From positions 1-53,166 of the forward strand of contig JAFGTD010000023.1 in the NCBI GenBank assembly GCA_016934295.1: a stretch of DNA of 53,166 nucleotides, written 5' to 3'. Shown here piece by piece: positions 1-53,166 of this stretch. A program made the translations under genes and the position numbers. The stretch is from Acidobacteriota bacterium. Lineage in GTDB: Bacteria; Acidobacteriota; UBA6911. Every line of letters begins with the position of its first letter. Within the stretch, counting starts at the first letter, position 1. A model generated the notes under the pieces. That model did no database searches. It had not been told where the DNA came from and saw only the letters and a list, made by a program, of their open reading frames with translations.

Positions 1-288
1 GCCCGTGGTAAAAGTACAACAGGTCGCGCGCATGGGGCTTGCGAGGCAAGCTCAAGGCGCGAGGAGGAGTCTGATGCGGCGCAACGCTTGCGTTGCGTTA
101 AGGACATCGTCGACGACGAGTAACGCAGAGATTGCCCGCAACCCCCATGCGCCCAAAGGGTTCCGGCGGCGCAGGGACATCTGCTACGTTGGCGCTCCTC
201 GACAATATCCCGCATTGACTGCGTCGCGCCGCCTTGCATCTGCCCCTGCGGCGCTCGGAACGCGGCCTATTGTACTTTTATCACGGGC
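1..288. repeat. GC-rich element bounded by 19-bp inverted repeats
   Basis: Bases 1-19 and 270-288 are reverse complements with one mismatch (left end gcccgtggtaaaagtacaa). A second inverted pair lies inside: GCGCATGGGG at 28-37 and its complement at 143-152. The frames open across it give only arginine- and alanine-rich low-complexity peptides without a ribosome binding site, so I see no gene. The element may continue left of the window. It could be a MITE-like or large palindromic intergenic repeat. No transposase is visible. Bases 289-393 hold the leader of the next gene and nothing else I recognise. Confidence 0.6.
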
Positions 289-393
289 TGTTAAGCCGCT
301 TTGCCGTTCACACGGCGGCGAAGACCTCCGGAAAATCCGGGCCGGGCCCGATATGAATGCATTTTTTCATTCCTGTTCTTGAGGATTTCTACA

Positions 394-2553
394 ATGACTA
401 GAGCGGATCAGTTGAAGGCAATCTGGGCGCCCCGTTCGGTTGCGGTAATCGGCGCTTCTGCAAATCCCCACAGCCTCGGTCGGGCGGTTTTTGCGAACCT
501 GCTTTTTGCGGGATATAACGGCTGCGTCTATCCGGTTAATATGAAGGCTAGAAGCGTTCTGGGAGTCCGGGCCTATCCCAGGGTGACGGACATCCCCGAT
601 GATATAGATCTGGCGGTTGTGCTGGTTCCGGCAGGATTTGTGCCGCAGGTTCTGAAGGATGCGGGGAGGAAAGGAGTTAAGGGTGCGATCGTTATATCAG
701 CCGGATTTAAAGAGGTAGGCGGCGAGGGGATCGAGCTCGAACGCCAACTGGAGGATATCGCTCAAACCTATGGAATGGCCATCGTCGGGCCGAACTGTTT
801 CGGAGCCATCAATACGGATCCCAATGTCTCACTCAATGCCACATTTTCCAGGAATTTCCCGCTGGCGGGGAAGATCGCGTTTATTTCTCAGAGCGGGGCG
901 GTCGGCGTCGGCGCACTGGAGTACGCCGCAGCGGAAAAAATCGGATTTTCCAAGTTCGTGTCCATTGGCAACAAGGTGGACGTCTATGAAAACGACCTGC
1001 TTGAAATACTGGCCGATGATCCCATGACGGAAGTCATACTCCTGTATCTCGAAGCACTGGAGAATCCGAAGGAATTCGTCAACCTGGCCCTGAAGATTTC
1101 CGAGAAGAAGCCGATTTTGGCGGTTAAATCGGGCCGGACCAAAGAAGGCGCGAAGGCTGCGGCCTCCCACACGGGAGCGCTTTCCGGGTCCGATGAGGCC
1201 TACGACTCGCTTTTTGCTCAATGCGGCGTGCTTCGGGTGGAAACGCTCGAAGAACTGTTCCGGTATGGTATTGCGTTTGCCGATCAGCCGCTGCCAAGAG
1301 GACCGAGAGTCGCTATTGTGACCAATGCGGGCGGGCCGGGAATTATGGCGACGGATGCCGCCGTACGGCATAATCTGGAACTGGCATCCCTGGAGCAGAA
1401 AACACAGGCGATCCTGCGGTCCGATCTTCCTTCTGCGGTCAGTCTAAAAAACCCGATTGACCTTATAGGGGATGCCGATGAAAGCCGCTATCAACTCGCG
1501 ATGCAGGCTGTGCTGACGGATGACAATGTGGACGGTGTCATTGCGATCTGCGTTCCGCAGATGGCTACAAATCTGGAGTCGGTGTCTACCACCATTGTAA
1601 AACAGGCGAGATTTTCCGACAAGCCGGTTTTTGCCGTTTACATGGCAACGGGTGATATACAGAAGTCCCTGCAGATTCTGGAAGACGCTCAGATTCCGCA
1701 TTACCGTTTTCCGGAAGACGCCGTGCGCGCCATGGGCGCGATGGTCCGTTATGACCGCTGGCGAAAGCGCCCTCGTACCGATGTGAAGCATTTTGACGAT
1801 GTGCAGCCCGATAAGGTGCGGGCGATCATCGATAAAGCCAGAAGTGAAAAACGCAGGTTTCTGCCGGAGCCGGAAGCATATGGAATCCTGGCCGCTTACG
1901 GGCTGCCTATATCGCGCACCAGGCTTGTCCACGACGATAAGGCGGCCATTGCCGCCGCGACTGAGATTGGATTTCCGGTTGCGATGAAGATTGTGTCTCC
2001 GAATATCGTCCATAAGGTCGATGTCGGCGGAGTGAAATTGAATCTTTGTTCTGAATCCGATGTGCGTCATGCCTATTCTGAACTGATGGGACAGATTAAA
2101 GCCGCAATGCAGGATGCCGAGATCTGGGGCGTGCTTATTCAGGAAATGGTCCATGGAGGGAAAGAGACGATCCTGGGAATGAAGCGGGATCCACTGTTCG
2201 GTGGATTGCTGATGTTCGGGTTAGGCGGGATCTATGTCGAAGTGTTCAAAGATGTGACCTTCCGGATTGCTCCTATAAGGGAACTCAGTGCAAAGAGTAT
2301 GATCGAACGGATTAAAGGAATTAAATTACTGAAAGGCTTCCGTGGAGAGCCGCCCTGTGATCTTGACGCAATTGCACAGTCATTGTTGCGTCTTTCCCAG
2401 TTGGTGACCGATTTTCCCGAAATTGAAGAAATGGACATCAACCCGCTGATCGTGCTTCCCGCCGGATCCGGGGCTCGTGTCGTCGATGCGCGAATTCTGA
2501 TAGGGGATTCCGATGGAAATAATTCCCCGTCTCGGGGATCCCGGCCTGATTAA
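394..2553 (+). CDS. Acyl-CoA/acetyl-CoA synthetase (ADP-forming), fused alpha-beta subunits
   Basis: Predicted to convert an acyl-CoA, ADP and phosphate to the free acid, CoA and ATP (or the reverse) in the cytoplasm. The 719-residue length fits the one-chain form. The N-terminal CoA-binding Rossmann domain opens with RSVAVIGASANP. Ligase-like domains follow, with the conserved phosphorylatable histidine in ASHTGALSG (about H259). The C-terminal half is an ATP-grasp domain (GFPVAMKIVSPNIVHKVDVG, later EEMDINPLIV). The ATG at 394 is chosen because GAGG lies 9 nt upstream. The frame is open further upstream but only into the GC-rich repeat. It is monocistronic and converges on the next gene, with a palindromic repeat between. 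Substrate specificity (acetate, propionate, branched or aryl acids) cannot be read from the sequence. Confidence 0.93.
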   Translation: MTRADQLKAIWAPRSVAVIGASANPHSLGRAVFANLLFAGYNGCVYPVNMKARSVLGVRAYPRVTDIPDDIDLAVVLVPAGFVPQVLKDAGRKGVKGAIVISAGFKEVGGEGIELERQLEDIAQTYGMAIVGPNCFGAINTDPNVSLNATFSRNFPLAGKIAFISQSGAVGVGALEYAAAEKIGFSKFVSIGNKVDVYENDLLEILADDPMTEVILLYLEALENPKEFVNLALKISEKKPILAVKSGRTKEGAKAAASHTGALSGSDEAYDSLFAQCGVLRVETLEELFRYGIAFADQPLPRGPRVAIVTNAGGPGIMATDAAVRHNLELASLEQKTQAILRSDLPSAVSLKNPIDLIGDADESRYQLAMQAVLTDDNVDGVIAICVPQMATNLESVSTTIVKQARFSDKPVFAVYMATGDIQKSLQILEDAQIPHYRFPEDAVRAMGAMVRYDRWRKRPRTDVKHFDDVQPDKVRAIIDKARSEKRRFLPEPEAYGILAAYGLPISRTRLVHDDKAAIAAATEIGFPVAMKIVSPNIVHKVDVGGVKLNLCSESDVRHAYSELMGQIKAAMQDAEIWGVLIQEMVHGGKETILGMKRDPLFGGLLMFGLGGIYVEVFKDVTFRIAPIRELSAKSMIERIKGIKLLKGFRGEPPCDLDAIAQSLLRLSQLVTDFPEIEEMDINPLIVLPAGSGARVVDARILIGDSDGNNSPSRGSRPD

Positions 2554-2567
2554 GGATTAAGAGTACA

Positions 2568-2594
2568 GGGCGAACACGGAAGGTTCGCCCCTAC
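2568..2594. repeat. Dispersed palindrome, copy 1 (GGGCGAAC...GTTCGCCCCTAC)
   Basis: GGGCGAAC at 2568-2575 and GTTCGCCC at 2583-2590 form a perfect 8-bp stem with a 7-nt loop, followed by CTAC. The same unit occurs at 13442 and 14467 and in degraded form near 46231. This copy lies between convergent genes. Its trailing CTA supplies, on the minus strand, the TAG stop codon of the sulfatase-family gene. It resembles REP-type repeats and could also act as a weak bidirectional terminator. Confidence 0.75.
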
Positions 2595-4459
2595 CGCGAT
2601 GAAGGATCTTTGCCGATGGATTCCGGTGCCGGCGAAGGGTTTCCTCTGTTCTTGAAAAAATCCTCAATCAGGTACATGTATTCGGCAGGATCGCGGATCT
2701 CCGGATTTTGTTCTTCAGGATCCTGCATCAGGTCATAAATCTTGATATCCTGACTCAGAACGTCGAAAAGATATTTCCTCGGGTATTGCACAACAGATAT
2801 ATATCCTCCGCCATACGGTTGAATGGAGAGCTTACTCTTTTGAGGCTCAGTGCGCCGGTAATTTTGATTCGCCAGCAGCCATGGAGCGAAAGATTCCCCG
2901 AGTAAGCGATTCCGGTTCAGACCGATCATATCAAGGATGGATGGCAGAATATCCATCTGACTGAACCGGTGGGTAACGGTATTTCCTATCGCAAAATCCT
3001 CCCTTTTCGTCGAAGGCGGGGTAAAAAGCAGTGTGATCAGGAAGTTTTCTTCATACGCGCCCCGTTCGTTATAGATGTTGTGCTTGTGGCGCGGCATTGG
3101 CCAGGCGTGATCGCTGACCGCAATCAGAGAGCTCCGAGGCGCATAATGCCGCCGGTAAATATCGTATAAATGCCCGAAATATGCATCCTGGACAAAGGTT
3201 GTGTTTGACAGGCGTTCCTGAAATTTATCCGGATGCGGAAACGGGATTTGGTCCCGGAGGGCATCATCCAGAACTTCGAAAGGTGCATGGTTTGTTGCAC
3301 CCGTATCGATAAAAACGAAAAGTTTATCGTTCGCATGGTGATCCTGGATGTATTCATGAACCCGGGTATAAAAGATGTCTTCCCTGTAGCCCCAGTCAAA
3401 CTTAATATCTTCCGGATGCACAATATTATCCGCGAGGACTCTCTCAAACCCGATCGATTTTGCAAAGCTGACGATTCGTGGATTGTGACTTCCGCCAAAA
3501 AAATAGAGAGTACTGTAGCCCAGGGCTTTGAATATTCTCGGAAGGCAACTCAGTTTGTTGATTTCTTCTGCAGAGTAGTCGTCTACCAGGGCACCTTCAA
3601 TATTCGGAGGGACTCCGCAGAGAATGCATTCATAACCACGCAGGCTCTGGATGGAATTGGCATATAGCTGTCTGAACAGAATTCCATCCCGGGAAGCTTT
3701 CAGCAATTGTGGAGTGATCTGCGGGCCGACAAGGAGATCGTTCAGGCTTTCCTGTTTGACGACGAATATAACGTCTCCCAGTATGGAAGGGACGCCTTGA
3801 CGGATATCGGCGTAAGTATCGGATCGAAGCGCCTCAATATGATCCTGATAAAGCCGGCGATAATCGTTTCTGAGTTGACGGTCACTGATGAAATTAGCAT
3901 AAACGAAACCCGCAGCAGAACTGCGGATCGAACCTATCGTTGCAAGCTGGCAGATCATACTGGAAACAATGACCGCGGCGAAAATTATCCCCAGCTTCCG
4001 GGAATTTTTCAAAATCCCGGTTATCAGCGGAAAAGCCTGTTGTTGCAGGAGGATGCATACTGCGACAGACAGCGTAACGCCGAACATCCATGGGGCAAAA
4101 AGCTTCCACAGAACGGGAAGGGCATCTGCGGAGTTGTACCAAAAAAAGAAAAAGTCAAAATCCGTTTTTCTTACGGACTTGTATATTGCCAGCAGGATCA
4201 TGAAATGGATGTAAATGGAGCTTAATAAAAGGAAGAAGATCCGGGCGGTACGATTCGCCCATAGAGGTTGGATCGTAGTCAATAGCGCATATGCGAGAAT
4301 GGGCAGAAGAAGAACGAAAAGGACATTAATGAATAAAAGCAGCGTGTGTATCTGGAAAAACGGAAGGTCCTGGATGTAAGTGTCTATCTCCAATCCACAA
4401 AAGCTGCCGACGATCGCCAGATAAAGGATTAACAAAGACCAACCGATTTTATTCGACAT
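2591..4459 (-). CDS. Membrane sulfatase-family phosphotransferase or hydrolase (LTA synthase-like)
   Basis: A 622-residue inner-membrane protein with about five N-terminal transmembrane helices (roughly 8-26, 41-62, 72-94, 121-141, 155-175) and a large alkaline-phosphatase-fold domain facing the periplasm. Recognisable elements are VKQES (234-238, candidate metal-ligand Glu), NSIQSLRGYE (around 269-277, candidate nucleophile region, S272) and SDHAWPMPRHKHN (449-461, metal-binding Asp-His and following His residues). This layout is known from lipoteichoic acid synthases, phosphoethanolamine transferases and OpgB-type phosphoglycerol transferases. A role in decorating lipid A or periplasmic glycans is an inference, and true sulfatase activity is less likely. 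No strong ribosome binding site precedes the ATG. It is divergent from the nucleotide-sugar dehydrogenase, so a cell-surface theme is possible. Confidence 0.8.
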   Translation of the reverse strand: MSNKIGWSLLILYLAIVGSFCGLEIDTYIQDLPFFQIHTLLLFINVLFVLLLPILAYALLTTIQPLWANRTARIFFLLLSSIYIHFMILLAIYKSVRKTDFDFFFFWYNSADALPVLWKLFAPWMFGVTLSVAVCILLQQQAFPLITGILKNSRKLGIIFAAVIVSSMICQLATIGSIRSSAAGFVYANFISDRQLRNDYRRLYQDHIEALRSDTYADIRQGVPSILGDVIFVVKQESLNDLLVGPQITPQLLKASRDGILFRQLYANSIQSLRGYECILCGVPPNIEGALVDDYSAEEINKLSCLPRIFKALGYSTLYFFGGSHNPRIVSFAKSIGFERVLADNIVHPEDIKFDWGYREDIFYTRVHEYIQDHHANDKLFVFIDTGATNHAPFEVLDDALRDQIPFPHPDKFQERLSNTTFVQDAYFGHLYDIYRRHYAPRSSLIAVSDHAWPMPRHKHNIYNERGAYEENFLITLLFTPPSTKREDFAIGNTVTHRFSQMDILPSILDMIGLNRNRLLGESFAPWLLANQNYRRTEPQKSKLSIQPYGGGYISVVQYPRKYLFDVLSQDIKIYDLMQDPEEQNPEIRDPAEYMYLIEDFFKNRGNPSPAPESIGKDPSSR

Positions 4460-4958
4460 AATCTGAAACGGTAAAATAATATTTTATGTATTCCGGCCGC
4501 GGTCGCTCCACTGCATACCGATAGTATATTTATCAGACGGGTGTTATAAAAACGCGCGTGACAAGCCAAATTGTAACTCAAATTCTGATTTCATCCCGAA
4601 AAAGCATATCATAGGCGTTTACCGGGTGCACAATGCGAACGTCGAATTTTAATTCTTATTCCATGACAAGAGAAGGCAAGCTGCCGGTTTTCATAATTGT
4701 ATTTTTTCGAACCTGATAGGACTGTCCTGCCGATAGAGTTTTGAGGTTGGATTTTGCCGTGCCCGGGGGAATACAATCGTCTTCTAAGCTTGAATATACA
4801 ATGCGTTAGAGATGAATTCCTCGTATAGATGTATAATGGCACCCGCAGCCTGTTGTGTTTCAACCACAGGCTTGCTGAATGCTGCGGGAAAATCGAAACC
4901 TGTACATAAGCCCTGTTGTAAATTATAAATAATTCCGGGAGCAAGAAAGGAAACGCAC
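4460..4958. promoter_or_regulatory. 499-bp divergent intergenic region with candidate promoter
   Basis: It separates the minus-strand sulfatase-family gene from the plus-strand dehydrogenase. A perfect TATAAT stands at 4832-4837 on the plus strand, about 120 nt before the dehydrogenase start, without a convincing -35 hexamer. I see no other structure and no credible small gene. Confidence 0.3.
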
Positions 4959-6245
4959 ATGAAGATAGCTGTTGTGGGACTTGGTTATGTAGGACTGCCC
5001 CTGTCGCTGCAATTTGCCCGCGTTGGTGTGGAGGTGCTTGGACTGGATGTGGATCAGAAGAAGACGGATGCACTCAATGCCGGAGAAAGCTATATCAAAC
5101 ACATTGAAGCTTCGGAAATTGTCGAAGCTGTAAAGAACGGCGTATTCAAGGCTTCGGTGGATTTTTCGAAAGTGAGCGAAGTGGAAGCCGTTATCATCTG
5201 CGTTCCGACCCCCTTGAATAAAAATCGCGAACCCGATATCAGCTACATTGTAGAAACCGGCAAATCCGTTGCCCCGCACCTGACAAAGGGATGTCTTGTC
5301 GTACTTGAATCGACCACGTATCCGGGGACGACGGATGAAGATCTGCGCGAGGTTCTGGAGTCGGGATCCGGAATGAAGGCCGGTGAGGATTTCCACCTTG
5401 CCTTTTCACCCGAGAGAGAGGACCCGGGCAATCCGGACAGTAAAGTCGCCCTGATTCCTAAAGTCGTGGGCGGATTTACTCCCGAATGTCTCAAAAAAGC
5501 CTCGGATTTATACTCGAAAGCAATCAAGACCATCGTTCCGGTTTCTTCCTGCCGTGCTGCGGAAGCCACGAAATTGCTGGAAAATACGTTCCGGGCGATC
5601 AACATTGCCCTGGTGAATGAATTGAAGATAGTCTATGAATCGATGAACATCGATATCTGGGAAGTCATCAATTCGGCAAAGACAAAGCCGTTCGGTTTTA
5701 TGCCCTTCTACCCCGGACCCGGCCTGGGCGGTCACTGTATCCCGATCGATCCCTTTTATTTGACCTGGAAGGCCAGGGAGTTCGAGCAGCATACACGCTT
5801 CATCGAACTTGCAGGCGAAATCAATACGTCCATGCCGAATTATGTTATAGGAAGAGTGATGGAAGCCCTCAACCAGCGGCGCAAATCCCTGAACGGCTCC
5901 AAAGTGTTGATTATAGGTCTGGCATACAAGCCCGATGTGGATGACGATAGAGAGTCTCCCAGCTATGTGCTGATGGATTTATTAAAAAAACGCGGGGCGG
6001 AGGTCAACTACTACGATCCGCATATTCCCGTCGTTCGACCCAGCAGGGAATACGGCCATTGGGCCGGGGAAAAGTCTATCGAGTGGAAAGGCGAAATCCT
6101 GCAGAAATTCGACCTGGTTCTCATATCGACCAGGCATGCGGACGTGGATTACAGCGAACTGGCAAAATACGCCGAATGTATTGTGGATACGCGCAACGCC
6201 ATGGAAGGTGTCGAAACCCGCCCCGGCCAGGTCTGGAAGGCTTAG
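4959..6245 (+). CDS. UDP-N-acetylglucosamine-type 6-dehydrogenase (WbpA/WecC family)
   Basis: NAD-dependent oxidation of C6 of a UDP-sugar to the uronic acid, for surface polysaccharide synthesis. The Rossmann motif GLGYVGLP lies at residues 7-14. The middle domain carries CVPTPLN (81-87) and AFSPERE (148-154), and the catalytic cysteine is C260 in GGHCIPIDP. The C-terminal UDP-binding domain shows GLAYKPDVDDDRESPS. The 428-residue length and the GGHCIPIDPFYL form match UDP-HexNAc dehydrogenases better than UDP-glucose dehydrogenases. A ribosome binding site AAGGAAA precedes the ATG. No partner epimerase or glycosyltransferase is adjacent, so the product sugar stays open. Confidence 0.9.
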   Translation: MKIAVVGLGYVGLPLSLQFARVGVEVLGLDVDQKKTDALNAGESYIKHIEASEIVEAVKNGVFKASVDFSKVSEVEAVIICVPTPLNKNREPDISYIVETGKSVAPHLTKGCLVVLESTTYPGTTDEDLREVLESGSGMKAGEDFHLAFSPEREDPGNPDSKVALIPKVVGGFTPECLKKASDLYSKAIKTIVPVSSCRAAEATKLLENTFRAINIALVNELKIVYESMNIDIWEVINSAKTKPFGFMPFYPGPGLGGHCIPIDPFYLTWKAREFEQHTRFIELAGEINTSMPNYVIGRVMEALNQRRKSLNGSKVLIIGLAYKPDVDDDRESPSYVLMDLLKKRGAEVNYYDPHIPVVRPSREYGHWAGEKSIEWKGEILQKFDLVLISTRHADVDYSELAKYAECIVDTRNAMEGVETRPGQVWKA

Positions 6246-6667
6246 CACCTTTTTGCACCGCTTGTATCTTCAAACAGTAGATCAGGAATCCGCCGCCGCA
6301 TTCTCCGGCACCCGCTCTGCTCGGTGGCGCCGGGTCCCGTGAGTTGCTTTTCCCGGAACTTTATCCGCTACGGCAGGTCGACGCCCATAATCCTGAACTG
6401 GCTTCCACGTAGTAGCATATCCCTACCGGCGATAAAGGAAAATGATTAATCGCGCCCTGCGGAACTCCGGATAGTCTGTTCCTTCATTTTTTATTTATTC
6501 ATCTCTCCTTTTATGTCGATTCATATTTCTGTGAATCGCTTTTTCTGCACCCGCTTACATCCTGAAAATTTCACCCGGAAGGAAAACTCGCTATTGGTGA
6601 TTCCCGTCACTGGTTTCGATTCCATTTTGATCGATATTAATAGGCAAAGATAGCGAGGAATAGAAAT
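6246..6667 (+). other. 422-bp leader region of the Fn3 protein, possible structured RNA
   Basis: No gene seen. Around 6315-6362 the sequence can form alternative hairpins: CCGGC with GCCGG, then CCGGG with CCCGG around a loop ending in TTTT. This resembles a structured leader or attenuator, but I do not recognise a known riboswitch. The last 60 bases hold the GAGGAA ribosome binding site of the downstream gene. Confidence 0.3.
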
Positions 6668-9571
6668 ATGCCGCAATATATACGATTTCATCGTTCCATA
6701 ATTTTAGGGATGTGCTTTTTGCTCTGCACCTGTCTGGAAGTCTTCGCCGGTGATGTTTCGCTGGCCTGGAATCCAAGCGTGTCCGAGGGCGTTGTAGGGT
6801 ATAAGGTGTATTATGGAAATTCTTCGCGATCTTACGGTTCCTCTCAAACAGTTGGAAATCAGACCTCCTATACCGTTGCCGGCTTATCAGACGGCACTTA
6901 TTACTTCTCTGTAACGGCTTTCGACGCCGCCGGGAATGAAAGCGGATTCTCCAACGAAGTCTCGACCGCTGTCGGAGCAATAACCCCGACCGATACGACG
7001 CCGCCTATAATCAGCTCGGTTGCCAGTTCAGGCATTACTGCATCTGGAGCGACGATAAGCTGGACGACGAATGAAGCATCTACAAGCCGTGTAGAGTATG
7101 GAACGACTACAGGGTACGGCAGTATGACGAACCTCAATACCTCGATGCAAACATCGCATGCTCAGGCATTGAGTGGATTAACCGCGGGAACTTTATATCA
7201 TTATAGAGTTACGTCAACGGATGAGGCCGGGAATCTGGCTGTATCTGGAGACTATACCTTCACGACTTCCGAGGTTTTTGATACGACGCCGCCGGTAATC
7301 AGCGCGGTCGCCGCTTCGGGCATCACGGAAAACGGCGCGACGATAAGCTGGACGACGAATGAAGCATCTACAGGCCGGGTAGAGTACGGAACGACCGCAG
7401 GGTATGGCAGTACCACGAACCTCAATACTGCGATGCAGACGTCCCATGTCCAGGCATTAAGCGGTTTGACTGGAGGGACTTTATATCATTTTAGAGTGTT
7501 ATCCATGGATGAAGAAGGCAACCTGGCGGAATCCGGCGATTACACCTTCACGACTTCCCATCCGGTCGATACGACGCCGCCGGAGATCAGTTCGGTCACC
7601 GCTTCGGGAATTACGTTAAACGGCGCGACGATAAGCTGGACGACGAACGAAGCATCCACGAGTCAGGTGGAGTATGGAACAACTACGGAATACGGCGGTA
7701 CAACCAGCCTCAATACTTCGATGCAGACGTCGCACGCTCAAACTTTGAGCGGATTATCGATGGACAGGTTGTATCACTATCGAGTCCGGTCCAGAGATGC
7801 CGCCGGGAACCTGGCTGTCTCAGCCGATTTTACCTTCAGAACACAGCCAGATACGACGCCGCCGACGATCGGATCGGTAATCGTTTCGGGAATAACCGGT
7901 ACGGAAGCCACCATAACGTGGACCACAAACGAGGCATCCGACACCCAGGTGGAGTATGGGACGACTACTGAGTACGGCAGCACAACGATTCTCGATGCCG
8001 CGATGCAGACGTCGCACGCTCAGGTCCTGAGCGGTCTTACAATGGGCGAACTCTATCACTTTAGAGTCATGTCAAGCGACGAGGAGGAAAACCTTGCCGT
8101 ATCCGAGGACTATTCCTTCACGGCAATGCCCCCGGCATCGACAATGACTGCACCGCTGTTTACTACGGGGCAGATCTCCGGGAGCAGCGAACTGTATGTC
8201 GGAACGGCAATTACCAATATGGATGCCGGCGCAGCCACAATAATATTCACGGCATTCGACCGGGAAGGAAACCGGATTGTCGGAGAGGAGATTACAAATC
8301 CTGTAGAATATCAGCTGAATCCGGGCGCCCAACTTCCGCTGATTGACGTGCAGATATTCGGAGATAATCTCTCGCAATTCCACTCTAACGGGTGGGTGCG
8401 AATGGAATCGACATCCGATCAGGTGCGCGGATTTTTCCTGACCTTTGACGGCCGGACACGCCGAATGGACGGCGCCGGTTTCGTCGCTGAACCGTTGAGC
8501 GATTTTATTTTTACGGACATTGAGGCCGACGGCGCAAATAAAATTGTACTCATTAACAACAATCCAGAAAACGCAAGCGTTACAATCGACCTGGTTCGGG
8601 CGAACGGCACAACCAGGGATTCCGTCACGGAAACCATCGGTAGTTATGAATCGATGGCGGCGAATATATACGACGATCTGTTCGATGGAAGAACTCCCGA
8701 CGCTACGGATTATGTCCGGGTTTCCGCTACTCACGGTGTCGAACCTTTCCTGATGCTGCAGCAGGGAACGGGGGATATTTCCTTTATCCCGGCGCAGAAT
8801 ACGAGCGAAGGGGCGCCGATCGTGTACTCTCCACAGTATCTGTTCAACAGAACCTATCGAACCAGCCTTTCTGTCGTAAACCTCGATTCCAGCGCGGGAA
8901 GCGTTCGATTCCAGCTTTTCGGTGAAGACGGGGTACAGATAGGTGAAACGGAAGAAATGCTCCTGGAGCCTAACGGTAAACTCTATGTCGATGATCCGGA
9001 ATTCTTCCTGACTCCCGCTGTAATTGAAGAGCAGGTAGCCAGTGTTGTGAGAGAAGGCGCGAATCGTATCGCCGGAATACTTTTCGGGGATAGTGAGGAG
9101 AGGGAATATTCCTCTGAAACGTCTACTTCTTTGACGGATGGATATGTCAAGGTTACAGGTGACGGGATCCGAATTGCCGGCAATGTGACGTTTCGGGATC
9201 GTAATCGAGAGACTTTCGTTTCTACGCTACCCTTAATTTCGGAGCTTCAGCAATCGCTGGTATTCAGCCATGTTGCATCCGACGATCAGTATTTTACAGG
9301 GATTGCGCTTGTCAATCCGGGCAGTTCCACCGCGACGGTAACTCTGAATCTGTATACGGTTGAAGGAAATCCCGTGACCGGTACAACACTGTCAATCCCT
9401 GCAAGGCAGCGTGAATGCCGACCCTTGACGGAAATTTTCCCCTCGCTTCAGGGTGTGGATCTGACGAATGGATATATCAGGCTCTCATCGGATGTTCCTG
9501 TGGCGGCATACTCAATGTTCGGTACGCATGATTTATCGATGCTGTCGGCCATCCCCGGTACCGCGGAATAG
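6668..9571 (+). CDS. Secreted fibronectin type III repeat protein with four-fold C-terminal repeat
   Basis: A 967-residue protein starting with a signal peptide (hydrophobic IILGMCFLLCTCL, likely cleavage after VFA). A first divergent Fn3 domain (about 29-105, VSLAWNPSVSEGVVGYKVYYG) is followed by four closely similar Fn3-like modules at about 109-204, 205-300, 301-394 and 395-487. Each opens with DTTPP and carries the ISWTTNEAS strand and YHYRV or YHFRV. Residues 490-967 contain four weakly similar blocks of about 100-140 residues with the pattern alpha/beta-free strand, G-x-A-x-x-N, a G-containing turn, then a YIRL/YVRV/YVKV strand. I do not know a name for them. No sortase motif, PEP-CTERM or autotransporter domain is visible. 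It is probably an extracellular or cell-surface adhesin-like protein. GAGGAA upstream supports the start. Confidence 0.85.
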   Translation: MPQYIRFHRSIILGMCFLLCTCLEVFAGDVSLAWNPSVSEGVVGYKVYYGNSSRSYGSSQTVGNQTSYTVAGLSDGTYYFSVTAFDAAGNESGFSNEVSTAVGAITPTDTTPPIISSVASSGITASGATISWTTNEASTSRVEYGTTTGYGSMTNLNTSMQTSHAQALSGLTAGTLYHYRVTSTDEAGNLAVSGDYTFTTSEVFDTTPPVISAVAASGITENGATISWTTNEASTGRVEYGTTAGYGSTTNLNTAMQTSHVQALSGLTGGTLYHFRVLSMDEEGNLAESGDYTFTTSHPVDTTPPEISSVTASGITLNGATISWTTNEASTSQVEYGTTTEYGGTTSLNTSMQTSHAQTLSGLSMDRLYHYRVRSRDAAGNLAVSADFTFRTQPDTTPPTIGSVIVSGITGTEATITWTTNEASDTQVEYGTTTEYGSTTILDAAMQTSHAQVLSGLTMGELYHFRVMSSDEEENLAVSEDYSFTAMPPASTMTAPLFTTGQISGSSELYVGTAITNMDAGAATIIFTAFDREGNRIVGEEITNPVEYQLNPGAQLPLIDVQIFGDNLSQFHSNGWVRMESTSDQVRGFFLTFDGRTRRMDGAGFVAEPLSDFIFTDIEADGANKIVLINNNPENASVTIDLVRANGTTRDSVTETIGSYESMAANIYDDLFDGRTPDATDYVRVSATHGVEPFLMLQQGTGDISFIPAQNTSEGAPIVYSPQYLFNRTYRTSLSVVNLDSSAGSVRFQLFGEDGVQIGETEEMLLEPNGKLYVDDPEFFLTPAVIEEQVASVVREGANRIAGILFGDSEEREYSSETSTSLTDGYVKVTGDGIRIAGNVTFRDRNRETFVSTLPLISELQQSLVFSHVASDDQYFTGIALVNPGSSTATVTLNLYTVEGNPVTGTTLSIPARQRECRPLTEIFPSLQGVDLTNGYIRLSSDVPVAAYSMFGTHDLSMLSAIPGTAE
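6992..8130 (+). repeat. In-gene tandem repeat, 288/288/282-bp units encoding Fn3 modules
   Basis: The DTTPP codons start at 6992, 7280, 7568 and 7850. The stretch gacgataagctggacgacga recurs at 7051, 7339 and 7627, exactly 288 bp apart, with a diverged counterpart 282 bp further. The high DNA identity of the first three units points to recent duplication or gene conversion, and module number may vary between strains. Confidence 0.85.
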
Positions 9572-9723
9572 CACTCTCGAGTTCTCGGATGCGCAGCACG
9601 CAGCCTGCAAGTTGTCGGGAAAAGAAGAACGGTTTTTCCCCGGCAACGGATTGCTGTTAATACCGCCGCTTTTTTCTTTTGAATTTTATCTGAAATAATC
9701 GATTCCCATTCTCAAGGCGATAT

Positions 9724-9753
9724 TTAATATTTTCTTATGTCGTCAGGTATAAT
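9724..9753 (+). promoter_or_regulatory. Candidate sigma70 promoter for the outer-membrane barrel gene
   Basis: TTAATA at 9724-9729 and a perfect TATAAT at 9748-9753 are separated by 18 nt, about 95 nt before the start codon. The -35 matches consensus at four of six positions only. Confidence 0.35.
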
Positions 9754-9847
9754 CTCGATAAGAACATTAGCCCGTATTGCACGCTATCTCGACGCGAGTC
9801 ACTGGGGTAGACGGATAAACGGTTTGTGAAAAGGGAGAATATCAATT

Positions 9848-10522
9848 ATGAAACGGTTTCTTATTGCATTGGTCCTGGCAGCCTCCATTTCCGGCATCGC
9901 GGTCGCCCGGGATTTTCCAAGGGTTGAAATATACGGAGGGTATTCGGCGCAAAGACTGGGTATAACCGATGAAAACCTTGATTCGATTACGTCCGGCATG
10001 GAAGAGGACTTTGAACTAATCTGCCCCGGTTGTGAGAGTTCCGTATCCAGTTCCAGATTTCTGAAAAAGGGATTTGAGGGGGCCTTTGCCGTTAACGTAA
10101 CCAGTTACTTCGGGCTAGTCTTCGATGTTCGATACGGATTTGACGACATCGTGACCGGCAGTGTTACGAACAATGACGATACAGATGTCAACGCGACGAT
10201 TAAATACACGGACCTGTCGGTTATGGGCGGGCCGCGTTTCGCAATTCGCACCGGAAGTGTCACGCCGTTCGTACATGCATTGGTCGGAATGGATCGCGGC
10301 AAAGTCAGCTATGAACTGACCGGTACCAGTACGGAATCCGGGGAAGAAGAGAACGATGGCATAGGCGTTGCCGTCGGCGGCGGATTTGACGTGAACCTGG
10401 GAGATACGGTCGCTCTCCGTTTGGGTCAGGTAGACTATTATTTAACGCGTCACAATGAAGAATTTTTGAAGAATATTGCCTTCTCCGGCGGGATCGTTTT
10501 CCGTTTTGGCTGGGTATATTAG
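9848..10522 (+). CDS. Outer-membrane beta-barrel protein
   Basis: A 224-residue protein with a clear signal peptide (MKRFLIALVLAASISGIAVA, cleavage before RDF). Alternating strands follow: VEIYGGYS, AFAVNVTSYFGLVFDVRYGF, LSVMGGPRF, FVHALVGMD, GIGVAVGGGFDVNLG, VALRLGQVDYY. The C-terminus GGIVFRFGWVY ends in an aromatic residue, as barrels recognised by the BAM machinery do. This fits the OmpA-like eight-stranded barrel family. Function is not apparent. GGGAG upstream of the ATG supports the start. A strong terminator follows after about 100 bp. Confidence 0.82.
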   Translation: MKRFLIALVLAASISGIAVARDFPRVEIYGGYSAQRLGITDENLDSITSGMEEDFELICPGCESSVSSSRFLKKGFEGAFAVNVTSYFGLVFDVRYGFDDIVTGSVTNNDDTDVNATIKYTDLSVMGGPRFAIRTGSVTPFVHALVGMDRGKVSYELTGTSTESGEEENDGIGVAVGGGFDVNLGDTVALRLGQVDYYLTRHNEEFLKNIAFSGGIVFRFGWVY

Positions 10523-10557
10523 TCCCGTTTCCCGTTCAGGGTTCCCCGTTCATGGTT
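10523..10557 (+). repeat. Heptad-phased short repeat (TCCCGTT type)
   Basis: Starting immediately after the TAG stop of the barrel gene, five consecutive 7-base units share the ending GTT or GGTT. The first two are identical TCCCGTT, and the fourth is CCCCGTT. The complementary word CGGGAAA forms the tandem repeat at 13838-13865. See the finding on heptad repeats. Confidence 0.7.
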
Positions 10558-10621
10558 CCTAGGGGGCACACCGGCCGGGAAACGGTAAAGATTACACTTT
10601 TTCGCAAACAGTTGACCCAAA

Positions 10622-10660
10622 AACAGGCTCGGGAACTGAGACCGAGCCTGTTTTTATTTG
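10622..10660. terminator. Strong Rho-independent terminator between convergent genes
   Basis: AACAGGCTCGG (10622-10632) pairs perfectly with CCGAGCCTGTT (10642-10652) around a 9-nt loop and is followed by a T-rich run. An A-run lies on the other side, so it can serve both the barrel gene (plus) and the cupin-like gene (minus). Confidence 0.9.
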
Positions 10661-10684
10661 TTCGCAGGACTGTTTAAAAATCCA

Positions 10685-11101
10685 TTACTCCATTGCGTGC
10701 GGCCCTCTGTAGTTTTTATCGGTGGCGGTGGCGAAATGGAAAATAGGCCGGTCCACCCGTTTCAAAATCAACGGGCAGTGCGAGATGCTTTTCGGTACAA
10801 AAATAACGCAACTTTTTGTGATCGTGTGTGGCTCGTTTCCAATCCAGAACTCGATTTCGCCGCCCAGGTCGGTGGGATCTTCGGGATTGGAGCCGAAAAA
10901 AGTCACTACTTCTCCAAAATCATGCGCGTGACCTTTGTCGACTACCACTACTTCTTTGGTTTGCGGCCAGAACCAGGCGCAGTCGACATAGGGAGCTCCA
11001 TCGAAGACCCCGCCATGCAGGCAATACACGCGGGTTCCCAGTGAATCGGGCACTTTGTTCAAATCCGTGACGATATATTTCCCGTATTTTGTCTCATCCA
11101 T
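10685..11101 (-). CDS. Cupin-like small protein of unknown function
   Basis: 138 residues from the ATG at 11101, chosen because GGAGG lies 8 nt upstream. A longer frame to 11182 lacks such a site. The core GHAHDFGE matches the first cupin motif (HxHxxxE), and a later SISHCPL supplies a fourth histidine in the position of the second motif, so a metal-binding beta-barrel is likely. There is no signal peptide. It lies downstream of, and in the same direction as, the CoA-transferase, 300 bp away. A link to the same catabolic pathway is only suggested by position. I do not recognise the specific family. Confidence 0.65.
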   Translation of the reverse strand: MDETKYGKYIVTDLNKVPDSLGTRVYCLHGGVFDGAPYVDCAWFWPQTKEVVVVDKGHAHDFGEVVTFFGSNPEDPTDLGGEIEFWIGNEPHTITKSCVIFVPKSISHCPLILKRVDRPIFHFATATDKNYRGPHAME

Positions 11102-11404
11102 TCCCCACTCCTCCCCATGCTTTATCGGTGCCCTGAAATGCAGCCCGCCTGTTAGCGCGGCGTATACAGCGGCCCTCTGCATCGCCTCGGTCGTTTCGTT
11201 TACACGAAACCCTGCGAGAAATGCGGGCTTGGAAATTCCGGGCTGTATCAGGCATTATCGAGCGCTGCTATTTAACATCATTAAGCCTGCAAATGCCACA
11301 CACAATAAGACAAGGAAGAAGGTGCGGGAACATTGCTGCTGTAGAAATCTGAGGAAAGGATCAGCACGCATCACCCACAAGTTTTCCAGCGAGGTCCAGA
11401 AGGC
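11102..11404. other. 303-bp gap between CoA-transferase and cupin-like gene
   Basis: No credible gene, terminator or repeat seen. It includes the Shine-Dalgarno GGGGAGGAG of the cupin-like gene just above 11101. Confidence 0.4.
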
Positions 11405-13129
11405 TCAGACGGGAACATTCTCAGGGCTGTTTTCGGTAATCCTGCCAAGATCAAAGGAATATCGTTCAGTCTGATTCCCTTTTTCATGAGAGTCCTGATC
11501 TGTGATCTGTTCTTCTTCTCTTCTTTCGATATGCTGTTTCAGCCTACCCCATGTAGGATAAAAAATCTCCTCCGGCATTGTTTTGAGATCGGGAGAAATG
11601 AGAGGTTTAAATTCCATGTGCGCCAGGATGTCCTTTTCCAGATCGATGCCTGGTGCTATTTCGACCAGGACAACCTCTCCGCCAATCAATTCAAAGACCG
11701 CTCGTTCGGTGATGTAGAGGATGGGCTTGTTGGATTTGGCCGCATACTTGCCGCTGAATGTTACTTGTTCGACGCGGTTGATGAATTTCTTGCGTTTGCC
11801 CTCCTGGGCGATCTTTACTTTCCCATCCGTGGCGACTGCTTTAATGCCGCCGGTTGTAAAAGTACCGCAGAAAACGACTTTTTTCGATGCAGTCGTAATG
11901 TTGATAAATCCGCCGCATCCGATAGGCCTGTTATTAAACTTGCTCACGTTTACGTTTCCGCACTTATCGACTTCTCCCATCCCCAAAAAGGCCTGGTCAA
12001 TACCGCCGCCATCATACCAATCGAACATGGACGGGTGATTGATGAACGCTTCCGCGTTGTAACTCATCCCGAAATTGGGCCAACCGGCAGGTATGCCTCC
12101 CACGCCGCCAACCTCGGTTGTGAGCGTCATCATGTCCGCCACTCCTTCATGAGCTGCTACGGTTGCAAGCCTGTCGGGAATACCGATACCTAAGTTGACC
12201 ACGGAGTTGGGTGTAAGCTCCATTGCAGCCCGGCGCAGAATAAACAATCTCTCATCGAACGGAAGTGTTGGAAGCGCCTTGAGGGGCATCGTAATATCTC
12301 CGCTGAACGCCGGCTGATAATAGATGCCTTCACTCTGCATGTGCCATTCTTGAGGATTCTGGGATACTACGATGTAATCAACGAGCACACCCGGCACCTG
12401 GACTGTTTTGGCATGGAGTGTGCCTGTCTTCGCCAGATATTCGACCTGGGCAATGACGATGCCTCCGGAGTTTTTCGCCGCCTGGGCTACTTGAAGGGCT
12501 TCAAGCAATGCTCCCTCTTTTTCCATGGAGATGTTGCCCTTTTCGTCGGCTGTCGTTCCCCGGATCAGGCTGACATGGATTGGGAACGGCTTATACCACA
12601 GATATTCTTCTCCGGCGAACGTCACTACTTCGTTAAGGTCGGGCGCCTGCCGGGTCAGATCATTCATCTTGCCCCCTTCAATGCGAGGATCGACAAAGGT
12701 TCCAAGACCCACTTTAGTGAGCATCCCTGCGCGTTTTGCGGCGATTTCCCTGTAGAGCTGTACAACAACTCCCTGGGGGAAGCAATAGGCGAGTATTTTA
12801 TTGTTCTGAATCAGAGCCCCGATGTTAGGTGACCCGTGAGTATGCGCCCCGATAAACCGAGTGACCAATCCTTCGAGACCGATAACATGCGGTCCTTTAT
12901 CCTTATGATTGCCCATAGCGGATCCACAGACCAGGGTGAGTTCCTTTGGATGTCCCGTCTTCTCATATCGTTTGGCTACGGCCCGCGCGATTTCCTCGGA
13001 CCACCCGGTCAAACCAATTATAGGTGCACAGATTGTAACGCCATCCTGTATGAGGTCTGCAGCCTGTTCTGCGCTGATCACTTTGGATCCGACAGCTTTT
13101 GTAAAATCGGCAATTTCCGTCTCAATCAT
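11405..13129 (-). CDS. Family I CoA-transferase (propionate/acetate CoA-transferase-like)
   Basis: 574 residues in one chain holding both CoA-transferase halves. The first (about 15-280) has TGWSEEIARAV and a glycine-rich region. The second (about 290-530) contains NLGIGIPDRLA and the candidate catalytic glutamate E339 in TTEVGGVGG. It transfers CoA between short-chain acyl-CoAs and carboxylic acids, typically in fermentation or fatty-acid degradation. The last 35 residues (from about REEEQITDQD) are a hydrophilic tail beyond the usual family length of 520-535. GGAGAG 8 nt upstream supports the start. Together with the ADP-forming synthetase at 394 it indicates acyl-CoA interconversion with energy saving. 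The acyl substrate is not defined. Confidence 0.88.
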   Translation of the reverse strand: MIETEIADFTKAVGSKVISAEQAADLIQDGVTICAPIIGLTGWSEEIARAVAKRYEKTGHPKELTLVCGSAMGNHKDKGPHVIGLEGLVTRFIGAHTHGSPNIGALIQNNKILAYCFPQGVVVQLYREIAAKRAGMLTKVGLGTFVDPRIEGGKMNDLTRQAPDLNEVVTFAGEEYLWYKPFPIHVSLIRGTTADEKGNISMEKEGALLEALQVAQAAKNSGGIVIAQVEYLAKTGTLHAKTVQVPGVLVDYIVVSQNPQEWHMQSEGIYYQPAFSGDITMPLKALPTLPFDERLFILRRAAMELTPNSVVNLGIGIPDRLATVAAHEGVADMMTLTTEVGGVGGIPAGWPNFGMSYNAEAFINHPSMFDWYDGGGIDQAFLGMGEVDKCGNVNVSKFNNRPIGCGGFINITTASKKVVFCGTFTTGGIKAVATDGKVKIAQEGKRKKFINRVEQVTFSGKYAAKSNKPILYITERAVFELIGGEVVLVEIAPGIDLEKDILAHMEFKPLISPDLKTMPEEIFYPTWGRLKQHIERREEEQITDQDSHEKGNQTERYSFDLGRITENSPENVPV

Positions 13130-13586
13130 CCAAATTCTCTCCCATTTTTATTGGATCAAGTAGTATTAGGCTTTTTTTGTGCGGCCAATCGATCCTGCGG
13201 TTATTCTGCTATCTTAATTTCTTATGTTTCTTCGTCCTTCGGTATAAATCGCGTTGCCTGACCGTTTATCCTTATCGGCAGGAAATGTGTTTCGAATACC
13301 ACGGGATTTTCTCCCGCCGTCCGCTGCAGAATTTAAATTATATCATCTGATTCCGGGGAATACCATACCGTGCACTGCTCAGTAGGCGAATCTTGTGTTC
13401 GTCCGTGTAGCGATAAGAGAGGCTTCTGGTGGATGGGAAAAGGGCGAACACAAGGTTCGCCCCTGCAACGTTAATTCGAATTCTATGATGTAGTTACATT
13501 GGGCCCAGGCTCCGCCCCTAATTTGATCCACCTCACTGTCGTTAGTATTTCCGTTTATTGAATATACGCCGATGATAAAAGGAGGC
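13130..13586. other. 457-bp gap holding palindrome copy 2
   Basis: Apart from the GGGCGAAC/GTTCGCCC palindrome at 13442-13462 I see no gene, promoter or RNA. It lies upstream of the CoA-transferase and downstream of tRNA-Gly, both on the minus strand. Confidence 0.4.
13442..13462. repeat. Dispersed palindrome, copy 2
   Basis: GGGCGAAC (13442-13449) and GTTCGCCC (13455-13462) form a perfect 8-bp stem with a 5-nt loop ACAAG, followed by CCTGC. Confidence 0.75.
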
Positions 13587-13661
<75 letters not shown>

Positions 13662-13801
13662 TCTCTTAGATATGCAGCTACCGATAATAGCAAACCCCCA
13701 AACACCCGGTCAACCTTATCTTTATACCGTTACTTCATATGATTGTGAATGAACCGGCTCGGTTGTCGGAGGAAATATTTTGCCGCGGATTCCGGTTTTT
13801 T

Positions 13802-13865
13802 CGTTCCCGGTTTCCCGTTCCCCGTGTCGGGTTTTAACGGGAAACGGGAAACGCTGAACGGGAAA
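13802..13865. repeat. Inverted pair of heptad repeats (CGTTCCC / CGGGAAA)
   Basis: The left arm 13802-13822 has three 7-base units (CGTTCCC, GGTTTCC, CGTTCCC). The right arm 13838-13865 has four (CGGGAAA twice, one degenerate CGCTGAA, CGGGAAA). The arms are roughly complementary and can form a hairpin around a 15-nt loop. The right arm ends 6 bp before the stop codon of yraN on the opposite strand. Confidence 0.75.
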
Positions 13866-13871
13866 CGTATT

Positions 13872-14231
13872 TTAAAAGGCATTCCGGAAAAGCCGGACCT
13901 CTTCTTTTGCGCCTGGTCGGATTACTACAGATACGATATCAAACCGATACGTATACCGGTTCATCTCGTGGTCGGCGATGAATCTTTCCGCCGTGCGCCG
14001 GATGCGGTATTGTTTTTTCCTGTCGACGAATTCCCACGGCTCGCCGAATTGTCCGGACGCCCGGGTTTTCACTTCCACGAAAACGAGCGTTTCTCCCTCG
14101 AACGCAATGATATCTACTTCACCCGCCCCGCTGGAGTATCGTCTGGCCAGAATATCGTAGCCCTGCCGCATCAGGAAGCGGCAGGCGATACGCTCCCCCT
14201 TGCGTCCTCGGAGCAGATGCGGCGCGACCAT
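13872..14231 (-). CDS. yraN: YraN/UPF0102 family endonuclease-like protein
   Basis: 119 residues with the full family pattern: GRKGERIACRFLMRQGYDILARR, then GEVDIIAFEGETLVFVEVKTR, which has the Holliday-junction-resolvase-like E-D-ExK metal site, then FGEPWEFVDRKKQYRI and RFDIVSVVI. The family is widespread and predicted to act on DNA, but its physiological role is unsettled. No clear ribosome binding site precedes the ATG. It lies downstream of cysS on the same strand, separated by a repeat-rich 264-bp gap. Confidence 0.9.
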   Translation of the reverse strand: MVAPHLLRGRKGERIACRFLMRQGYDILARRYSSGAGEVDIIAFEGETLVFVEVKTRASGQFGEPWEFVDRKKQYRIRRTAERFIADHEMNRYTYRFDIVSVVIRPGAKEEVRLFRNAF

Positions 14232-14296
14232 AAACAGAATGTTTCGGAAGATCTCATTCTATTTTAGAAGAATCTGTTGGATATCGAATGTTGAAA

Positions 14297-14338
14297 CGTT
14301 CAACGTTGAACGTCCAACGTTTGACGTTAATCGTTTGA
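14297..14338. repeat. Heptad-phased repeat (CGTTNAA type)
   Basis: Six consecutive 7-base units each start with CGT. The first two, CGTTCAA and CGTTGAA, are near reverse complements, giving local palindromes; later units are variants. It lies in the cysS-yraN gap, whose remaining bases hold palindrome copy 3 and no gene. Confidence 0.7.
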
Positions 14339-14466
14339 ACGTTCCAGGCGCCCGTTATTTTTATGGATAGAAAATGAATCGATAGAAAGCGAAAATCTGT
14401 ATTAATTAGGATTTCAACTTGATTCTGTAATTTAAAAAAAAAGATCGCTGACGATTTGTGTTCGGA

Positions 14467-14491
14467 GGGCGAACACGAGGTTCGCCCCTAC
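14467..14491. repeat. Dispersed palindrome, copy 3
   Basis: GGGCGAAC (14467-14474) and GTTCGCCC (14480-14487) form an 8-bp stem with loop ACGAG, followed by CTAC as in copy 1. It ends 4 bp before the stop codon of cysS on the minus strand. Confidence 0.75.
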
Positions 14492-14495
14492 TGAT

Positions 14496-15890
14496 TTATT
14501 TGATTCTCTTCCATCGAACCCCGTCCCGGGTGTCATCCAGTTGAATGCCCTTCGATGCGAGCCAGTCGCGGATTCGGTCCGCCTCGGCAAAATCTCTGCG
14601 ACGGCGTGCAGCCTGGCGGGCTTCGATTTGCTCGGCTATTGCGTCATCGAGGATTTCTTCGCTTTTGGGAGGCAGAATGTTAAAGACATTATCGACTTCA
14701 TGGATGAACTCAGCGGCGATTTTCCCGTCCCCGCCGCTCAGGGCATTCCGGCTGTCCTGCTGGTAGACGGAGCGGACGAACTCGAACAGCACCGCCAGGG
14801 CGGCGGAGGTATTGATATCGTTGTCCATCGCTTCAATGAACTGTTCCCGGGTCTTCCCTGCCTCTTCTTTGAAGTTGTCGGAAGGGTCTTCGGGTTTGGC
14901 GATTTCATCCATTCGGACCAGAAAATCTTCCAGCCTCTGGATCGATGCCAGCGCCTGTTTCAGCCCGTCGGCCGTAAAATTGAGCTGCTTTCGATAGTGG
15001 ACCGACAGCAGGAGGTAACGGATCGATTCCGGGGAATACCCCTGGGCGAGAAGATCGCGCAGGGTGTAGAAATTTCCGAGGGATTTGGACATTTTTTCGC
15101 CTTCGACGATTAAAAATTCCGGATGAACCCAGTGCCGGACAAACTGTTTCCCGGTGGCGCATTCACTCTGGGCGATTTCATTCTCGTGGTGAGGAAAGAC
15201 GAGGTCCGCGCCGCCGCAATGGATGTCGAAGGTTTCTCCCAGATACTTCATGCTCATCGCCGAGCATTCGATGTGCCATCCCGGTCGCCCGGGCCCGATT
15301 TCCGTGTCCCAGAAATCTTCCCCTTCTTTGGGTGCTTTCCAGAGGACGAAATCCCTTGCATTTTCTTTGTCATACTTATCCGCGTCGACGCGCGCGCCCG
15401 ATTTCGCGCCCGAAAAATCGGCCTTGCTCAGCTTGCCGTATTCCTGATAACGGGAGATGCTGAAATAGATCGATCCCTCTTTTCGATAAGTAAATCCCTT
15501 TTCCTCCAGTGTGCGGATCAAACGCACCATATCCGGGATATGTTCGGTGGCTCGCGGCATGATGTCGGGAGGTTCTATGCGGAGGATCCGGCTGTCTTCG
15601 AGGAAAGCTTCAGTATATTTGGCCGTATATTCCTTGAGGCTGACTCCCTGTTCCCGGGCGTTCTGAATGGTTTTGTCGTCCACGTCGGTGATGTTCATGA
15701 CGTGAATAACGCGGTAGTCGCGATAGCACAGGTAGCGGCGCAACAGGTCCTGGAACACGAAAGTGCGGAAATTGCCCACATGTGCGTAATCGTATACCGT
15801 AGGCCCGCATGTGTAAAATCGTACTACGCCCTCTTCCAGGGGGTGGAATTCCTCTTCGGTGCCGGTTAAGGAATTGTACAATTTCAGCAT
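14496..15890 (-). CDS. cysS: Cysteinyl-tRNA synthetase
   Basis: Charges tRNA-Cys with cysteine in the cytoplasm. The 464-residue length is typical. The class I HIGH signature is HVGN (37-40) after YTCGPTVYDYA, and KMSKS is at 266-270. Zinc ligands are visible as C28, C209, H234 and E238 (the last two in FPHHENE). The C-terminal DALR-type and anticodon-binding region ends WLASKGIQLDDTRDGVRWKR. It is downstream of the glycosyltransferase gene with a 58-bp gap, so the two may be cotranscribed. Confidence 0.98.
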   Translation of the reverse strand: MLKLYNSLTGTEEEFHPLEEGVVRFYTCGPTVYDYAHVGNFRTFVFQDLLRRYLCYRDYRVIHVMNITDVDDKTIQNAREQGVSLKEYTAKYTEAFLEDSRILRIEPPDIMPRATEHIPDMVRLIRTLEEKGFTYRKEGSIYFSISRYQEYGKLSKADFSGAKSGARVDADKYDKENARDFVLWKAPKEGEDFWDTEIGPGRPGWHIECSAMSMKYLGETFDIHCGGADLVFPHHENEIAQSECATGKQFVRHWVHPEFLIVEGEKMSKSLGNFYTLRDLLAQGYSPESIRYLLLSVHYRKQLNFTADGLKQALASIQRLEDFLVRMDEIAKPEDPSDNFKEEAGKTREQFIEAMDNDINTSAALAVLFEFVRSVYQQDSRNALSGGDGKIAAEFIHEVDNVFNILPPKSEEILDDAIAEQIEARQAARRRRDFAEADRIRDWLASKGIQLDDTRDGVRWKRIK

Positions 15891-15948
15891 ATACGGTGAT
15901 GCAGCTTACAGGAGCATCCCTTTCCAGTCAATGCCCACCCTCTCGAAT

Positions 15949-17550
15949 TCAATTTCGCGAAAGTCGGAGCAGCCGGAACGGTCCCTGTTCGCCCAGTATT
16001 TCGAAATACATTCCCTGCAGGTTGCGAATATCCTGAACCTTATTTTCCTTGGTTATTACCAGGTATTGTTCATATTCCGGCAGTATATGGGGCAGCATCG
16101 CCGAATTGTCTATTTTCCCGTGGACCTGGTATCCGGTGTAGTAATGGAGGGAATGGTGTGTGAATCCATAGGTAATAATGGGTTCGTCTCCCTTCCGAGC
16201 TTCAAGCGCCAATTGGGCTATATCCCGGGTGGAATGGTATTGCCCGAGTACGGGAATGGCGAACTGCGCTGCAGTGATTACAATAAGGATCCCCTGAAGA
16301 ACCGTAGTGGCATATGCCCGGGTATATCGACCGCGGAATCCGAATATCACGGTTGTGAGTGCAGGCAGAAAGAAGACAACGGATAATAGAATTCCGATTC
16401 TCCAGTTGCCGCCGTAGGCGGTCTGAAAATAGTACGGGGCGGCAGCGGCTGTAATGATTGAGAAAGTCAGTATAAGAATCATGCCGGTCCGTTGTATGGC
16501 CGGCCGGACGGGGTTTTCCTTTAGATGAGACAATCGAATGCCAAGAAGCAGTGCAAGCGGTGGTATCGAAGGCAGTATATACCCGGGGAGTTTGGAATCG
16601 GATAGTGAAAAGAAAAGCAGAGGGAAAAGGAGCCAGCAGGCTAAAAACAACGTCACCGGATCCCAGTCCCGCCATCTACGGATCTTTTCCAGCGGGGATT
16701 CCGGAATCAGTAAGGGCAGCCAGCCGCTCCAGGGGAAAAACAGAGCCAGCAGAACCGGAAGAAAATAATAGAACGGCTGGGAATGATGGTGCATTCCGGT
16801 CACGAAACGGGCAATATTGTGGTTTACAAAGAATGTTGCGATGAAAGCGTATCCGTTCTGTTTAAAGACAAGACAGAACCAGGGAGCGCATACCAGGATT
16901 AAGATGAAGAATCCGGCTAGGATACGCCAGCGGGACAGAACGTGCCCGCGTTCGTTGAAATACCAGAATAAAATGCCGATTCCGACGGCCAGAATAATAG
17001 CCACCGGCCCTTTCCCCAGTACGGCCAATCCAAAAAAAATATAGGCCGCCATAATCTTTCCAATGCCCGGGTCCTTTCTTACCGCGGCGGCAAGAATAGT
17101 CATGCCGAGTGTGAATGCGCAGGTGAAGGGCATGTCGGTGGACGCACCTCTGCCGAACAGGATGAATCCCAGGCTGGTTAACAATATTGATGCAGCGAGA
17201 AATCCCGCAAGCCGATTTCTGAGAATTGCGCCCAGCCAGAAAACCGCCAGAGCGGTTATCAGTGCGGACAGAGCGGGACCTAGTCGTGCCGCCGTTTCAT
17301 TATTTGGAAGCAGGGAGTAAAAGGGGATGGTAATCCAGTAATACAGAGGGGGTTTTTCCAGCCAGGGTTTGTTCTCGAGAGTTGGAGTTACCCAGGCTCC
17401 CTGCTGGTGCATTTCTTCGGCAATTCTTGCATATCGAGGCTCGTCGGCACCCACCAGGGGAAGCGAACCGAGACGGAAAAACAGCGTTGCAAGCGATATC
17501 GCTGTTAACAGAATAGCCGATCCTGCCGTGTATTTGATGATGGTTTGCAC
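15949..17550 (-). CDS. ArnT/PMT-type glycosyltransferase (GT39/GT83-like)
   Basis: A polytopic inner-membrane protein of 533 residues with about 11-12 hydrophobic helices. The first periplasmic loop carries the hallmark acidic pair in GADEPRYARIAEEM (D36, E37), followed by KPPLYYW, both typical of lipid-linked-sugar-dependent transferases such as ArnT. It probably transfers a sugar from a polyprenyl phosphate donor to lipid A or a protein in the periplasm. Acceptor and sugar cannot be told. Neighbours are groEL (upstream, separated by a terminator) and cysS (downstream). Confidence 0.85.
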   Translation of the reverse strand: MQTIIKYTAGSAILLTAISLATLFFRLGSLPLVGADEPRYARIAEEMHQQGAWVTPTLENKPWLEKPPLYYWITIPFYSLLPNNETAARLGPALSALITALAVFWLGAILRNRLAGFLAASILLTSLGFILFGRGASTDMPFTCAFTLGMTILAAAVRKDPGIGKIMAAYIFFGLAVLGKGPVAIILAVGIGILFWYFNERGHVLSRWRILAGFFILILVCAPWFCLVFKQNGYAFIATFFVNHNIARFVTGMHHHSQPFYYFLPVLLALFFPWSGWLPLLIPESPLEKIRRWRDWDPVTLFLACWLLFPLLFFSLSDSKLPGYILPSIPPLALLLGIRLSHLKENPVRPAIQRTGMILILTFSIITAAAAPYYFQTAYGGNWRIGILLSVVFFLPALTTVIFGFRGRYTRAYATTVLQGILIVITAAQFAIPVLGQYHSTRDIAQLALEARKGDEPIITYGFTHHSLHYYTGYQVHGKIDNSAMLPHILPEYEQYLVITKENKVQDIRNLQGMYFEILGEQGPFRLLRLSRN

Positions 17551-17573
17551 AGCGGATTTATCTTACAGTAACT

Positions 17574-17601
17574 GATTGAAAATTGAAGATTAAAGATTGA
17601 A
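17574..17601. repeat. Heptad-phased repeat (GATTGAA type)
   Basis: Four consecutive 7-base units of type GATTGAA (units 1 and 4 exact; 2 and 3 differ at one position each) are followed by TCTTCAATC, which is inverted to the last unit. It lies between the groEL terminator and the glycosyltransferase gene. The same word family recurs at 51696-51716. Confidence 0.7.
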
Positions 17602-17610
17602 TCTTCAATC

Positions 17611-17643
17611 AAAAAGAAAAGGGGCGCGATAAATCCGCGCCCC
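17611..17643 (-). terminator. Rho-independent terminator of groES-groEL
   Basis: Read on the minus strand, GGGGCGCG and CGCGCCCC form a perfect 8-bp stem with a 7-nt loop and are followed by TTTTCTTTTT. It lies 30 bp after the groEL stop codon. Confidence 0.93.
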
Positions 17644-17673
17644 TGGTATATAGGTTTCGTTTGGTTGACGGGT

Positions 17674-19335
<1,662 letters not shown>

Positions 19336-19350
19336 TTAATTCTGCTCGGT

Positions 19351-19638
19351 TTATCCAAGAACTGCCAGGATTTCATCTTCTCTCATGATGATGTAATCCT
19401 GTTCGTCGATCTTGATTTCAGTACCGGAATATTTCCCGAAAAGGATGCGGTCGCCGGTTTTTACATCCATTGAGGCGCGCTTGCCGTCATCCATGACTTT
19501 TCCGGAGCCGACGGCGATTACCTCGCCTTCCATCGGCTTTTCTTTGGCGGTATCAGGAATAATGATCCCGCCCTTTACGGTTTCTTTCTCTTCAACACGC
19601 TTTACAAGAACCCTGTCGTGCAAAGGTCTGACGTTCAT
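19351..19638 (-). CDS. groES: Co-chaperonin GroES (10 kDa)
   Basis: 95 residues, lid of the GroEL chamber. It has the N-terminal [32 protein letters not shown] with the mobile loop, and the C-terminal [37 protein letters not shown] upstream of the ATG supports the start. First gene of the operon. Confidence 0.99.
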
Positions 19639-19788
19639 ACAAGATCTCCTTTTTTTAATGGGTAACTTATAAGGTCAACTCCACAGGTTTATTCCTCGCA
19701 TCGCTTAGTGCTTCGATTCGCTATTACGGTTACATATTTCTATGTGTGATTCGACCATCTACAATCCTGAAAATCGTTCACTCAGCAC

Positions 19789-19836
19789 TAAGTCCAGAGG
19801 GCACAAATTCGTAGTCGAATTTGTGCATCGAAGGAC
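19789..19836 (-). promoter_or_regulatory. Palindromic hairpin in the groES 5' leader
   Basis: GCACAAATTCG (19801-19811) and CGAATTTGTGC (19816-19826) are a perfect 11-bp inverted repeat with a 4-nt loop. It is enclosed by CTAAGTCC (19788-19795) and GGACTTAG (19833-19840), the latter overlapping the CIRCE half-site. It would form in the roughly 200-nt leader between promoter and groES. It could affect RNA stability, heat response or operator geometry, or be a REP-like insertion. Confidence 0.6.
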
Positions 19837-19863
19837 TTAGCACTCACCCGAGGCGAGTGCTAA
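19837..19863 (-). promoter_or_regulatory. CIRCE operator (HrcA binding site)
   Basis: TTAGCACTC (19837-19845), 9 bases, then GAGTGCTAA (19855-19863): a perfect match to the CIRCE consensus. It lies directly downstream of the -10 hexamer of the groES promoter, as expected for HrcA repression of groESL. hrcA itself is not in the window. Confidence 0.97.
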
Positions 19864-19864
19864 T

Positions 19865-19892
19865 AGTATAAGAGCGATTCCTCTGTTGTCAA
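19865..19892 (-). promoter_or_regulatory. groES-groEL sigma70 promoter
   Basis: On the minus strand, a perfect -35 TTGACA (19892-19887), 16-nt spacer, and -10 TATACT (19870-19865), next to CIRCE. Confidence 0.85.
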
Positions 19893-20016
19893 CTTCAGGC
19901 GGGAAAACTTCATGAATTATTTATAAGATTTTTTTCAACCGAAAACCGACGGTAAAATTAGAATTATGTCCCCGTAAACTCAATAAATTTTATACTTTAA
20001 GGCCTTAATGAAATCT

Positions 20017-20058
20017 TTACAAATCCCTTGCAACTATTTTACACACATGCGGTAAAAA
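20017..20058 (+). promoter_or_regulatory. Putative Pho box and -10 of phoU
   Basis: TTACA (20017), TTGCA (20028) and TTACA (20039) stand exactly 11 bp apart. A -10-like TAAAAA follows 9 nt later at 20053-20058. Geometry and words agree with PhoB/PhoP-type direct repeats and with the arrays before the porin and pstS. The leader to the phoU start would be about 200 nt; I see no gene in it. Confidence 0.6.
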
Positions 20059-20268
20059 TTCTGGGATATGCCGGGGCGACACGACTGGTTTATGACGGTT
20101 AGGAAGAGACTTCGATTTTTGGGGATGGAATTAATAGGATATAATCAACTCCAATACAACGAAGCAGGTACATTCGTTACTATAAGCTACATGGTTGCCG
20201 GGGTTTGTGCCTCATAATTCCATCGGATACCGGGAGGCATCCACTACATGTCCGGGAGGTTTTATATA

Positions 20269-20943
20269 ATGCGCAACTTTGAAGAGAAAATCCAGGAACT
20301 GCAGCAAAAGCTTCTTTTGATGGGTCGGCTGGCGGAATCGATGATCCAGACCGCGTTGCGGGTACTGATCGAACGCGATGAAAGCCTCGGGAACGAGGTG
20401 GTTGAGAAGGAGAAAGAAGTCAACGAACTGCAGATTGAGATCGACGACAGCGCCGTCAAGCTGACCGCGCTGCAGCAGCCTGTCGGAACGGATGTCCGTT
20501 TTCTCTTCATGGCCTCCCGTATTGCGACGGAGCTGGAAAGAATCGGAGATCAGGCGATTAATATCATCCAGAAAGCGCCTCCCGTGCTGAAATCGCCGTC
20601 ATTAAAACCCTTGGTCGACCTTCCCATGATGGGCGAGATCGCCGAAAGAATGGTTCGGAACAGCCTTGAAGCCCTCGTTAACAGGGATTGTGCATTAGCT
20701 GCCCTGGTTATGGAAGAAGAGAAGAAAGTGGATGCCTATAAGGACAAAATATTCCGTGTTCTTTTAACGTACATGATGGCCGATCCCGGAACTATCGAGC
20801 GCGGGCTCGCACTAATTCTGATTTCGCGTCATCTGGAGCGGGTCGGGGACCATGCAACCAATATTGCGGAAGAGGTTATTTACCTGGTGGAGGGAAGAGA
20901 AGTGCGCCACCAGCATGAAAGTAAATTAAGAAGCGTTCAATAA
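20269..20943 (+). CDS. phoU: Phosphate transport regulator PhoU
   Basis: 224 residues. It links the Pst transporter to PhoR and keeps the Pho response off when phosphate is ample. Two three-helix PhoU repeats are visible, each with the metal-binding E-R-x-G-D signature: ELERIGDQAINI (first) and HLERVGDHATNIAEEV (second). The ATG at 20269 is chosen because GGGAGG lies 9 nt upstream; the earlier in-frame ATG at 20248 overlaps that site. Unusually it is not the last gene of the pst operon but stands alone 3 kb upstream, with its own Pho-box-like promoter and a response-regulator fragment directly behind it. Confidence 0.96.
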   Translation: MRNFEEKIQELQQKLLLMGRLAESMIQTALRVLIERDESLGNEVVEKEKEVNELQIEIDDSAVKLTALQQPVGTDVRFLFMASRIATELERIGDQAINIIQKAPPVLKSPSLKPLVDLPMMGEIAERMVRNSLEALVNRDCALAALVMEEEKKVDAYKDKIFRVLLTYMMADPGTIERGLALILISRHLERVGDHATNIAEEVIYLVEGREVRHQHESKLRSVQ

Positions 20944-21010
20944 ACCGAAATGGATCGAAACCATTCGGGGATTTGGCTACAAGTTTCGAGAGGATCGCGC
21001 CCCGGCGTGA
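20942..21010 (+). pseudogene. Remnant of a PhoB-like response regulator C-terminus
   Basis: Overlapping the phoU stop by two bases in another frame, 22 codons encode KPKWIETIRGFGYKFRED and four more residues, then TGA. This is the last beta-hairpin of the OmpR/PhoB winged-helix domain. The intact PhoB of this window ends with WIETVRGFGYRFREE. Over 44 aligned bases the two share 37 (counted by eye). The preceding frame is closed by a TAA at 20927, so only the tail remains. It indicates that a phoB-like gene once followed or overlapped this place and was lost by deletion, or that a phoB tail was copied here. Confidence 0.8.
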
Positions 21011-21035
21011 GGGACTTGTCAGAGACGGTAATGAA

Positions 21036-22364
21036 TCAATAGGGCAGTAATTTGGCCTTGACCTCTGTAGCTATGTAAAAGTAATCGGAATCTCCCGCAC
21101 GCGAACCGTCCGGTACACGGTAAAGATAAGAGCCTTTGAAAAAGCGGGCGTAGCCCGACTCCGCCGTAATATAGCGATTTGCCCGCCACCGGATACGAAC
21201 CTCAAGGTTTTGCCCCAGTGATTTTCCGGATTCCCCGGACGGGTCTGCAAGACCGGACCCTGTCCATGCGTCCTTCCCATCAGCCAGCCAGAATGCCCGG
21301 TATGAGGTTGTAAGCCAGAGTGTGTCGGACGGATTCAATGCGATCGTGAATCCCGGAGCATTTATATTCGAGCGATATATAGGACCATAGATGCCGGTTG
21401 GTGTGTATTCAAAGCTTCTGGCCCCATAAAGCGAATTAAACCTGTCGGAAGTGTCATCCTCGGGATCGCTGTCTCCACTGGCGTAGTCATAGTGAAAAGA
21501 AATCCTCGGTTTCCATGACAGATCAAAACTGAAACCCAGCTCTCCATGCTGGAAATGAGCGAAATGACTCCTTGTTCCGTTTTCTCCCAGCTGCCAGGCA
21601 GACTCCATTTCATAATCCATCGATCCGGGAGCCGGTAGTTTGTAGAGACGCCCTCCAATAGTTGAGTGCATCTGTCGGGAGGCAGGGATTTCCGTATCGC
21701 GAAAACCTAAATAATATGCCTCCAGCATCAACCCGTGGAAGAGCGTGGATTCGAAATAGGTGCCCCAGAAGTATCGCCGGCTGCCGGAGTCCAGCCTGTA
21801 AGGATCGATGGTGACGGGGCGCGTTAAAAAAAAGCGAATCGTCCAATCCCGATCCCCCGCCAGGGTCCACGATACGCCGTCGAAAGCGTTGGTGGTATTG
21901 CGCATATTATTCCTGGCCACCAGGCGGCGTTTGCCAAGATCCATTGTAAATCGGCCCAGGACGATCCGGCTTTTCATACCGTTGGATTGGTGATGGTCCA
22001 GGTTGAATTGCAGATGGGCCTGCAGGAAATCGAGTTCGTTTATATTTGCGCGGGCAGAGAATAAATTTTCTTTTTCGTACAGAACGCGCGAATCCTGGAA
22101 CTCTGCGAGGAAACCGACCGGATGCCCGGCTTCGCCGATTTCCAGTTTCAGCCGTGTTCGGAGCGGAAAATGTTTTTCGGTTCCGGATGTATTCGGACGG
22201 AAGGGATTCGTGAGGTGTTCGTAACGGGTACGCTGTTCGAAAGACAACTGCAGCCATGCGGGTGTCCTTGTTCCTCTGTCCTGTTGGGGAAAAGCCGGGA
22301 CCGTAGAGAGAACGAGAATGAATAAAACCGGAATACAGGGATATTTTTTCAGATGTTTATACAT
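21036..22364 (-). CDS. Alginate-export-family outer-membrane channel
   Basis: 442 residues with a signal peptide (ending VPAFPQ) followed by a beta-rich chain typical of AlgE-type 18-stranded barrels: LSFEQRTRYEHL, FPLRTRLKLEIG, VLGRFTMDLGKRRLVARN, FDGVSWTL, YYLGFRDTE, the family hallmark YASGDSDPEDDTSDRFNSLYG (about 308-328), and a C-terminal FYIATEVKAKLLPY. The family includes alginate secretin AlgE and many channels of unknown substrate. No alginate genes are near. Divergent from the porin gene, it shares a 448-bp control region, so phosphate control is conceivable. The promoter at 22391-22418 gives a short leader of about 20 nt. Confidence 0.78.
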   Translation of the reverse strand: MYKHLKKYPCIPVLFILVLSTVPAFPQQDRGTRTPAWLQLSFEQRTRYEHLTNPFRPNTSGTEKHFPLRTRLKLEIGEAGHPVGFLAEFQDSRVLYEKENLFSARANINELDFLQAHLQFNLDHHQSNGMKSRIVLGRFTMDLGKRRLVARNNMRNTTNAFDGVSWTLAGDRDWTIRFFLTRPVTIDPYRLDSGSRRYFWGTYFESTLFHGLMLEAYYLGFRDTEIPASRQMHSTIGGRLYKLPAPGSMDYEMESAWQLGENGTRSHFAHFQHGELGFSFDLSWKPRISFHYDYASGDSDPEDDTSDRFNSLYGARSFEYTPTGIYGPIYRSNINAPGFTIALNPSDTLWLTTSYRAFWLADGKDAWTGSGLADPSGESGKSLGQNLEVRIRWRANRYITAESGYARFFKGSYLYRVPDGSRAGDSDYFYIATEVKAKLLPY

Positions 22365-22390
22365 TATTTGATATTCAATAAGGCAAGAAG

Positions 22391-22418
22391 ATTATACCCG
22401 CATTGTGTCGCCTTGCAG
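22391..22418 (-). promoter_or_regulatory. Candidate sigma70 promoter of the alginate-export-like gene
   Basis: On the minus strand CTGCAA (22418-22413), 16-nt spacer, perfect TATAAT (22396-22391), about 27 bp before the ATG. Confidence 0.5.
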
Positions 22419-22590
22419 GAAGGCACGCGCCACTTAATTCAATATTTCAAACAACCCATGATAGCACGAATCCGTTTTTGATGGGATTCAGTATATCTGC
22501 TGCATGCAAATCACTTATGGCCTTTTCACTGGGCCCCGGGCATGCAGAGTCCCGGGACAGGCGATTCCCGTTTTCAGACTATTCCCATAA

Positions 22591-22644
22591 TTATTCATAT
22601 ATTTATTATGCCTTAATTTTTTCTTAATAAATCCCCTGTACTTT
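22591..22644 (+). promoter_or_regulatory. Putative Pho box and -10 of the porin gene
   Basis: TTATT (22591), TTTAT (22602), TTAAT (22613) and TTAAT (22624) are spaced exactly 11 bp, and a -10-like TACTTT follows 10 nt after the last (22639-22644). The words are more degenerate than before pstS and the region is AT-rich, so chance is a real alternative. The leader to the porin start would be about 160 nt. The rest of the 448-bp divergent gap shows no gene. Confidence 0.5.
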
Positions 22645-22812
22645 TCGCGCTTGATGGATCGCATTACTCATTAAGTTTCGCAGCGAGGATGTGCGGACAT
22701 GCAGGCGTCACCCGCAGGCTGTGTTGGAAAAGCGTGCGGATACACGCCGGATTGTTCGGAGCGATGAAGAGTGTGAAAGACACTCGTTAAAACTCATAGA
22801 GGAGGATGGTTC

Positions 22813-23901
22813 ATGAAGAAAGGAATTATTTGGGTTGGCCTGGTTATCATGCTTTTGCCGGGTATCGTCGGGGCGGCGGATTGGACGGAGAAAGTTAAAG
22901 TCAAAGGGGATCTGCGATATCGCCACGAGATGATAAAAGTAGAGGGCAACGATGCCCGGAACCGGCACCGTATCCGGGCCAGAATCGGGATTGAAGCGAA
23001 TCCTGCCGACAGCATCAAGCTTGGATTCCAGCTTGCCAGCGGATCGGACGATCCGGTCTCAAGAAACCAGACACTTGGGGATACATTTACCGCAAAGGGA
23101 ATCTGGTTAGACCTTGCCTATGTGGATTTGCACACCGACCAGGCTCCAGGATTGAATATTATTGCCGGGAAGATGAAGAATCCTTTTCATAAAGTCGGAA
23201 GTTCGGAACTGATCTGGGACAGCGATTTTAATCCCGAAGGCGGTGTGTTGAAGTATGTCACATCAAACGACAGGGCTGAGTTCTTTGCCAACGTCGGCGG
23301 TTTCTGGGTAGAGGAAAGAGGTTCGGATTGCGATACATGGCTCTTCGGCGGGCAGGCCGGCGTGGACATCGCCTTTGCGGAGGATAAGGGCAACATCGGC
23401 GGCGGCTTCAGTTACTACGGCTACGGAAACATTAAGGGTTACGGCACATTTTACGATGACGATTCCTTCGGGAACACGCTCGATGAAGGCGACAATTACA
23501 TGTATGACTATCAGATAATTGAGTTCTTCGCAGAGCTCGGATTCAAAGTAGAGGATTTCCCGCTCCAGTTCTTTTTCGACTATGTGAAAAACGTCGCAGA
23601 AAATGTTGAAGAAGATCAGGGCTGGCTGGTCGGAGGAAAATTCGGGAAAACCAAAGATCCCGGTTCCATAGCATTCCGCTATATCTACAGGGAAATCGAA
23701 GCGGATGCCGTGTTTGCAACCTTTAACGATTCCGATTTCAACGGCGGCGGTACGGATTGCAAAGGGAGCGAGTTCGGCTTCGACGTTCAGGTCGCCAAAG
23801 CCTGGACAGCCAGTATGACCTATTTTCTCAACGAGCGCAGCGCGAATTATGACACGCCGAACTTTAACAGGCTGCAGCTTGACGCCGCTTTCAAATTCTA
23901 A
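22813..23901 (+). CDS. Putative outer-membrane porin
   Basis: 362 residues. The signal peptide (MKKGIIWVGLVIMLLPGIVGA) is followed by a barrel of the putative-porin type: VKVKGDLRYRHEMIKV, RHRIRARIGIEAN, KLGFQLASGSDDPVSRNQTL, IIAGKMKNPFHKVGSSELIWDSD, with C-terminal LQLDAAFKF ending in phenylalanine. The family resembles OprO/OprP-like channels in layout, but no lysine ladder can be proven by eye. Position next to pstSCAB and the Pho-box-like array suggest a phosphate-starvation porin (inference). GAGGAGG upstream of the ATG is a strong ribosome binding site. Confidence 0.82.
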   Translation: MKKGIIWVGLVIMLLPGIVGAADWTEKVKVKGDLRYRHEMIKVEGNDARNRHRIRARIGIEANPADSIKLGFQLASGSDDPVSRNQTLGDTFTAKGIWLDLAYVDLHTDQAPGLNIIAGKMKNPFHKVGSSELIWDSDFNPEGGVLKYVTSNDRAEFFANVGGFWVEERGSDCDTWLFGGQAGVDIAFAEDKGNIGGGFSYYGYGNIKGYGTFYDDDSFGNTLDEGDNYMYDYQIIEFFAELGFKVEDFPLQFFFDYVKNVAENVEEDQGWLVGGKFGKTKDPGSIAFRYIYREIEADAVFATFNDSDFNGGGTDCKGSEFGFDVQVAKAWTASMTYFLNERSANYDTPNFNRLQLDAAFKF

Positions 23902-23982
23902 TAAGGGATCGGCTTTCGATTTTTAACTCTCAAACCTGTGGGTATGGGGGCTCAAATTATAGCGATCAAAGAAGATATGCTG

Positions 23983-24036
23983 TTAACGGATTCTTAACAT
24001 TCCGTTAACCGGCTCTTAACTTTTATAAAAAATAAT
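23983..24036 (+). promoter_or_regulatory. Pho box (four TTAAC repeats) and -10 of pstS
   Basis: TTAAC occurs at 23983, 23994, 24005 and 24016, exactly 11 bp apart, followed after 10 nt by AATAAT (24031-24036) as -10. This is the arrangement of PhoB/PhoP-activated promoters in which the boxes replace the -35. PhoB and PhoR are encoded in this window. Confidence 0.85.
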
Positions 24037-24060
24037 GAACTATAACTTTGGGAGTATGAG

Positions 24061-24897
24061 ATGAAAAAATATTTGGCCTTAGGAATGGTGTTATTGTTGG
24101 TTTCCCTGGCTTTTGTGGTTGCCGCGCCTCGTGAGGGAGCCCTGTTGCTGGAAGGGTCCACGACTGTCGGGCCGATCGGCGACGCCTTTGCACAGGTTTT
24201 CAAAAAGATGTATCCCGACGTGTCCATTACCGTCAACAAGACAGGCAGCGGCAACGGCGCCGCGGCCCTGGTCGATGGCAGATGCGACATTGCCATGATG
24301 AGCCGCTTCATGAAAGATAAGGAATATACCAAGGCGGCTTCCGGGGAGAAGCCTTTCCTGCCCGTGGCTCACGCCATAGCCATGGACGGCGTCTGCGTGA
24401 TCGTGTATCCGTCCAATCCCGTGAAAGCTCTGACGCGGGAGCAGGTTCGGGACATCTATACCGGCAAGATCAAGAACTGGAGAGAGCTGGGCGGACCCAG
24501 CATGAATATCGTTCCCATCAGCCGGGACACCTCATCGGGCACGTACGAAACCTTTGAAGGCCTCGTGATGAACAAGGAAAAAATGGCTTCGAACGTGGAG
24601 TATGTAAACTCCAATCCCCAGGCGCATTCGAGGGTGAAGGCCACTGCCGGCGCCATTGGATATGTCGGCCTCGGTTTTTTGGATGACAGCGTGAAGGCTC
24701 TCGAAATAGACGGTATCATGCCGACCCGTTCCTCCATTGCCAAGGGTGTGTATCCCGTCAGCCGGCCGTTGTTCCTGTTCACCAACGGCTACCCCGAACT
24801 CGGTTCACTCGTGCATGAATTCTGCACTTTCTATTTGACCGAGGAAGGACAGGAAATTATCGAGGCCAAGGGTTTCGTTCCCGTAACGGCTTACTAG
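24061..24897 (+). CDS. pstS: Phosphate-binding periplasmic protein PstS
   Basis: 278 residues with a signal peptide (to about FVVAA). Captures phosphate and delivers it to PstCA. Phosphate-binding loops are visible: EGSTTVGPIGDAF (about 31-43), NKTGSGNGAAAL (about 59-70) and the signature SRDTSSGTYETFEGLV (about 154-169). It is of the short PstS type. There is no lipobox, so it is probably a soluble periplasmic protein. GGGAG precedes the ATG. First gene of the pst operon under the Pho-box promoter. Confidence 0.97.
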   Translation: MKKYLALGMVLLLVSLAFVVAAPREGALLLEGSTTVGPIGDAFAQVFKKMYPDVSITVNKTGSGNGAAALVDGRCDIAMMSRFMKDKEYTKAASGEKPFLPVAHAIAMDGVCVIVYPSNPVKALTREQVRDIYTGKIKNWRELGGPSMNIVPISRDTSSGTYETFEGLVMNKEKMASNVEYVNSNPQAHSRVKATAGAIGYVGLGFLDDSVKALEIDGIMPTRSSIAKGVYPVSRPLFLFTNGYPELGSLVHEFCTFYLTEEGQEIIEAKGFVPVTAY

Positions 24898-24977
24898 AAA
24901 ATGCATCAGGCAGTGAAAGACGGTACACGCCATTTGCTGCCGTTATCTTTGAAATTATCACCTGGAGTGTATTGCAG

Positions 24978-25940
24978 ATGCAATCCTCAAGACCTGCGGA
25001 AGCGGCCCGTTTCGATCGACCGCTTCTGCTTTCTCCGGGGAAGGACCTTAGGGGATATATATTCAACAAACTGGGCCGCGCGTTCCTGTTTCTGGTGACC
25101 TTTGTCTCTGTAGTCGCGGTCCTGCTGATATTTTATTTTATTATCCGGGAAGCGGCGGGATTCCTGGCCGGTCCCTACGTCAAGCAGTTTTTCACCAGCG
25201 CCAGCTGGTATCCGGAATCCCACGAACATCCGGAGTTCGGCGTTCTGGCGATTGTCGCAGGGACGGTTTATGTTACGGTGCTTGCCCTGCTGATTGCCGT
25301 ACCCCTGGGGTTGCTTGCCGCCGTCTGGCTGAGTGATATCGCGACCTTCAAAGTCCGGCAGTTCATCAAGCCCGTAATTGAAATTCTTGCCGCCATCCCT
25401 TCCGTCGCATTCGGATTCTTCGCCGTGCTGGTGATGGCTCCCTGGATGCAGACCCATCTGGGGTACGACACCGGAACGAATGTTTTGAATGCGGGCATTA
25501 TTTTAGCCGTTATGGCGCTTCCCACCATTATCAGCGTAGCTGAAGACTCCCTGTCCGCTGTCGGCATGGAGATTCGGGAGGCCGCTTACGGTCTCGGTTC
25601 CACGCGGGCCGAAGCTATGATTCGCGTGGTGATTCCCGCGGGGCACAGCGGCATCATCGCCGCGATTATCCTCGGAATGATGCGGGCTGTCGGCGAAACC
25701 ATGGTGGTCTGGATGGCCTCCGGCAATGCCTCTCAGATCCCCTCTCCCTGGTGGGACCTTTCCCAGTCGGTCCGCACCATGACCGCTACCATAGCCGGAG
25801 ATATGGGGGAGACCGTGCAGGGATCCGTTCATTACCAGTCCCTCTTTTCCATCGGCATCCTTCTGCTTGTGTTCACATTCGGACTGAACCTGATGAGTGA
25901 GCATTTCCTGGCAAGAGTCCGGAAAGGCAAGGGTGCCTGA
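24978..25940 (+). CDS. pstC: Phosphate ABC transporter permease PstC
   Basis: 320 residues, inner-membrane subunit of PstSCAB with about six transmembrane helices. It shows AGTVYVTVLALLIAVPLGLLAAVWLS, IEILAAIPSVAFGFFAVLVMAP and the EAA loop (REAAYGLGSTRAEAMIRVVIPA) that docks PstB. The ATG at 24978 has GGAG 10 nt upstream; a TTG at 24972 is a possible alternative start. It ends 1 bp before pstA, implying coupled translation. Confidence 0.96.
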   Translation: MQSSRPAEAARFDRPLLLSPGKDLRGYIFNKLGRAFLFLVTFVSVVAVLLIFYFIIREAAGFLAGPYVKQFFTSASWYPESHEHPEFGVLAIVAGTVYVTVLALLIAVPLGLLAAVWLSDIATFKVRQFIKPVIEILAAIPSVAFGFFAVLVMAPWMQTHLGYDTGTNVLNAGIILAVMALPTIISVAEDSLSAVGMEIREAAYGLGSTRAEAMIRVVIPAGHSGIIAAIILGMMRAVGETMVVWMASGNASQIPSPWWDLSQSVRTMTATIAGDMGETVQGSVHYQSLFSIGILLLVFTFGLNLMSEHFLARVRKGKGA

Positions 25941-25941
25941 T

Positions 25942-27621
25942 ATGGGATTCCGTATTTTCTCGAGGGATTTTGCGGATCGATGTTTTACAGCATTTTCAAT
26001 AATGTCGGTTGTATTGATGGTGTGCGTTCTTGTGATGGTCCTGGGCCCCATGATGCTGCACGGGTTAAAGGCCGTTTTCTTTTTTGGAACCAACGAATTC
26101 CGCGAAATGCAGCTGGCTGTTTTCGGGCACGGCGATTCCGAGAGAATCCGGAGGGAAAACGGGGAGATAGAAGAGGCACGCCTGTTCGTATACGAAGCCG
26201 TCGGCCGATTTCGCCGGGGAATCGATACGGACCATTTGTCGGATGATGTGCGCGATATCTACCGCGACTACGGCAGCTATCTCCGGGATAACGGTGTTTC
26301 CGGCGAACGCTATTCCACATTACGTGCCAGGGCGAAAGTACTCCGCGACACATTGCAGGATGCTTTTGAAAGCCGGGACAAGGGGACCGTTCAAAGGAAT
26401 CTGCAATCGGTACTTGAGTTACGGGACGATCCTGATTTCAGGGGGACCGTCATCGAGGCATACTTCGAAAAGGCCGAAAGCTACACACACGTTGTCGAAT
26501 CCGTCGATCTGTCAAAACGGGAACAGTACGCTAAAGCTTTCGATGAGGTCCAGGAGGCCCTGAGCAAACTCTTTGGTCCCCGACCCGGGGAGCTGCTCCC
26601 GGCCTTGACGATCGATCAGTACGGCGCCACCAGATGGGATGTCGTTCAAAGGGAGCTTCAGAAACTGCTCTGGATTGAAGAGTGGGTGGAAACCGAGCCC
26701 GGGCAGCCGATGGTAAAACATAGGACGGCGCGCAAGGAATTCTTTGCCAATACGGATCTTGAGCCGATTTTTGATTATACGGAAAAAAATCTTTACCGCC
26801 TTTTTCGACCTCGGCTGACCTTCTATTGGCGGTATTTTCTGGACGAAAGCACGGACGGGCATTATTTCGGCGGTTGCGGCCCCGAGATTCTGGGCACCCT
26901 GGCATTGACATTTTTTTCAATGCTTTTTTCCATACCCCTCGGCATTATTTCAGCAGCTTTTCTTGTTGAATGCACCAGCGACAATATTGTCGTCCGCGTG
27001 ATCCGCACCTGCATCAACACACTCGCCGGAGTTCCCAGTATTGTTTTCGGGCTTTTCGGCATGGCGTTCTTTGTCCTGTTTCTGTTCCCAATGCTCGGGG
27101 AATTCGGTCATGAGACTCTGGGTATCTTTTCCGCTGAAACAGCGAAGAATCTGACAAAGCCGAATATCCTGGCGGCATCTTTTACACTGGGTCTGCTTGT
27201 TCTGCCCGTTATCATCCGGGCCAGTGAAGAAGCCATCCGGGCCGTGCCCCGAACCTACAAGGAGGCTGCTCTGGCGCTGGGCGCCGGGCAGTTCCGTACA
27301 TTCATGACCGTAATACTGCCGGCGGCTGCTCCGGGGATTTTTACCGGTATTATTCTGAGCCTGAGCCGTGCAGCCGGGGAAACCGCCCCGATCCTTTTTA
27401 CCGGAGCGATTGCATTCGGGCCTGTTCCCGATTCCATCCTGGAGCCGACACGGGCTTTATCCTACGGTAGCTACGATATAGCCGTCGGGGACCGTCTGGC
27501 GATGCTGGTCCCGCATAAACAATACGGCATGGTCATGACTCTGGTAGCGCTGGTTCTGACCCTGAACATTATCGCCATCTGGATTCGTTCCCGTTCCAGC
27601 CGGAAACTCCGTGGTATATGA
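25942..27621 (+). CDS. pstA: Phosphate ABC transporter permease PstA with large periplasmic insertion
   Basis: 559 residues against about 280-300 in the usual PstA. One transmembrane helix (about 17-42) is followed by a hydrophilic, mostly helical region of about 260 residues (45-305), then the normal permease core (about 315-550) with IPLGIISAAF, TLAGVPSIVFGLFG and the EAA loop EEAIRAVPRTYKEAALALGAGQFRTF. Extended PstA proteins with an N-terminal domain of DUF3333 type are known in several Proteobacteria; whether this insert is the same domain needs a profile search. The ATG at 25942 directly follows the pstC stop. Upstream in-frame starts lie within pstC. Confidence 0.92.
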   Translation: MGFRIFSRDFADRCFTAFSIMSVVLMVCVLVMVLGPMMLHGLKAVFFFGTNEFREMQLAVFGHGDSERIRRENGEIEEARLFVYEAVGRFRRGIDTDHLSDDVRDIYRDYGSYLRDNGVSGERYSTLRARAKVLRDTLQDAFESRDKGTVQRNLQSVLELRDDPDFRGTVIEAYFEKAESYTHVVESVDLSKREQYAKAFDEVQEALSKLFGPRPGELLPALTIDQYGATRWDVVQRELQKLLWIEEWVETEPGQPMVKHRTARKEFFANTDLEPIFDYTEKNLYRLFRPRLTFYWRYFLDESTDGHYFGGCGPEILGTLALTFFSMLFSIPLGIISAAFLVECTSDNIVVRVIRTCINTLAGVPSIVFGLFGMAFFVLFLFPMLGEFGHETLGIFSAETAKNLTKPNILAASFTLGLLVLPVIIRASEEAIRAVPRTYKEAALALGAGQFRTFMTVILPAAAPGIFTGIILSLSRAAGETAPILFTGAIAFGPVPDSILEPTRALSYGSYDIAVGDRLAMLVPHKQYGMVMTLVALVLTLNIIAIWIRSRSSRKLRGI

Positions 27622-27643
27622 AGAAACGAATGGGTGAATACAC

Positions 27644-28516
27644 ATGATACAATCTCAAAGCAATGAACTCAGCTTGAGTGGCGCGGATGCTTCGTTGATC
27701 CCGAAACCGACGTATGTGCAAGCGGATGATACGGATACCATGACTACCGAATCCAGTGAAGCCGGCGGAATTATCCGGTCGAAAGACTTCTGCCTTTTTT
27801 ACGGAAGAACGGCCGGGGTTAAAAACATCACCATGGATATTTACGCCCGCATGGTTACCGCCATCATCGGCCCCAGCGGGTGCGGCAAAAGTACGTTTCT
27901 CCGCAGCATCAACCGCATGAACGACCTGATTCCCAATATCCGGACCGAAGGATCCCTGACCGTCAACGGACAGGATGTGTATGACAGGCGCGTCAACCTT
28001 GTCAATCTCCGGCAGCAGGTGGGCATGGTGTTTCAGAAACCCAATCCGTTTGCCAAGAGCATCTACGACAATATTGCCTACGGTCCCCGTCTTCAGGGCA
28101 TACACAACCGATCCGAACTCAATTCCATTGTCGAGGAATGCCTCAACGACGCTTTTTTATGGGATGAAGTCAAGGACGACCTTCAGAAATCGGCTCTGGC
28201 CCTGTCGGGGGGGCAGCAGCAGCGCCTCTGCATTGCCCGCGCCCTGGCGACGCGGCCCAGGGCCCTGCTCATGGACGAACCCTGCTCGGCGCTCGATCCT
28301 ATCGCCACGGCCCGCATCGAGGAGCTGATTGCCAAGCTCAAGGACCGGTACACGATCGTCATTGTTACCCACAATATGCAGCAGGCCGCCCGTGTCAGCG
28401 AGCGCACAGCCTTCTTCTGCCTCGGCGAGCTGATCGAATACGACCAGACCAGCCGGTTTTTCACCAATCCCTCGAACAAGCAGACCGAAGACTATATAAC
28501 CGGCCGGTTCGGGTAG
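27644..28516 (+). CDS. pstB: Phosphate ABC transporter ATPase PstB
   Basis: 290 residues, cytoplasmic ATPase driving PstCA. Walker [10 protein letters not shown] (76-84), Q-loop VFQKPNPF, signature LSGGQQQR, Walker B ALLMDEP, H-loop [10 protein letters not shown]. The PstB-specific stretch [11 protein letters not shown] is present. The first 40 residues exceed the usual 250-260 length; an internal ATG at 27740 would give normal length but has no better ribosome binding site. It lies 22 bp behind pstA, and a terminator follows. phoU, the usual last gene, is missing here and lies 7 kb upstream. Confidence 0.97.
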
Positions 28517-28879
28517 AATTCAATCCGGCCTTATTTCATATATAACCTGATTCCAATGACAATACCGATCCGGCGGATCGGCATTGTAAGTATTTTGTTT
28601 TCAAAACGGGTGTCGGATACACCGGCTCGCAGAACCTTGTTTAAAATGCGGGTTAAGGCAACAATCCGAACTGCGGGTGTTCCACGGTTCATGGATAAGT
28701 CTCTGTCGATAAAGGCAGAAAAAAGCCGAAAAGAAAAATTAAGCTGAAGTTCAACCGCCGGCTGCGATTATACTATAGGCGCTTGAAATACAGGGAAGAA
28801 GGCTTCTTCCCGCCGATATTGATAACGCTTCCTGCATGTATGCCCGCCGGGTATGTCCTGCAAGCAACCGGAGTTTTCC
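28517..28879. other. 363-bp gap after pstB
   Basis: Holds the pstB terminator (28559-28601). The remainder shows no credible gene; the last bases contain GGAG (28870-28873) before the MFS start. Confidence 0.4.
28559..28601 (+). terminator. Probable terminator of the pst operon
   Basis: ACAATACCGATCC (28559-28571) pairs with GGATCGGCATTGT (28575-28587) with one mismatch and a 3-nt loop, followed by the T-rich AAGTATTTTGTTTT. Confidence 0.7.
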
Positions 28880-30487
28880 ATGCCATCGCTCCAAAATTCA
28901 GACGCTGAATTCATTGCCAGACCAAAACATGCTGTGCTGGGTCTTGTGACCATCTTCTGCACCTATTTTGCATCCATCTATTTCTTCCGCGGAGCCGCTG
29001 TTACGGCGCCTAAAATCGCCGCGGATCTCGACGGAATGGCCCTGTTTTCCTGGGCGATTTCATTACCCGCCCTGGCGGCCGCGATTGCCACCCTGGTGTT
29101 CGGCAAGTTATCCGATATGTACGGCCGGCGTAGACTGTTATTAACGGCTATTGTTCTCTACCTGGCCGGTGCGGTCATGTCAGGTTTCAGCCGGGATTAC
29201 ATTTTTTTTATTGTTGCCAGCGTCATTCTTTCATCAGGACAGGCGGCACTGACCCCATTGTGTTTTTCGGTGATCGGGGACCTTTACGCGCCCACCGAGA
29301 GAAGCCGCTGGAGCGGATTGCTGCAGATTCCAGCCGGTATAGCAGCTCTTACAATTCCTACACTGGTGGGGATGATGACGGACAGCCTCAGCTGGAGGTA
29401 TTTTTTCTGGATTTCTGTTGTGATGGCGATGACCAGCGGTATTTTGGTTTTTTTAGGCATCCCGTCCGTTTCAAAAAAGTCGGATCGTAAATTCGATCTG
29501 CCCGGCTCCCTTTTGCTGGCGGTTGCGGCCGGCACAATGATCATAGGATTTTCCTGGGCGGGAAGCGAATATCCCTGGACATCCGTTCGGATTATCGGAT
29601 TGTTTGCGGCCTCTTTGAGTTTATGGACAATTTTCCTGTGGTTCGAAAACCGACGGGAAGAACCGATGCTGGATCCACAGATTTTCAGAAACCGTCGATT
29701 CCTCACGGCGGCCCTGGCAGGCTTCATCTCCTATTTCGGATTTCTGGGCATCCTCAGGTATTACCCGTTATTTCTACAGGGTGTGCAGAGCACCAGCGCG
29801 ACACTGAGCGGGAAAATCATCACTCCGTTCGGCATTTTGATGGCTTTCATAGGGGTGCCGACCGGTTACGTGCTGGCCAGGACAAAGCGTTACAAGTGGA
29901 TGTATATCGTCGGTTACGGCATTCTGACCTGTGCCGTGTTTGCCATGGTTCCCTTCGACGCCGGTACGCCCGCATGGCTTGGAGTCCTGGTTACCTCGCT
30001 GGCGGGTTTCGGCCTGGGATCGATTCCCACGATGAACACTCTCGTCGCTCAATTTTCCGTTCCCAAACGGTTGCTGGGAGTGGCTGTAGGGGCCATGTTC
30101 TTTTTTGTGTTCATGGGAGGCGCCATCGGGCCGGCAATCCTGGGATCGGCGATGAATGCATCCTATGAAAGGGCGCTCCAGTCCAGGTTGCCTGCCGAAC
30201 TCAACCGGATTGCCGATGAAGCCACCCTGGCATCCCTGGTGGATTCCCGGGTTCTGCTTTCACGGGAAGCAATGACCGCGCTCGAGCGGGCTATGGATCC
30301 GGCCGGAGAACAGGCCCGGGAGCTTTTCGAAAAAACGGTGCAAGCGCTTCGCGACTCACTGAAAATAAGCCTCAGAACAGTATTTCTGATAAATGCCATA
30401 TGCGTTCTTGTGGCTTTCCTTCTTATCCTTACAATTCCCGAAGTGCCTATAGATGTAGAGACTCCGGATAAAAGACATAAAGCATGA
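28880..30487 (+). CDS. MFS transporter, 14-helix DHA2/EmrB-like
   Basis: 535 residues of a proton-coupled exporter family. Motif A appears as GKLSDMYGRRRLLL after the second helix, and motif C-like glycine-rich stretches and about 14 hydrophobic segments are visible, with an extra hydrophilic helical loop (about 430-500) before the last helix. The start at 28880 has GGAG 6 nt upstream; the in-frame ATG at 28853 has none. The substrate is unknown (drugs, bile-like compounds or metabolites are typical). Its place between pstB and the Pit gene may be accidental. Confidence 0.85.
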   Translation: MPSLQNSDAEFIARPKHAVLGLVTIFCTYFASIYFFRGAAVTAPKIAADLDGMALFSWAISLPALAAAIATLVFGKLSDMYGRRRLLLTAIVLYLAGAVMSGFSRDYIFFIVASVILSSGQAALTPLCFSVIGDLYAPTERSRWSGLLQIPAGIAALTIPTLVGMMTDSLSWRYFFWISVVMAMTSGILVFLGIPSVSKKSDRKFDLPGSLLLAVAAGTMIIGFSWAGSEYPWTSVRIIGLFAASLSLWTIFLWFENRREEPMLDPQIFRNRRFLTAALAGFISYFGFLGILRYYPLFLQGVQSTSATLSGKIITPFGILMAFIGVPTGYVLARTKRYKWMYIVGYGILTCAVFAMVPFDAGTPAWLGVLVTSLAGFGLGSIPTMNTLVAQFSVPKRLLGVAVGAMFFFVFMGGAIGPAILGSAMNASYERALQSRLPAELNRIADEATLASLVDSRVLLSREAMTALERAMDPAGEQARELFEKTVQALRDSLKISLRTVFLINAICVLVAFLLILTIPEVPIDVETPDKRHKA

Positions 30488-30616
30488 TCGCCCGGAACGG
30501 CTTTTGTCTTATTATGTTTTTTTAATGATGACGGCGAATGCTGCTGGATCGTACACTGAATTTAAAGAAGGCTTGACGCCGTAAAAGGTATTATTTAGGA
30601 AAGGTCGGTAACGATT

Positions 30617-31120
30617 GTGACTGCAAAAAAAGCAGAAGATATCCTGAAAACCGCAATCCTGCTGGAACTCAGGGGAAAAGCGTTTTACACAACGACGGCA
30701 CGCCAGACCGAGAGCGAAGCTGTACGCGAGATATTTACCATCATGGCCGAGGAGGAGGATGCACACATAGAATATCTTTCCAGGCAGTTCGCTGAGTATG
30801 AAAGAAACGGCAAGTTTGCCAGGAACGACATCGCGGATTCCGTAGACGATACCGAAGCTGCAATGATCCTGAGCGAGCAGGTGAAAAATGAAATTTCAGC
30901 GGCAGGTTTCGAAGCCGCCGCCATCTCGGCCGCAATTGATTTCGAGAACCGAGCCATTGAGGTCTATCAGCAAAGGGCGGATGAAGCCACGGATCCCAAT
31001 GAAAAGGAGATGTATCAGTCCCTGGCCGACTGGGAGCGAACCCATCACCGTTTGTTATACAAACTCAATGAAGACCTGAAGGAACAGGTATGGAACGATA
31101 ATAGTTTCTGGCCGTTCTAG
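30617..31120 (+). CDS. Ferritin-like diiron protein (rubrerythrin family, no rubredoxin domain)
   Basis: 167 residues starting with GTG. A four-helix bundle with two E...ExxH-type halves is evident: AILLELRGKAFY and MAEEEDAHIEYL in the first, AIDFENRAIEVYQQRA and DWERTHHRLLY in the second. The C-terminal Cys4 rubredoxin domain of classical rubrerythrin is absent. The family acts on peroxide or stores/handles iron in anaerobes, often against oxidative stress. AGGAAAGG lies 12 nt upstream of the GTG. Single gene between MFS and Pit. Confidence 0.85.
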   Translation: MTAKKAEDILKTAILLELRGKAFYTTTARQTESEAVREIFTIMAEEEDAHIEYLSRQFAEYERNGKFARNDIADSVDDTEAAMILSEQVKNEISAAGFEAAAISAAIDFENRAIEVYQQRADEATDPNEKEMYQSLADWERTHHRLLYKLNEDLKEQVWNDNSFWPF

Positions 31121-31390
31121 CCCCGGGAGTTCACTATATATCTGAACGGGTTTGGTTCTGTTGAGCTTGAGGCTCTCATGCCTCATCTTCAACGACCGCT
31201 CAAGGCTTGTGTCGGGCCACATCGTTTTATCAACGCGCCTTGATCCTGCCTCGCAGTACCTATCTATTCGGCCGAATTATTTTGTGCACGCCGCCGGATG
31301 CATAAATCCGGGGAATGCCTTTTCAAATTTTCGACTTATAGTAGAATTACGTCTTGATCCAACCCATTTCACCCGACAGGAGACCGAGCA

Positions 31391-33655
31391 ATGGGCTTAG
31401 AGTGGTTATTTGCCGCAGTCATCATTTTAATTGCCTTCGCCGTTTTTGATTTGATGGTTGGTGTCAGCAATGACGCCGTCAATTTTCTCAATTCGGCCGT
31501 CGGATCCCGTGTCGCACCCCGCTACATCATCATGATCATCGCCAGCATCGGCATTATGGTCGGGGTCAGTTTCTCCAGCGGCATGATGGAGGTCGCCCGC
31601 AAGGGTATTTTTCACCCGGAATTCTTTACCATGCCGGAATTATTGACCATCTTCCTCGGGGTGATGATCACCGATATCATTCTGCTGGACCTGTTTAATA
31701 CCTACGGTCTTCCAACCTCAACGACGGTCTCCATCGTATTCGAACTTCTCGGCGGCGCGGTAGCCGTCTCCATCCTTAAAATTGTACAGCAGGAAGGCAG
31801 CCTGCTTGGTCTTTATCAGTATATAAACACCGGCAAAGCCATGGTCATCATATTCGGCATACTGCTGTCCGTCGTCGTCGCCTTCTCCCTTGGAGCTGTC
31901 GTGCAATTTCTGACGCGATTGCTCTTTACTTTCGATTATGCCAGGCGTCTCAAGCGTTACGGCGCGGTCTGGGGCGGGATGGCTTATGCCTTTATTGCCT
32001 ACTTTATTCTTATAAAAGGAGCCAAAGGCGCCTTTTTCATATCATCCGAGACAGCAGCGGCCATAAAAGACAATGCTTTTCTGATAATGATTGTCATTTT
32101 TGTGATTTCATCCGTGTTTCTTCAAATACTTCTCTTCTTTAAAGTGAATGTACTCAAACCGGTCGTGCTTGTCGGAACATTTGCCTTGGCAATGGCGTTT
32201 GCCGCCAACGACCTGGTCAATTTTATAGGTGTTCCGGTTGCAGGGTACCAGGCGTACGGTATTGCATCGGCCACGGACGCCCCGCTCACAACCTTGATGG
32301 GTGCTATGGGGGCGAAGGTTCCGACGCCGAGTGTGATGATTATTATCGCGGGTCTGATCATGGTTGTAACCCTGTGGCTCTCAAAAAAGGCGCGAACAGT
32401 TACCGATACCGAGATCAGTCTTGGAGAGCAGCTGGAAGAGGAAGAAAAGTTCGAATCGATTTTCCTGTCGAGAGCGATCGTAGGCATCGCAATCCGTTTC
32501 GTGCATTTTTTGAGGGCGCTTATTCCTCTCTTTGTGCAGCACTGGCTGAAAGGAAGACTGGATACGTCCCATTACAAAGCGGAGTTAAGTGGAAACAAAA
32601 AGCCCTCCTTTGATTTACTGCGCGCTTCAGTGAATATGATGGTGGCTGCGGCGGTGATCTCCTACGCCACTTCGCAAACGCTTCCGTTATCAACGACCTA
32701 TGTGACATTTATGGTGGCCATGGGCACGTCCCTTTCGGATCTGGCCTGGGGCCGCGAAAGCGCCGTATATCGAATCGCCGGGGTATTCACGGTCATCGGT
32801 GGATGGTTCCTGACGGCGCTTTCCGCGTTTGTCGTCTCCGGTTTGATCGCTACGATTATTTTCTATACCGAACGATGGGGTGTTCTTGGCCTTCTTGGAG
32901 TCACTGCCTACATAATATGGCAGAATCATCGAATCCATAAAGAACGGGCCAAACAGAAAGACATCGGGGCTGTTTTCAACCTTAAAAAAATTACGGACGC
33001 TGAAGAATCCATCTCAATTACTTTCGAACATATGGCCGTTCTGCTTGGGGAAATCCGTGGCTCCCTGAGTGCAACTTTAACGGCGCTGTATAACCAGAAT
33101 GAATATGTACTGAAAAACGAATCCAAAAAAGTCAACAAGATACAGAAATGGTCCGACACGATCATCGCCAATGTTTTTAAATGCATGCGCCTTTTGTCGC
33201 GGGAGGAAACACATGCTTACTTAAAATATCCGCAGACAATACGACGGATTCAGAAACTGTCCGACGGCCACCGCGATATCGTACAGAGGGCCTATTTGCA
33301 TGTCCGGAATCATCATAAAGGCCTGCTGGATATACAGAAACAGGAGCTGGAGACGGTAGGGAAAATTCTGGACGATATGCTCCTGGATGTTGAAAAAGCC
33401 TTCAAATCGAAGGACATGATGAAATATAAAGATGTGCAGCAGAGGGATATTGAACTTCGAAATATCGCGGAAAGGCTCAATAAGCTGCAAATGGAGCGCA
33501 TCAGGGGGCGCGAGTCCAAGACGCGCTTGAGCATACTTTTTTATGCCATCGTCGGCAATGCGATGATGCTCTCCAAGCAGAACCTGAAGCTTATAGAAAT
33601 ATTCGCAGAGACATTCGGTGACCTGGAAACAAAAGCCGGATTCGATGCAGATTGA
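31391..33655 (+). CDS. Pit-family phosphate permease with C-terminal PhoU-like domain
   Basis: 754 residues. The transporter part (1 to about 520) has the two duplicated PiT signatures: GVSNDAVNFLNSAVGS with GLPTSTT in the first half, and AFAANDLVNFIGVPVAG with LPLSTTYVTFMVAMGTSLSD in the second. Low-affinity, ion-coupled phosphate uptake is the family role. From about residue 530 a soluble, strongly helical region of about 215 residues follows (SISITFEHMAVLLGEIRGSL, RIQKLSDGHRDIVQRAYLH, TVGKILDDMLLDVEKAF), resembling PhoU or the separate Pit accessory protein (DUF47). This suggests built-in gating by phosphate status. AGGAG upstream of the ATG. The 270-bp gap before it holds a GTTGA/GAGGC...GCCTC/TCAAC hairpin (31159-31192) and no Pho-box periodicity. 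Confidence 0.93.
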   Translation: MGLEWLFAAVIILIAFAVFDLMVGVSNDAVNFLNSAVGSRVAPRYIIMIIASIGIMVGVSFSSGMMEVARKGIFHPEFFTMPELLTIFLGVMITDIILLDLFNTYGLPTSTTVSIVFELLGGAVAVSILKIVQQEGSLLGLYQYINTGKAMVIIFGILLSVVVAFSLGAVVQFLTRLLFTFDYARRLKRYGAVWGGMAYAFIAYFILIKGAKGAFFISSETAAAIKDNAFLIMIVIFVISSVFLQILLFFKVNVLKPVVLVGTFALAMAFAANDLVNFIGVPVAGYQAYGIASATDAPLTTLMGAMGAKVPTPSVMIIIAGLIMVVTLWLSKKARTVTDTEISLGEQLEEEEKFESIFLSRAIVGIAIRFVHFLRALIPLFVQHWLKGRLDTSHYKAELSGNKKPSFDLLRASVNMMVAAAVISYATSQTLPLSTTYVTFMVAMGTSLSDLAWGRESAVYRIAGVFTVIGGWFLTALSAFVVSGLIATIIFYTERWGVLGLLGVTAYIIWQNHRIHKERAKQKDIGAVFNLKKITDAEESISITFEHMAVLLGEIRGSLSATLTALYNQNEYVLKNESKKVNKIQKWSDTIIANVFKCMRLLSREETHAYLKYPQTIRRIQKLSDGHRDIVQRAYLHVRNHHKGLLDIQKQELETVGKILDDMLLDVEKAFKSKDMMKYKDVQQRDIELRNIAERLNKLQMERIRGRESKTRLSILFYAIVGNAMMLSKQNLKLIEIFAETFGDLETKAGFDAD

Positions 33656-33761
33656 TGCCGTTTCTGACTTAATGCTGCTAAAAAGGTACTGACTTTTATT
33701 TAAAATATTTAATTTTATCTGTTACTCATATTGGGTTCGTATTAATTATATATATTTTGCA

Positions 33762-34823
33762 GTGGAGAATTCTGCGGTTCCAAAGGATTCCGTGTTTGGA
33801 TGTGCTATGTTGAAAGAAGAAGAAGAATACAGAAAATCGGATAATGATCCCGTCGTATCCCCTGTTTTGCCCGACGGTTGCTCCAGTGCGGAGAAGCACT
33901 CACTAAAAATTTCCGATAAAGCTCTGAATCAGGAACTGCACATGGGAGCGGAGTACACCGCACTACATCTAATCCCGTCACCCGGTGCAATTCCCAGAAT
34001 ACCGGGTGTCGATATTTTCGGCATGACCCTCCCGCTTAATGGAGTGGCGGGTGGGGATCTCATTACCTATGTCAATTTTCAGGATCGTTTTGATCTCGAT
34101 GCCCGAATCCAGAATGCCAGTTCTCAGGGGCGGGAAGATATCGTACAGGGGTTGCAGAAGCTTCGATACACCGGTGGAGTTCTGGTCGCCGATGTTGCCG
34201 GTCACGAGTTTATCGACGCCATGCGGGCGCTGATGCTGCACCAGGCGTTTCATACGGCGGCGCAGTATGAAATGGATCTGAACGGCGAAATCACCGTTCG
34301 TTTATTCGAACAGGTAAACACCCGCTTTCTAAAGTCCAAGACATTGCGAAGTCCTGTCACGGAAAGGGATTCGGCGGCCTTTATTACACTTATCTACGGG
34401 GAAATCTCACATACGGGACACTTCCGTTTCGTTAGTGCAGGGCATCCCCCCCCTCTGGTATTTTCCAGGGAATACGATCGTTTCGTAGAGATAACGCCGG
34501 ATCGTCTGATCAGCTATCCGCCTATCGGGTTGCAGCCCGGCGAAGACCATGCCGATGCCAGGCACTATGAGCTGGCGCTGGGATATAAAAAGCGGTATAC
34601 GGTTAATGACCTCAATTTAATGGGGCGCGGGGATATTCTGTTCCTGTATACGGACGGCCTTGTAGATGCCTTCTCCAGATTTACTCTGGAACATTTTGAG
34701 AGAACCGTTGCCGATTACAAAGACTGTAGTGCCCGGGAAATCTGTAAGGTGGTCCTGGATGAAAGGGATACGGTCCAGGAGCAGGCGGACGACATTAGTC
34801 TGGTCGTGATCAAACGCAGATAA
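33762..34823 (+). CDS. SpoIIE/RsbU-type PP2C serine phosphatase
   Basis: 353 residues. The phosphatase domain (about 85-350) shows GGDLITYVNF, GVLVADVAGHEF with metal-binding Asp, FITLIYGEIS, RFVSAGHPPPLVF, LFLYTDGLVDAF and the terminal DDISLVVIK. Such enzymes dephosphorylate anti-sigma-factor antagonists in partner-switching pathways. The N-terminal 80 residues have no recognisable sensor domain. The start is uncertain: GTG at 33762 has no ribosome binding site, while ATG at 33807 (TTTGGA upstream) would shorten it by 15 residues. No STAS or anti-sigma kinase gene is adjacent. It precedes phoR by about 150 bp in the same direction. Confidence 0.85.
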   Translation: MENSAVPKDSVFGCAMLKEEEEYRKSDNDPVVSPVLPDGCSSAEKHSLKISDKALNQELHMGAEYTALHLIPSPGAIPRIPGVDIFGMTLPLNGVAGGDLITYVNFQDRFDLDARIQNASSQGREDIVQGLQKLRYTGGVLVADVAGHEFIDAMRALMLHQAFHTAAQYEMDLNGEITVRLFEQVNTRFLKSKTLRSPVTERDSAAFITLIYGEISHTGHFRFVSAGHPPPLVFSREYDRFVEITPDRLISYPPIGLQPGEDHADARHYELALGYKKRYTVNDLNLMGRGDILFLYTDGLVDAFSRFTLEHFERTVADYKDCSAREICKVVLDERDTVQEQADDISLVVIKRR

Positions 34824-34867
34824 TTTGTGCTCCCGGACTAGCCCGCTTTTCTCACCAAGTTTCTACT

Positions 34868-34940
34868 GCGGTCCCAATTGATGCACAGAATAAATTGGGA
34901 CCGCTCGAATCGGGCTTCTCGACATACTGTCGAGTATGTC
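34868..34940. repeat. Two dyads upstream of phoR
   Basis: A perfect 12-bp inverted repeat GCGGTCCCAATT (34868-34879) / AATTGGGACCGC (34893-34904) with 13-nt spacer, then GACATACT (34921-34928) / AGTATGTC (34933-34940), which overlaps a second dyad CTCGAC/GTCGAG. There is no T-run, so it is not a standard terminator. It could be an operator, an RNA processing site or a dispersed repeat. Confidence 0.6.
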
Positions 34941-34970
34941 TGCGGGGCCCTCAATTGCGCACCTTATATT

Positions 34971-36731
34971 ATGAAGAATCGACTTTTCTGGAAACTGGGC
35001 CTGATATATCTCCTGATGCTGCTTCTGGTGATCGGCGCCCTTGGTTTGTATGTCGTCCAGGCGTTGAAAAAAGAGTATCTGGATGCCGCCTACACTCAAC
35101 TGGAATCCTTGTCCCGGGTGGCGTTGACCAGGACTCCATCCCTGTCCGACAGCGCGATTCTTCAGGACTGGGCCGAATGGCTGGCGCAAAGCGGAATCCG
35201 CATTACTCTGATTTCCGAAGACGGCATTGTATTGGCCGATTCCGAAGAAGCCCCTGAAAATATGGAAAATCATGGAGCCCGGCCGGAAATCCGCGAGGCA
35301 TTTTTGGACGGAACCGGGCGCGCTGTGCGCTACAGCGCCACTCTCGGACGCGATCTGGTTTACCTGGCGAAACGGTACGATTACGACGTCGAGAAATCCC
35401 TGGTGATGCGGTTTTCCATCCCGCTTCAAAATCTGAATGAAACGCTGCGGGATTTCCGGGATCGTTTCTGGCTTATTTCGCTGTTTATAATGATCCTGGC
35501 CGGCGGCGCTTCGCTCCTTTATTTTCGGATTATCTCGGGCCGGATCAAGCGACTGAAAGAATTCTCTCAACGCGTGGCTGAAGGTGATTTTCGCCCCCTT
35601 CCCACGGATCATCGCCGGGATGAGTTGTCGGACCTGGCAGGCAGTCTGAATAGGACCTCCAGGGAACTGGATCTCACGATTCGAACACTGACCGAAGAAC
35701 GCAATCAATCCTCTGCGGTTCTGGCCAGTATGGAGGAAGGGGTGGCCGTAATCGGCCGCGACCAGTCCATTGTCTATTGCAACCGGGCTTTTTGTAGAGC
35801 AATGGATGTTACAGAATCCGATTGGCACGGACGGTCCGTTATGGAATTGATCCGCTATCCCGACCTGATCTCTTTTATCCGGAAAGTTCTGACGGTTGAT
35901 AAGGCGATTCATGGCGATATTATTGTCGGGTCGGTCCGGACACGCAGTTTCGCTGTGACGGCGGCGCCAGTCCGCTCGGGGGGATCCACGACGGGTGCGG
36001 TAATGGTTCTGCACGATATCAGCGAAATCAGAAGGCTGGAGCGCGCAAGGCGCGATTTTATCGCAAACATATCGCATGAATTCAAGACGCCCCTGACCGC
36101 CATTCAGGGATTTGCGGAAACTCTTCTGGGCGGAGCTCTGGAAGACAGGGAAAACCGCAAACGGTTTCTGGAGATTATCCGGGACCATGCGCTGCGGCTC
36201 GGTCGCCTGACGGAGGATCTGCTCAAGCTGGCTCAAATTGAAGCCGGCCAACTGCCCTACGATGCCCGCTTTTTTACTTTTGATGAAGTCGCGAATCCGT
36301 GCCTGGACACGGCTCGGGTTGAGGCGGAACATAAGAAACTCCTAATGAAAGCGGACTGTCCCGCCGACTTGCCCCGGCTGTATGGAGATCTCCAGTCCTT
36401 TCACGAAATTCTCGATAACCTCCTGGACAACGCGGTTCGATATACTTCAGCCGGAGGCAGTATTTCGGTAACCGCTGCCGTGGACGGAGACGAGATCGTT
36501 ATTTCCGTGTCCGATAGCGGAATCGGCATTCCCAAAGTCGAGCAGGAAAGGATTTTTGAAAGATTCTATCGCGTGGATGCCGCCCGTTCGCGGCAATCGG
36601 GAGGAACGGGACTGGGACTGGCGATAGTAAAGCATCTGGTAGAAGCGCAGGGAGGCAGGATAACGGTGGAAAGCGAGGTCGGAAGCGGATCCACATTCCG
36701 TGTAATACTGCCCGTTAAAGAAGAATCTTAA
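34971..36731 (+). CDS. phoR: Sensor histidine kinase PhoR
   Basis: 586 residues. Transmembrane helices at about 8-30 and 166-187 enclose a 135-residue periplasmic sensor. A HAMP linker (188-240) and PAS domain (about 245-350) follow, then HisKA with H369 in [17 protein letters not shown] and the HATPase with [11 protein letters not shown] (N box), DSGIGIP (G1) and [13 protein letters not shown] (G2). The HxFKTPLTxIxGF form is typical of PhoR. The ATG at 34971 is chosen because the first helix follows directly, but no Shine-Dalgarno precedes it; the frame is open to 34878 through the dyad element. It is convergent with phoB (22 bp apart), so the pair cannot share an mRNA in the usual way. Confidence 0.92.
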
Positions 36732-36753
36732 GCCGGATACTAAAAATAAAATC

Positions 36754-37452
36754 CTATTCCGAATCGGTTTCTTCCCGGAACCTGTATCCAAAACCCCGAA
36801 CGGTTTCGATCCAATCGCCGCCGCTGCCGAGTTTTTTTCTCAAACCTGTAATATGCACGTCTATAGTACGATCAACCACGGAAACATCTCTTCCTAAAGC
36901 GGCGTCGATCAGTTCGGAGCGGGAGAAAACGCGGCCGGGATGGTCGGCGAAGAATTGAAGCAATCGGAATTCCGTGGCGGTAAGCTCTATCGGGATTCCC
37001 TCGAGACTTACCTCCCGACGGGTCAGATCGATCGACAGACCGCCGCGATGGATTAATTTGGATTGGGAGCGGGGCAGCCGGGTTCGCCGAAGTACGGCTT
37101 TTACTCTCGCCGCCAGTTCCCGCGGGCTGAAAGGTTTGACCACGTAGTCGTCGGCGCCCAGCTCGAGTCCCACGATGCGGTCGGATTCCGCCGATTTGGC
37201 TGTCAGCATGATCACCGGAATGGAAGCGGTCCGGTTGTCGGTACGGAGGGAACGGCAAACCTCCAGACCGTCCATGCCGGGCAACATAAGATCGATAAGG
37301 ACAAGATCGGGTATTTCCTGTAGGGCGATTTTCAGCCCGGACTCTCCATCAGAAGCGCTTATAACCTGGAATCCTTCCTGCTCCAGGTTGTAGCGGACCA
37401 GTTCTATTAAATCCGCCTCATCGTCAATTGCCAGGATACGGCCTTTGGCCAT
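36754..37452 (-). CDS. phoB: Response regulator PhoB (OmpR family)
   Basis: 232 residues. Receiver domain with the acidic pair in AIDDEAD, phosphorylated D54 in LIDLMLPGMDG, T/S in MLTAKS and the lysine in VVKPFSPREL. Winged-helix DNA-binding domain with LTATEFRLLQFFADHPGRVFSRSELIDAALG, VVDRTIDVHITGLRKKLG and final hairpin WIETVRGFGYRFREE. The start at 37452 has GGGAG 8 nt upstream; the frame extends to 37548 without a better site. It presumably activates the Pho-box promoters in this window when phosphorylated by PhoR. Same strand as fis-like/cvpA 150 bp upstream. Confidence 0.94.
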   Translation of the reverse strand: MAKGRILAIDDEADLIELVRYNLEQEGFQVISASDGESGLKIALQEIPDLVLIDLMLPGMDGLEVCRSLRTDNRTASIPVIMLTAKSAESDRIVGLELGADDYVVKPFSPRELAARVKAVLRRTRLPRSQSKLIHRGGLSIDLTRREVSLEGIPIELTATEFRLLQFFADHPGRVFSRSELIDAALGRDVSVVDRTIDVHITGLRKKLGSGGDWIETVRGFGYRFREETDSE

Positions 37453-37602
37453 CTTGTATTCTCCCTTATGCCACATTCCCCTTGCCGGGATGTTCCGCCT
37501 CATTGGATCAAGTCCGGTAAAGGTTAATCCTCCTGGGTGCCGGCTCACATCCGATTGAGGAACACAAAGGTCAACTCAGGCGGGTGAGTAACAAAAACGC
37601 CG

Positions 37603-37842
37603 CTATCGTTTGGGAAGATTCCGGTGATTGACCTTTTTAGAGAGCGTGTTCCGATGAATGCCCAGGCTGGCGGCCGCGCGTGTCAGGTTTCCCCCGTTTC
37701 TCTGCACCACTTCCGTGATAAAACAGCGCTCAAAATGTTCCATGGCTTCAGAAAACAGAATTCCTTTTTCGATCATGTCCCGGCAGAGGTTTTCCACTCT
37801 TTCCTTCAGCCTGGGCTGGGGCGGACTCCCGGTGTTTTTCAT
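37603..37842 (-). CDS. Small Fis-type helix-turn-helix protein
   Basis: 79 residues, essentially a Fis domain: a helical dimerisation part (ILFSEAMEHFERCFITEVVQRNGGN) and the C-terminal HTH LTRAAASLGIHRNTLSKKVNHRN, as in Fis and the last domain of NtrC-type activators. AGGAG 6 nt before the ATG. The start overlaps the cvpA stop as ATGA, so translation is probably coupled. Nucleoid-associated or regulatory role inferred. Confidence 0.85.
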   Translation of the reverse strand: MKNTGSPPQPRLKERVENLCRDMIEKGILFSEAMEHFERCFITEVVQRNGGNLTRAAASLGIHRNTLSKKVNHRNLPKR

Positions 37843-38387
37843 TCAAAACTCCTGTTCTGTTTCCAGGCTTGAACCACTTTCATGTATTGTTCGTTGAACT
37901 GATCCTTTAATTTTTGAGGAACGCAGTAAACCGCGATTCGAGCGCCTGCGAGCAGGAATGGGGCCATGACGGACTTCACCATAAAATCGTCCCGGATGGG
38001 AAACGCTATCAGGGCGACTACCAGGATCGAAGCGATAGCCCATCCCCTTAGGAGTCCGTATATGCCTCCCAGCAGTCGATCGGCCCATTTCAGCGATGCC
38101 GCCTTGATGATACGGTTTACCAGGAATGACGCTACGGCTCCGATCAGGATGCAGCCGAAAAATATGATGATGAATCCTATAAGACTGGCGATTGCTTCCG
38201 TCCTGCTGAATTCCTTAAACAGGCTTGCCGGCACATGATAGAAAAACACGGCCAGTATAAATCCGCCGATCAACGCCGTCAGGCTGATGAGTTCGCGGGC
38301 CAGCCCCTTCAACAGAGCGAACACGATGGAAACTACGAAAATGACGATAAACAGAAAATCAAGAAAGGACCACGAACCCAGGGACAT
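37839..38387 (-). CDS. cvpA: CvpA family membrane protein
   Basis: 182 residues with four hydrophobic helices: FLDFLFIVIFVVSIVFALLKG, LISLTALIGGFILAVFFYHV, AIASLIGFIIIFFGCILIGAV and GLLRGWAIASILVVALIAF. The family hallmark KGLARE after the first helix and DRLLGGIYGLLRG before the last are present. CvpA was named for colicin V production; its general role in envelope homeostasis is not settled. GGAGGGAG upstream of the start. First gene of the cvpA-fis pair. Confidence 0.9.
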   Translation of the reverse strand: MSLGSWSFLDFLFIVIFVVSIVFALLKGLARELISLTALIGGFILAVFFYHVPASLFKEFSRTEAIASLIGFIIIFFGCILIGAVASFLVNRIIKAASLKWADRLLGGIYGLLRGWAIASILVVALIAFPIRDDFMVKSVMAPFLLAGARIAVYCVPQKLKDQFNEQYMKVVQAWKQNRSFE

Positions 38388-38784
38388 ATGCGTATTCTCC
38401 CTCCAATCTGCAATTTCTCAGGTTCGTCACTGTTGTTGGGGGTATTGCTTCCGGGTATATCAATACCCTCTTCCCGGCGAACCTGTGTTGTGGCTGTCAG
38501 TTTGGAAGTCTAATCCTGTAATTTCACTAAGACTTCATTCTAAGGAATCCGTGACGCCAATTACAAGATGAATGATTTGGGAAAACGATGCGTCGAACGG
38601 TCCTCTGGACCGTCTTGTTTCAAGTGGAGCGACTTTATAAGCAAAGCGGCGGATAATTTATGAGCAATGCGCGCTAAACCTTGCCGCTTGATAGGCCGAA
38701 CAGAAGTAAATGAATGGGATTTTTGTTGTCGGATCAGCAATATCAGCCGCGCATGGATATTTTCATAATCAGGGAAGGTCTTTG
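38388..38784. other. 397-bp divergent gap between cvpA and rlpA
   Basis: Contains a perfect hairpin ACGGTCC-TCT-GGACCGT at 38597-38613 followed by CTTGTTTC, too short of T residues for a safe terminator call. Otherwise only the AGGGAAGG ribosome binding site of rlpA (38771-38778). Confidence 0.35.
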
Positions 38785-39207
38785 ATGGATACCGGTCGTG
38801 GTTCAGGATGTTACAAAAATCCGAAACGGTTTCGTGTGGCATTACTGGTATTCGGCGCTGTAATTATAGTGGGCCTGTCCGCATGCGGCCGAAAAGCAAG
38901 TCCAAAGATTCCCTCCGGATCCCTGACGGGGAAAGCCTCCTGGTACGGAGAGAAATTCCATAATAAAAGAACCGCCAGCGGTGAAAAATTCAATATGAGA
39001 AAACTGACCGCCGCCCACAGGACTCTCCCATTCAACACCATTGTTCGGGTGGAAAACCTTAAGAATGGTCGTAAGGTCGATGTGCGAATCAACGACCGGG
39101 GTCCTTTTGTTGAGGGACGTATCATTGATCTATCCCGCAAAGCGGCGGAAAAGCTGGACATGATACGGGACGGTGTCGTGACGGTGCGCCTTGAAGTTCT
39201 CAAATGA
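38785..39207 (+). CDS. rlpA: RlpA-like septal lipoprotein / lytic transglycosylase
   Basis: 140 residues. A lipoprotein signal ends in the lipobox LSAC ([19 protein letters not shown]). The double-psi beta-barrel domain has [22 protein letters not shown], the conserved His in [10 protein letters not shown] and Asp in [16 protein letters not shown] that match the active site of RlpA of Pseudomonas. It cuts denuded glycan strands at the septum. No C-terminal SPOR domain, so it is a short form. The start at 38785 has AGGGAAGG 6 nt upstream; the frame is open from 38710. Confidence 0.9.
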
Positions 39208-39227
39208 ATCATCACAAAAAAACAGAT

Positions 39228-39255
39228 GTCCAAGGTCCAAAGTCGAAGGTCCAAA
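39228..39255. repeat. Heptad-phased repeat (GTCCAAA/G type)
   Basis: Four consecutive 7-base units: GTCCAAG, then GTCCAAA, one variant GTCGAAG and again GTCCAAA. It begins 20 bp after the rlpA stop. Downstream, at 39385-39403, TTGACC and GGTCAA form a small hairpin followed by TTTTCTT, 9 nt before the mobA start. Confidence 0.7.
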
Positions 39256-39413
39256 GCCCGATCTGACGAAAGACCTTAGACTCATGAACAGGTAGTTTTT
39301 CGGCAAAGCTGTTTTCATGCGTCATAGGTACGCATCGTTCTGTGATGGATTTGTACGTGATGCGGCGAGGTTTCGACTTGATATTTGACCGTTTTTAGGT
39401 CAATTTTCTTGAT

Positions 39414-40010
39414 GTGAATTTCAATGATATCAGCGTAGTAATACTGGCAGGTGGGCAGAGCCGCAGAATGGGTTCCAACAAAGCCCTGCTGAACGTTGAC
39501 GGCCGACCGCTGATTCAAATCCTTTCGGACCGGATGCGCGGGCTGACGGACCGCATTGTTATCTCTGCAAACGATCCTGACAGTTACAAGTTCCTCAATA
39601 TTCCCGTTGTACTGGATCGATTTTCGGGGCATGGCCCTCTCGCGGGCCTTCATGCCGCCATGCTCGGGCAGAAAAGCACCCTTTATGTTCTGCTCGCCTG
39701 CGATCTTCCAAATCTGCCGATTTCTTTCCTGCAAAAAATGATCCTGCTTTCCAAGGGATTCGACGCCGCTATCCCACGTACAGGCGACGGATTGGCGCAT
39801 CCCCTGTGTGCCGTGTACCGCCGAACCTGCCTTCCTTATATCGAGCAGGCCCTGAAAAGGGGAGAAAAGAAATTCATCGAGATATTTCTTAACAAGCCGC
39901 TGTCAGTAAGATGGATCAGCCCTGAAGAAGGCCAATACAACGAAACCGATCTGGCTAATATAAATACGCCGGAAGACCTGCATAAACTGGGGATTCCAAA
40001 TCGATCCTGA
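39414..40010 (+). CDS. mobA: Molybdenum cofactor guanylyltransferase MobA
   Basis: 198 residues. Attaches GMP to molybdopterin to give the guanine dinucleotide cofactor of DMSO-reductase-type enzymes (formate dehydrogenase, nitrate reductase). The nucleotide-binding loop is VVILAGGQSRRMGSNKALL (8-26). VVLDRFSGHGPLAGLHAAM, LLACDLPNLP and the C-terminal FLNKPL...NINTPEDL are typical. It starts with GTG (the overlapping ATG two bases earlier runs into a stop). The ribosome binding site is weak (AGGT inside a small hairpin). No molybdoenzyme is encoded in the window. Confidence 0.93.
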   Translation: MNFNDISVVILAGGQSRRMGSNKALLNVDGRPLIQILSDRMRGLTDRIVISANDPDSYKFLNIPVVLDRFSGHGPLAGLHAAMLGQKSTLYVLLACDLPNLPISFLQKMILLSKGFDAAIPRTGDGLAHPLCAVYRRTCLPYIEQALKRGEKKFIEIFLNKPLSVRWISPEEGQYNETDLANINTPEDLHKLGIPNRS

Positions 40011-40427
40011 ATTCTTATTCAGAGTCTCAATCAATATCCGGCTGCTACGCCAACAGCTTAGCCCGAATTTCTCTGGTCGGAGTATTTCTCTGGACAGCTA
40101 TATACTCTATATGTAGTAGTCGATCTGTACCAGGACCCGATATATTGTGATTTTCGGTTGGCTCTCTTTAATCGCTATGCTATATTGGGGGCGTATTTTG
40201 ACAGCGGCACAACAGAGCCGATATTTCTTGATAAATTATTATAAAAAAATGTTTTATAGGATAGATACCGAACGTTCCAGGTATTCTGGCCATAGGGGGT
40301 TGTCAGTCGGTATTCAGGCTCAGCCGGAGGCTGAACCTGATTATAAAACCTGTAACTTGTTTGCGGCACGCAATGCCTATTCAGGGCCTTGGAGCCAAGG
40401 AGTCACGGACCAGGAGTTAGAATTTTC
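40011..40427. other. 417-bp gap between mobA and hydrolase
   Basis: A candidate promoter: TTGACA at 40198-40203 and TATTTC at 40222-40227 (18-nt spacer) in AT-rich sequence. A hairpin CAGGCTCAGCC (40315-40325) / GGCTGAACCTG (40329-40339) with one mismatch follows. A short open frame here (from GTG 40147) lacks a ribosome binding site and family features. Confidence 0.35.
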
Positions 40428-41339
40428 ATGAAACAGCGCCTGCCGGCAAAGGTTCGCATTGTTAACATCATTAAGAAGATTCTCCTCGCTGCCGTGATAC
40501 TGGGCATCGTCATTGTCGCGATTCCGAGTGTTTTGTTTTATAAAGTTTCACATTCCGGGCTGGCGGAGGAACCGTTGAATCCTTCGTATTATCTGCTGAA
40601 ATTCTCTGATGTCCGGGTGACGTCCAACGACGGCAAAGAGATTAACGGCTGGTGGATTCCAGGTGATGATGATTCCGCCGGCATTATTCTCTCACCCGGG
40701 TACGGAATGAGCCGTTCGGATGTTTTAAGCCTTGCAACCGAGCTGCATTCGAAGGATTTTAACATTTTAATTTACGGGCAGCGCGGCAGCAGTGCATCTC
40801 CTCAAAAAATGAGTACTTTCGGATTGAAAGAAAGCGAGGATTTGTTGCCCGCGATAGATTTTGTTCAGAGCAGACCGGAATGCGATCGTATGCGTATCGG
40901 AATCTGGGGCGTGGATGTAGGCGCTTATTCAGCAATGCTGGCAGCGGCGTCCGTGCCCGAAGTACGGGCCGTCGCTGCGGACAGTGTATTTGGATCCGCC
41001 TATGAATTCCTGGATGTGAAGATTGAAGAGAAATACGGTCTGAATAACCGAATGCTGCAATTCGGGTGCAAACAGATTCTGAAACTTTTGTGTATGGCGA
41101 CGGGATCTCCGGGTGGCAGAGAAATATCGTATAAAGGCCTTTCCGAATGTTCTTTCCTCTTCATTACGGGCGAGAATCGCAAGAAAATGGGGCGTTTGAC
41201 GGCATCACTGTACGAGAAAATGCCCTCGAAGAAAGAAATAATTTCCTTTGAAACATCGCGCATTCACATGATGAAAGGGAAGGAATTTCAAGATTACGAC
41301 AGGCAGGTTGCAGATTTTTTCTTGCAGAATCTGCAATAA
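40428..41339 (+). CDS. Membrane-anchored alpha/beta-hydrolase-like protein with altered active site
   Basis: 303 residues. An N-terminal helix (about 17-37) anchors it, then an alpha/beta-hydrolase fold follows: INGWWIPGDDDSAGIILSPGYGMSRSD, FNILIYGQRGSS, and the nucleophile elbow GIWGVDVGAYSA. The expected GxSxG serine is aspartate here (D163 in G-V-D-V-G). The region where the catalytic acid is expected reads LFITGENRKK instead of GExD, while a histidine remains in SRIHMMKG. It may be an Asp-nucleophile enzyme as in dehalogenases or a non-catalytic relative. AGGAG lies 11 nt before the ATG at 40428. It precedes smc by 69 bp. Confidence 0.78.
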   Translation: MKQRLPAKVRIVNIIKKILLAAVILGIVIVAIPSVLFYKVSHSGLAEEPLNPSYYLLKFSDVRVTSNDGKEINGWWIPGDDDSAGIILSPGYGMSRSDVLSLATELHSKDFNILIYGQRGSSASPQKMSTFGLKESEDLLPAIDFVQSRPECDRMRIGIWGVDVGAYSAMLAAASVPEVRAVAADSVFGSAYEFLDVKIEEKYGLNNRMLQFGCKQILKLLCMATGSPGGREISYKGLSECSFLFITGENRKKMGRLTASLYEKMPSKKEIISFETSRIHMMKGKEFQDYDRQVADFFLQNLQ

Positions 41340-41408
41340 ACCGGCAAACGATCTGAGCTTTTTCGTAATGCCGGAAAGGAAATGCGGGTCAGGAGGCATT
41401 GAAATTTA

Positions 41409-44400
41409 ATGAGCCAAGTAAAAAAGTTGGAGCTTGTGGGATTCAAGTCGTTTTGCGACCGGACGCATATTCCCTTCAGCCCGGGAATTACGGCCATTGT
41501 CGGGCCGAATGGCTGCGGAAAGAGTAATGTTTCCGATGCCATAAGCTGGGTTGTCGGCGAACAGAGCGCCAAATCCCTGCGTACCGATAAAATGGCAGGA
41601 ATAATTTTTAACGGTACGGAGAAGCGTAAAGCAACGGGTTTTGCGGAAGTAGCGCTTTCACTCAGTTTATCGGAACCGATGGAAATTTCCGGGATACCGG
41701 ATCTGAATCCCGAGAATTTCACCGTCGGCAGGCGGCTCTATCGTTCCGGCGAAAGCGAATATTATTTGGACGGTCGCCGTTGCCGCCTGAAGGATATCCA
41801 GGCGATATTTGAAGGGACGGGTCTCGGACCGAATTCTTATGCAATTCTGGAACAGGGCAGGATCGGGCAGATTCTCAGTTCCAAGCCCGCAGAGAGAAGA
41901 AGTCTTATCGAAGAGGCGGCACGTATCACGTTGTTTAAAAGCCGCCGGTATTCGGCAGAAATGAAACTGGAAATGGCCAACCAGAACCTGTTGCGCGCAC
42001 AGGATATCATTCGAGAAGTCGTGCGCCAGCTTAACTCGCTGCGCCGCCAGGCAGCCAAGGCCCGCAGATACAAACGCCTTCGTGAAGAACTGCGATCCGT
42101 TCACCGCCTTAAAATCGGCATGGAAGAACGCGAGCTTCGCGGGAAGCTGACGGAATGCACCACCCGGTTTGAGGCCGCCCTGCAACGGGAAAAGGCGATA
42201 CTGGATGAAATAAAAAATGCAAAGGAATCGCGGGAATCCGCGTGGAATGCCTGCTGTTCCCAGGAAGAAGCGGTGCATCAGGTCCGGGAGCAGCTTTCAA
42301 GCCTGAAAGTCGACGCTGGAAATGCTCAGAACACGCTGGAAAACCAGGAAACCCAGAAGCTCGGTCTGATTTCCCGCTCCGGTGATCTGGTAAAAGAGAA
42401 AAGCGCCATCGAAGAACGGGGTGAACTCGTTCGGCACGAAATTGAACGCTTAAACGACATGGTGGCGGGGCTTGACCATGAGCTGGCGGGCGAAAAAGAA
42501 ATTCTTGAATCGGAACAGTCCAAGAGTGAAGTGTTGCAGTATGCCATCGTTCAGACTGAAGGCAAAATAGACGAGTTGCGTGCCTTTCTGCTGACAGGGG
42601 CCACCAGGTTGTCGGATCTGAAAAATGTTCAGGCCAGGTGTCAGGAAAGCCTGGAGCGAATTTCCGTCGGTAGAAAACGACTGGAAAATGAGTGTCAAAT
42701 AAAGTCCCAGGAGCGGGCCGTCAAGGAGGATGAACTTGAGAAAAGCCGCAGGGAACATGAAATAAAGGCCGCCCGGCTGAGCGAAGTTTCTTCTTCGTAT
42801 GAGGATCTCGAGTCCAGGTTGAGACAGATCTCCGCGCGCATAGAGCAGGTATCCACGGAAATGTCCGAACAGATCAACGAACAGGGCCTGTTGCAGCACC
42901 GTTTTTCTTCCCTTGAAGAGGTGGAGCGCCGGCGCAGCAATTACTCGGATGGTGTGCAGAAGTTTCTATCGACAAAAATTCCGGGGGAAGAGGAGTGCCG
43001 GGCGAAAACGCTGGCGGATCACATCGAAACCGATCCGGCTTACGAGGCGGCCCTGGAGAGTTATCTTAATGATCCCCTGCAATATATTCTCGTGGAAAGC
43101 CGTGAAGACGCCGTAAGCAGTATCGATCGTCTCAAGCGCATCGGGGCGGGAAAGTGCACCTTTATGACCATCCGCAATGGTCACTCATCCCATGCGGACA
43201 CCCGGCCCCGGCCTGAATTGCGCGGGGAGGGAATTGTGGGCTACCTGGACGACCTGCTGCAGATGGATCCTGAAGTGAAGCAGGCATTCGAGAGAGCGCT
43301 TCCGGATTATGCCTCAACAGTTATGGTCTCCGACCTGAATACGGCTTTTCGTGTTTCCGAACAGTCCTCCGGCAGCAGGTTTCTGACGCTGTCCGGAGAA
43401 TCCTACTCGCCGCTCGGAACGTTGTCGGCGGTGGGCGAACAAAAATCCATGTCAGGCTTTCTGGCGCTGAAGCGCGAAAAGCGTGAACTCGAAAGAAAGC
43501 TGAACAAGCTTCGCAACAAGATACAGACTACCCGGGAGGAACACGCGGGCCTTAAACGGGAACAGGAAAGAATGGGGGAGTCCTTGAAAGTTCTTTCGGC
43601 GGAATCCCGCAGGCTGGAAGTGGAAACAGCTTTGTCTAAACAGGAAATATCCCGCGTCGAGGGGGAGCTTGAGAAGATCGGACAGGCGGAAAATGTCGCC
43701 GTCACCGAACTTGCCCAACTCGCGGAAGAGAAGAGCGATCTCGAAGCTCGACTGAATGAAGCCACTATCCGGATTGGAGAGATTGAAGAGCGCAGCGGAC
43801 ATGGATCCGAAGAGTTGCAGGAATTGAATGCCAGGCTCCAGTCGCTCAGATCCGACAGCGCCTTGCTCACGAAGGAACTTGGAACTCTTACATCCGCCCA
43901 TGCCGTGAAACAGGAGCGACGGGCTGCGATGGAAGCCGATCTGCGCCGGCTCGCTTCGGAATCGGAAGACGTTCTTCGGCGCATTGAGGTGAATCGCTCT
44001 GAAACCACGCTGGCGCAACGCCGCGTCCAGGAACTGGAAGTCGCCCAGGAGGAAGTTCGCGACAGGATTGCCGAATGCAAAAGGAATATTGAAAAAACCG
44101 GGGAAACCCTGGAAGAAAAACAGCGGGAACTTTCGGAGCAGCGCAATGTTCTTTCAGGCATGGAAGAAAAACTGCAGCGAATTCATAGTTCCCGTGAAGA
44201 GGCGATGAATATTCGCAGCAAGATTGAAATCGAGAAAGCGCGCATTGAAAGTGACCTCGAACACCTGGACCGGCACTGTATGGAGGAGTTCCACCTCACG
44301 GTCCCGGAGGTTGTCGCGGATATCCCGGATACCGAATGGGAACGGGAATTTCCGGAAGTCACACAGTCTCATGACAGGATTCGGGAGACGATCGAGAACT

Positions 44401-45017
44401 TTGGTCCGATAAATATGCGCGCGCTTGAAGAGTATCAGGAACTGGACCAGCGCTATCAGTTCCTGAACGGCCAGCGTCTGGATATCGAGAAATCGATCGA
44501 AGACACCAGGAAAGTGATTTCCGAGATTAATCGCCGTTCCGTCGAACAGTTTGAAGAAGCCTTTGTTGCTATTCGGCGAAATTTCCAGGATGTGTTCCAG
44601 GTTCTGTTCGATGGAGGTCAATGCGATCTGAAGTTGCTTGATGAAGACGATGTCCTCGAAAGCGGCATAGACATCATCGCACAGCCTCCGGGTAAGCGCC
44701 TGCAGAATGTGCTGCTTCTTTCCGGAGGGGAAAAGGCGCTGACGGCCCTGGCGCTGCTGATAGCCATCTTTCGTTATCGCCCGAGCCCGGTCTGCGTTCT
44801 GGATGAGGTGGACGCTCCCCTGGACGACGCCAACATAAATCGATTCGCAAAACTGATTTCCGAGTTGAGCCAGAAGACACAATTCATCATAATCACACAT
44901 AATAAAAATACGATGGAAATCGCCCAGACACTCTATGGGATAACCATGGAGGAGCCGGGAGTTTCCAAGGTGATCGGGGTGGATTTCCGGGAGCATCAGC
45001 AAGCGCTGGCCAGTTAA
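41409..45017 (+). CDS. smc: Chromosome segregation protein SMC
   Basis: 1202 residues. The N-terminal head has Walker A GPNGCGKSN (32-40) and the SMC start KKLELVGFKSF. Two long coiled-coil arms (about 170-500 and 680-1000) flank a hinge (about 520-670) with YEAALESYLNDPLQYILVE. The C-terminal head carries the ABC signature LLSGGEKALTALALL and Walker B VCVLDEVDAPLDDAN. ATP-driven loop extrusion compacts and separates chromosomes with ScpA and ScpB, which are not encoded here. AGGAGG lies 12 nt before the ATG. Probably cotranscribed with purC 57 bp downstream. Confidence 0.98.
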   Translation: MSQVKKLELVGFKSFCDRTHIPFSPGITAIVGPNGCGKSNVSDAISWVVGEQSAKSLRTDKMAGIIFNGTEKRKATGFAEVALSLSLSEPMEISGIPDLNPENFTVGRRLYRSGESEYYLDGRRCRLKDIQAIFEGTGLGPNSYAILEQGRIGQILSSKPAERRSLIEEAARITLFKSRRYSAEMKLEMANQNLLRAQDIIREVVRQLNSLRRQAAKARRYKRLREELRSVHRLKIGMEERELRGKLTECTTRFEAALQREKAILDEIKNAKESRESAWNACCSQEEAVHQVREQLSSLKVDAGNAQNTLENQETQKLGLISRSGDLVKEKSAIEERGELVRHEIERLNDMVAGLDHELAGEKEILESEQSKSEVLQYAIVQTEGKIDELRAFLLTGATRLSDLKNVQARCQESLERISVGRKRLENECQIKSQERAVKEDELEKSRREHEIKAARLSEVSSSYEDLESRLRQISARIEQVSTEMSEQINEQGLLQHRFSSLEEVERRRSNYSDGVQKFLSTKIPGEEECRAKTLADHIETDPAYEAALESYLNDPLQYILVESREDAVSSIDRLKRIGAGKCTFMTIRNGHSSHADTRPRPELRGEGIVGYLDDLLQMDPEVKQAFERALPDYASTVMVSDLNTAFRVSEQSSGSRFLTLSGESYSPLGTLSAVGEQKSMSGFLALKREKRELERKLNKLRNKIQTTREEHAGLKREQERMGESLKVLSAESRRLEVETALSKQEISRVEGELEKIGQAENVAVTELAQLAEEKSDLEARLNEATIRIGEIEERSGHGSEELQELNARLQSLRSDSALLTKELGTLTSAHAVKQERRAAMEADLRRLASESEDVLRRIEVNRSETTLAQRRVQELEVAQEEVRDRIAECKRNIEKTGETLEEKQRELSEQRNVLSGMEEKLQRIHSSREEAMNIRSKIEIEKARIESDLEHLDRHCMEEFHLTVPEVVADIPDTEWEREFPEVTQSHDRIRETIENFGPINMRALEEYQELDQRYQFLNGQRLDIEKSIEDTRKVISEINRRSVEQFEEAFVAIRRNFQDVFQVLFDGGQCDLKLLDEDDVLESGIDIIAQPPGKRLQNVLLLSGGEKALTALALLIAIFRYRPSPVCVLDEVDAPLDDANINRFAKLISELSQKTQFIIITHNKNTMEIAQTLYGITMEEPGVSKVIGVDFREHQQALAS

Positions 45018-45074
45018 GCTGCCGGGGTCTGAAGCAAACAACCTATACCAGTCAATTTAAGGGAAGAGTATCCC

Positions 45075-45974
45075 ATGTCCAATGGATCGAATATCTGTCA
45101 CCAGACGGAACTTCATGGATTGAAGAAACCCCGCAGGGGAAAGGTTCGCGATATTTACGAGTATGAGGATAAGGTATTGCTCGTTGCCACGGACCGGATC
45201 TCGGCTTTCGATGTCGTGCTTCCAACTCCCATCCCCATGAAGGGCGCCGTTTTAACACAACTGTCCCGGTTCTGGTTTAATATGATGCACGATCTCGTGC
45301 CGAATCACGTAATCAGCACGAATGTGGACGATTTTCCGGAAGAGCTTCAGCAGTTTAGGGATATCCTCAACCTGCGGAGCACGCTCGCCGTTAAAGCGGA
45401 TATGTTCCCGGTTGAATGCGTTGCGCGCGGTTATATAACGGGTTCCGGCTGGAAGGAATACAGGGAAAACGGATCGGTCTGCGGCATTTCGTTGCCGGCC
45501 GGATTGCAGGAGTGTGATCGCCTGCCGGAGCCGATCTTTACCCCTGCAACCAAGGCGGAAACAGGGCACGATGTGAATATTTCTCATGAGGAAGCGGCCG
45601 GCATTATCGGCGCGGATAATGCAACCGGGCTCAAGGAAATCACCCTGAAGCTCTATTCCAGAGCCGTGGAGTATGCCCTGTCCAGGGGCATCATTATCGC
45701 CGATGTCAAATTCGAGTTTGGAATTTATAACGGCGAAATCATTCTCTGCGACGAACTCTTAACACCGGACTCCTCAAGATTCTGGCCGATGGCCGATTAT
45801 CAACCGGGAAAATCGCAGCCTTCCTTTGATAAGCAGTATGTCCGGGATTACCTCGAGCAGATACATTTTGACAAAAAGCCTCCCGGCCCGGAACTTCCAC
45901 CCTCCGTAATCGAAGGAACGACTCAAAAGTATCTGGAAGCCTACCGGCTCCTTACAGGCACCCCGCTGATTTAA
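45075..45974 (+). CDS. purC: Phosphoribosylaminoimidazole-succinocarboxamide synthase PurC
   Basis: 299 residues, the longer PurC form. Joins CAIR and aspartate with ATP in purine synthesis. Motifs: RRGKVRDIYEYEDKVLLVATDRISAFDVVLPTPIPMKGAVL at the N-terminus, VRGYITGSGWKEY-like ARGYITGSGWKEY, DVKFEFG, DELLTPDSSRFWP and the terminal EGTTQKYLEAYRLLTG. AAGGGAAGAG precedes the ATG. Confidence 0.97.
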   Translation: MSNGSNICHQTELHGLKKPRRGKVRDIYEYEDKVLLVATDRISAFDVVLPTPIPMKGAVLTQLSRFWFNMMHDLVPNHVISTNVDDFPEELQQFRDILNLRSTLAVKADMFPVECVARGYITGSGWKEYRENGSVCGISLPAGLQECDRLPEPIFTPATKAETGHDVNISHEEAAGIIGADNATGLKEITLKLYSRAVEYALSRGIIIADVKFEFGIYNGEIILCDELLTPDSSRFWPMADYQPGKSQPSFDKQYVRDYLEQIHFDKKPPGPELPPSVIEGTTQKYLEAYRLLTGTPLI

Positions 45975-46043
45975 ATAGCGGCAGGCTGAAAATATTTTTT
46001 AATAACGTATTTTCCTGCTGACTGTTGACCGAAGATGTTCAAT

Positions 46044-46336
46044 GGGTGAACACAAGTTAGCGGAGCCAAACGGGGGTCGGTATCCGTATCGGAATCGGGG
46101 TCGAGGAACCGGGCGAGTACTACGCCAGTGGGAGCGATCCCGATTCCGATTCCGACCCCGACACCGATGAGAACCTGCCGCAAACGGAGCGCTAACCATA
46201 GGCTACAGGCGACGGTAAGGCCGCGCCTGAACCACAAGGTTCGCCCCTACTGTTTCCCGTTCCCTCTTTCATTTGAATCCGAATCCCAATCAGATTACTG
46301 CCTACTGCTTGCTGCAAACTATCGACTGCCGACCGA
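46044..46336. repeat. Nested repeat island between purC and the SDR gene
   Basis: In order: GGGTGAACACAAG (46044-46056), like the left arm of the dispersed palindrome. Then an imperfect inverted repeat of hexamers of type GGNATC/GGGGTC (left arm 46074-46103) and GATTCC/GACCCC (right arm about 46136-46167). Then a degraded palindrome arm with intact GTTCGCCCCTAC (46239-46250). Then TTTCCCG words (46252-46266), GAATCC hexamers, and six consecutive 7-base units of type TACTGC (46295-46336). The last block runs into the SDR gene and encodes its stop codon and last residues. No gene in the gap 45975-46318. Confidence 0.7.
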
Positions 46337-47104
46337 TGATGTCGGGTGCCATCCGCCGTTGATGCAGAGCACTTCACCCGTGATGTAGCCGGAGGCATCG
46401 GATGCCAGAAAGAGTGCCGCCTGAGCGATGTCTTCGGTTTCGGCCAGTCGACCCAGGGGGACCATGCCGGATGCTTCCTTCTCCTTGTCCGGTTCGCGCC
46501 AGAAATCGGAATTAAAATCGGTTTTGACAATGCCGGGAGCCAGTGCATTGACACGGATATTATAGCCGGCCATTTCCTGCGCCAGTTGCCGTGTAAGCAT
46601 AAGTATGCCGGCCTTGGATGTCGAATAGGCGCCGGCGCCCATAGCGGGGGTCAGCCCTACCTGGGATGAAAGATTGATTATACAACCGCTTCGCTGTGCA
46701 ATCATTTGCCGGCCTGCTTCCCGGCAACAGAGAAAAGTGCCCTTCAGGTTTGTGCCTATCACGACATCCCAATTCTCATCGCTGCATTCTACAAGGGTCT
46801 GTCCCGGTATCCATACACCGGCGCAGTTGACAAGAATATCGATTTTTCCAAAAGCATCGATTGCCAGGCGTGTCATTTTTTCAACGTCGCTTCGAAGAGA
46901 TATGTCCGCCTGAACAGCCAGGGATCGGCGACCCCGCTTTCTGATAATGTCTTCTGTTTCTTTCAGTTTCCCGTCGTCGGCCATGGCGTCGCAGACAACG
47001 ACATCGGCTCCGGCATCGGCAAAAGTGACGGCTATAGTCTTGCCGATGCCCCTTCTGGCGCCCGTTACAATCGCTACCTTGTTATTCAGACAATCCGGTT
47101 TCAT
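46319..47104 (-). CDS. SDR-family oxidoreductase (FabG-like)
   Basis: 261 residues, classical short-chain dehydrogenase. NAD(P)-binding TGARRGIG (14-21), NCAG (93-96), catalytic S146/S147 with Y160 and K164 in YSTSK, and C-terminal PLGRLAETEDIAQAALFLASDASGYITGEVLCINGGW. D39 after the second strand (VVVCDA) favours NADH over NADPH. The substrate is unknown (3-hydroxyacyl, sugar or alcohol). AAGGAAGGG upstream of the start. The 3' end runs into a heptad repeat, so the last five residues may be variable. Confidence 0.9.
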   Translation of the reverse strand: MKPDCLNNKVAIVTGARRGIGKTIAVTFADAGADVVVCDAMADDGKLKETEDIIRKRGRRSLAVQADISLRSDVEKMTRLAIDAFGKIDILVNCAGVWIPGQTLVECSDENWDVVIGTNLKGTFLCCREAGRQMIAQRSGCIINLSSQVGLTPAMGAGAYSTSKAGILMLTRQLAQEMAGYNIRVNALAPGIVKTDFNSDFWREPDKEKEASGMVPLGRLAETEDIAQAALFLASDASGYITGEVLCINGGWHPTSSVGSR

Positions 47105-47466
47105 TCATCCCTTCCTTTGTGTATAAAAAGACTATTCTTCCTCAGGCATGCGGCAAACAAAATTTTCCGCATCGTTTGTACCGTGCCCGTTTCCGTATTA
47201 ACCGCAATTTATAGAATTTACGGATGAGGGCCTTGGATGTCACGGTCATTTCATGCACCGAGCGGTAGGCATAATCCGTAATTTTTTCAGGTATCTCCAA
47301 TAAAAACAATAAATAAAAGGCATTCTGTGACGATTAATTACAAGACGGTTTATAGTCGGTTTTGCCGGGGCAACATCTTTAAAGAGATCGACCTGCGTCG
47401 GATTTTGTGGTTTCGGTTTGTGCGAAGCATTCAGTTGGAGAAGAAAATTTTAATCCCGGAGTTATT
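47105..47466. other. 362-bp divergent gap before the HDOD-GGDEF gene
   Basis: No gene, terminator or repeat that I can support. GGAG 7 nt before the ATG at 47467 is the ribosome binding site of the downstream gene. AT-rich stretches around 47280-47330 could hold its promoter. Confidence 0.35.
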
Positions 47467-48918
47467 ATGGTTGCCAATATTCCAGACGATCTATTGAAAA
47501 CGATTCGATCCTGCAGCTCTCTTCCCAGTGCGCCGGCTGTTGTGCTGCAGATCCTCGATCTCGTTCAGGATCCCGAAATAAGTATTCCCAAACTGGGAAG
47601 AGTGATTGCCCGGGATCCGGCTCTGGTGGCCAAGATCCTGAAGGTGGCCAACTCCGCCTGGTGCGGCGTCCGGCATGAGATAGCCACTCTGGATCAGGCA
47701 ATTAATCTCCTGGGATTGAATGGAATTATGAGTTTGGCGCTCAGTTTTTCCCTGGTGCAGAAATTAAGAAATATAAAAGAGAAGGCCTTCGATTATCAGG
47801 CATATTGGCGTCGTTCGGTCATCGCTGCGTCAGCGACTCTTGCGGTCGGCTCGTCTTTAAAGGAGTCGTCCCGGGACGAGCTTTTTCTGGCCGGACTGCT
47901 TCAGGATATCGGTATGCTGGTGATCGGGGGGGCGGTGCCCGATTATGGGAGACTGATCGACTCCGCCAATAATGAGCATGAAAGGATCGTAGAGCTGGAA
48001 AGGCAGGAACTGGGAACGGACCACGCCCAAATTGGGAGCTGGTTTCTGGCTCAATGGGGATTGCCGAACATTCTGGTTGAAGCGGTCCATGCCAGTCACA
48101 ATATGGAGGCCAGTACAATCTTCCTGGCCAAATCGGCCGCCATCGGCAGCCGAATTGCCGATATCTGGATTAATCCCGATACGGACTCTGCAACAGCCTC
48201 AGCGTCTGAGGCGTTCACATCCTATCTTGGACTCTCACCGGAAAAGTTGGATCCGATTCTTGTAAAGACCGCTGAGGATATACCGGAAATTACTCAAAAC
48301 CTGGATATTGCTATTGATGATGCGGCATCGATTGCCAGATTGCTCGATCAAGCCCGGCAAGCACTTGCGGATCTTCATTTGAGAACGATTCAGGAAGCCC
48401 GATTTTTGTCCATCCAGGTGCAGCGAGATACGCTGACATCTTTATATAACCGGGCTTATCTTAATGATGCGCTCGAAAACCTTTTCCTCAGCAGCCAGAC
48501 TCTGTCCCAGCCTCTTACGGTGATTTTTCTCGACATTGACCGGTTCAAGGAAATCAACGACACCTACGGCCATCAAGGCGGCGATGCTGTTCTTGTTTCC
48601 GTATCCAGGGCGATTCAGTCGGCTACCAGGAGTGGAGACACAGTGACGCGTTTCGGAGGCGATGAATTTATCGTGCTTCTCGACAACACCGAAGAGAGCC
48701 TTGGCGGGAAGATAGCCGAGCGCATCCGGGCATCGATCGCCAAAGCCCCTCACAGTATCGGAGATGGAAAGGTAATTAATGTGACGGTTTCTGTGGGATG
48801 GACCACCATGACGCCCGATTCGAATATATCATCGGCCCAAGAGCTCCTGGATATTGCCGATGCCAGCCTTTACGCCGCAAAAGCCAGCGGACGGAACAAG
48901 ATCTCACAAGCTTCCTGA
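47467..48918 (+). CDS. HDOD domain - diguanylate cyclase (GGDEF) protein
   Basis: 483 residues. The HDOD domain (about 10-210) has LPSAPAVVLQILDLVQDPEISIPKLGRVIARDPALVAKILKVANSAW and the HD-like LAGLLQDIGMLV. A helical linker follows, then GGDEF from about 315 with RDTLTSLYNRAYL, FLDIDRFKEINDTYGH and an intact active site GGDEF (397-401). The inhibitory I-site RxxD is present as RSGD (388-391), five residues before GGDEF, so product feedback is likely. Makes cyclic di-GMP. The start at 47467 has GGAG at proper distance; the frame is open from 47407. It converges on the CPBP gene with a 9-bp gap. Confidence 0.93.
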   Translation: MVANIPDDLLKTIRSCSSLPSAPAVVLQILDLVQDPEISIPKLGRVIARDPALVAKILKVANSAWCGVRHEIATLDQAINLLGLNGIMSLALSFSLVQKLRNIKEKAFDYQAYWRRSVIAASATLAVGSSLKESSRDELFLAGLLQDIGMLVIGGAVPDYGRLIDSANNEHERIVELERQELGTDHAQIGSWFLAQWGLPNILVEAVHASHNMEASTIFLAKSAAIGSRIADIWINPDTDSATASASEAFTSYLGLSPEKLDPILVKTAEDIPEITQNLDIAIDDAASIARLLDQARQALADLHLRTIQEARFLSIQVQRDTLTSLYNRAYLNDALENLFLSSQTLSQPLTVIFLDIDRFKEINDTYGHQGGDAVLVSVSRAIQSATRSGDTVTRFGGDEFIVLLDNTEESLGGKIAERIRASIAKAPHSIGDGKVINVTVSVGWTTMTPDSNISSAQELLDIADASLYAAKASGRNKISQAS

Positions 48919-48927
48919 TGTCATTTA

Positions 48928-50346
48928 TTAAGTCAGGGCAAAAATAGCGAGCAGCAGAACAGTGCCGTTATTAAGAGCGTGCGCCGTCATGGGTGCGATG
49001 ATAGAGCCGCGCCATTCGCGGATAGCTCCCAGGATGAAACCGATTGTTGTCAACGCAGGAACGGCGACCCATCCCTGTGGATGAATTACGGCAAAGAGGA
49101 ACCCTGTTAATGCAGAGGCAATGGGCCAGCTCCAACGCAGGCGAAGGTATCCGAACAGGGCGCCCCTGAAGAATGTTTCTTCAACTACCGGAGCCCAGAT
49201 TGAAGCCAGGCCAAACAACAGAATCAGGATAAACGGATCGCTCTGGATTTCGTTAACGATGGGGTGTGTCGGTGTCGTACCCGTGGATCGGGAGATCGCC
49301 AGAACAAGGATGGTCGAAACGGCTATGAGAGGCAATCCCGCGATGTAGCCGATTATCCCCGATCCGGCTTCACGGAAGAATCCCTGACCCAGAGTCCATC
49401 CCATGGCTTTGCGGACATCACTCCATTTCGATCCGCGTACAGACGGCCAGATGAGTGCAAGAGAGACTGCCGGGATTAAAAACAGGGAAGGAAGGATGGG
49501 ATAATCCGGCAGCAGCCATCTGGCCAGAACCGGCAGGGCGAGGAACCCGAAGATATATACTGCAAAGGCTTCCAGAAGCGACCGTCCGGGATCTCGTGCA
49601 GCGGAGAATCGTGTCCGCAGACGCTTTCTCGATCGAAGAGCAATCGCCGTAATGAGCAGAACAAATCCGGCCAACAGCGCAGCTACGATGAGGACTGTGA
49701 ACAGGATAATTACAAAAAAGGTCTTTAGTGCCGATTGGACGATCGCCCGGCGAGCCGGATCCGATGGGGCCATATTCTGGCTCAGAGCCAGTTTCCCAAC
49801 CCATCCGTAACCCTCGATGTCCCGGCGTTGTTGTAGGGAGAGCGAGGAGATCCCCTGTTGATAGAGTTGTTGAAAGAGCGGTACATCCAGAGCGACATAT
49901 TTATTCGGGGGATTGGCACGGAGTCGGTTCAATTCCTGCAGCGCGTCCTCCCGGGAGCCCAATTCCGCCAGGATTGGGATAAGGGAAAGATGATTCCGGG
50001 AATTATCCGACCGCTGCAACATTTCTTCCAGTTGCGGCTTGAAATACTCGAGGGTTCGGGCGTTGCCCAGGAAGCTTTTCATTCCAACGGCATATCTTCC
50101 CATCAATTGGATTGTTAAATCGTTGGAAGAATCGGGCTCCGCCGGTTGACGGTCCGGGCTTTGCGGCTTTTGCATGATTGCGATGGTTGCGAAGATCAGC
50201 AGCCATGCTACGGCGACTCCAATCGTCCACGGACGTTGGGAAGGACCTGGGGATGAGACCGGGCGGTCCGTTTCAGGATTCAACGGATCCTTAGTATCGG
50301 TTTGACTCCCTATGGGATCGGCGGGTGAAGGGTTGTTGTCGGGCAT
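48928..50346 (-). CDS. CPBP-family intramembrane metalloprotease
   Basis: 472 residues. One helix at about 40-58, then a hydrophilic helical region (60-200, TPR-like spacing in MEEMLQRSDNSRNHL... LAELGSREDALQELNRL). Multiple helices follow, ending in the CPBP domain (Abi/Rce1-like) with EETFFRG (389-395), FAVIH (418-422) and HALNN (456-460), the three expected motifs. The family includes CAAX prenyl proteases and bacteriocin-immunity proteins; the substrate here is unknown. It starts 16 bp after lysA on the same strand and is probably cotranscribed. The N-terminal extension is longer than in most members. Confidence 0.88.
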   Translation of the reverse strand: MPDNNPSPADPIGSQTDTKDPLNPETDRPVSSPGPSQRPWTIGVAVAWLLIFATIAIMQKPQSPDRQPAEPDSSNDLTIQLMGRYAVGMKSFLGNARTLEYFKPQLEEMLQRSDNSRNHLSLIPILAELGSREDALQELNRLRANPPNKYVALDVPLFQQLYQQGISSLSLQQRRDIEGYGWVGKLALSQNMAPSDPARRAIVQSALKTFFVIILFTVLIVAALLAGFVLLITAIALRSRKRLRTRFSAARDPGRSLLEAFAVYIFGFLALPVLARWLLPDYPILPSLFLIPAVSLALIWPSVRGSKWSDVRKAMGWTLGQGFFREAGSGIIGYIAGLPLIAVSTILVLAISRSTGTTPTHPIVNEIQSDPFILILLFGLASIWAPVVEETFFRGALFGYLRLRWSWPIASALTGFLFAVIHPQGWVAVPALTTIGFILGAIREWRGSIIAPMTAHALNNGTVLLLAIFALT

Positions 50347-50362
50347 TCGGCAATTATCCCGT

Positions 50363-51631
50363 TTATGTCTTAGAAAGCGACAACTTTTTTTGCTCGAAAC
50401 TGAGAGTAGCGAAATGATCGTCTAAGGTTTCGGCCCTGCGAATGAGTTCCACGGATCCGTCTGTTTTCAATATCAATTCCTGTGGCCGCAGCCTGCCGTT
50501 GTAGTTAAATCCCATGGCGTGTCCGTGTGCGCCGGTATCGTGAATGCATAAAATATCCCCGTCCTCGATCCTGGGCAGGTTCCGCTGGATGGCGAACTTA
50601 TCGTTATTTTCACACAGGGATCCTACAATGTCGACAATTGTCGAACCCTGGGAAATATCCTTTCCGGGGACGGTGATGTGATGGTAGGCGCCGTACATCC
50701 CGGGCCGCATCAGGGCGGACATACAGGCATCCACCCCAATATATTTCCTGTAAATATCCTTGTGATTTATTGCGCGGGTGACCAGTACGCCATGGGGCCC
50801 CGTCATGTAGCGTCCGCTTTCCGTATAGAGGCTGGGTTTGTACCCGATGCGCTTTTCGAAACTTAACAATAGATTCGTGATTTCCGCACCCATGGCTTCG
50901 AGATCCAGCGTTTTGTCTTCAGGCCGATAGGGAATCCCGAATCCGCCGCCTATATTGATGAAGTCAAAACGAATATCCAGTTGTTCCCCTATGCGTTCAA
51001 TCAACAGGAGCAGCATCTCGGCGGTTTGTACCATGTAGGTATGATTAATTTCGTTCGATACCAGCATTGTATGCAGCCCGAAACGCAGGGCACCCAATTC
51101 TCTTGCCTTGCGGTATGCAGCGGGCAGCTGTTCGTCCGTAATACCGTATTTTGCTTCTTCCGGGTTGCCGATGATGCTGTTGCCTGTCCGGCTCGATCCC
51201 GGATTGTATCGGAAACAGATGAGCTCCGGCATTTCCGGGACTTTAGGTATAAGGGAGATATCATCCAGATTCAGGATGCATCCTCCATCCCGGGAGGCAG
51301 ACAGAAATTCTTCTTCCGAGGTGTTGTTAGAGGTAAACATGATATCCATGCCGTGCCCTCCCGCCCGGCGCCCCAGGACCAGTTCGGGAATGGAACTGCA
51401 GTCGAATCCGAATCCCAGATCTTTCATAATCTCGAGAATGGCGGGATTTGGCAGGGCTTTGACCGCAAAAAATTCCCTGTAGCCATCCAATCTGGAGAAA
51501 GCCTGTTTGAGAGCCCGGCCGGTATCGCGGATTCCCGCTTCATCGTAAATGTGGAAGGGCGTTCCGAAATGATGGACGATATCCTGAATGACCGGGTAAA
51601 GCCTGCTTTCAAATGATGCAGACATTGGCAT
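50363..51631 (-). CDS. lysA: Diaminopimelate decarboxylase-like PLP enzyme
   Basis: 422 residues of the fold-type III decarboxylase family. PLP lysine K58 in FFAVKALPNP; PLP-phosphate glycines in INIGGGFGIPY; substrate and dimer-interface residues in YTESGRYMTGPHGVL, DACMSALMRPGMYGAYHHI and the cysteine-containing GSLCENNDKFA. AYHHI and CEN(D-like) are typical of diaminopimelate decarboxylase, which makes lysine from meso-DAP. A related carboxynorspermidine or arginine decarboxylase role is less likely given dapL next door. GGAGG lies 10 nt before the ATG. Confidence 0.88.
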   Translation of the reverse strand: MPMSASFESRLYPVIQDIVHHFGTPFHIYDEAGIRDTGRALKQAFSRLDGYREFFAVKALPNPAILEIMKDLGFGFDCSSIPELVLGRRAGGHGMDIMFTSNNTSEEEFLSASRDGGCILNLDDISLIPKVPEMPELICFRYNPGSSRTGNSIIGNPEEAKYGITDEQLPAAYRKARELGALRFGLHTMLVSNEINHTYMVQTAEMLLLLIERIGEQLDIRFDFINIGGGFGIPYRPEDKTLDLEAMGAEITNLLLSFEKRIGYKPSLYTESGRYMTGPHGVLVTRAINHKDIYRKYIGVDACMSALMRPGMYGAYHHITVPGKDISQGSTIVDIVGSLCENNDKFAIQRNLPRIEDGDILCIHDTGAHGHAMGFNYNGRLRPQELILKTDGSVELIRRAETLDDHFATLSFEQKKLSLSKT

Positions 51632-51695
51632 AATGGTTTAACCTCCTGACTCTCGTGCAATTCCAAAAAACCAAAGATAGTAATAAAAATTTAAT

Positions 51696-51716
51696 ATTGA
51701 AGATTGAAAATTAGAA
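51696..51716. repeat. Heptad-phased repeat (ATTGAAA/G type)
   Basis: Three consecutive 7-base units: ATTGAAG, ATTGAAA and a variant ATTAGAA. Same word family as 17574-17601. Confidence 0.6.
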
Positions 51717-51733
51717 ATTACTATTCATTATCT

Positions 51734-51944
51734 GACTTCTGACTTCTGACTTCTGACTTCTGGCCTGTGACTCTTTTCGAAGGGAAAAGCTGTGCCGGGA
51801 ATCCATCGGCGTCGGGGTCGGAATCGGTATCGAGCTTTTAAAACCGATTCCGATACCGACGCCGATACCGACCCCGAAAAATCACCCGGAGTCACAGGAT
51901 ATTCAATCCGGCGTTGCCGGAGGCCGGGCTGACTTCTGACTTCT
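51734..51944. repeat. Composite repeat: GACTTCT heptads flanking nested inverted repeats
   Basis: Four perfect GACTTCT units at 51734-51761 and two at 51931-51944 flank the element as direct repeats. Inside are CCTGTGACTC (51764-51773) and GAGTCACAGG (51889-51898), a perfect 10-bp inverted repeat. Innermost is a hexamer palindrome: left arm 51808-51831 of GG-N-RTC words, right arm about 51844-51876 of their complements. The right GACTTCT block ends one base before the dapL stop codon. It fills the 314-bp gap between dapL and lysA; I see no gene there. Confidence 0.8.
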
Positions 51945-51945
51945 T

Positions 51946-53166
51946 TTATATCGCCTGCTTGATTCGCTGCATGGCTTCTTCGACATTTTCGTAATTATTA
52001 AAGGCGCTGATGCGAATGAATCCTTCGCCGCATTTACCGAATCCCGCGCCCGGCGTGCAGACCACGCCGGCTTTCTCCAGCAGCATGTCGAAGAATGCCC
52101 AGGAATCCGTTTTCCCGTCGATCCATATATAGGGCGAATTGTCTCCACCGATGCATTCAAAGCCGAGCGCACTGATTTCTTTACGGATAAGCGCGGCATT
52201 TCTCAGGTAGTAATCGATCAGTTCCTTTACCTGGTTCTTTCCTGTTTCGCTGTAGACCGCCTCGGCCGCCCTCTGGACCGGGTAGGAAACCCCGTTAAAT
52301 TTGGTTGTGTGCCGCCTGTTCCACAAAGCGTGCAGCGAATATTCTTCTCCGATGCCCGTGAGCGCTTTACAGGATTTCGGTACAACCGTATAAGCGCAGC
52401 GTGTTCCGGTGAATCCCGCGGTTTTGGAAAAGCTCCGGAATTCCAGGGCGACTTCCCGGGCGCCTTCAATTTCATAGATGGAACGGGGCAGGGAATCGTC
52501 TCTGAGAAATGCTTCATAGGCGGCGTCGTACAGGATCAGAGCTTTGTTGGCCCTCGCATAGTCCACCCATGCTGCAAGCTGCGATTTTGTAATTACCGCG
52601 CCTGTCGGATTGTTTGGGAAGCACAGATAGACGAGATCGGCTTTTTCTTTCGGCGGTTCGGGAACGAATCCATTTTCGCGGGTAAGCTCGATATAGGCGA
52701 TCCCGTCATATCGACCGTTGTTGAAAGCTCCCGTGCGGCCCGCCATGACATTCGTGTCCAGGTAAACCGGGTAGACAGGATCGGGAATGGCGATTTTGAT
52801 GTCGGTGGCGAAAATTTCCTGAATATTGCCGGTGTCGCATTTGGCCCCGTCGCTGATAAAAATTTCATCCGCGGCAATATCGGCGCCCCTGGCCTGGAAA
52901 TCATCCGCGGCGATTTTTTCACGCAGGAATGCATATCCCTGTTCGGGGCCGTATCCGCGGAAAGTCTCAATGGAGGCCATTTCGTCCACTGCTTTGTGGA
53001 AAGCTTCTATACAGGCTTCAGGCAGCGGACGGGTCACGTCCCCGATGCCCAGTTTGATGATTTTCTTGTCGGGATGCGCTGCCTGGTAGGCGGATACTCT
53101 TTTCGCGATCTCAGAAAATAAATAGGAAGACTGAAGCTTCAGGTAGTGTTCGTTTATTTTAATCAC
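51946..53166 (-). CDS. dapL: LL-diaminopimelate aminotransferase DapL (possibly cut at window edge)
   Basis: At least 406 residues, the usual length. Converts tetrahydrodipicolinate and glutamate directly to LL-DAP, bypassing the acylated intermediates of lysine synthesis. [18 protein letters not shown] at the N-terminus, [33 protein letters not shown] and the PLP lysine K248 in [13 protein letters not shown] are diagnostic. The first codon visible is GTG at the window edge; the true start (GTG here or an ATG just outside) and the ribosome binding site cannot be seen. It lies upstream of lysA on the same strand, separated by the composite repeat. Confidence 0.96.

Follow-up and report, generated by a model that had tools for sequence, protein, structure and literature searches.

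Tandem repeat arrays in the window

The window, i.e. the whole stretch of 53,166 nt analysed here, belongs to an uncultured acidobacterium and carries short tandem arrays and palindromes in gaps next to cysS, groEL, an RlpA-type gene and dapL, among others. Positions refer to the window.

10523..10559, + strand: weak GTTCCCC/TCCCGTT heptads, a word of F4, immediately downstream of the ORF 9848-10522 stop
13802..13825, + strand: left arm of an F4 inverted pair (CGTTCCCGGTTTCCCGTTCCCCGT)
13836..13867, - strand: right arm of the F4 inverted pair (AACGGGAAACGGGAAACG...), whose end is separated by 4-5 bp from the ORF 13872-14231(-) stop
14295..14344, + strand: self-complementary F2 heptads (ACGTTNN), between cysS and its neighbour
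14478..14491, - strand: GTAG-tagged palindrome end (AGGTTCGCCCCTAC), sharing its gap with the F2 array at 14295
17574..17610, + strand: F1 hairpin (RATTNNA), downstream of groEL
17621-17644: G+C-rich palindrome after the F1 hairpin, downstream of groEL
39228..39256, + strand: GTCCAAA heptads, 20 bp after the stop of the RlpA-type gene
46077..46167, - strand: inverted pair of TCGGNN hexads, related to E6 and absent from the first-pass annotation
46237..46250, - strand: GTAG-tagged palindrome end, adjoining the hexad pair
46295..46318, + strand: weak TACTGCC-like heptads, extending to the ORF 46319-47104(-) stop
51686..51720, + strand: degenerate F1 array
51731..51762, + strand: CTGACTT heptads (F3), left end of E6
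51762..51940, + strand: dispersed element E6 (~190 bp), whose hexad arms TCGGNN/NNCCGA are inverted
51806..51877, + strand: inverted hexad arms of E6, flanking the loop AGCTTTTAAAA
51929..51944, + strand: CTGACTT heptads, right end of E6, adjoining the dapL stop (ORF 51946-53166, minus strand)

The first-pass annotation had reported unrelated heptanucleotide repeats of strictly constant period at gene ends. Of the loci it named, those at 13802-13825, 13836-13867, 14295-14328, 17574-17601, 39228-39255, 51686-51717, 51731-51762 and 51929-51944 are present, but the arrays at 10523 (21 of 44 lag-7 matches over 10515-10565; called as a 14-mer by TRF) and 46295 (16 of 34 over 46285-46325) are weak. 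An Rfam scan of the window at the gathering threshold returned tRNA only.

Abundance and period

The expected excess of lag-7 similarity over shuffled intergenic DNA was confirmed in the window and in 16 further pieces of the genome (186 kb, 92 gaps). These pieces were picked by contig number only and comprise 20 fetched contigs minus C240, C252, C324 and C343, which had listed hits. In the intergenic DNA of the window 22 stretches of 14 bases had at least 12 lag-7 matches (shuffles: mean 1.1, maximum 6, n=10). The 16 pieces contained 53 such stretches compared to 0.07 over 60 shuffles, with 40 of the 53 supplied by one 67-bp array, and just 4 period-7 arrays were found in their 186 kb. At other lags the counts were 4 (lag 6), 4 (lag 9), 6 (lag 12) and 0 (lags 5 and 8). 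Both shuffle tests speak against a sequence-only null, which was rejected. Genome-wide, with up to 3 mismatches, three units of GATTGAA matched at 166 places and three units of GTTGAAC at 202, compared to 15 and 9 for the reversed words. Merging left 167 arrays of period 6-8, of which 9 lie wholly inside ORFs of at least 150 aa. As head-to-tail units of 7 nt in mostly intergenic DNA, the heptads resemble heptanucleotide simple sequence repeats (STRR/LSSR).

A strict period of 7 nt did not hold, given the inverted hexad pairs of the window (46077-46167 and 51806-51877) and the octad arrays elsewhere in the genome; the step ranges from 6 to 8 nt. Arrays in a 1.21-Mb sample, which consists mostly of contigs chosen for hits and whose densities are not genome averages, numbered 171 of period 7, 37 of period 6, 29 of period 8 and 2 of period 5. 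Chains of individual cores at spacings 5-12 had their own preferences: [AG]ATT gave 67 at 7 and no more than 7 at any other spacing, ACGTT 53 at 7, 20 at 8 and 0 elsewhere, and TCGG 43 at 6, 23 at 12, 2 at 9 and 0 elsewhere. CTG[AG] chains (F3) numbered 8 at spacing 7, with no excess over 9 or 12 (9 each).

Slippage that favours a step of about 7 nt could build arrays locally from any word, and the idea that heptad abundance reflects the polymerase footprint is already published (Mrazek 2007, as described in PMC4679880 and PMC4692102). Period 7 does lead in hit-rich pieces of genomes G031 and G042, with other words, and by eye words seem to drift along the array in L128 (labelled Deltaproteobacteria) and L088. 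Yet hexad arrays outnumber heptads in the fetched pieces of the genus-mates G001 (17 vs 6) and G008 (9 vs 5), period 9 equals period 7 in 80 named loci (21 and 20 arrays, coding and non-coding DNA together), and a single core, AACGT, occurs at both the 7- and the 8-nt step. Together with the pairing, spacer and unit-order results reported below, this makes slippage a quite improbable explanation.

Inverted pairing, polarity and folding

Pairs of period-7 arrays in the 1.21-Mb sample were inverted in 27 cases and direct in 7; these are combinations and not elements, and L216 alone contributes 8 of the 27. Counted by locus, 15 have inverted and 6 have direct pairs. Period-6 arrays formed 6 inverted pairs and no direct pair, and octad pairs were mostly direct (2 inverted, 5 direct). 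Neighbouring arrays had the polarity +- in 13 of 15 cases in F1 and in all 15 in F6, and polarity was indistinct in F2 (2/4) and F8 (3/5). Most F1 arrays have no detected partner (10 +- pairs among 58 arrays). The inverted pairing at periods 6 and 7 and the fixed polarity of F1 and F6 support a hairpin organization and would not be expected from slippage. Five stretches fold better than all of their 200 shuffles. The arms of F6 fall into two distinct types. Maintenance of the hairpins by compensatory change was considered and rejected, as the two arms within an element resemble each other no better than they resemble arms from other elements.

Unit structure and probable common descent of the arms

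In the four large families the units consist of a core of 4-5 nt and 2-3 variable spacer bases. Core columns are better conserved than spacer columns across copies, with the limits that the F2 columns are partly fixed by anchor and filter and that E6 kept 14 of 105 anchored candidates. Neighbouring spacers were not significantly more similar than in order-shuffled arrays, whose values reached the observed one in 2282 (F1), 2928 (F2), 293 (F6) and 1069 (F8) of 3000 shuffles; F6 leans toward neighbour similarity and F2 the opposite way. A slippage machine, as proposed in the first-pass annotation, should leave adjacent units as the most similar ones. It thus lacks a significant signature in the spacers of the four large families, but it gains something from one G031 family with similar neighbouring spacers (33/3000) and from whole-unit adjacency, which exceeded the order-shuffle in F1- and F2-type arrays (0/1000) and others. 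In the latter test the family assignment mixed words, and we discarded the entropies derived from it and retained the adjacency result. Although this signal points toward slippage, we attribute it to decaying array ends and mixed families.

Units with the same index, counted from the inner edge, agree between loci: the observed agreement was reached in 5 (F1), 0 (F2), 0 (F6) and 21 (F8) of 1000 shuffles, and counted from the outer edge it was seen in F6 only. A unit order common to arms at different loci is not what local slippage would leave. Given the agreement of inner-edge indices, and the sequence that loci of two families have in common outside the array, the members of one family are best read as probable copies of a founder arm and not as separate slippage events. 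F1 elements mostly carry spacers with no relation to each other (10 gave 1 weak match), and the case for descent in F1 therefore rests on the arms. The loci therefore do not look like independent origins: arm descent is shared within families, E6 and F2 have sequence in common outside the array, and F1 and F6 have a fixed polarity.

Heptads of 7 bp are recognized by RHH proteins, e.g. the omega protein of pSM19035. As conservation across copies is higher for the core than for the spacer, the core may be read by a protein whose sub-sites are spaced by one unit, and the array pairs would then be regulatory or chromosome-organising sites. The fixed polarity of F1 and F6 suits such an iterated operator, and the paired arrays of 7-8 nt units in Geobacter metallireducens have been interpreted alike (PMC2700814). 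However, a single genome with at least five words would need several proteins, one core occurs at two steps, and the compared gap differs even in the genus-mate G009. We regard the operator as doubtful.

Dispersed elements and their ends

E6 gave 23 matches in the sample. By eye 17 of them share flanks beyond the hexads, 5 of these being cut by contig ends, and five further scored genome copies were 90-94% identical. For F2 there were 94 matches in the genome, with many places counted on both strands, and 40 of 125 candidates were scored. Among 13 fetched F2 loci, the array side has a GTAG palindrome in 9 and none in 4; in 4 of the 13 it is present at both ends. The sequence GTAGGGGCGAACCTNGTGTTCGCCC matched 209 genome places with up to 3 mismatches, and its reversed control none. 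The GTAG tag, the short imperfect palindrome and the high copy number are those of REPINs and GTAG-REPs for this part of F2 (9/13 loci), and 4 of the 13 loci are bounded on both sides by the terminal inverted repeats GTAGGGGCGAACCT ... AGGTTCGCCCCTAC, a MITE feature. The same repeats bound 18 distinct intervals, chosen by that very sequence, which differ in their flanks and measure 76, 85-88, 122-133, 230 and 263-292 bp. A common direct flank, as a MITE target-site duplication would leave, was not seen by eye in 20 rows (18 distinct) of these GTAG...CTAC intervals. Neighbouring REPs within 450 bp had the polarity +- in 16 of 23 cases in the sample of this genome and were mostly direct in G009 (+- in 4/20). 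A period-7 array lay inside only 3 of 16 REP-bounded intervals of the sample. The GTAG-bounded subfamily, a recent one, ends in inverted GTAG-tagged palindromes and in this appears REPIN-like.

Taken together, we propose that the arrays form the arms or ends of short dispersed elements, non-coding and hairpin-forming, which belong to several families. We put the probability of this reading at about 0.68, reduced from 0.72 on account of the octad pairs and the G009 palindromes, which are mostly direct. Besides pairing and polarity, it draws support from the core-plus-spacer units and arm descent in four families, the sequence that copies of E6 and F2 share outside the arrays, the defined ends of one subfamily and array-less sites in relatives. 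Each family would have spread by copying of a founder whose arms already carried a core of 4-5 nt every 6, 7 or 8 nt with variable spacers, and the period would be constant within a family because it was inherited from that founder. The GTAG-bounded subfamily may have spread by a REPIN-like single-strand route. Something that reads the core repeatedly, either a mobilising or hairpin-binding protein or a need for pairing in any register, may hold it in place. The earlier suggestion of a process that fixes the period and not the sequence survives in part, as several words share a short period, and core and step are held better than the spacers.

Placement and comparison with relatives

In the window 5 of 9 named blocks (13802 and 13838 taken as one) lie within ~20 bp of an ORF stop. 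Genome-wide the bias toward stops is weak: by crude ORFs, the nearer boundary is a stop for 67 of 113 placed arrays and for 58 of 113 random points. Array density, also by crude ORFs, was 0.85 per kb in convergent, 0.65 in codirectional and 0.49 in divergent gaps. The convergent peak and the strong folds are compatible with arrays that are only fast-evolving 3'-end hairpins, i.e. terminators or RNA stabilisers, as is the gap 3' of groEL, in which by eye five different palindromes occur among seven genomes (G004, G006 and G007 alike). This explanation is nevertheless the one to which we give least credence, in view of the weak stop bias, the 21 of 113 placed arrays in divergent gaps and the long sequence common to copies of E6 and F2. 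In the syntenic genus-mate G009 the lysA-dapL gap contains no array, and the cysS-side gap that holds the F2 array is ~220 bp shorter in G003, G004, G006, G007 and G008.

Search for a mobilising gene

The search for transposases in the genome covered Y1 transposases only. A REP-flanked RAYT gene was not found in this genome (~94% complete). Three Y1_Tnp genes were considered as RAYT candidates and rejected as distant homologues, none of them near REPs: their matched segments of 107-113 aa, not the whole proteins, reach 46-47 bits against the RAYT profile, for which the cut-off is 80, and their loci of 3-4 kb contain neither a REP nor a GTAG palindrome. The elements are not classed as REPINs. 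Two +- intervals between far opposite arrays (L073 and L230) were inspected as possible autonomous copies and yielded six ORFs and no transposase; the ORFs comprise queuosine-synthesis and YmdB-type genes, a zinc-finger match and a DUF4348 match, the rest having weak or no matches.

Relation to known repeats

Heptanucleotide repeats are over-represented in many bacteria, an excess for which we know of no accepted cause. If many arrays are inherited arms of dispersed hairpins, independent origins are fewer than locus counts suggest, and it is then the step of 6-8 nt that calls for explanation. It is conceivable, if unlikely, that small mobile hairpins with stems of iterated cores are widespread, that hairpin- or single-strand-binding machinery common to many lineages sets the step of 6-8 nt, and that new words therefore keep arising and spreading at an unchanged step; this would explain the long-standing excess.

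Heptad arrays and their inverted pairing are already in print for Xanthomonas and Geobacter. New against the open-licence literature are several core-plus-spacer families within a single genome, the probable common descent of arms, the link to REP-bounded elements and the lack of a significant slippage signature in the spacers. Xanthomonas (GGGAATC) and Nostoc have G-rich heptameric repeats that resemble our arrays in being intergenic and having a degenerate unit (PMC4692102). That report studied one word, describes two convergent sites for Xanthomonas in 70 cases (186 repeat patterns) and 75 cases (183), and finds the gene context of 83% of the repeats conserved between two species. In contrast, several words, periods of 6-8 and parts of dispersed elements are found here, and the compared gap of a genus-mate has no array. 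The Geobacter metallireducens arrays likewise are short tandem units paired on opposite strands at variable distance, with several classes in that genome; they are described as putative global regulator binding sites, possibly of the IHF/HU type, and, according to that account, were not identified in G. sulfurreducens (PMC2700814). Our families differ in that arm descent and element ends are demonstrated for some of them.

The GTAG palindromes, often inverted pairs in this genome, of high copy number and hairpin-forming, are like REPINs and GTAG-tagged REPs as these are described (PMC3116915, PMC3733652), but here one subfamily of ~263-292 bp has a heptad-armed interior and no REP-flanked RAYT was found in the genome. 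TAACTGA heptamers of Beggiatoaceae and some cyanobacteria are also intergenic heptanucleotides of scattered distribution; the description concerns a single word which, in the genome studied there, lies mostly just upstream of start codons and is hardly ever inverted (PMC4679880). Finally, tandem repeats of constant size and variable sequence in Bacillus also keep their size while the sequence varies between families of one genome, although their reported units are 20-21 or 52 nt long (PMC8161180).

Periods of the arrays

The window corresponds to contig 53 in the genome of an uncultured acidobacterium (5.45 Mb, 343 contigs). The heptad repeats claimed in the first-pass annotation are present in its sequence, two of them weak, and the arrays lie above dinucleotide-preserving shuffles at lag 7; in unselected genome pieces a single array contributes 40 of the 53 lag-7 counts. 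Two of the annotated words were found again across the whole genome.

The strict 7-nt period did not hold. In a 1.21-Mb sample of this genome, mostly hit-bearing contigs, inverted pairs were confined, over periods 5-16, to 6, 7 and 8. Of the period-7 pairs, 27 (15 loci) were inverted versus 7 (6 loci) direct, and at period 8 direct pairs predominated in the sample (5 versus 1 or 2, depending on the count used). Two hexad pairs of the window adjoin heptads. Chains of at least three AACGT/ACGTT cores numbered 53 at spacing 7 and 20 at spacing 8, with none at other spacings within 5-12.

Other words seen in relatives were GAACTTT (G042), GAACGGT and, at period 8, AAACTGAC (G031, which also has two period-9 inverted pairs), as well as AAATCGT and the period-6 word TCGGNN (G001); heptads were fewer than hexads in the G001 and G008 pieces. 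The 80 named loci around cysS, coding and non-coding sequence taken together, yielded 20 arrays at 9 loci for period 7 and 21 arrays at 17 loci for period 9, and inverted pairs numbered 5 at period 7 and 1 at period 8.

Placement and anatomy

Only 9 of 167 merged arrays were located wholly within ORFs of at least 150 aa. The 113 arrays assignable to gaps showed a weak bias towards the stop side and towards convergent gaps. The unit of all four large families (F1, RATTNNA; F2, ACGTTNN; F6; F8) consists of core plus spacer; the CTGACTT family (F3) showed no such preference at spacing 7. Neighbour polarity was +- in 13/15 cases in F1, 15/15 in F6, 2/4 in F2 and 3/5 in F8.

Across copies, conservation is higher in the core columns than in the spacer columns. 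In E6, a dispersed element of about 190 bp with inverted TCGGNN/NNCCGA hexad arms, values were 0.93 versus 0.82 (14 kept copies); in F2, where the filter fixed the last core, penultimate core columns reached 0.8-0.9 and adjoining spacers 0.5-0.6.

Probable common descent of the arrays

We consider it probable (roughly 0.7) that short dispersed hairpin elements carry the arrays as their arms, with array periods inherited from founders. Counted from the inner edge, units of equal index are alike at different loci in F1, F2, F6 and F8 (from the outer edge, in F6 only), and spacers of neighbouring units were not significantly more similar than in chance order in these families. By visual inspection, 17 of 23 E6 matches have common non-repetitive flanks, the other six aligning in hexads only or belonging to other subfamilies, and many copies end in CTGACTT-type heptads. 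F2 had 94 genome matches (both strands counted). A group of near-identical copies outlines an element with GTAGGGGCGAACCT and AGGTTCGCCCCTAC as its boundaries. Against common descent stand the mostly unrelated F1 spacers and a positive whole-unit adjacency test for F1- and F2-type arrays, which covers mixed families and decaying ends. In other bacteria, two long heptad arrays (L128:7241-7332 and L088:7272-7406) keep a constant step of 7 while the word seems to drift gradually, which would fit sequential copying with errors.

Under descent from founder elements, the arm period of a founder would be passed on to the family copies, and either an iterated reader or register-free pairing might hold the core and set the step. 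The GTAG palindrome, a REP-like end sequence, lay on the array side at 9 of 13 F2 loci and at both ends at 4. The subfamily bounded by it would work like a REPIN; it was not classed as one because no REP-flanked RAYT gene was found. At locus L224 (368-628), a unit of about 117 bp occurs three times in direct orientation; it consists of an octad array of AACGTNNN followed by AAAAAAGCCTTCGG.

PMC4692102, PMC4679880 and PMC2700814 already describe an excess of heptamers, pairs in inverted orientation and paired arrays of several classes. No earlier description of the combination reported here was found in the open-licence literature searched.

Distribution and comparison with relatives

The query genome is counted in all genome tallies for the palindrome, E6 and the words. 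Matches to the GTAG palindrome occurred in 8 of 60 genomes, with many copies in the host genome, G009, G021 and G036 and single copies in the other four. When the best six candidates per genome were scored, E6 was matched in 12 of 120 genomes, outside the host over most of its length only in G009 and otherwise mainly in the hexad part. GTTGAAC arrays were matched in 13 of 60 genomes and in none of eight of the nine genus-mates. Within the phylum, 46 of 297 genomes gave matches to CTGACTT arrays and 30 to GATTGAA arrays. The reversed control matched in a few genomes, in some more than the actual word; hence, reversed words also exist as arrays.

The closest genus-mate by DapL (86%) and PurC (88%) is G009. 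Its GroEL match, the lowest among nine (83%), is perhaps a paralogue. Its syntenic contig has no array in the lysA-dapL gap, and its purC-side gap (contig 294, L325/L326) carries three GTAG palindromes 91 bp apart where the window has hexads. Between the same neighbours, G009 lacks window region 47116-48941, including ORF 47407-48918. By eye, the groEL 3' gap contains five distinct palindromes among seven genomes and, in G001, a heptad pair flanking a terminator-like palindrome. The cysS-side gap is 219-224 bp longer in the host than in G003, G004, G006, G007 and G008. Six archaea-labelled contigs (L085, L086, L098, L102, L109, L123) with cysS genes close to bacterial CysS are perhaps misbinned. 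Finally, ORF 6668-9571 of the window contains a 288-bp tandem repeat (7049-8024; 3.4 copies, 75% matches), several copies of which are matched by G003.
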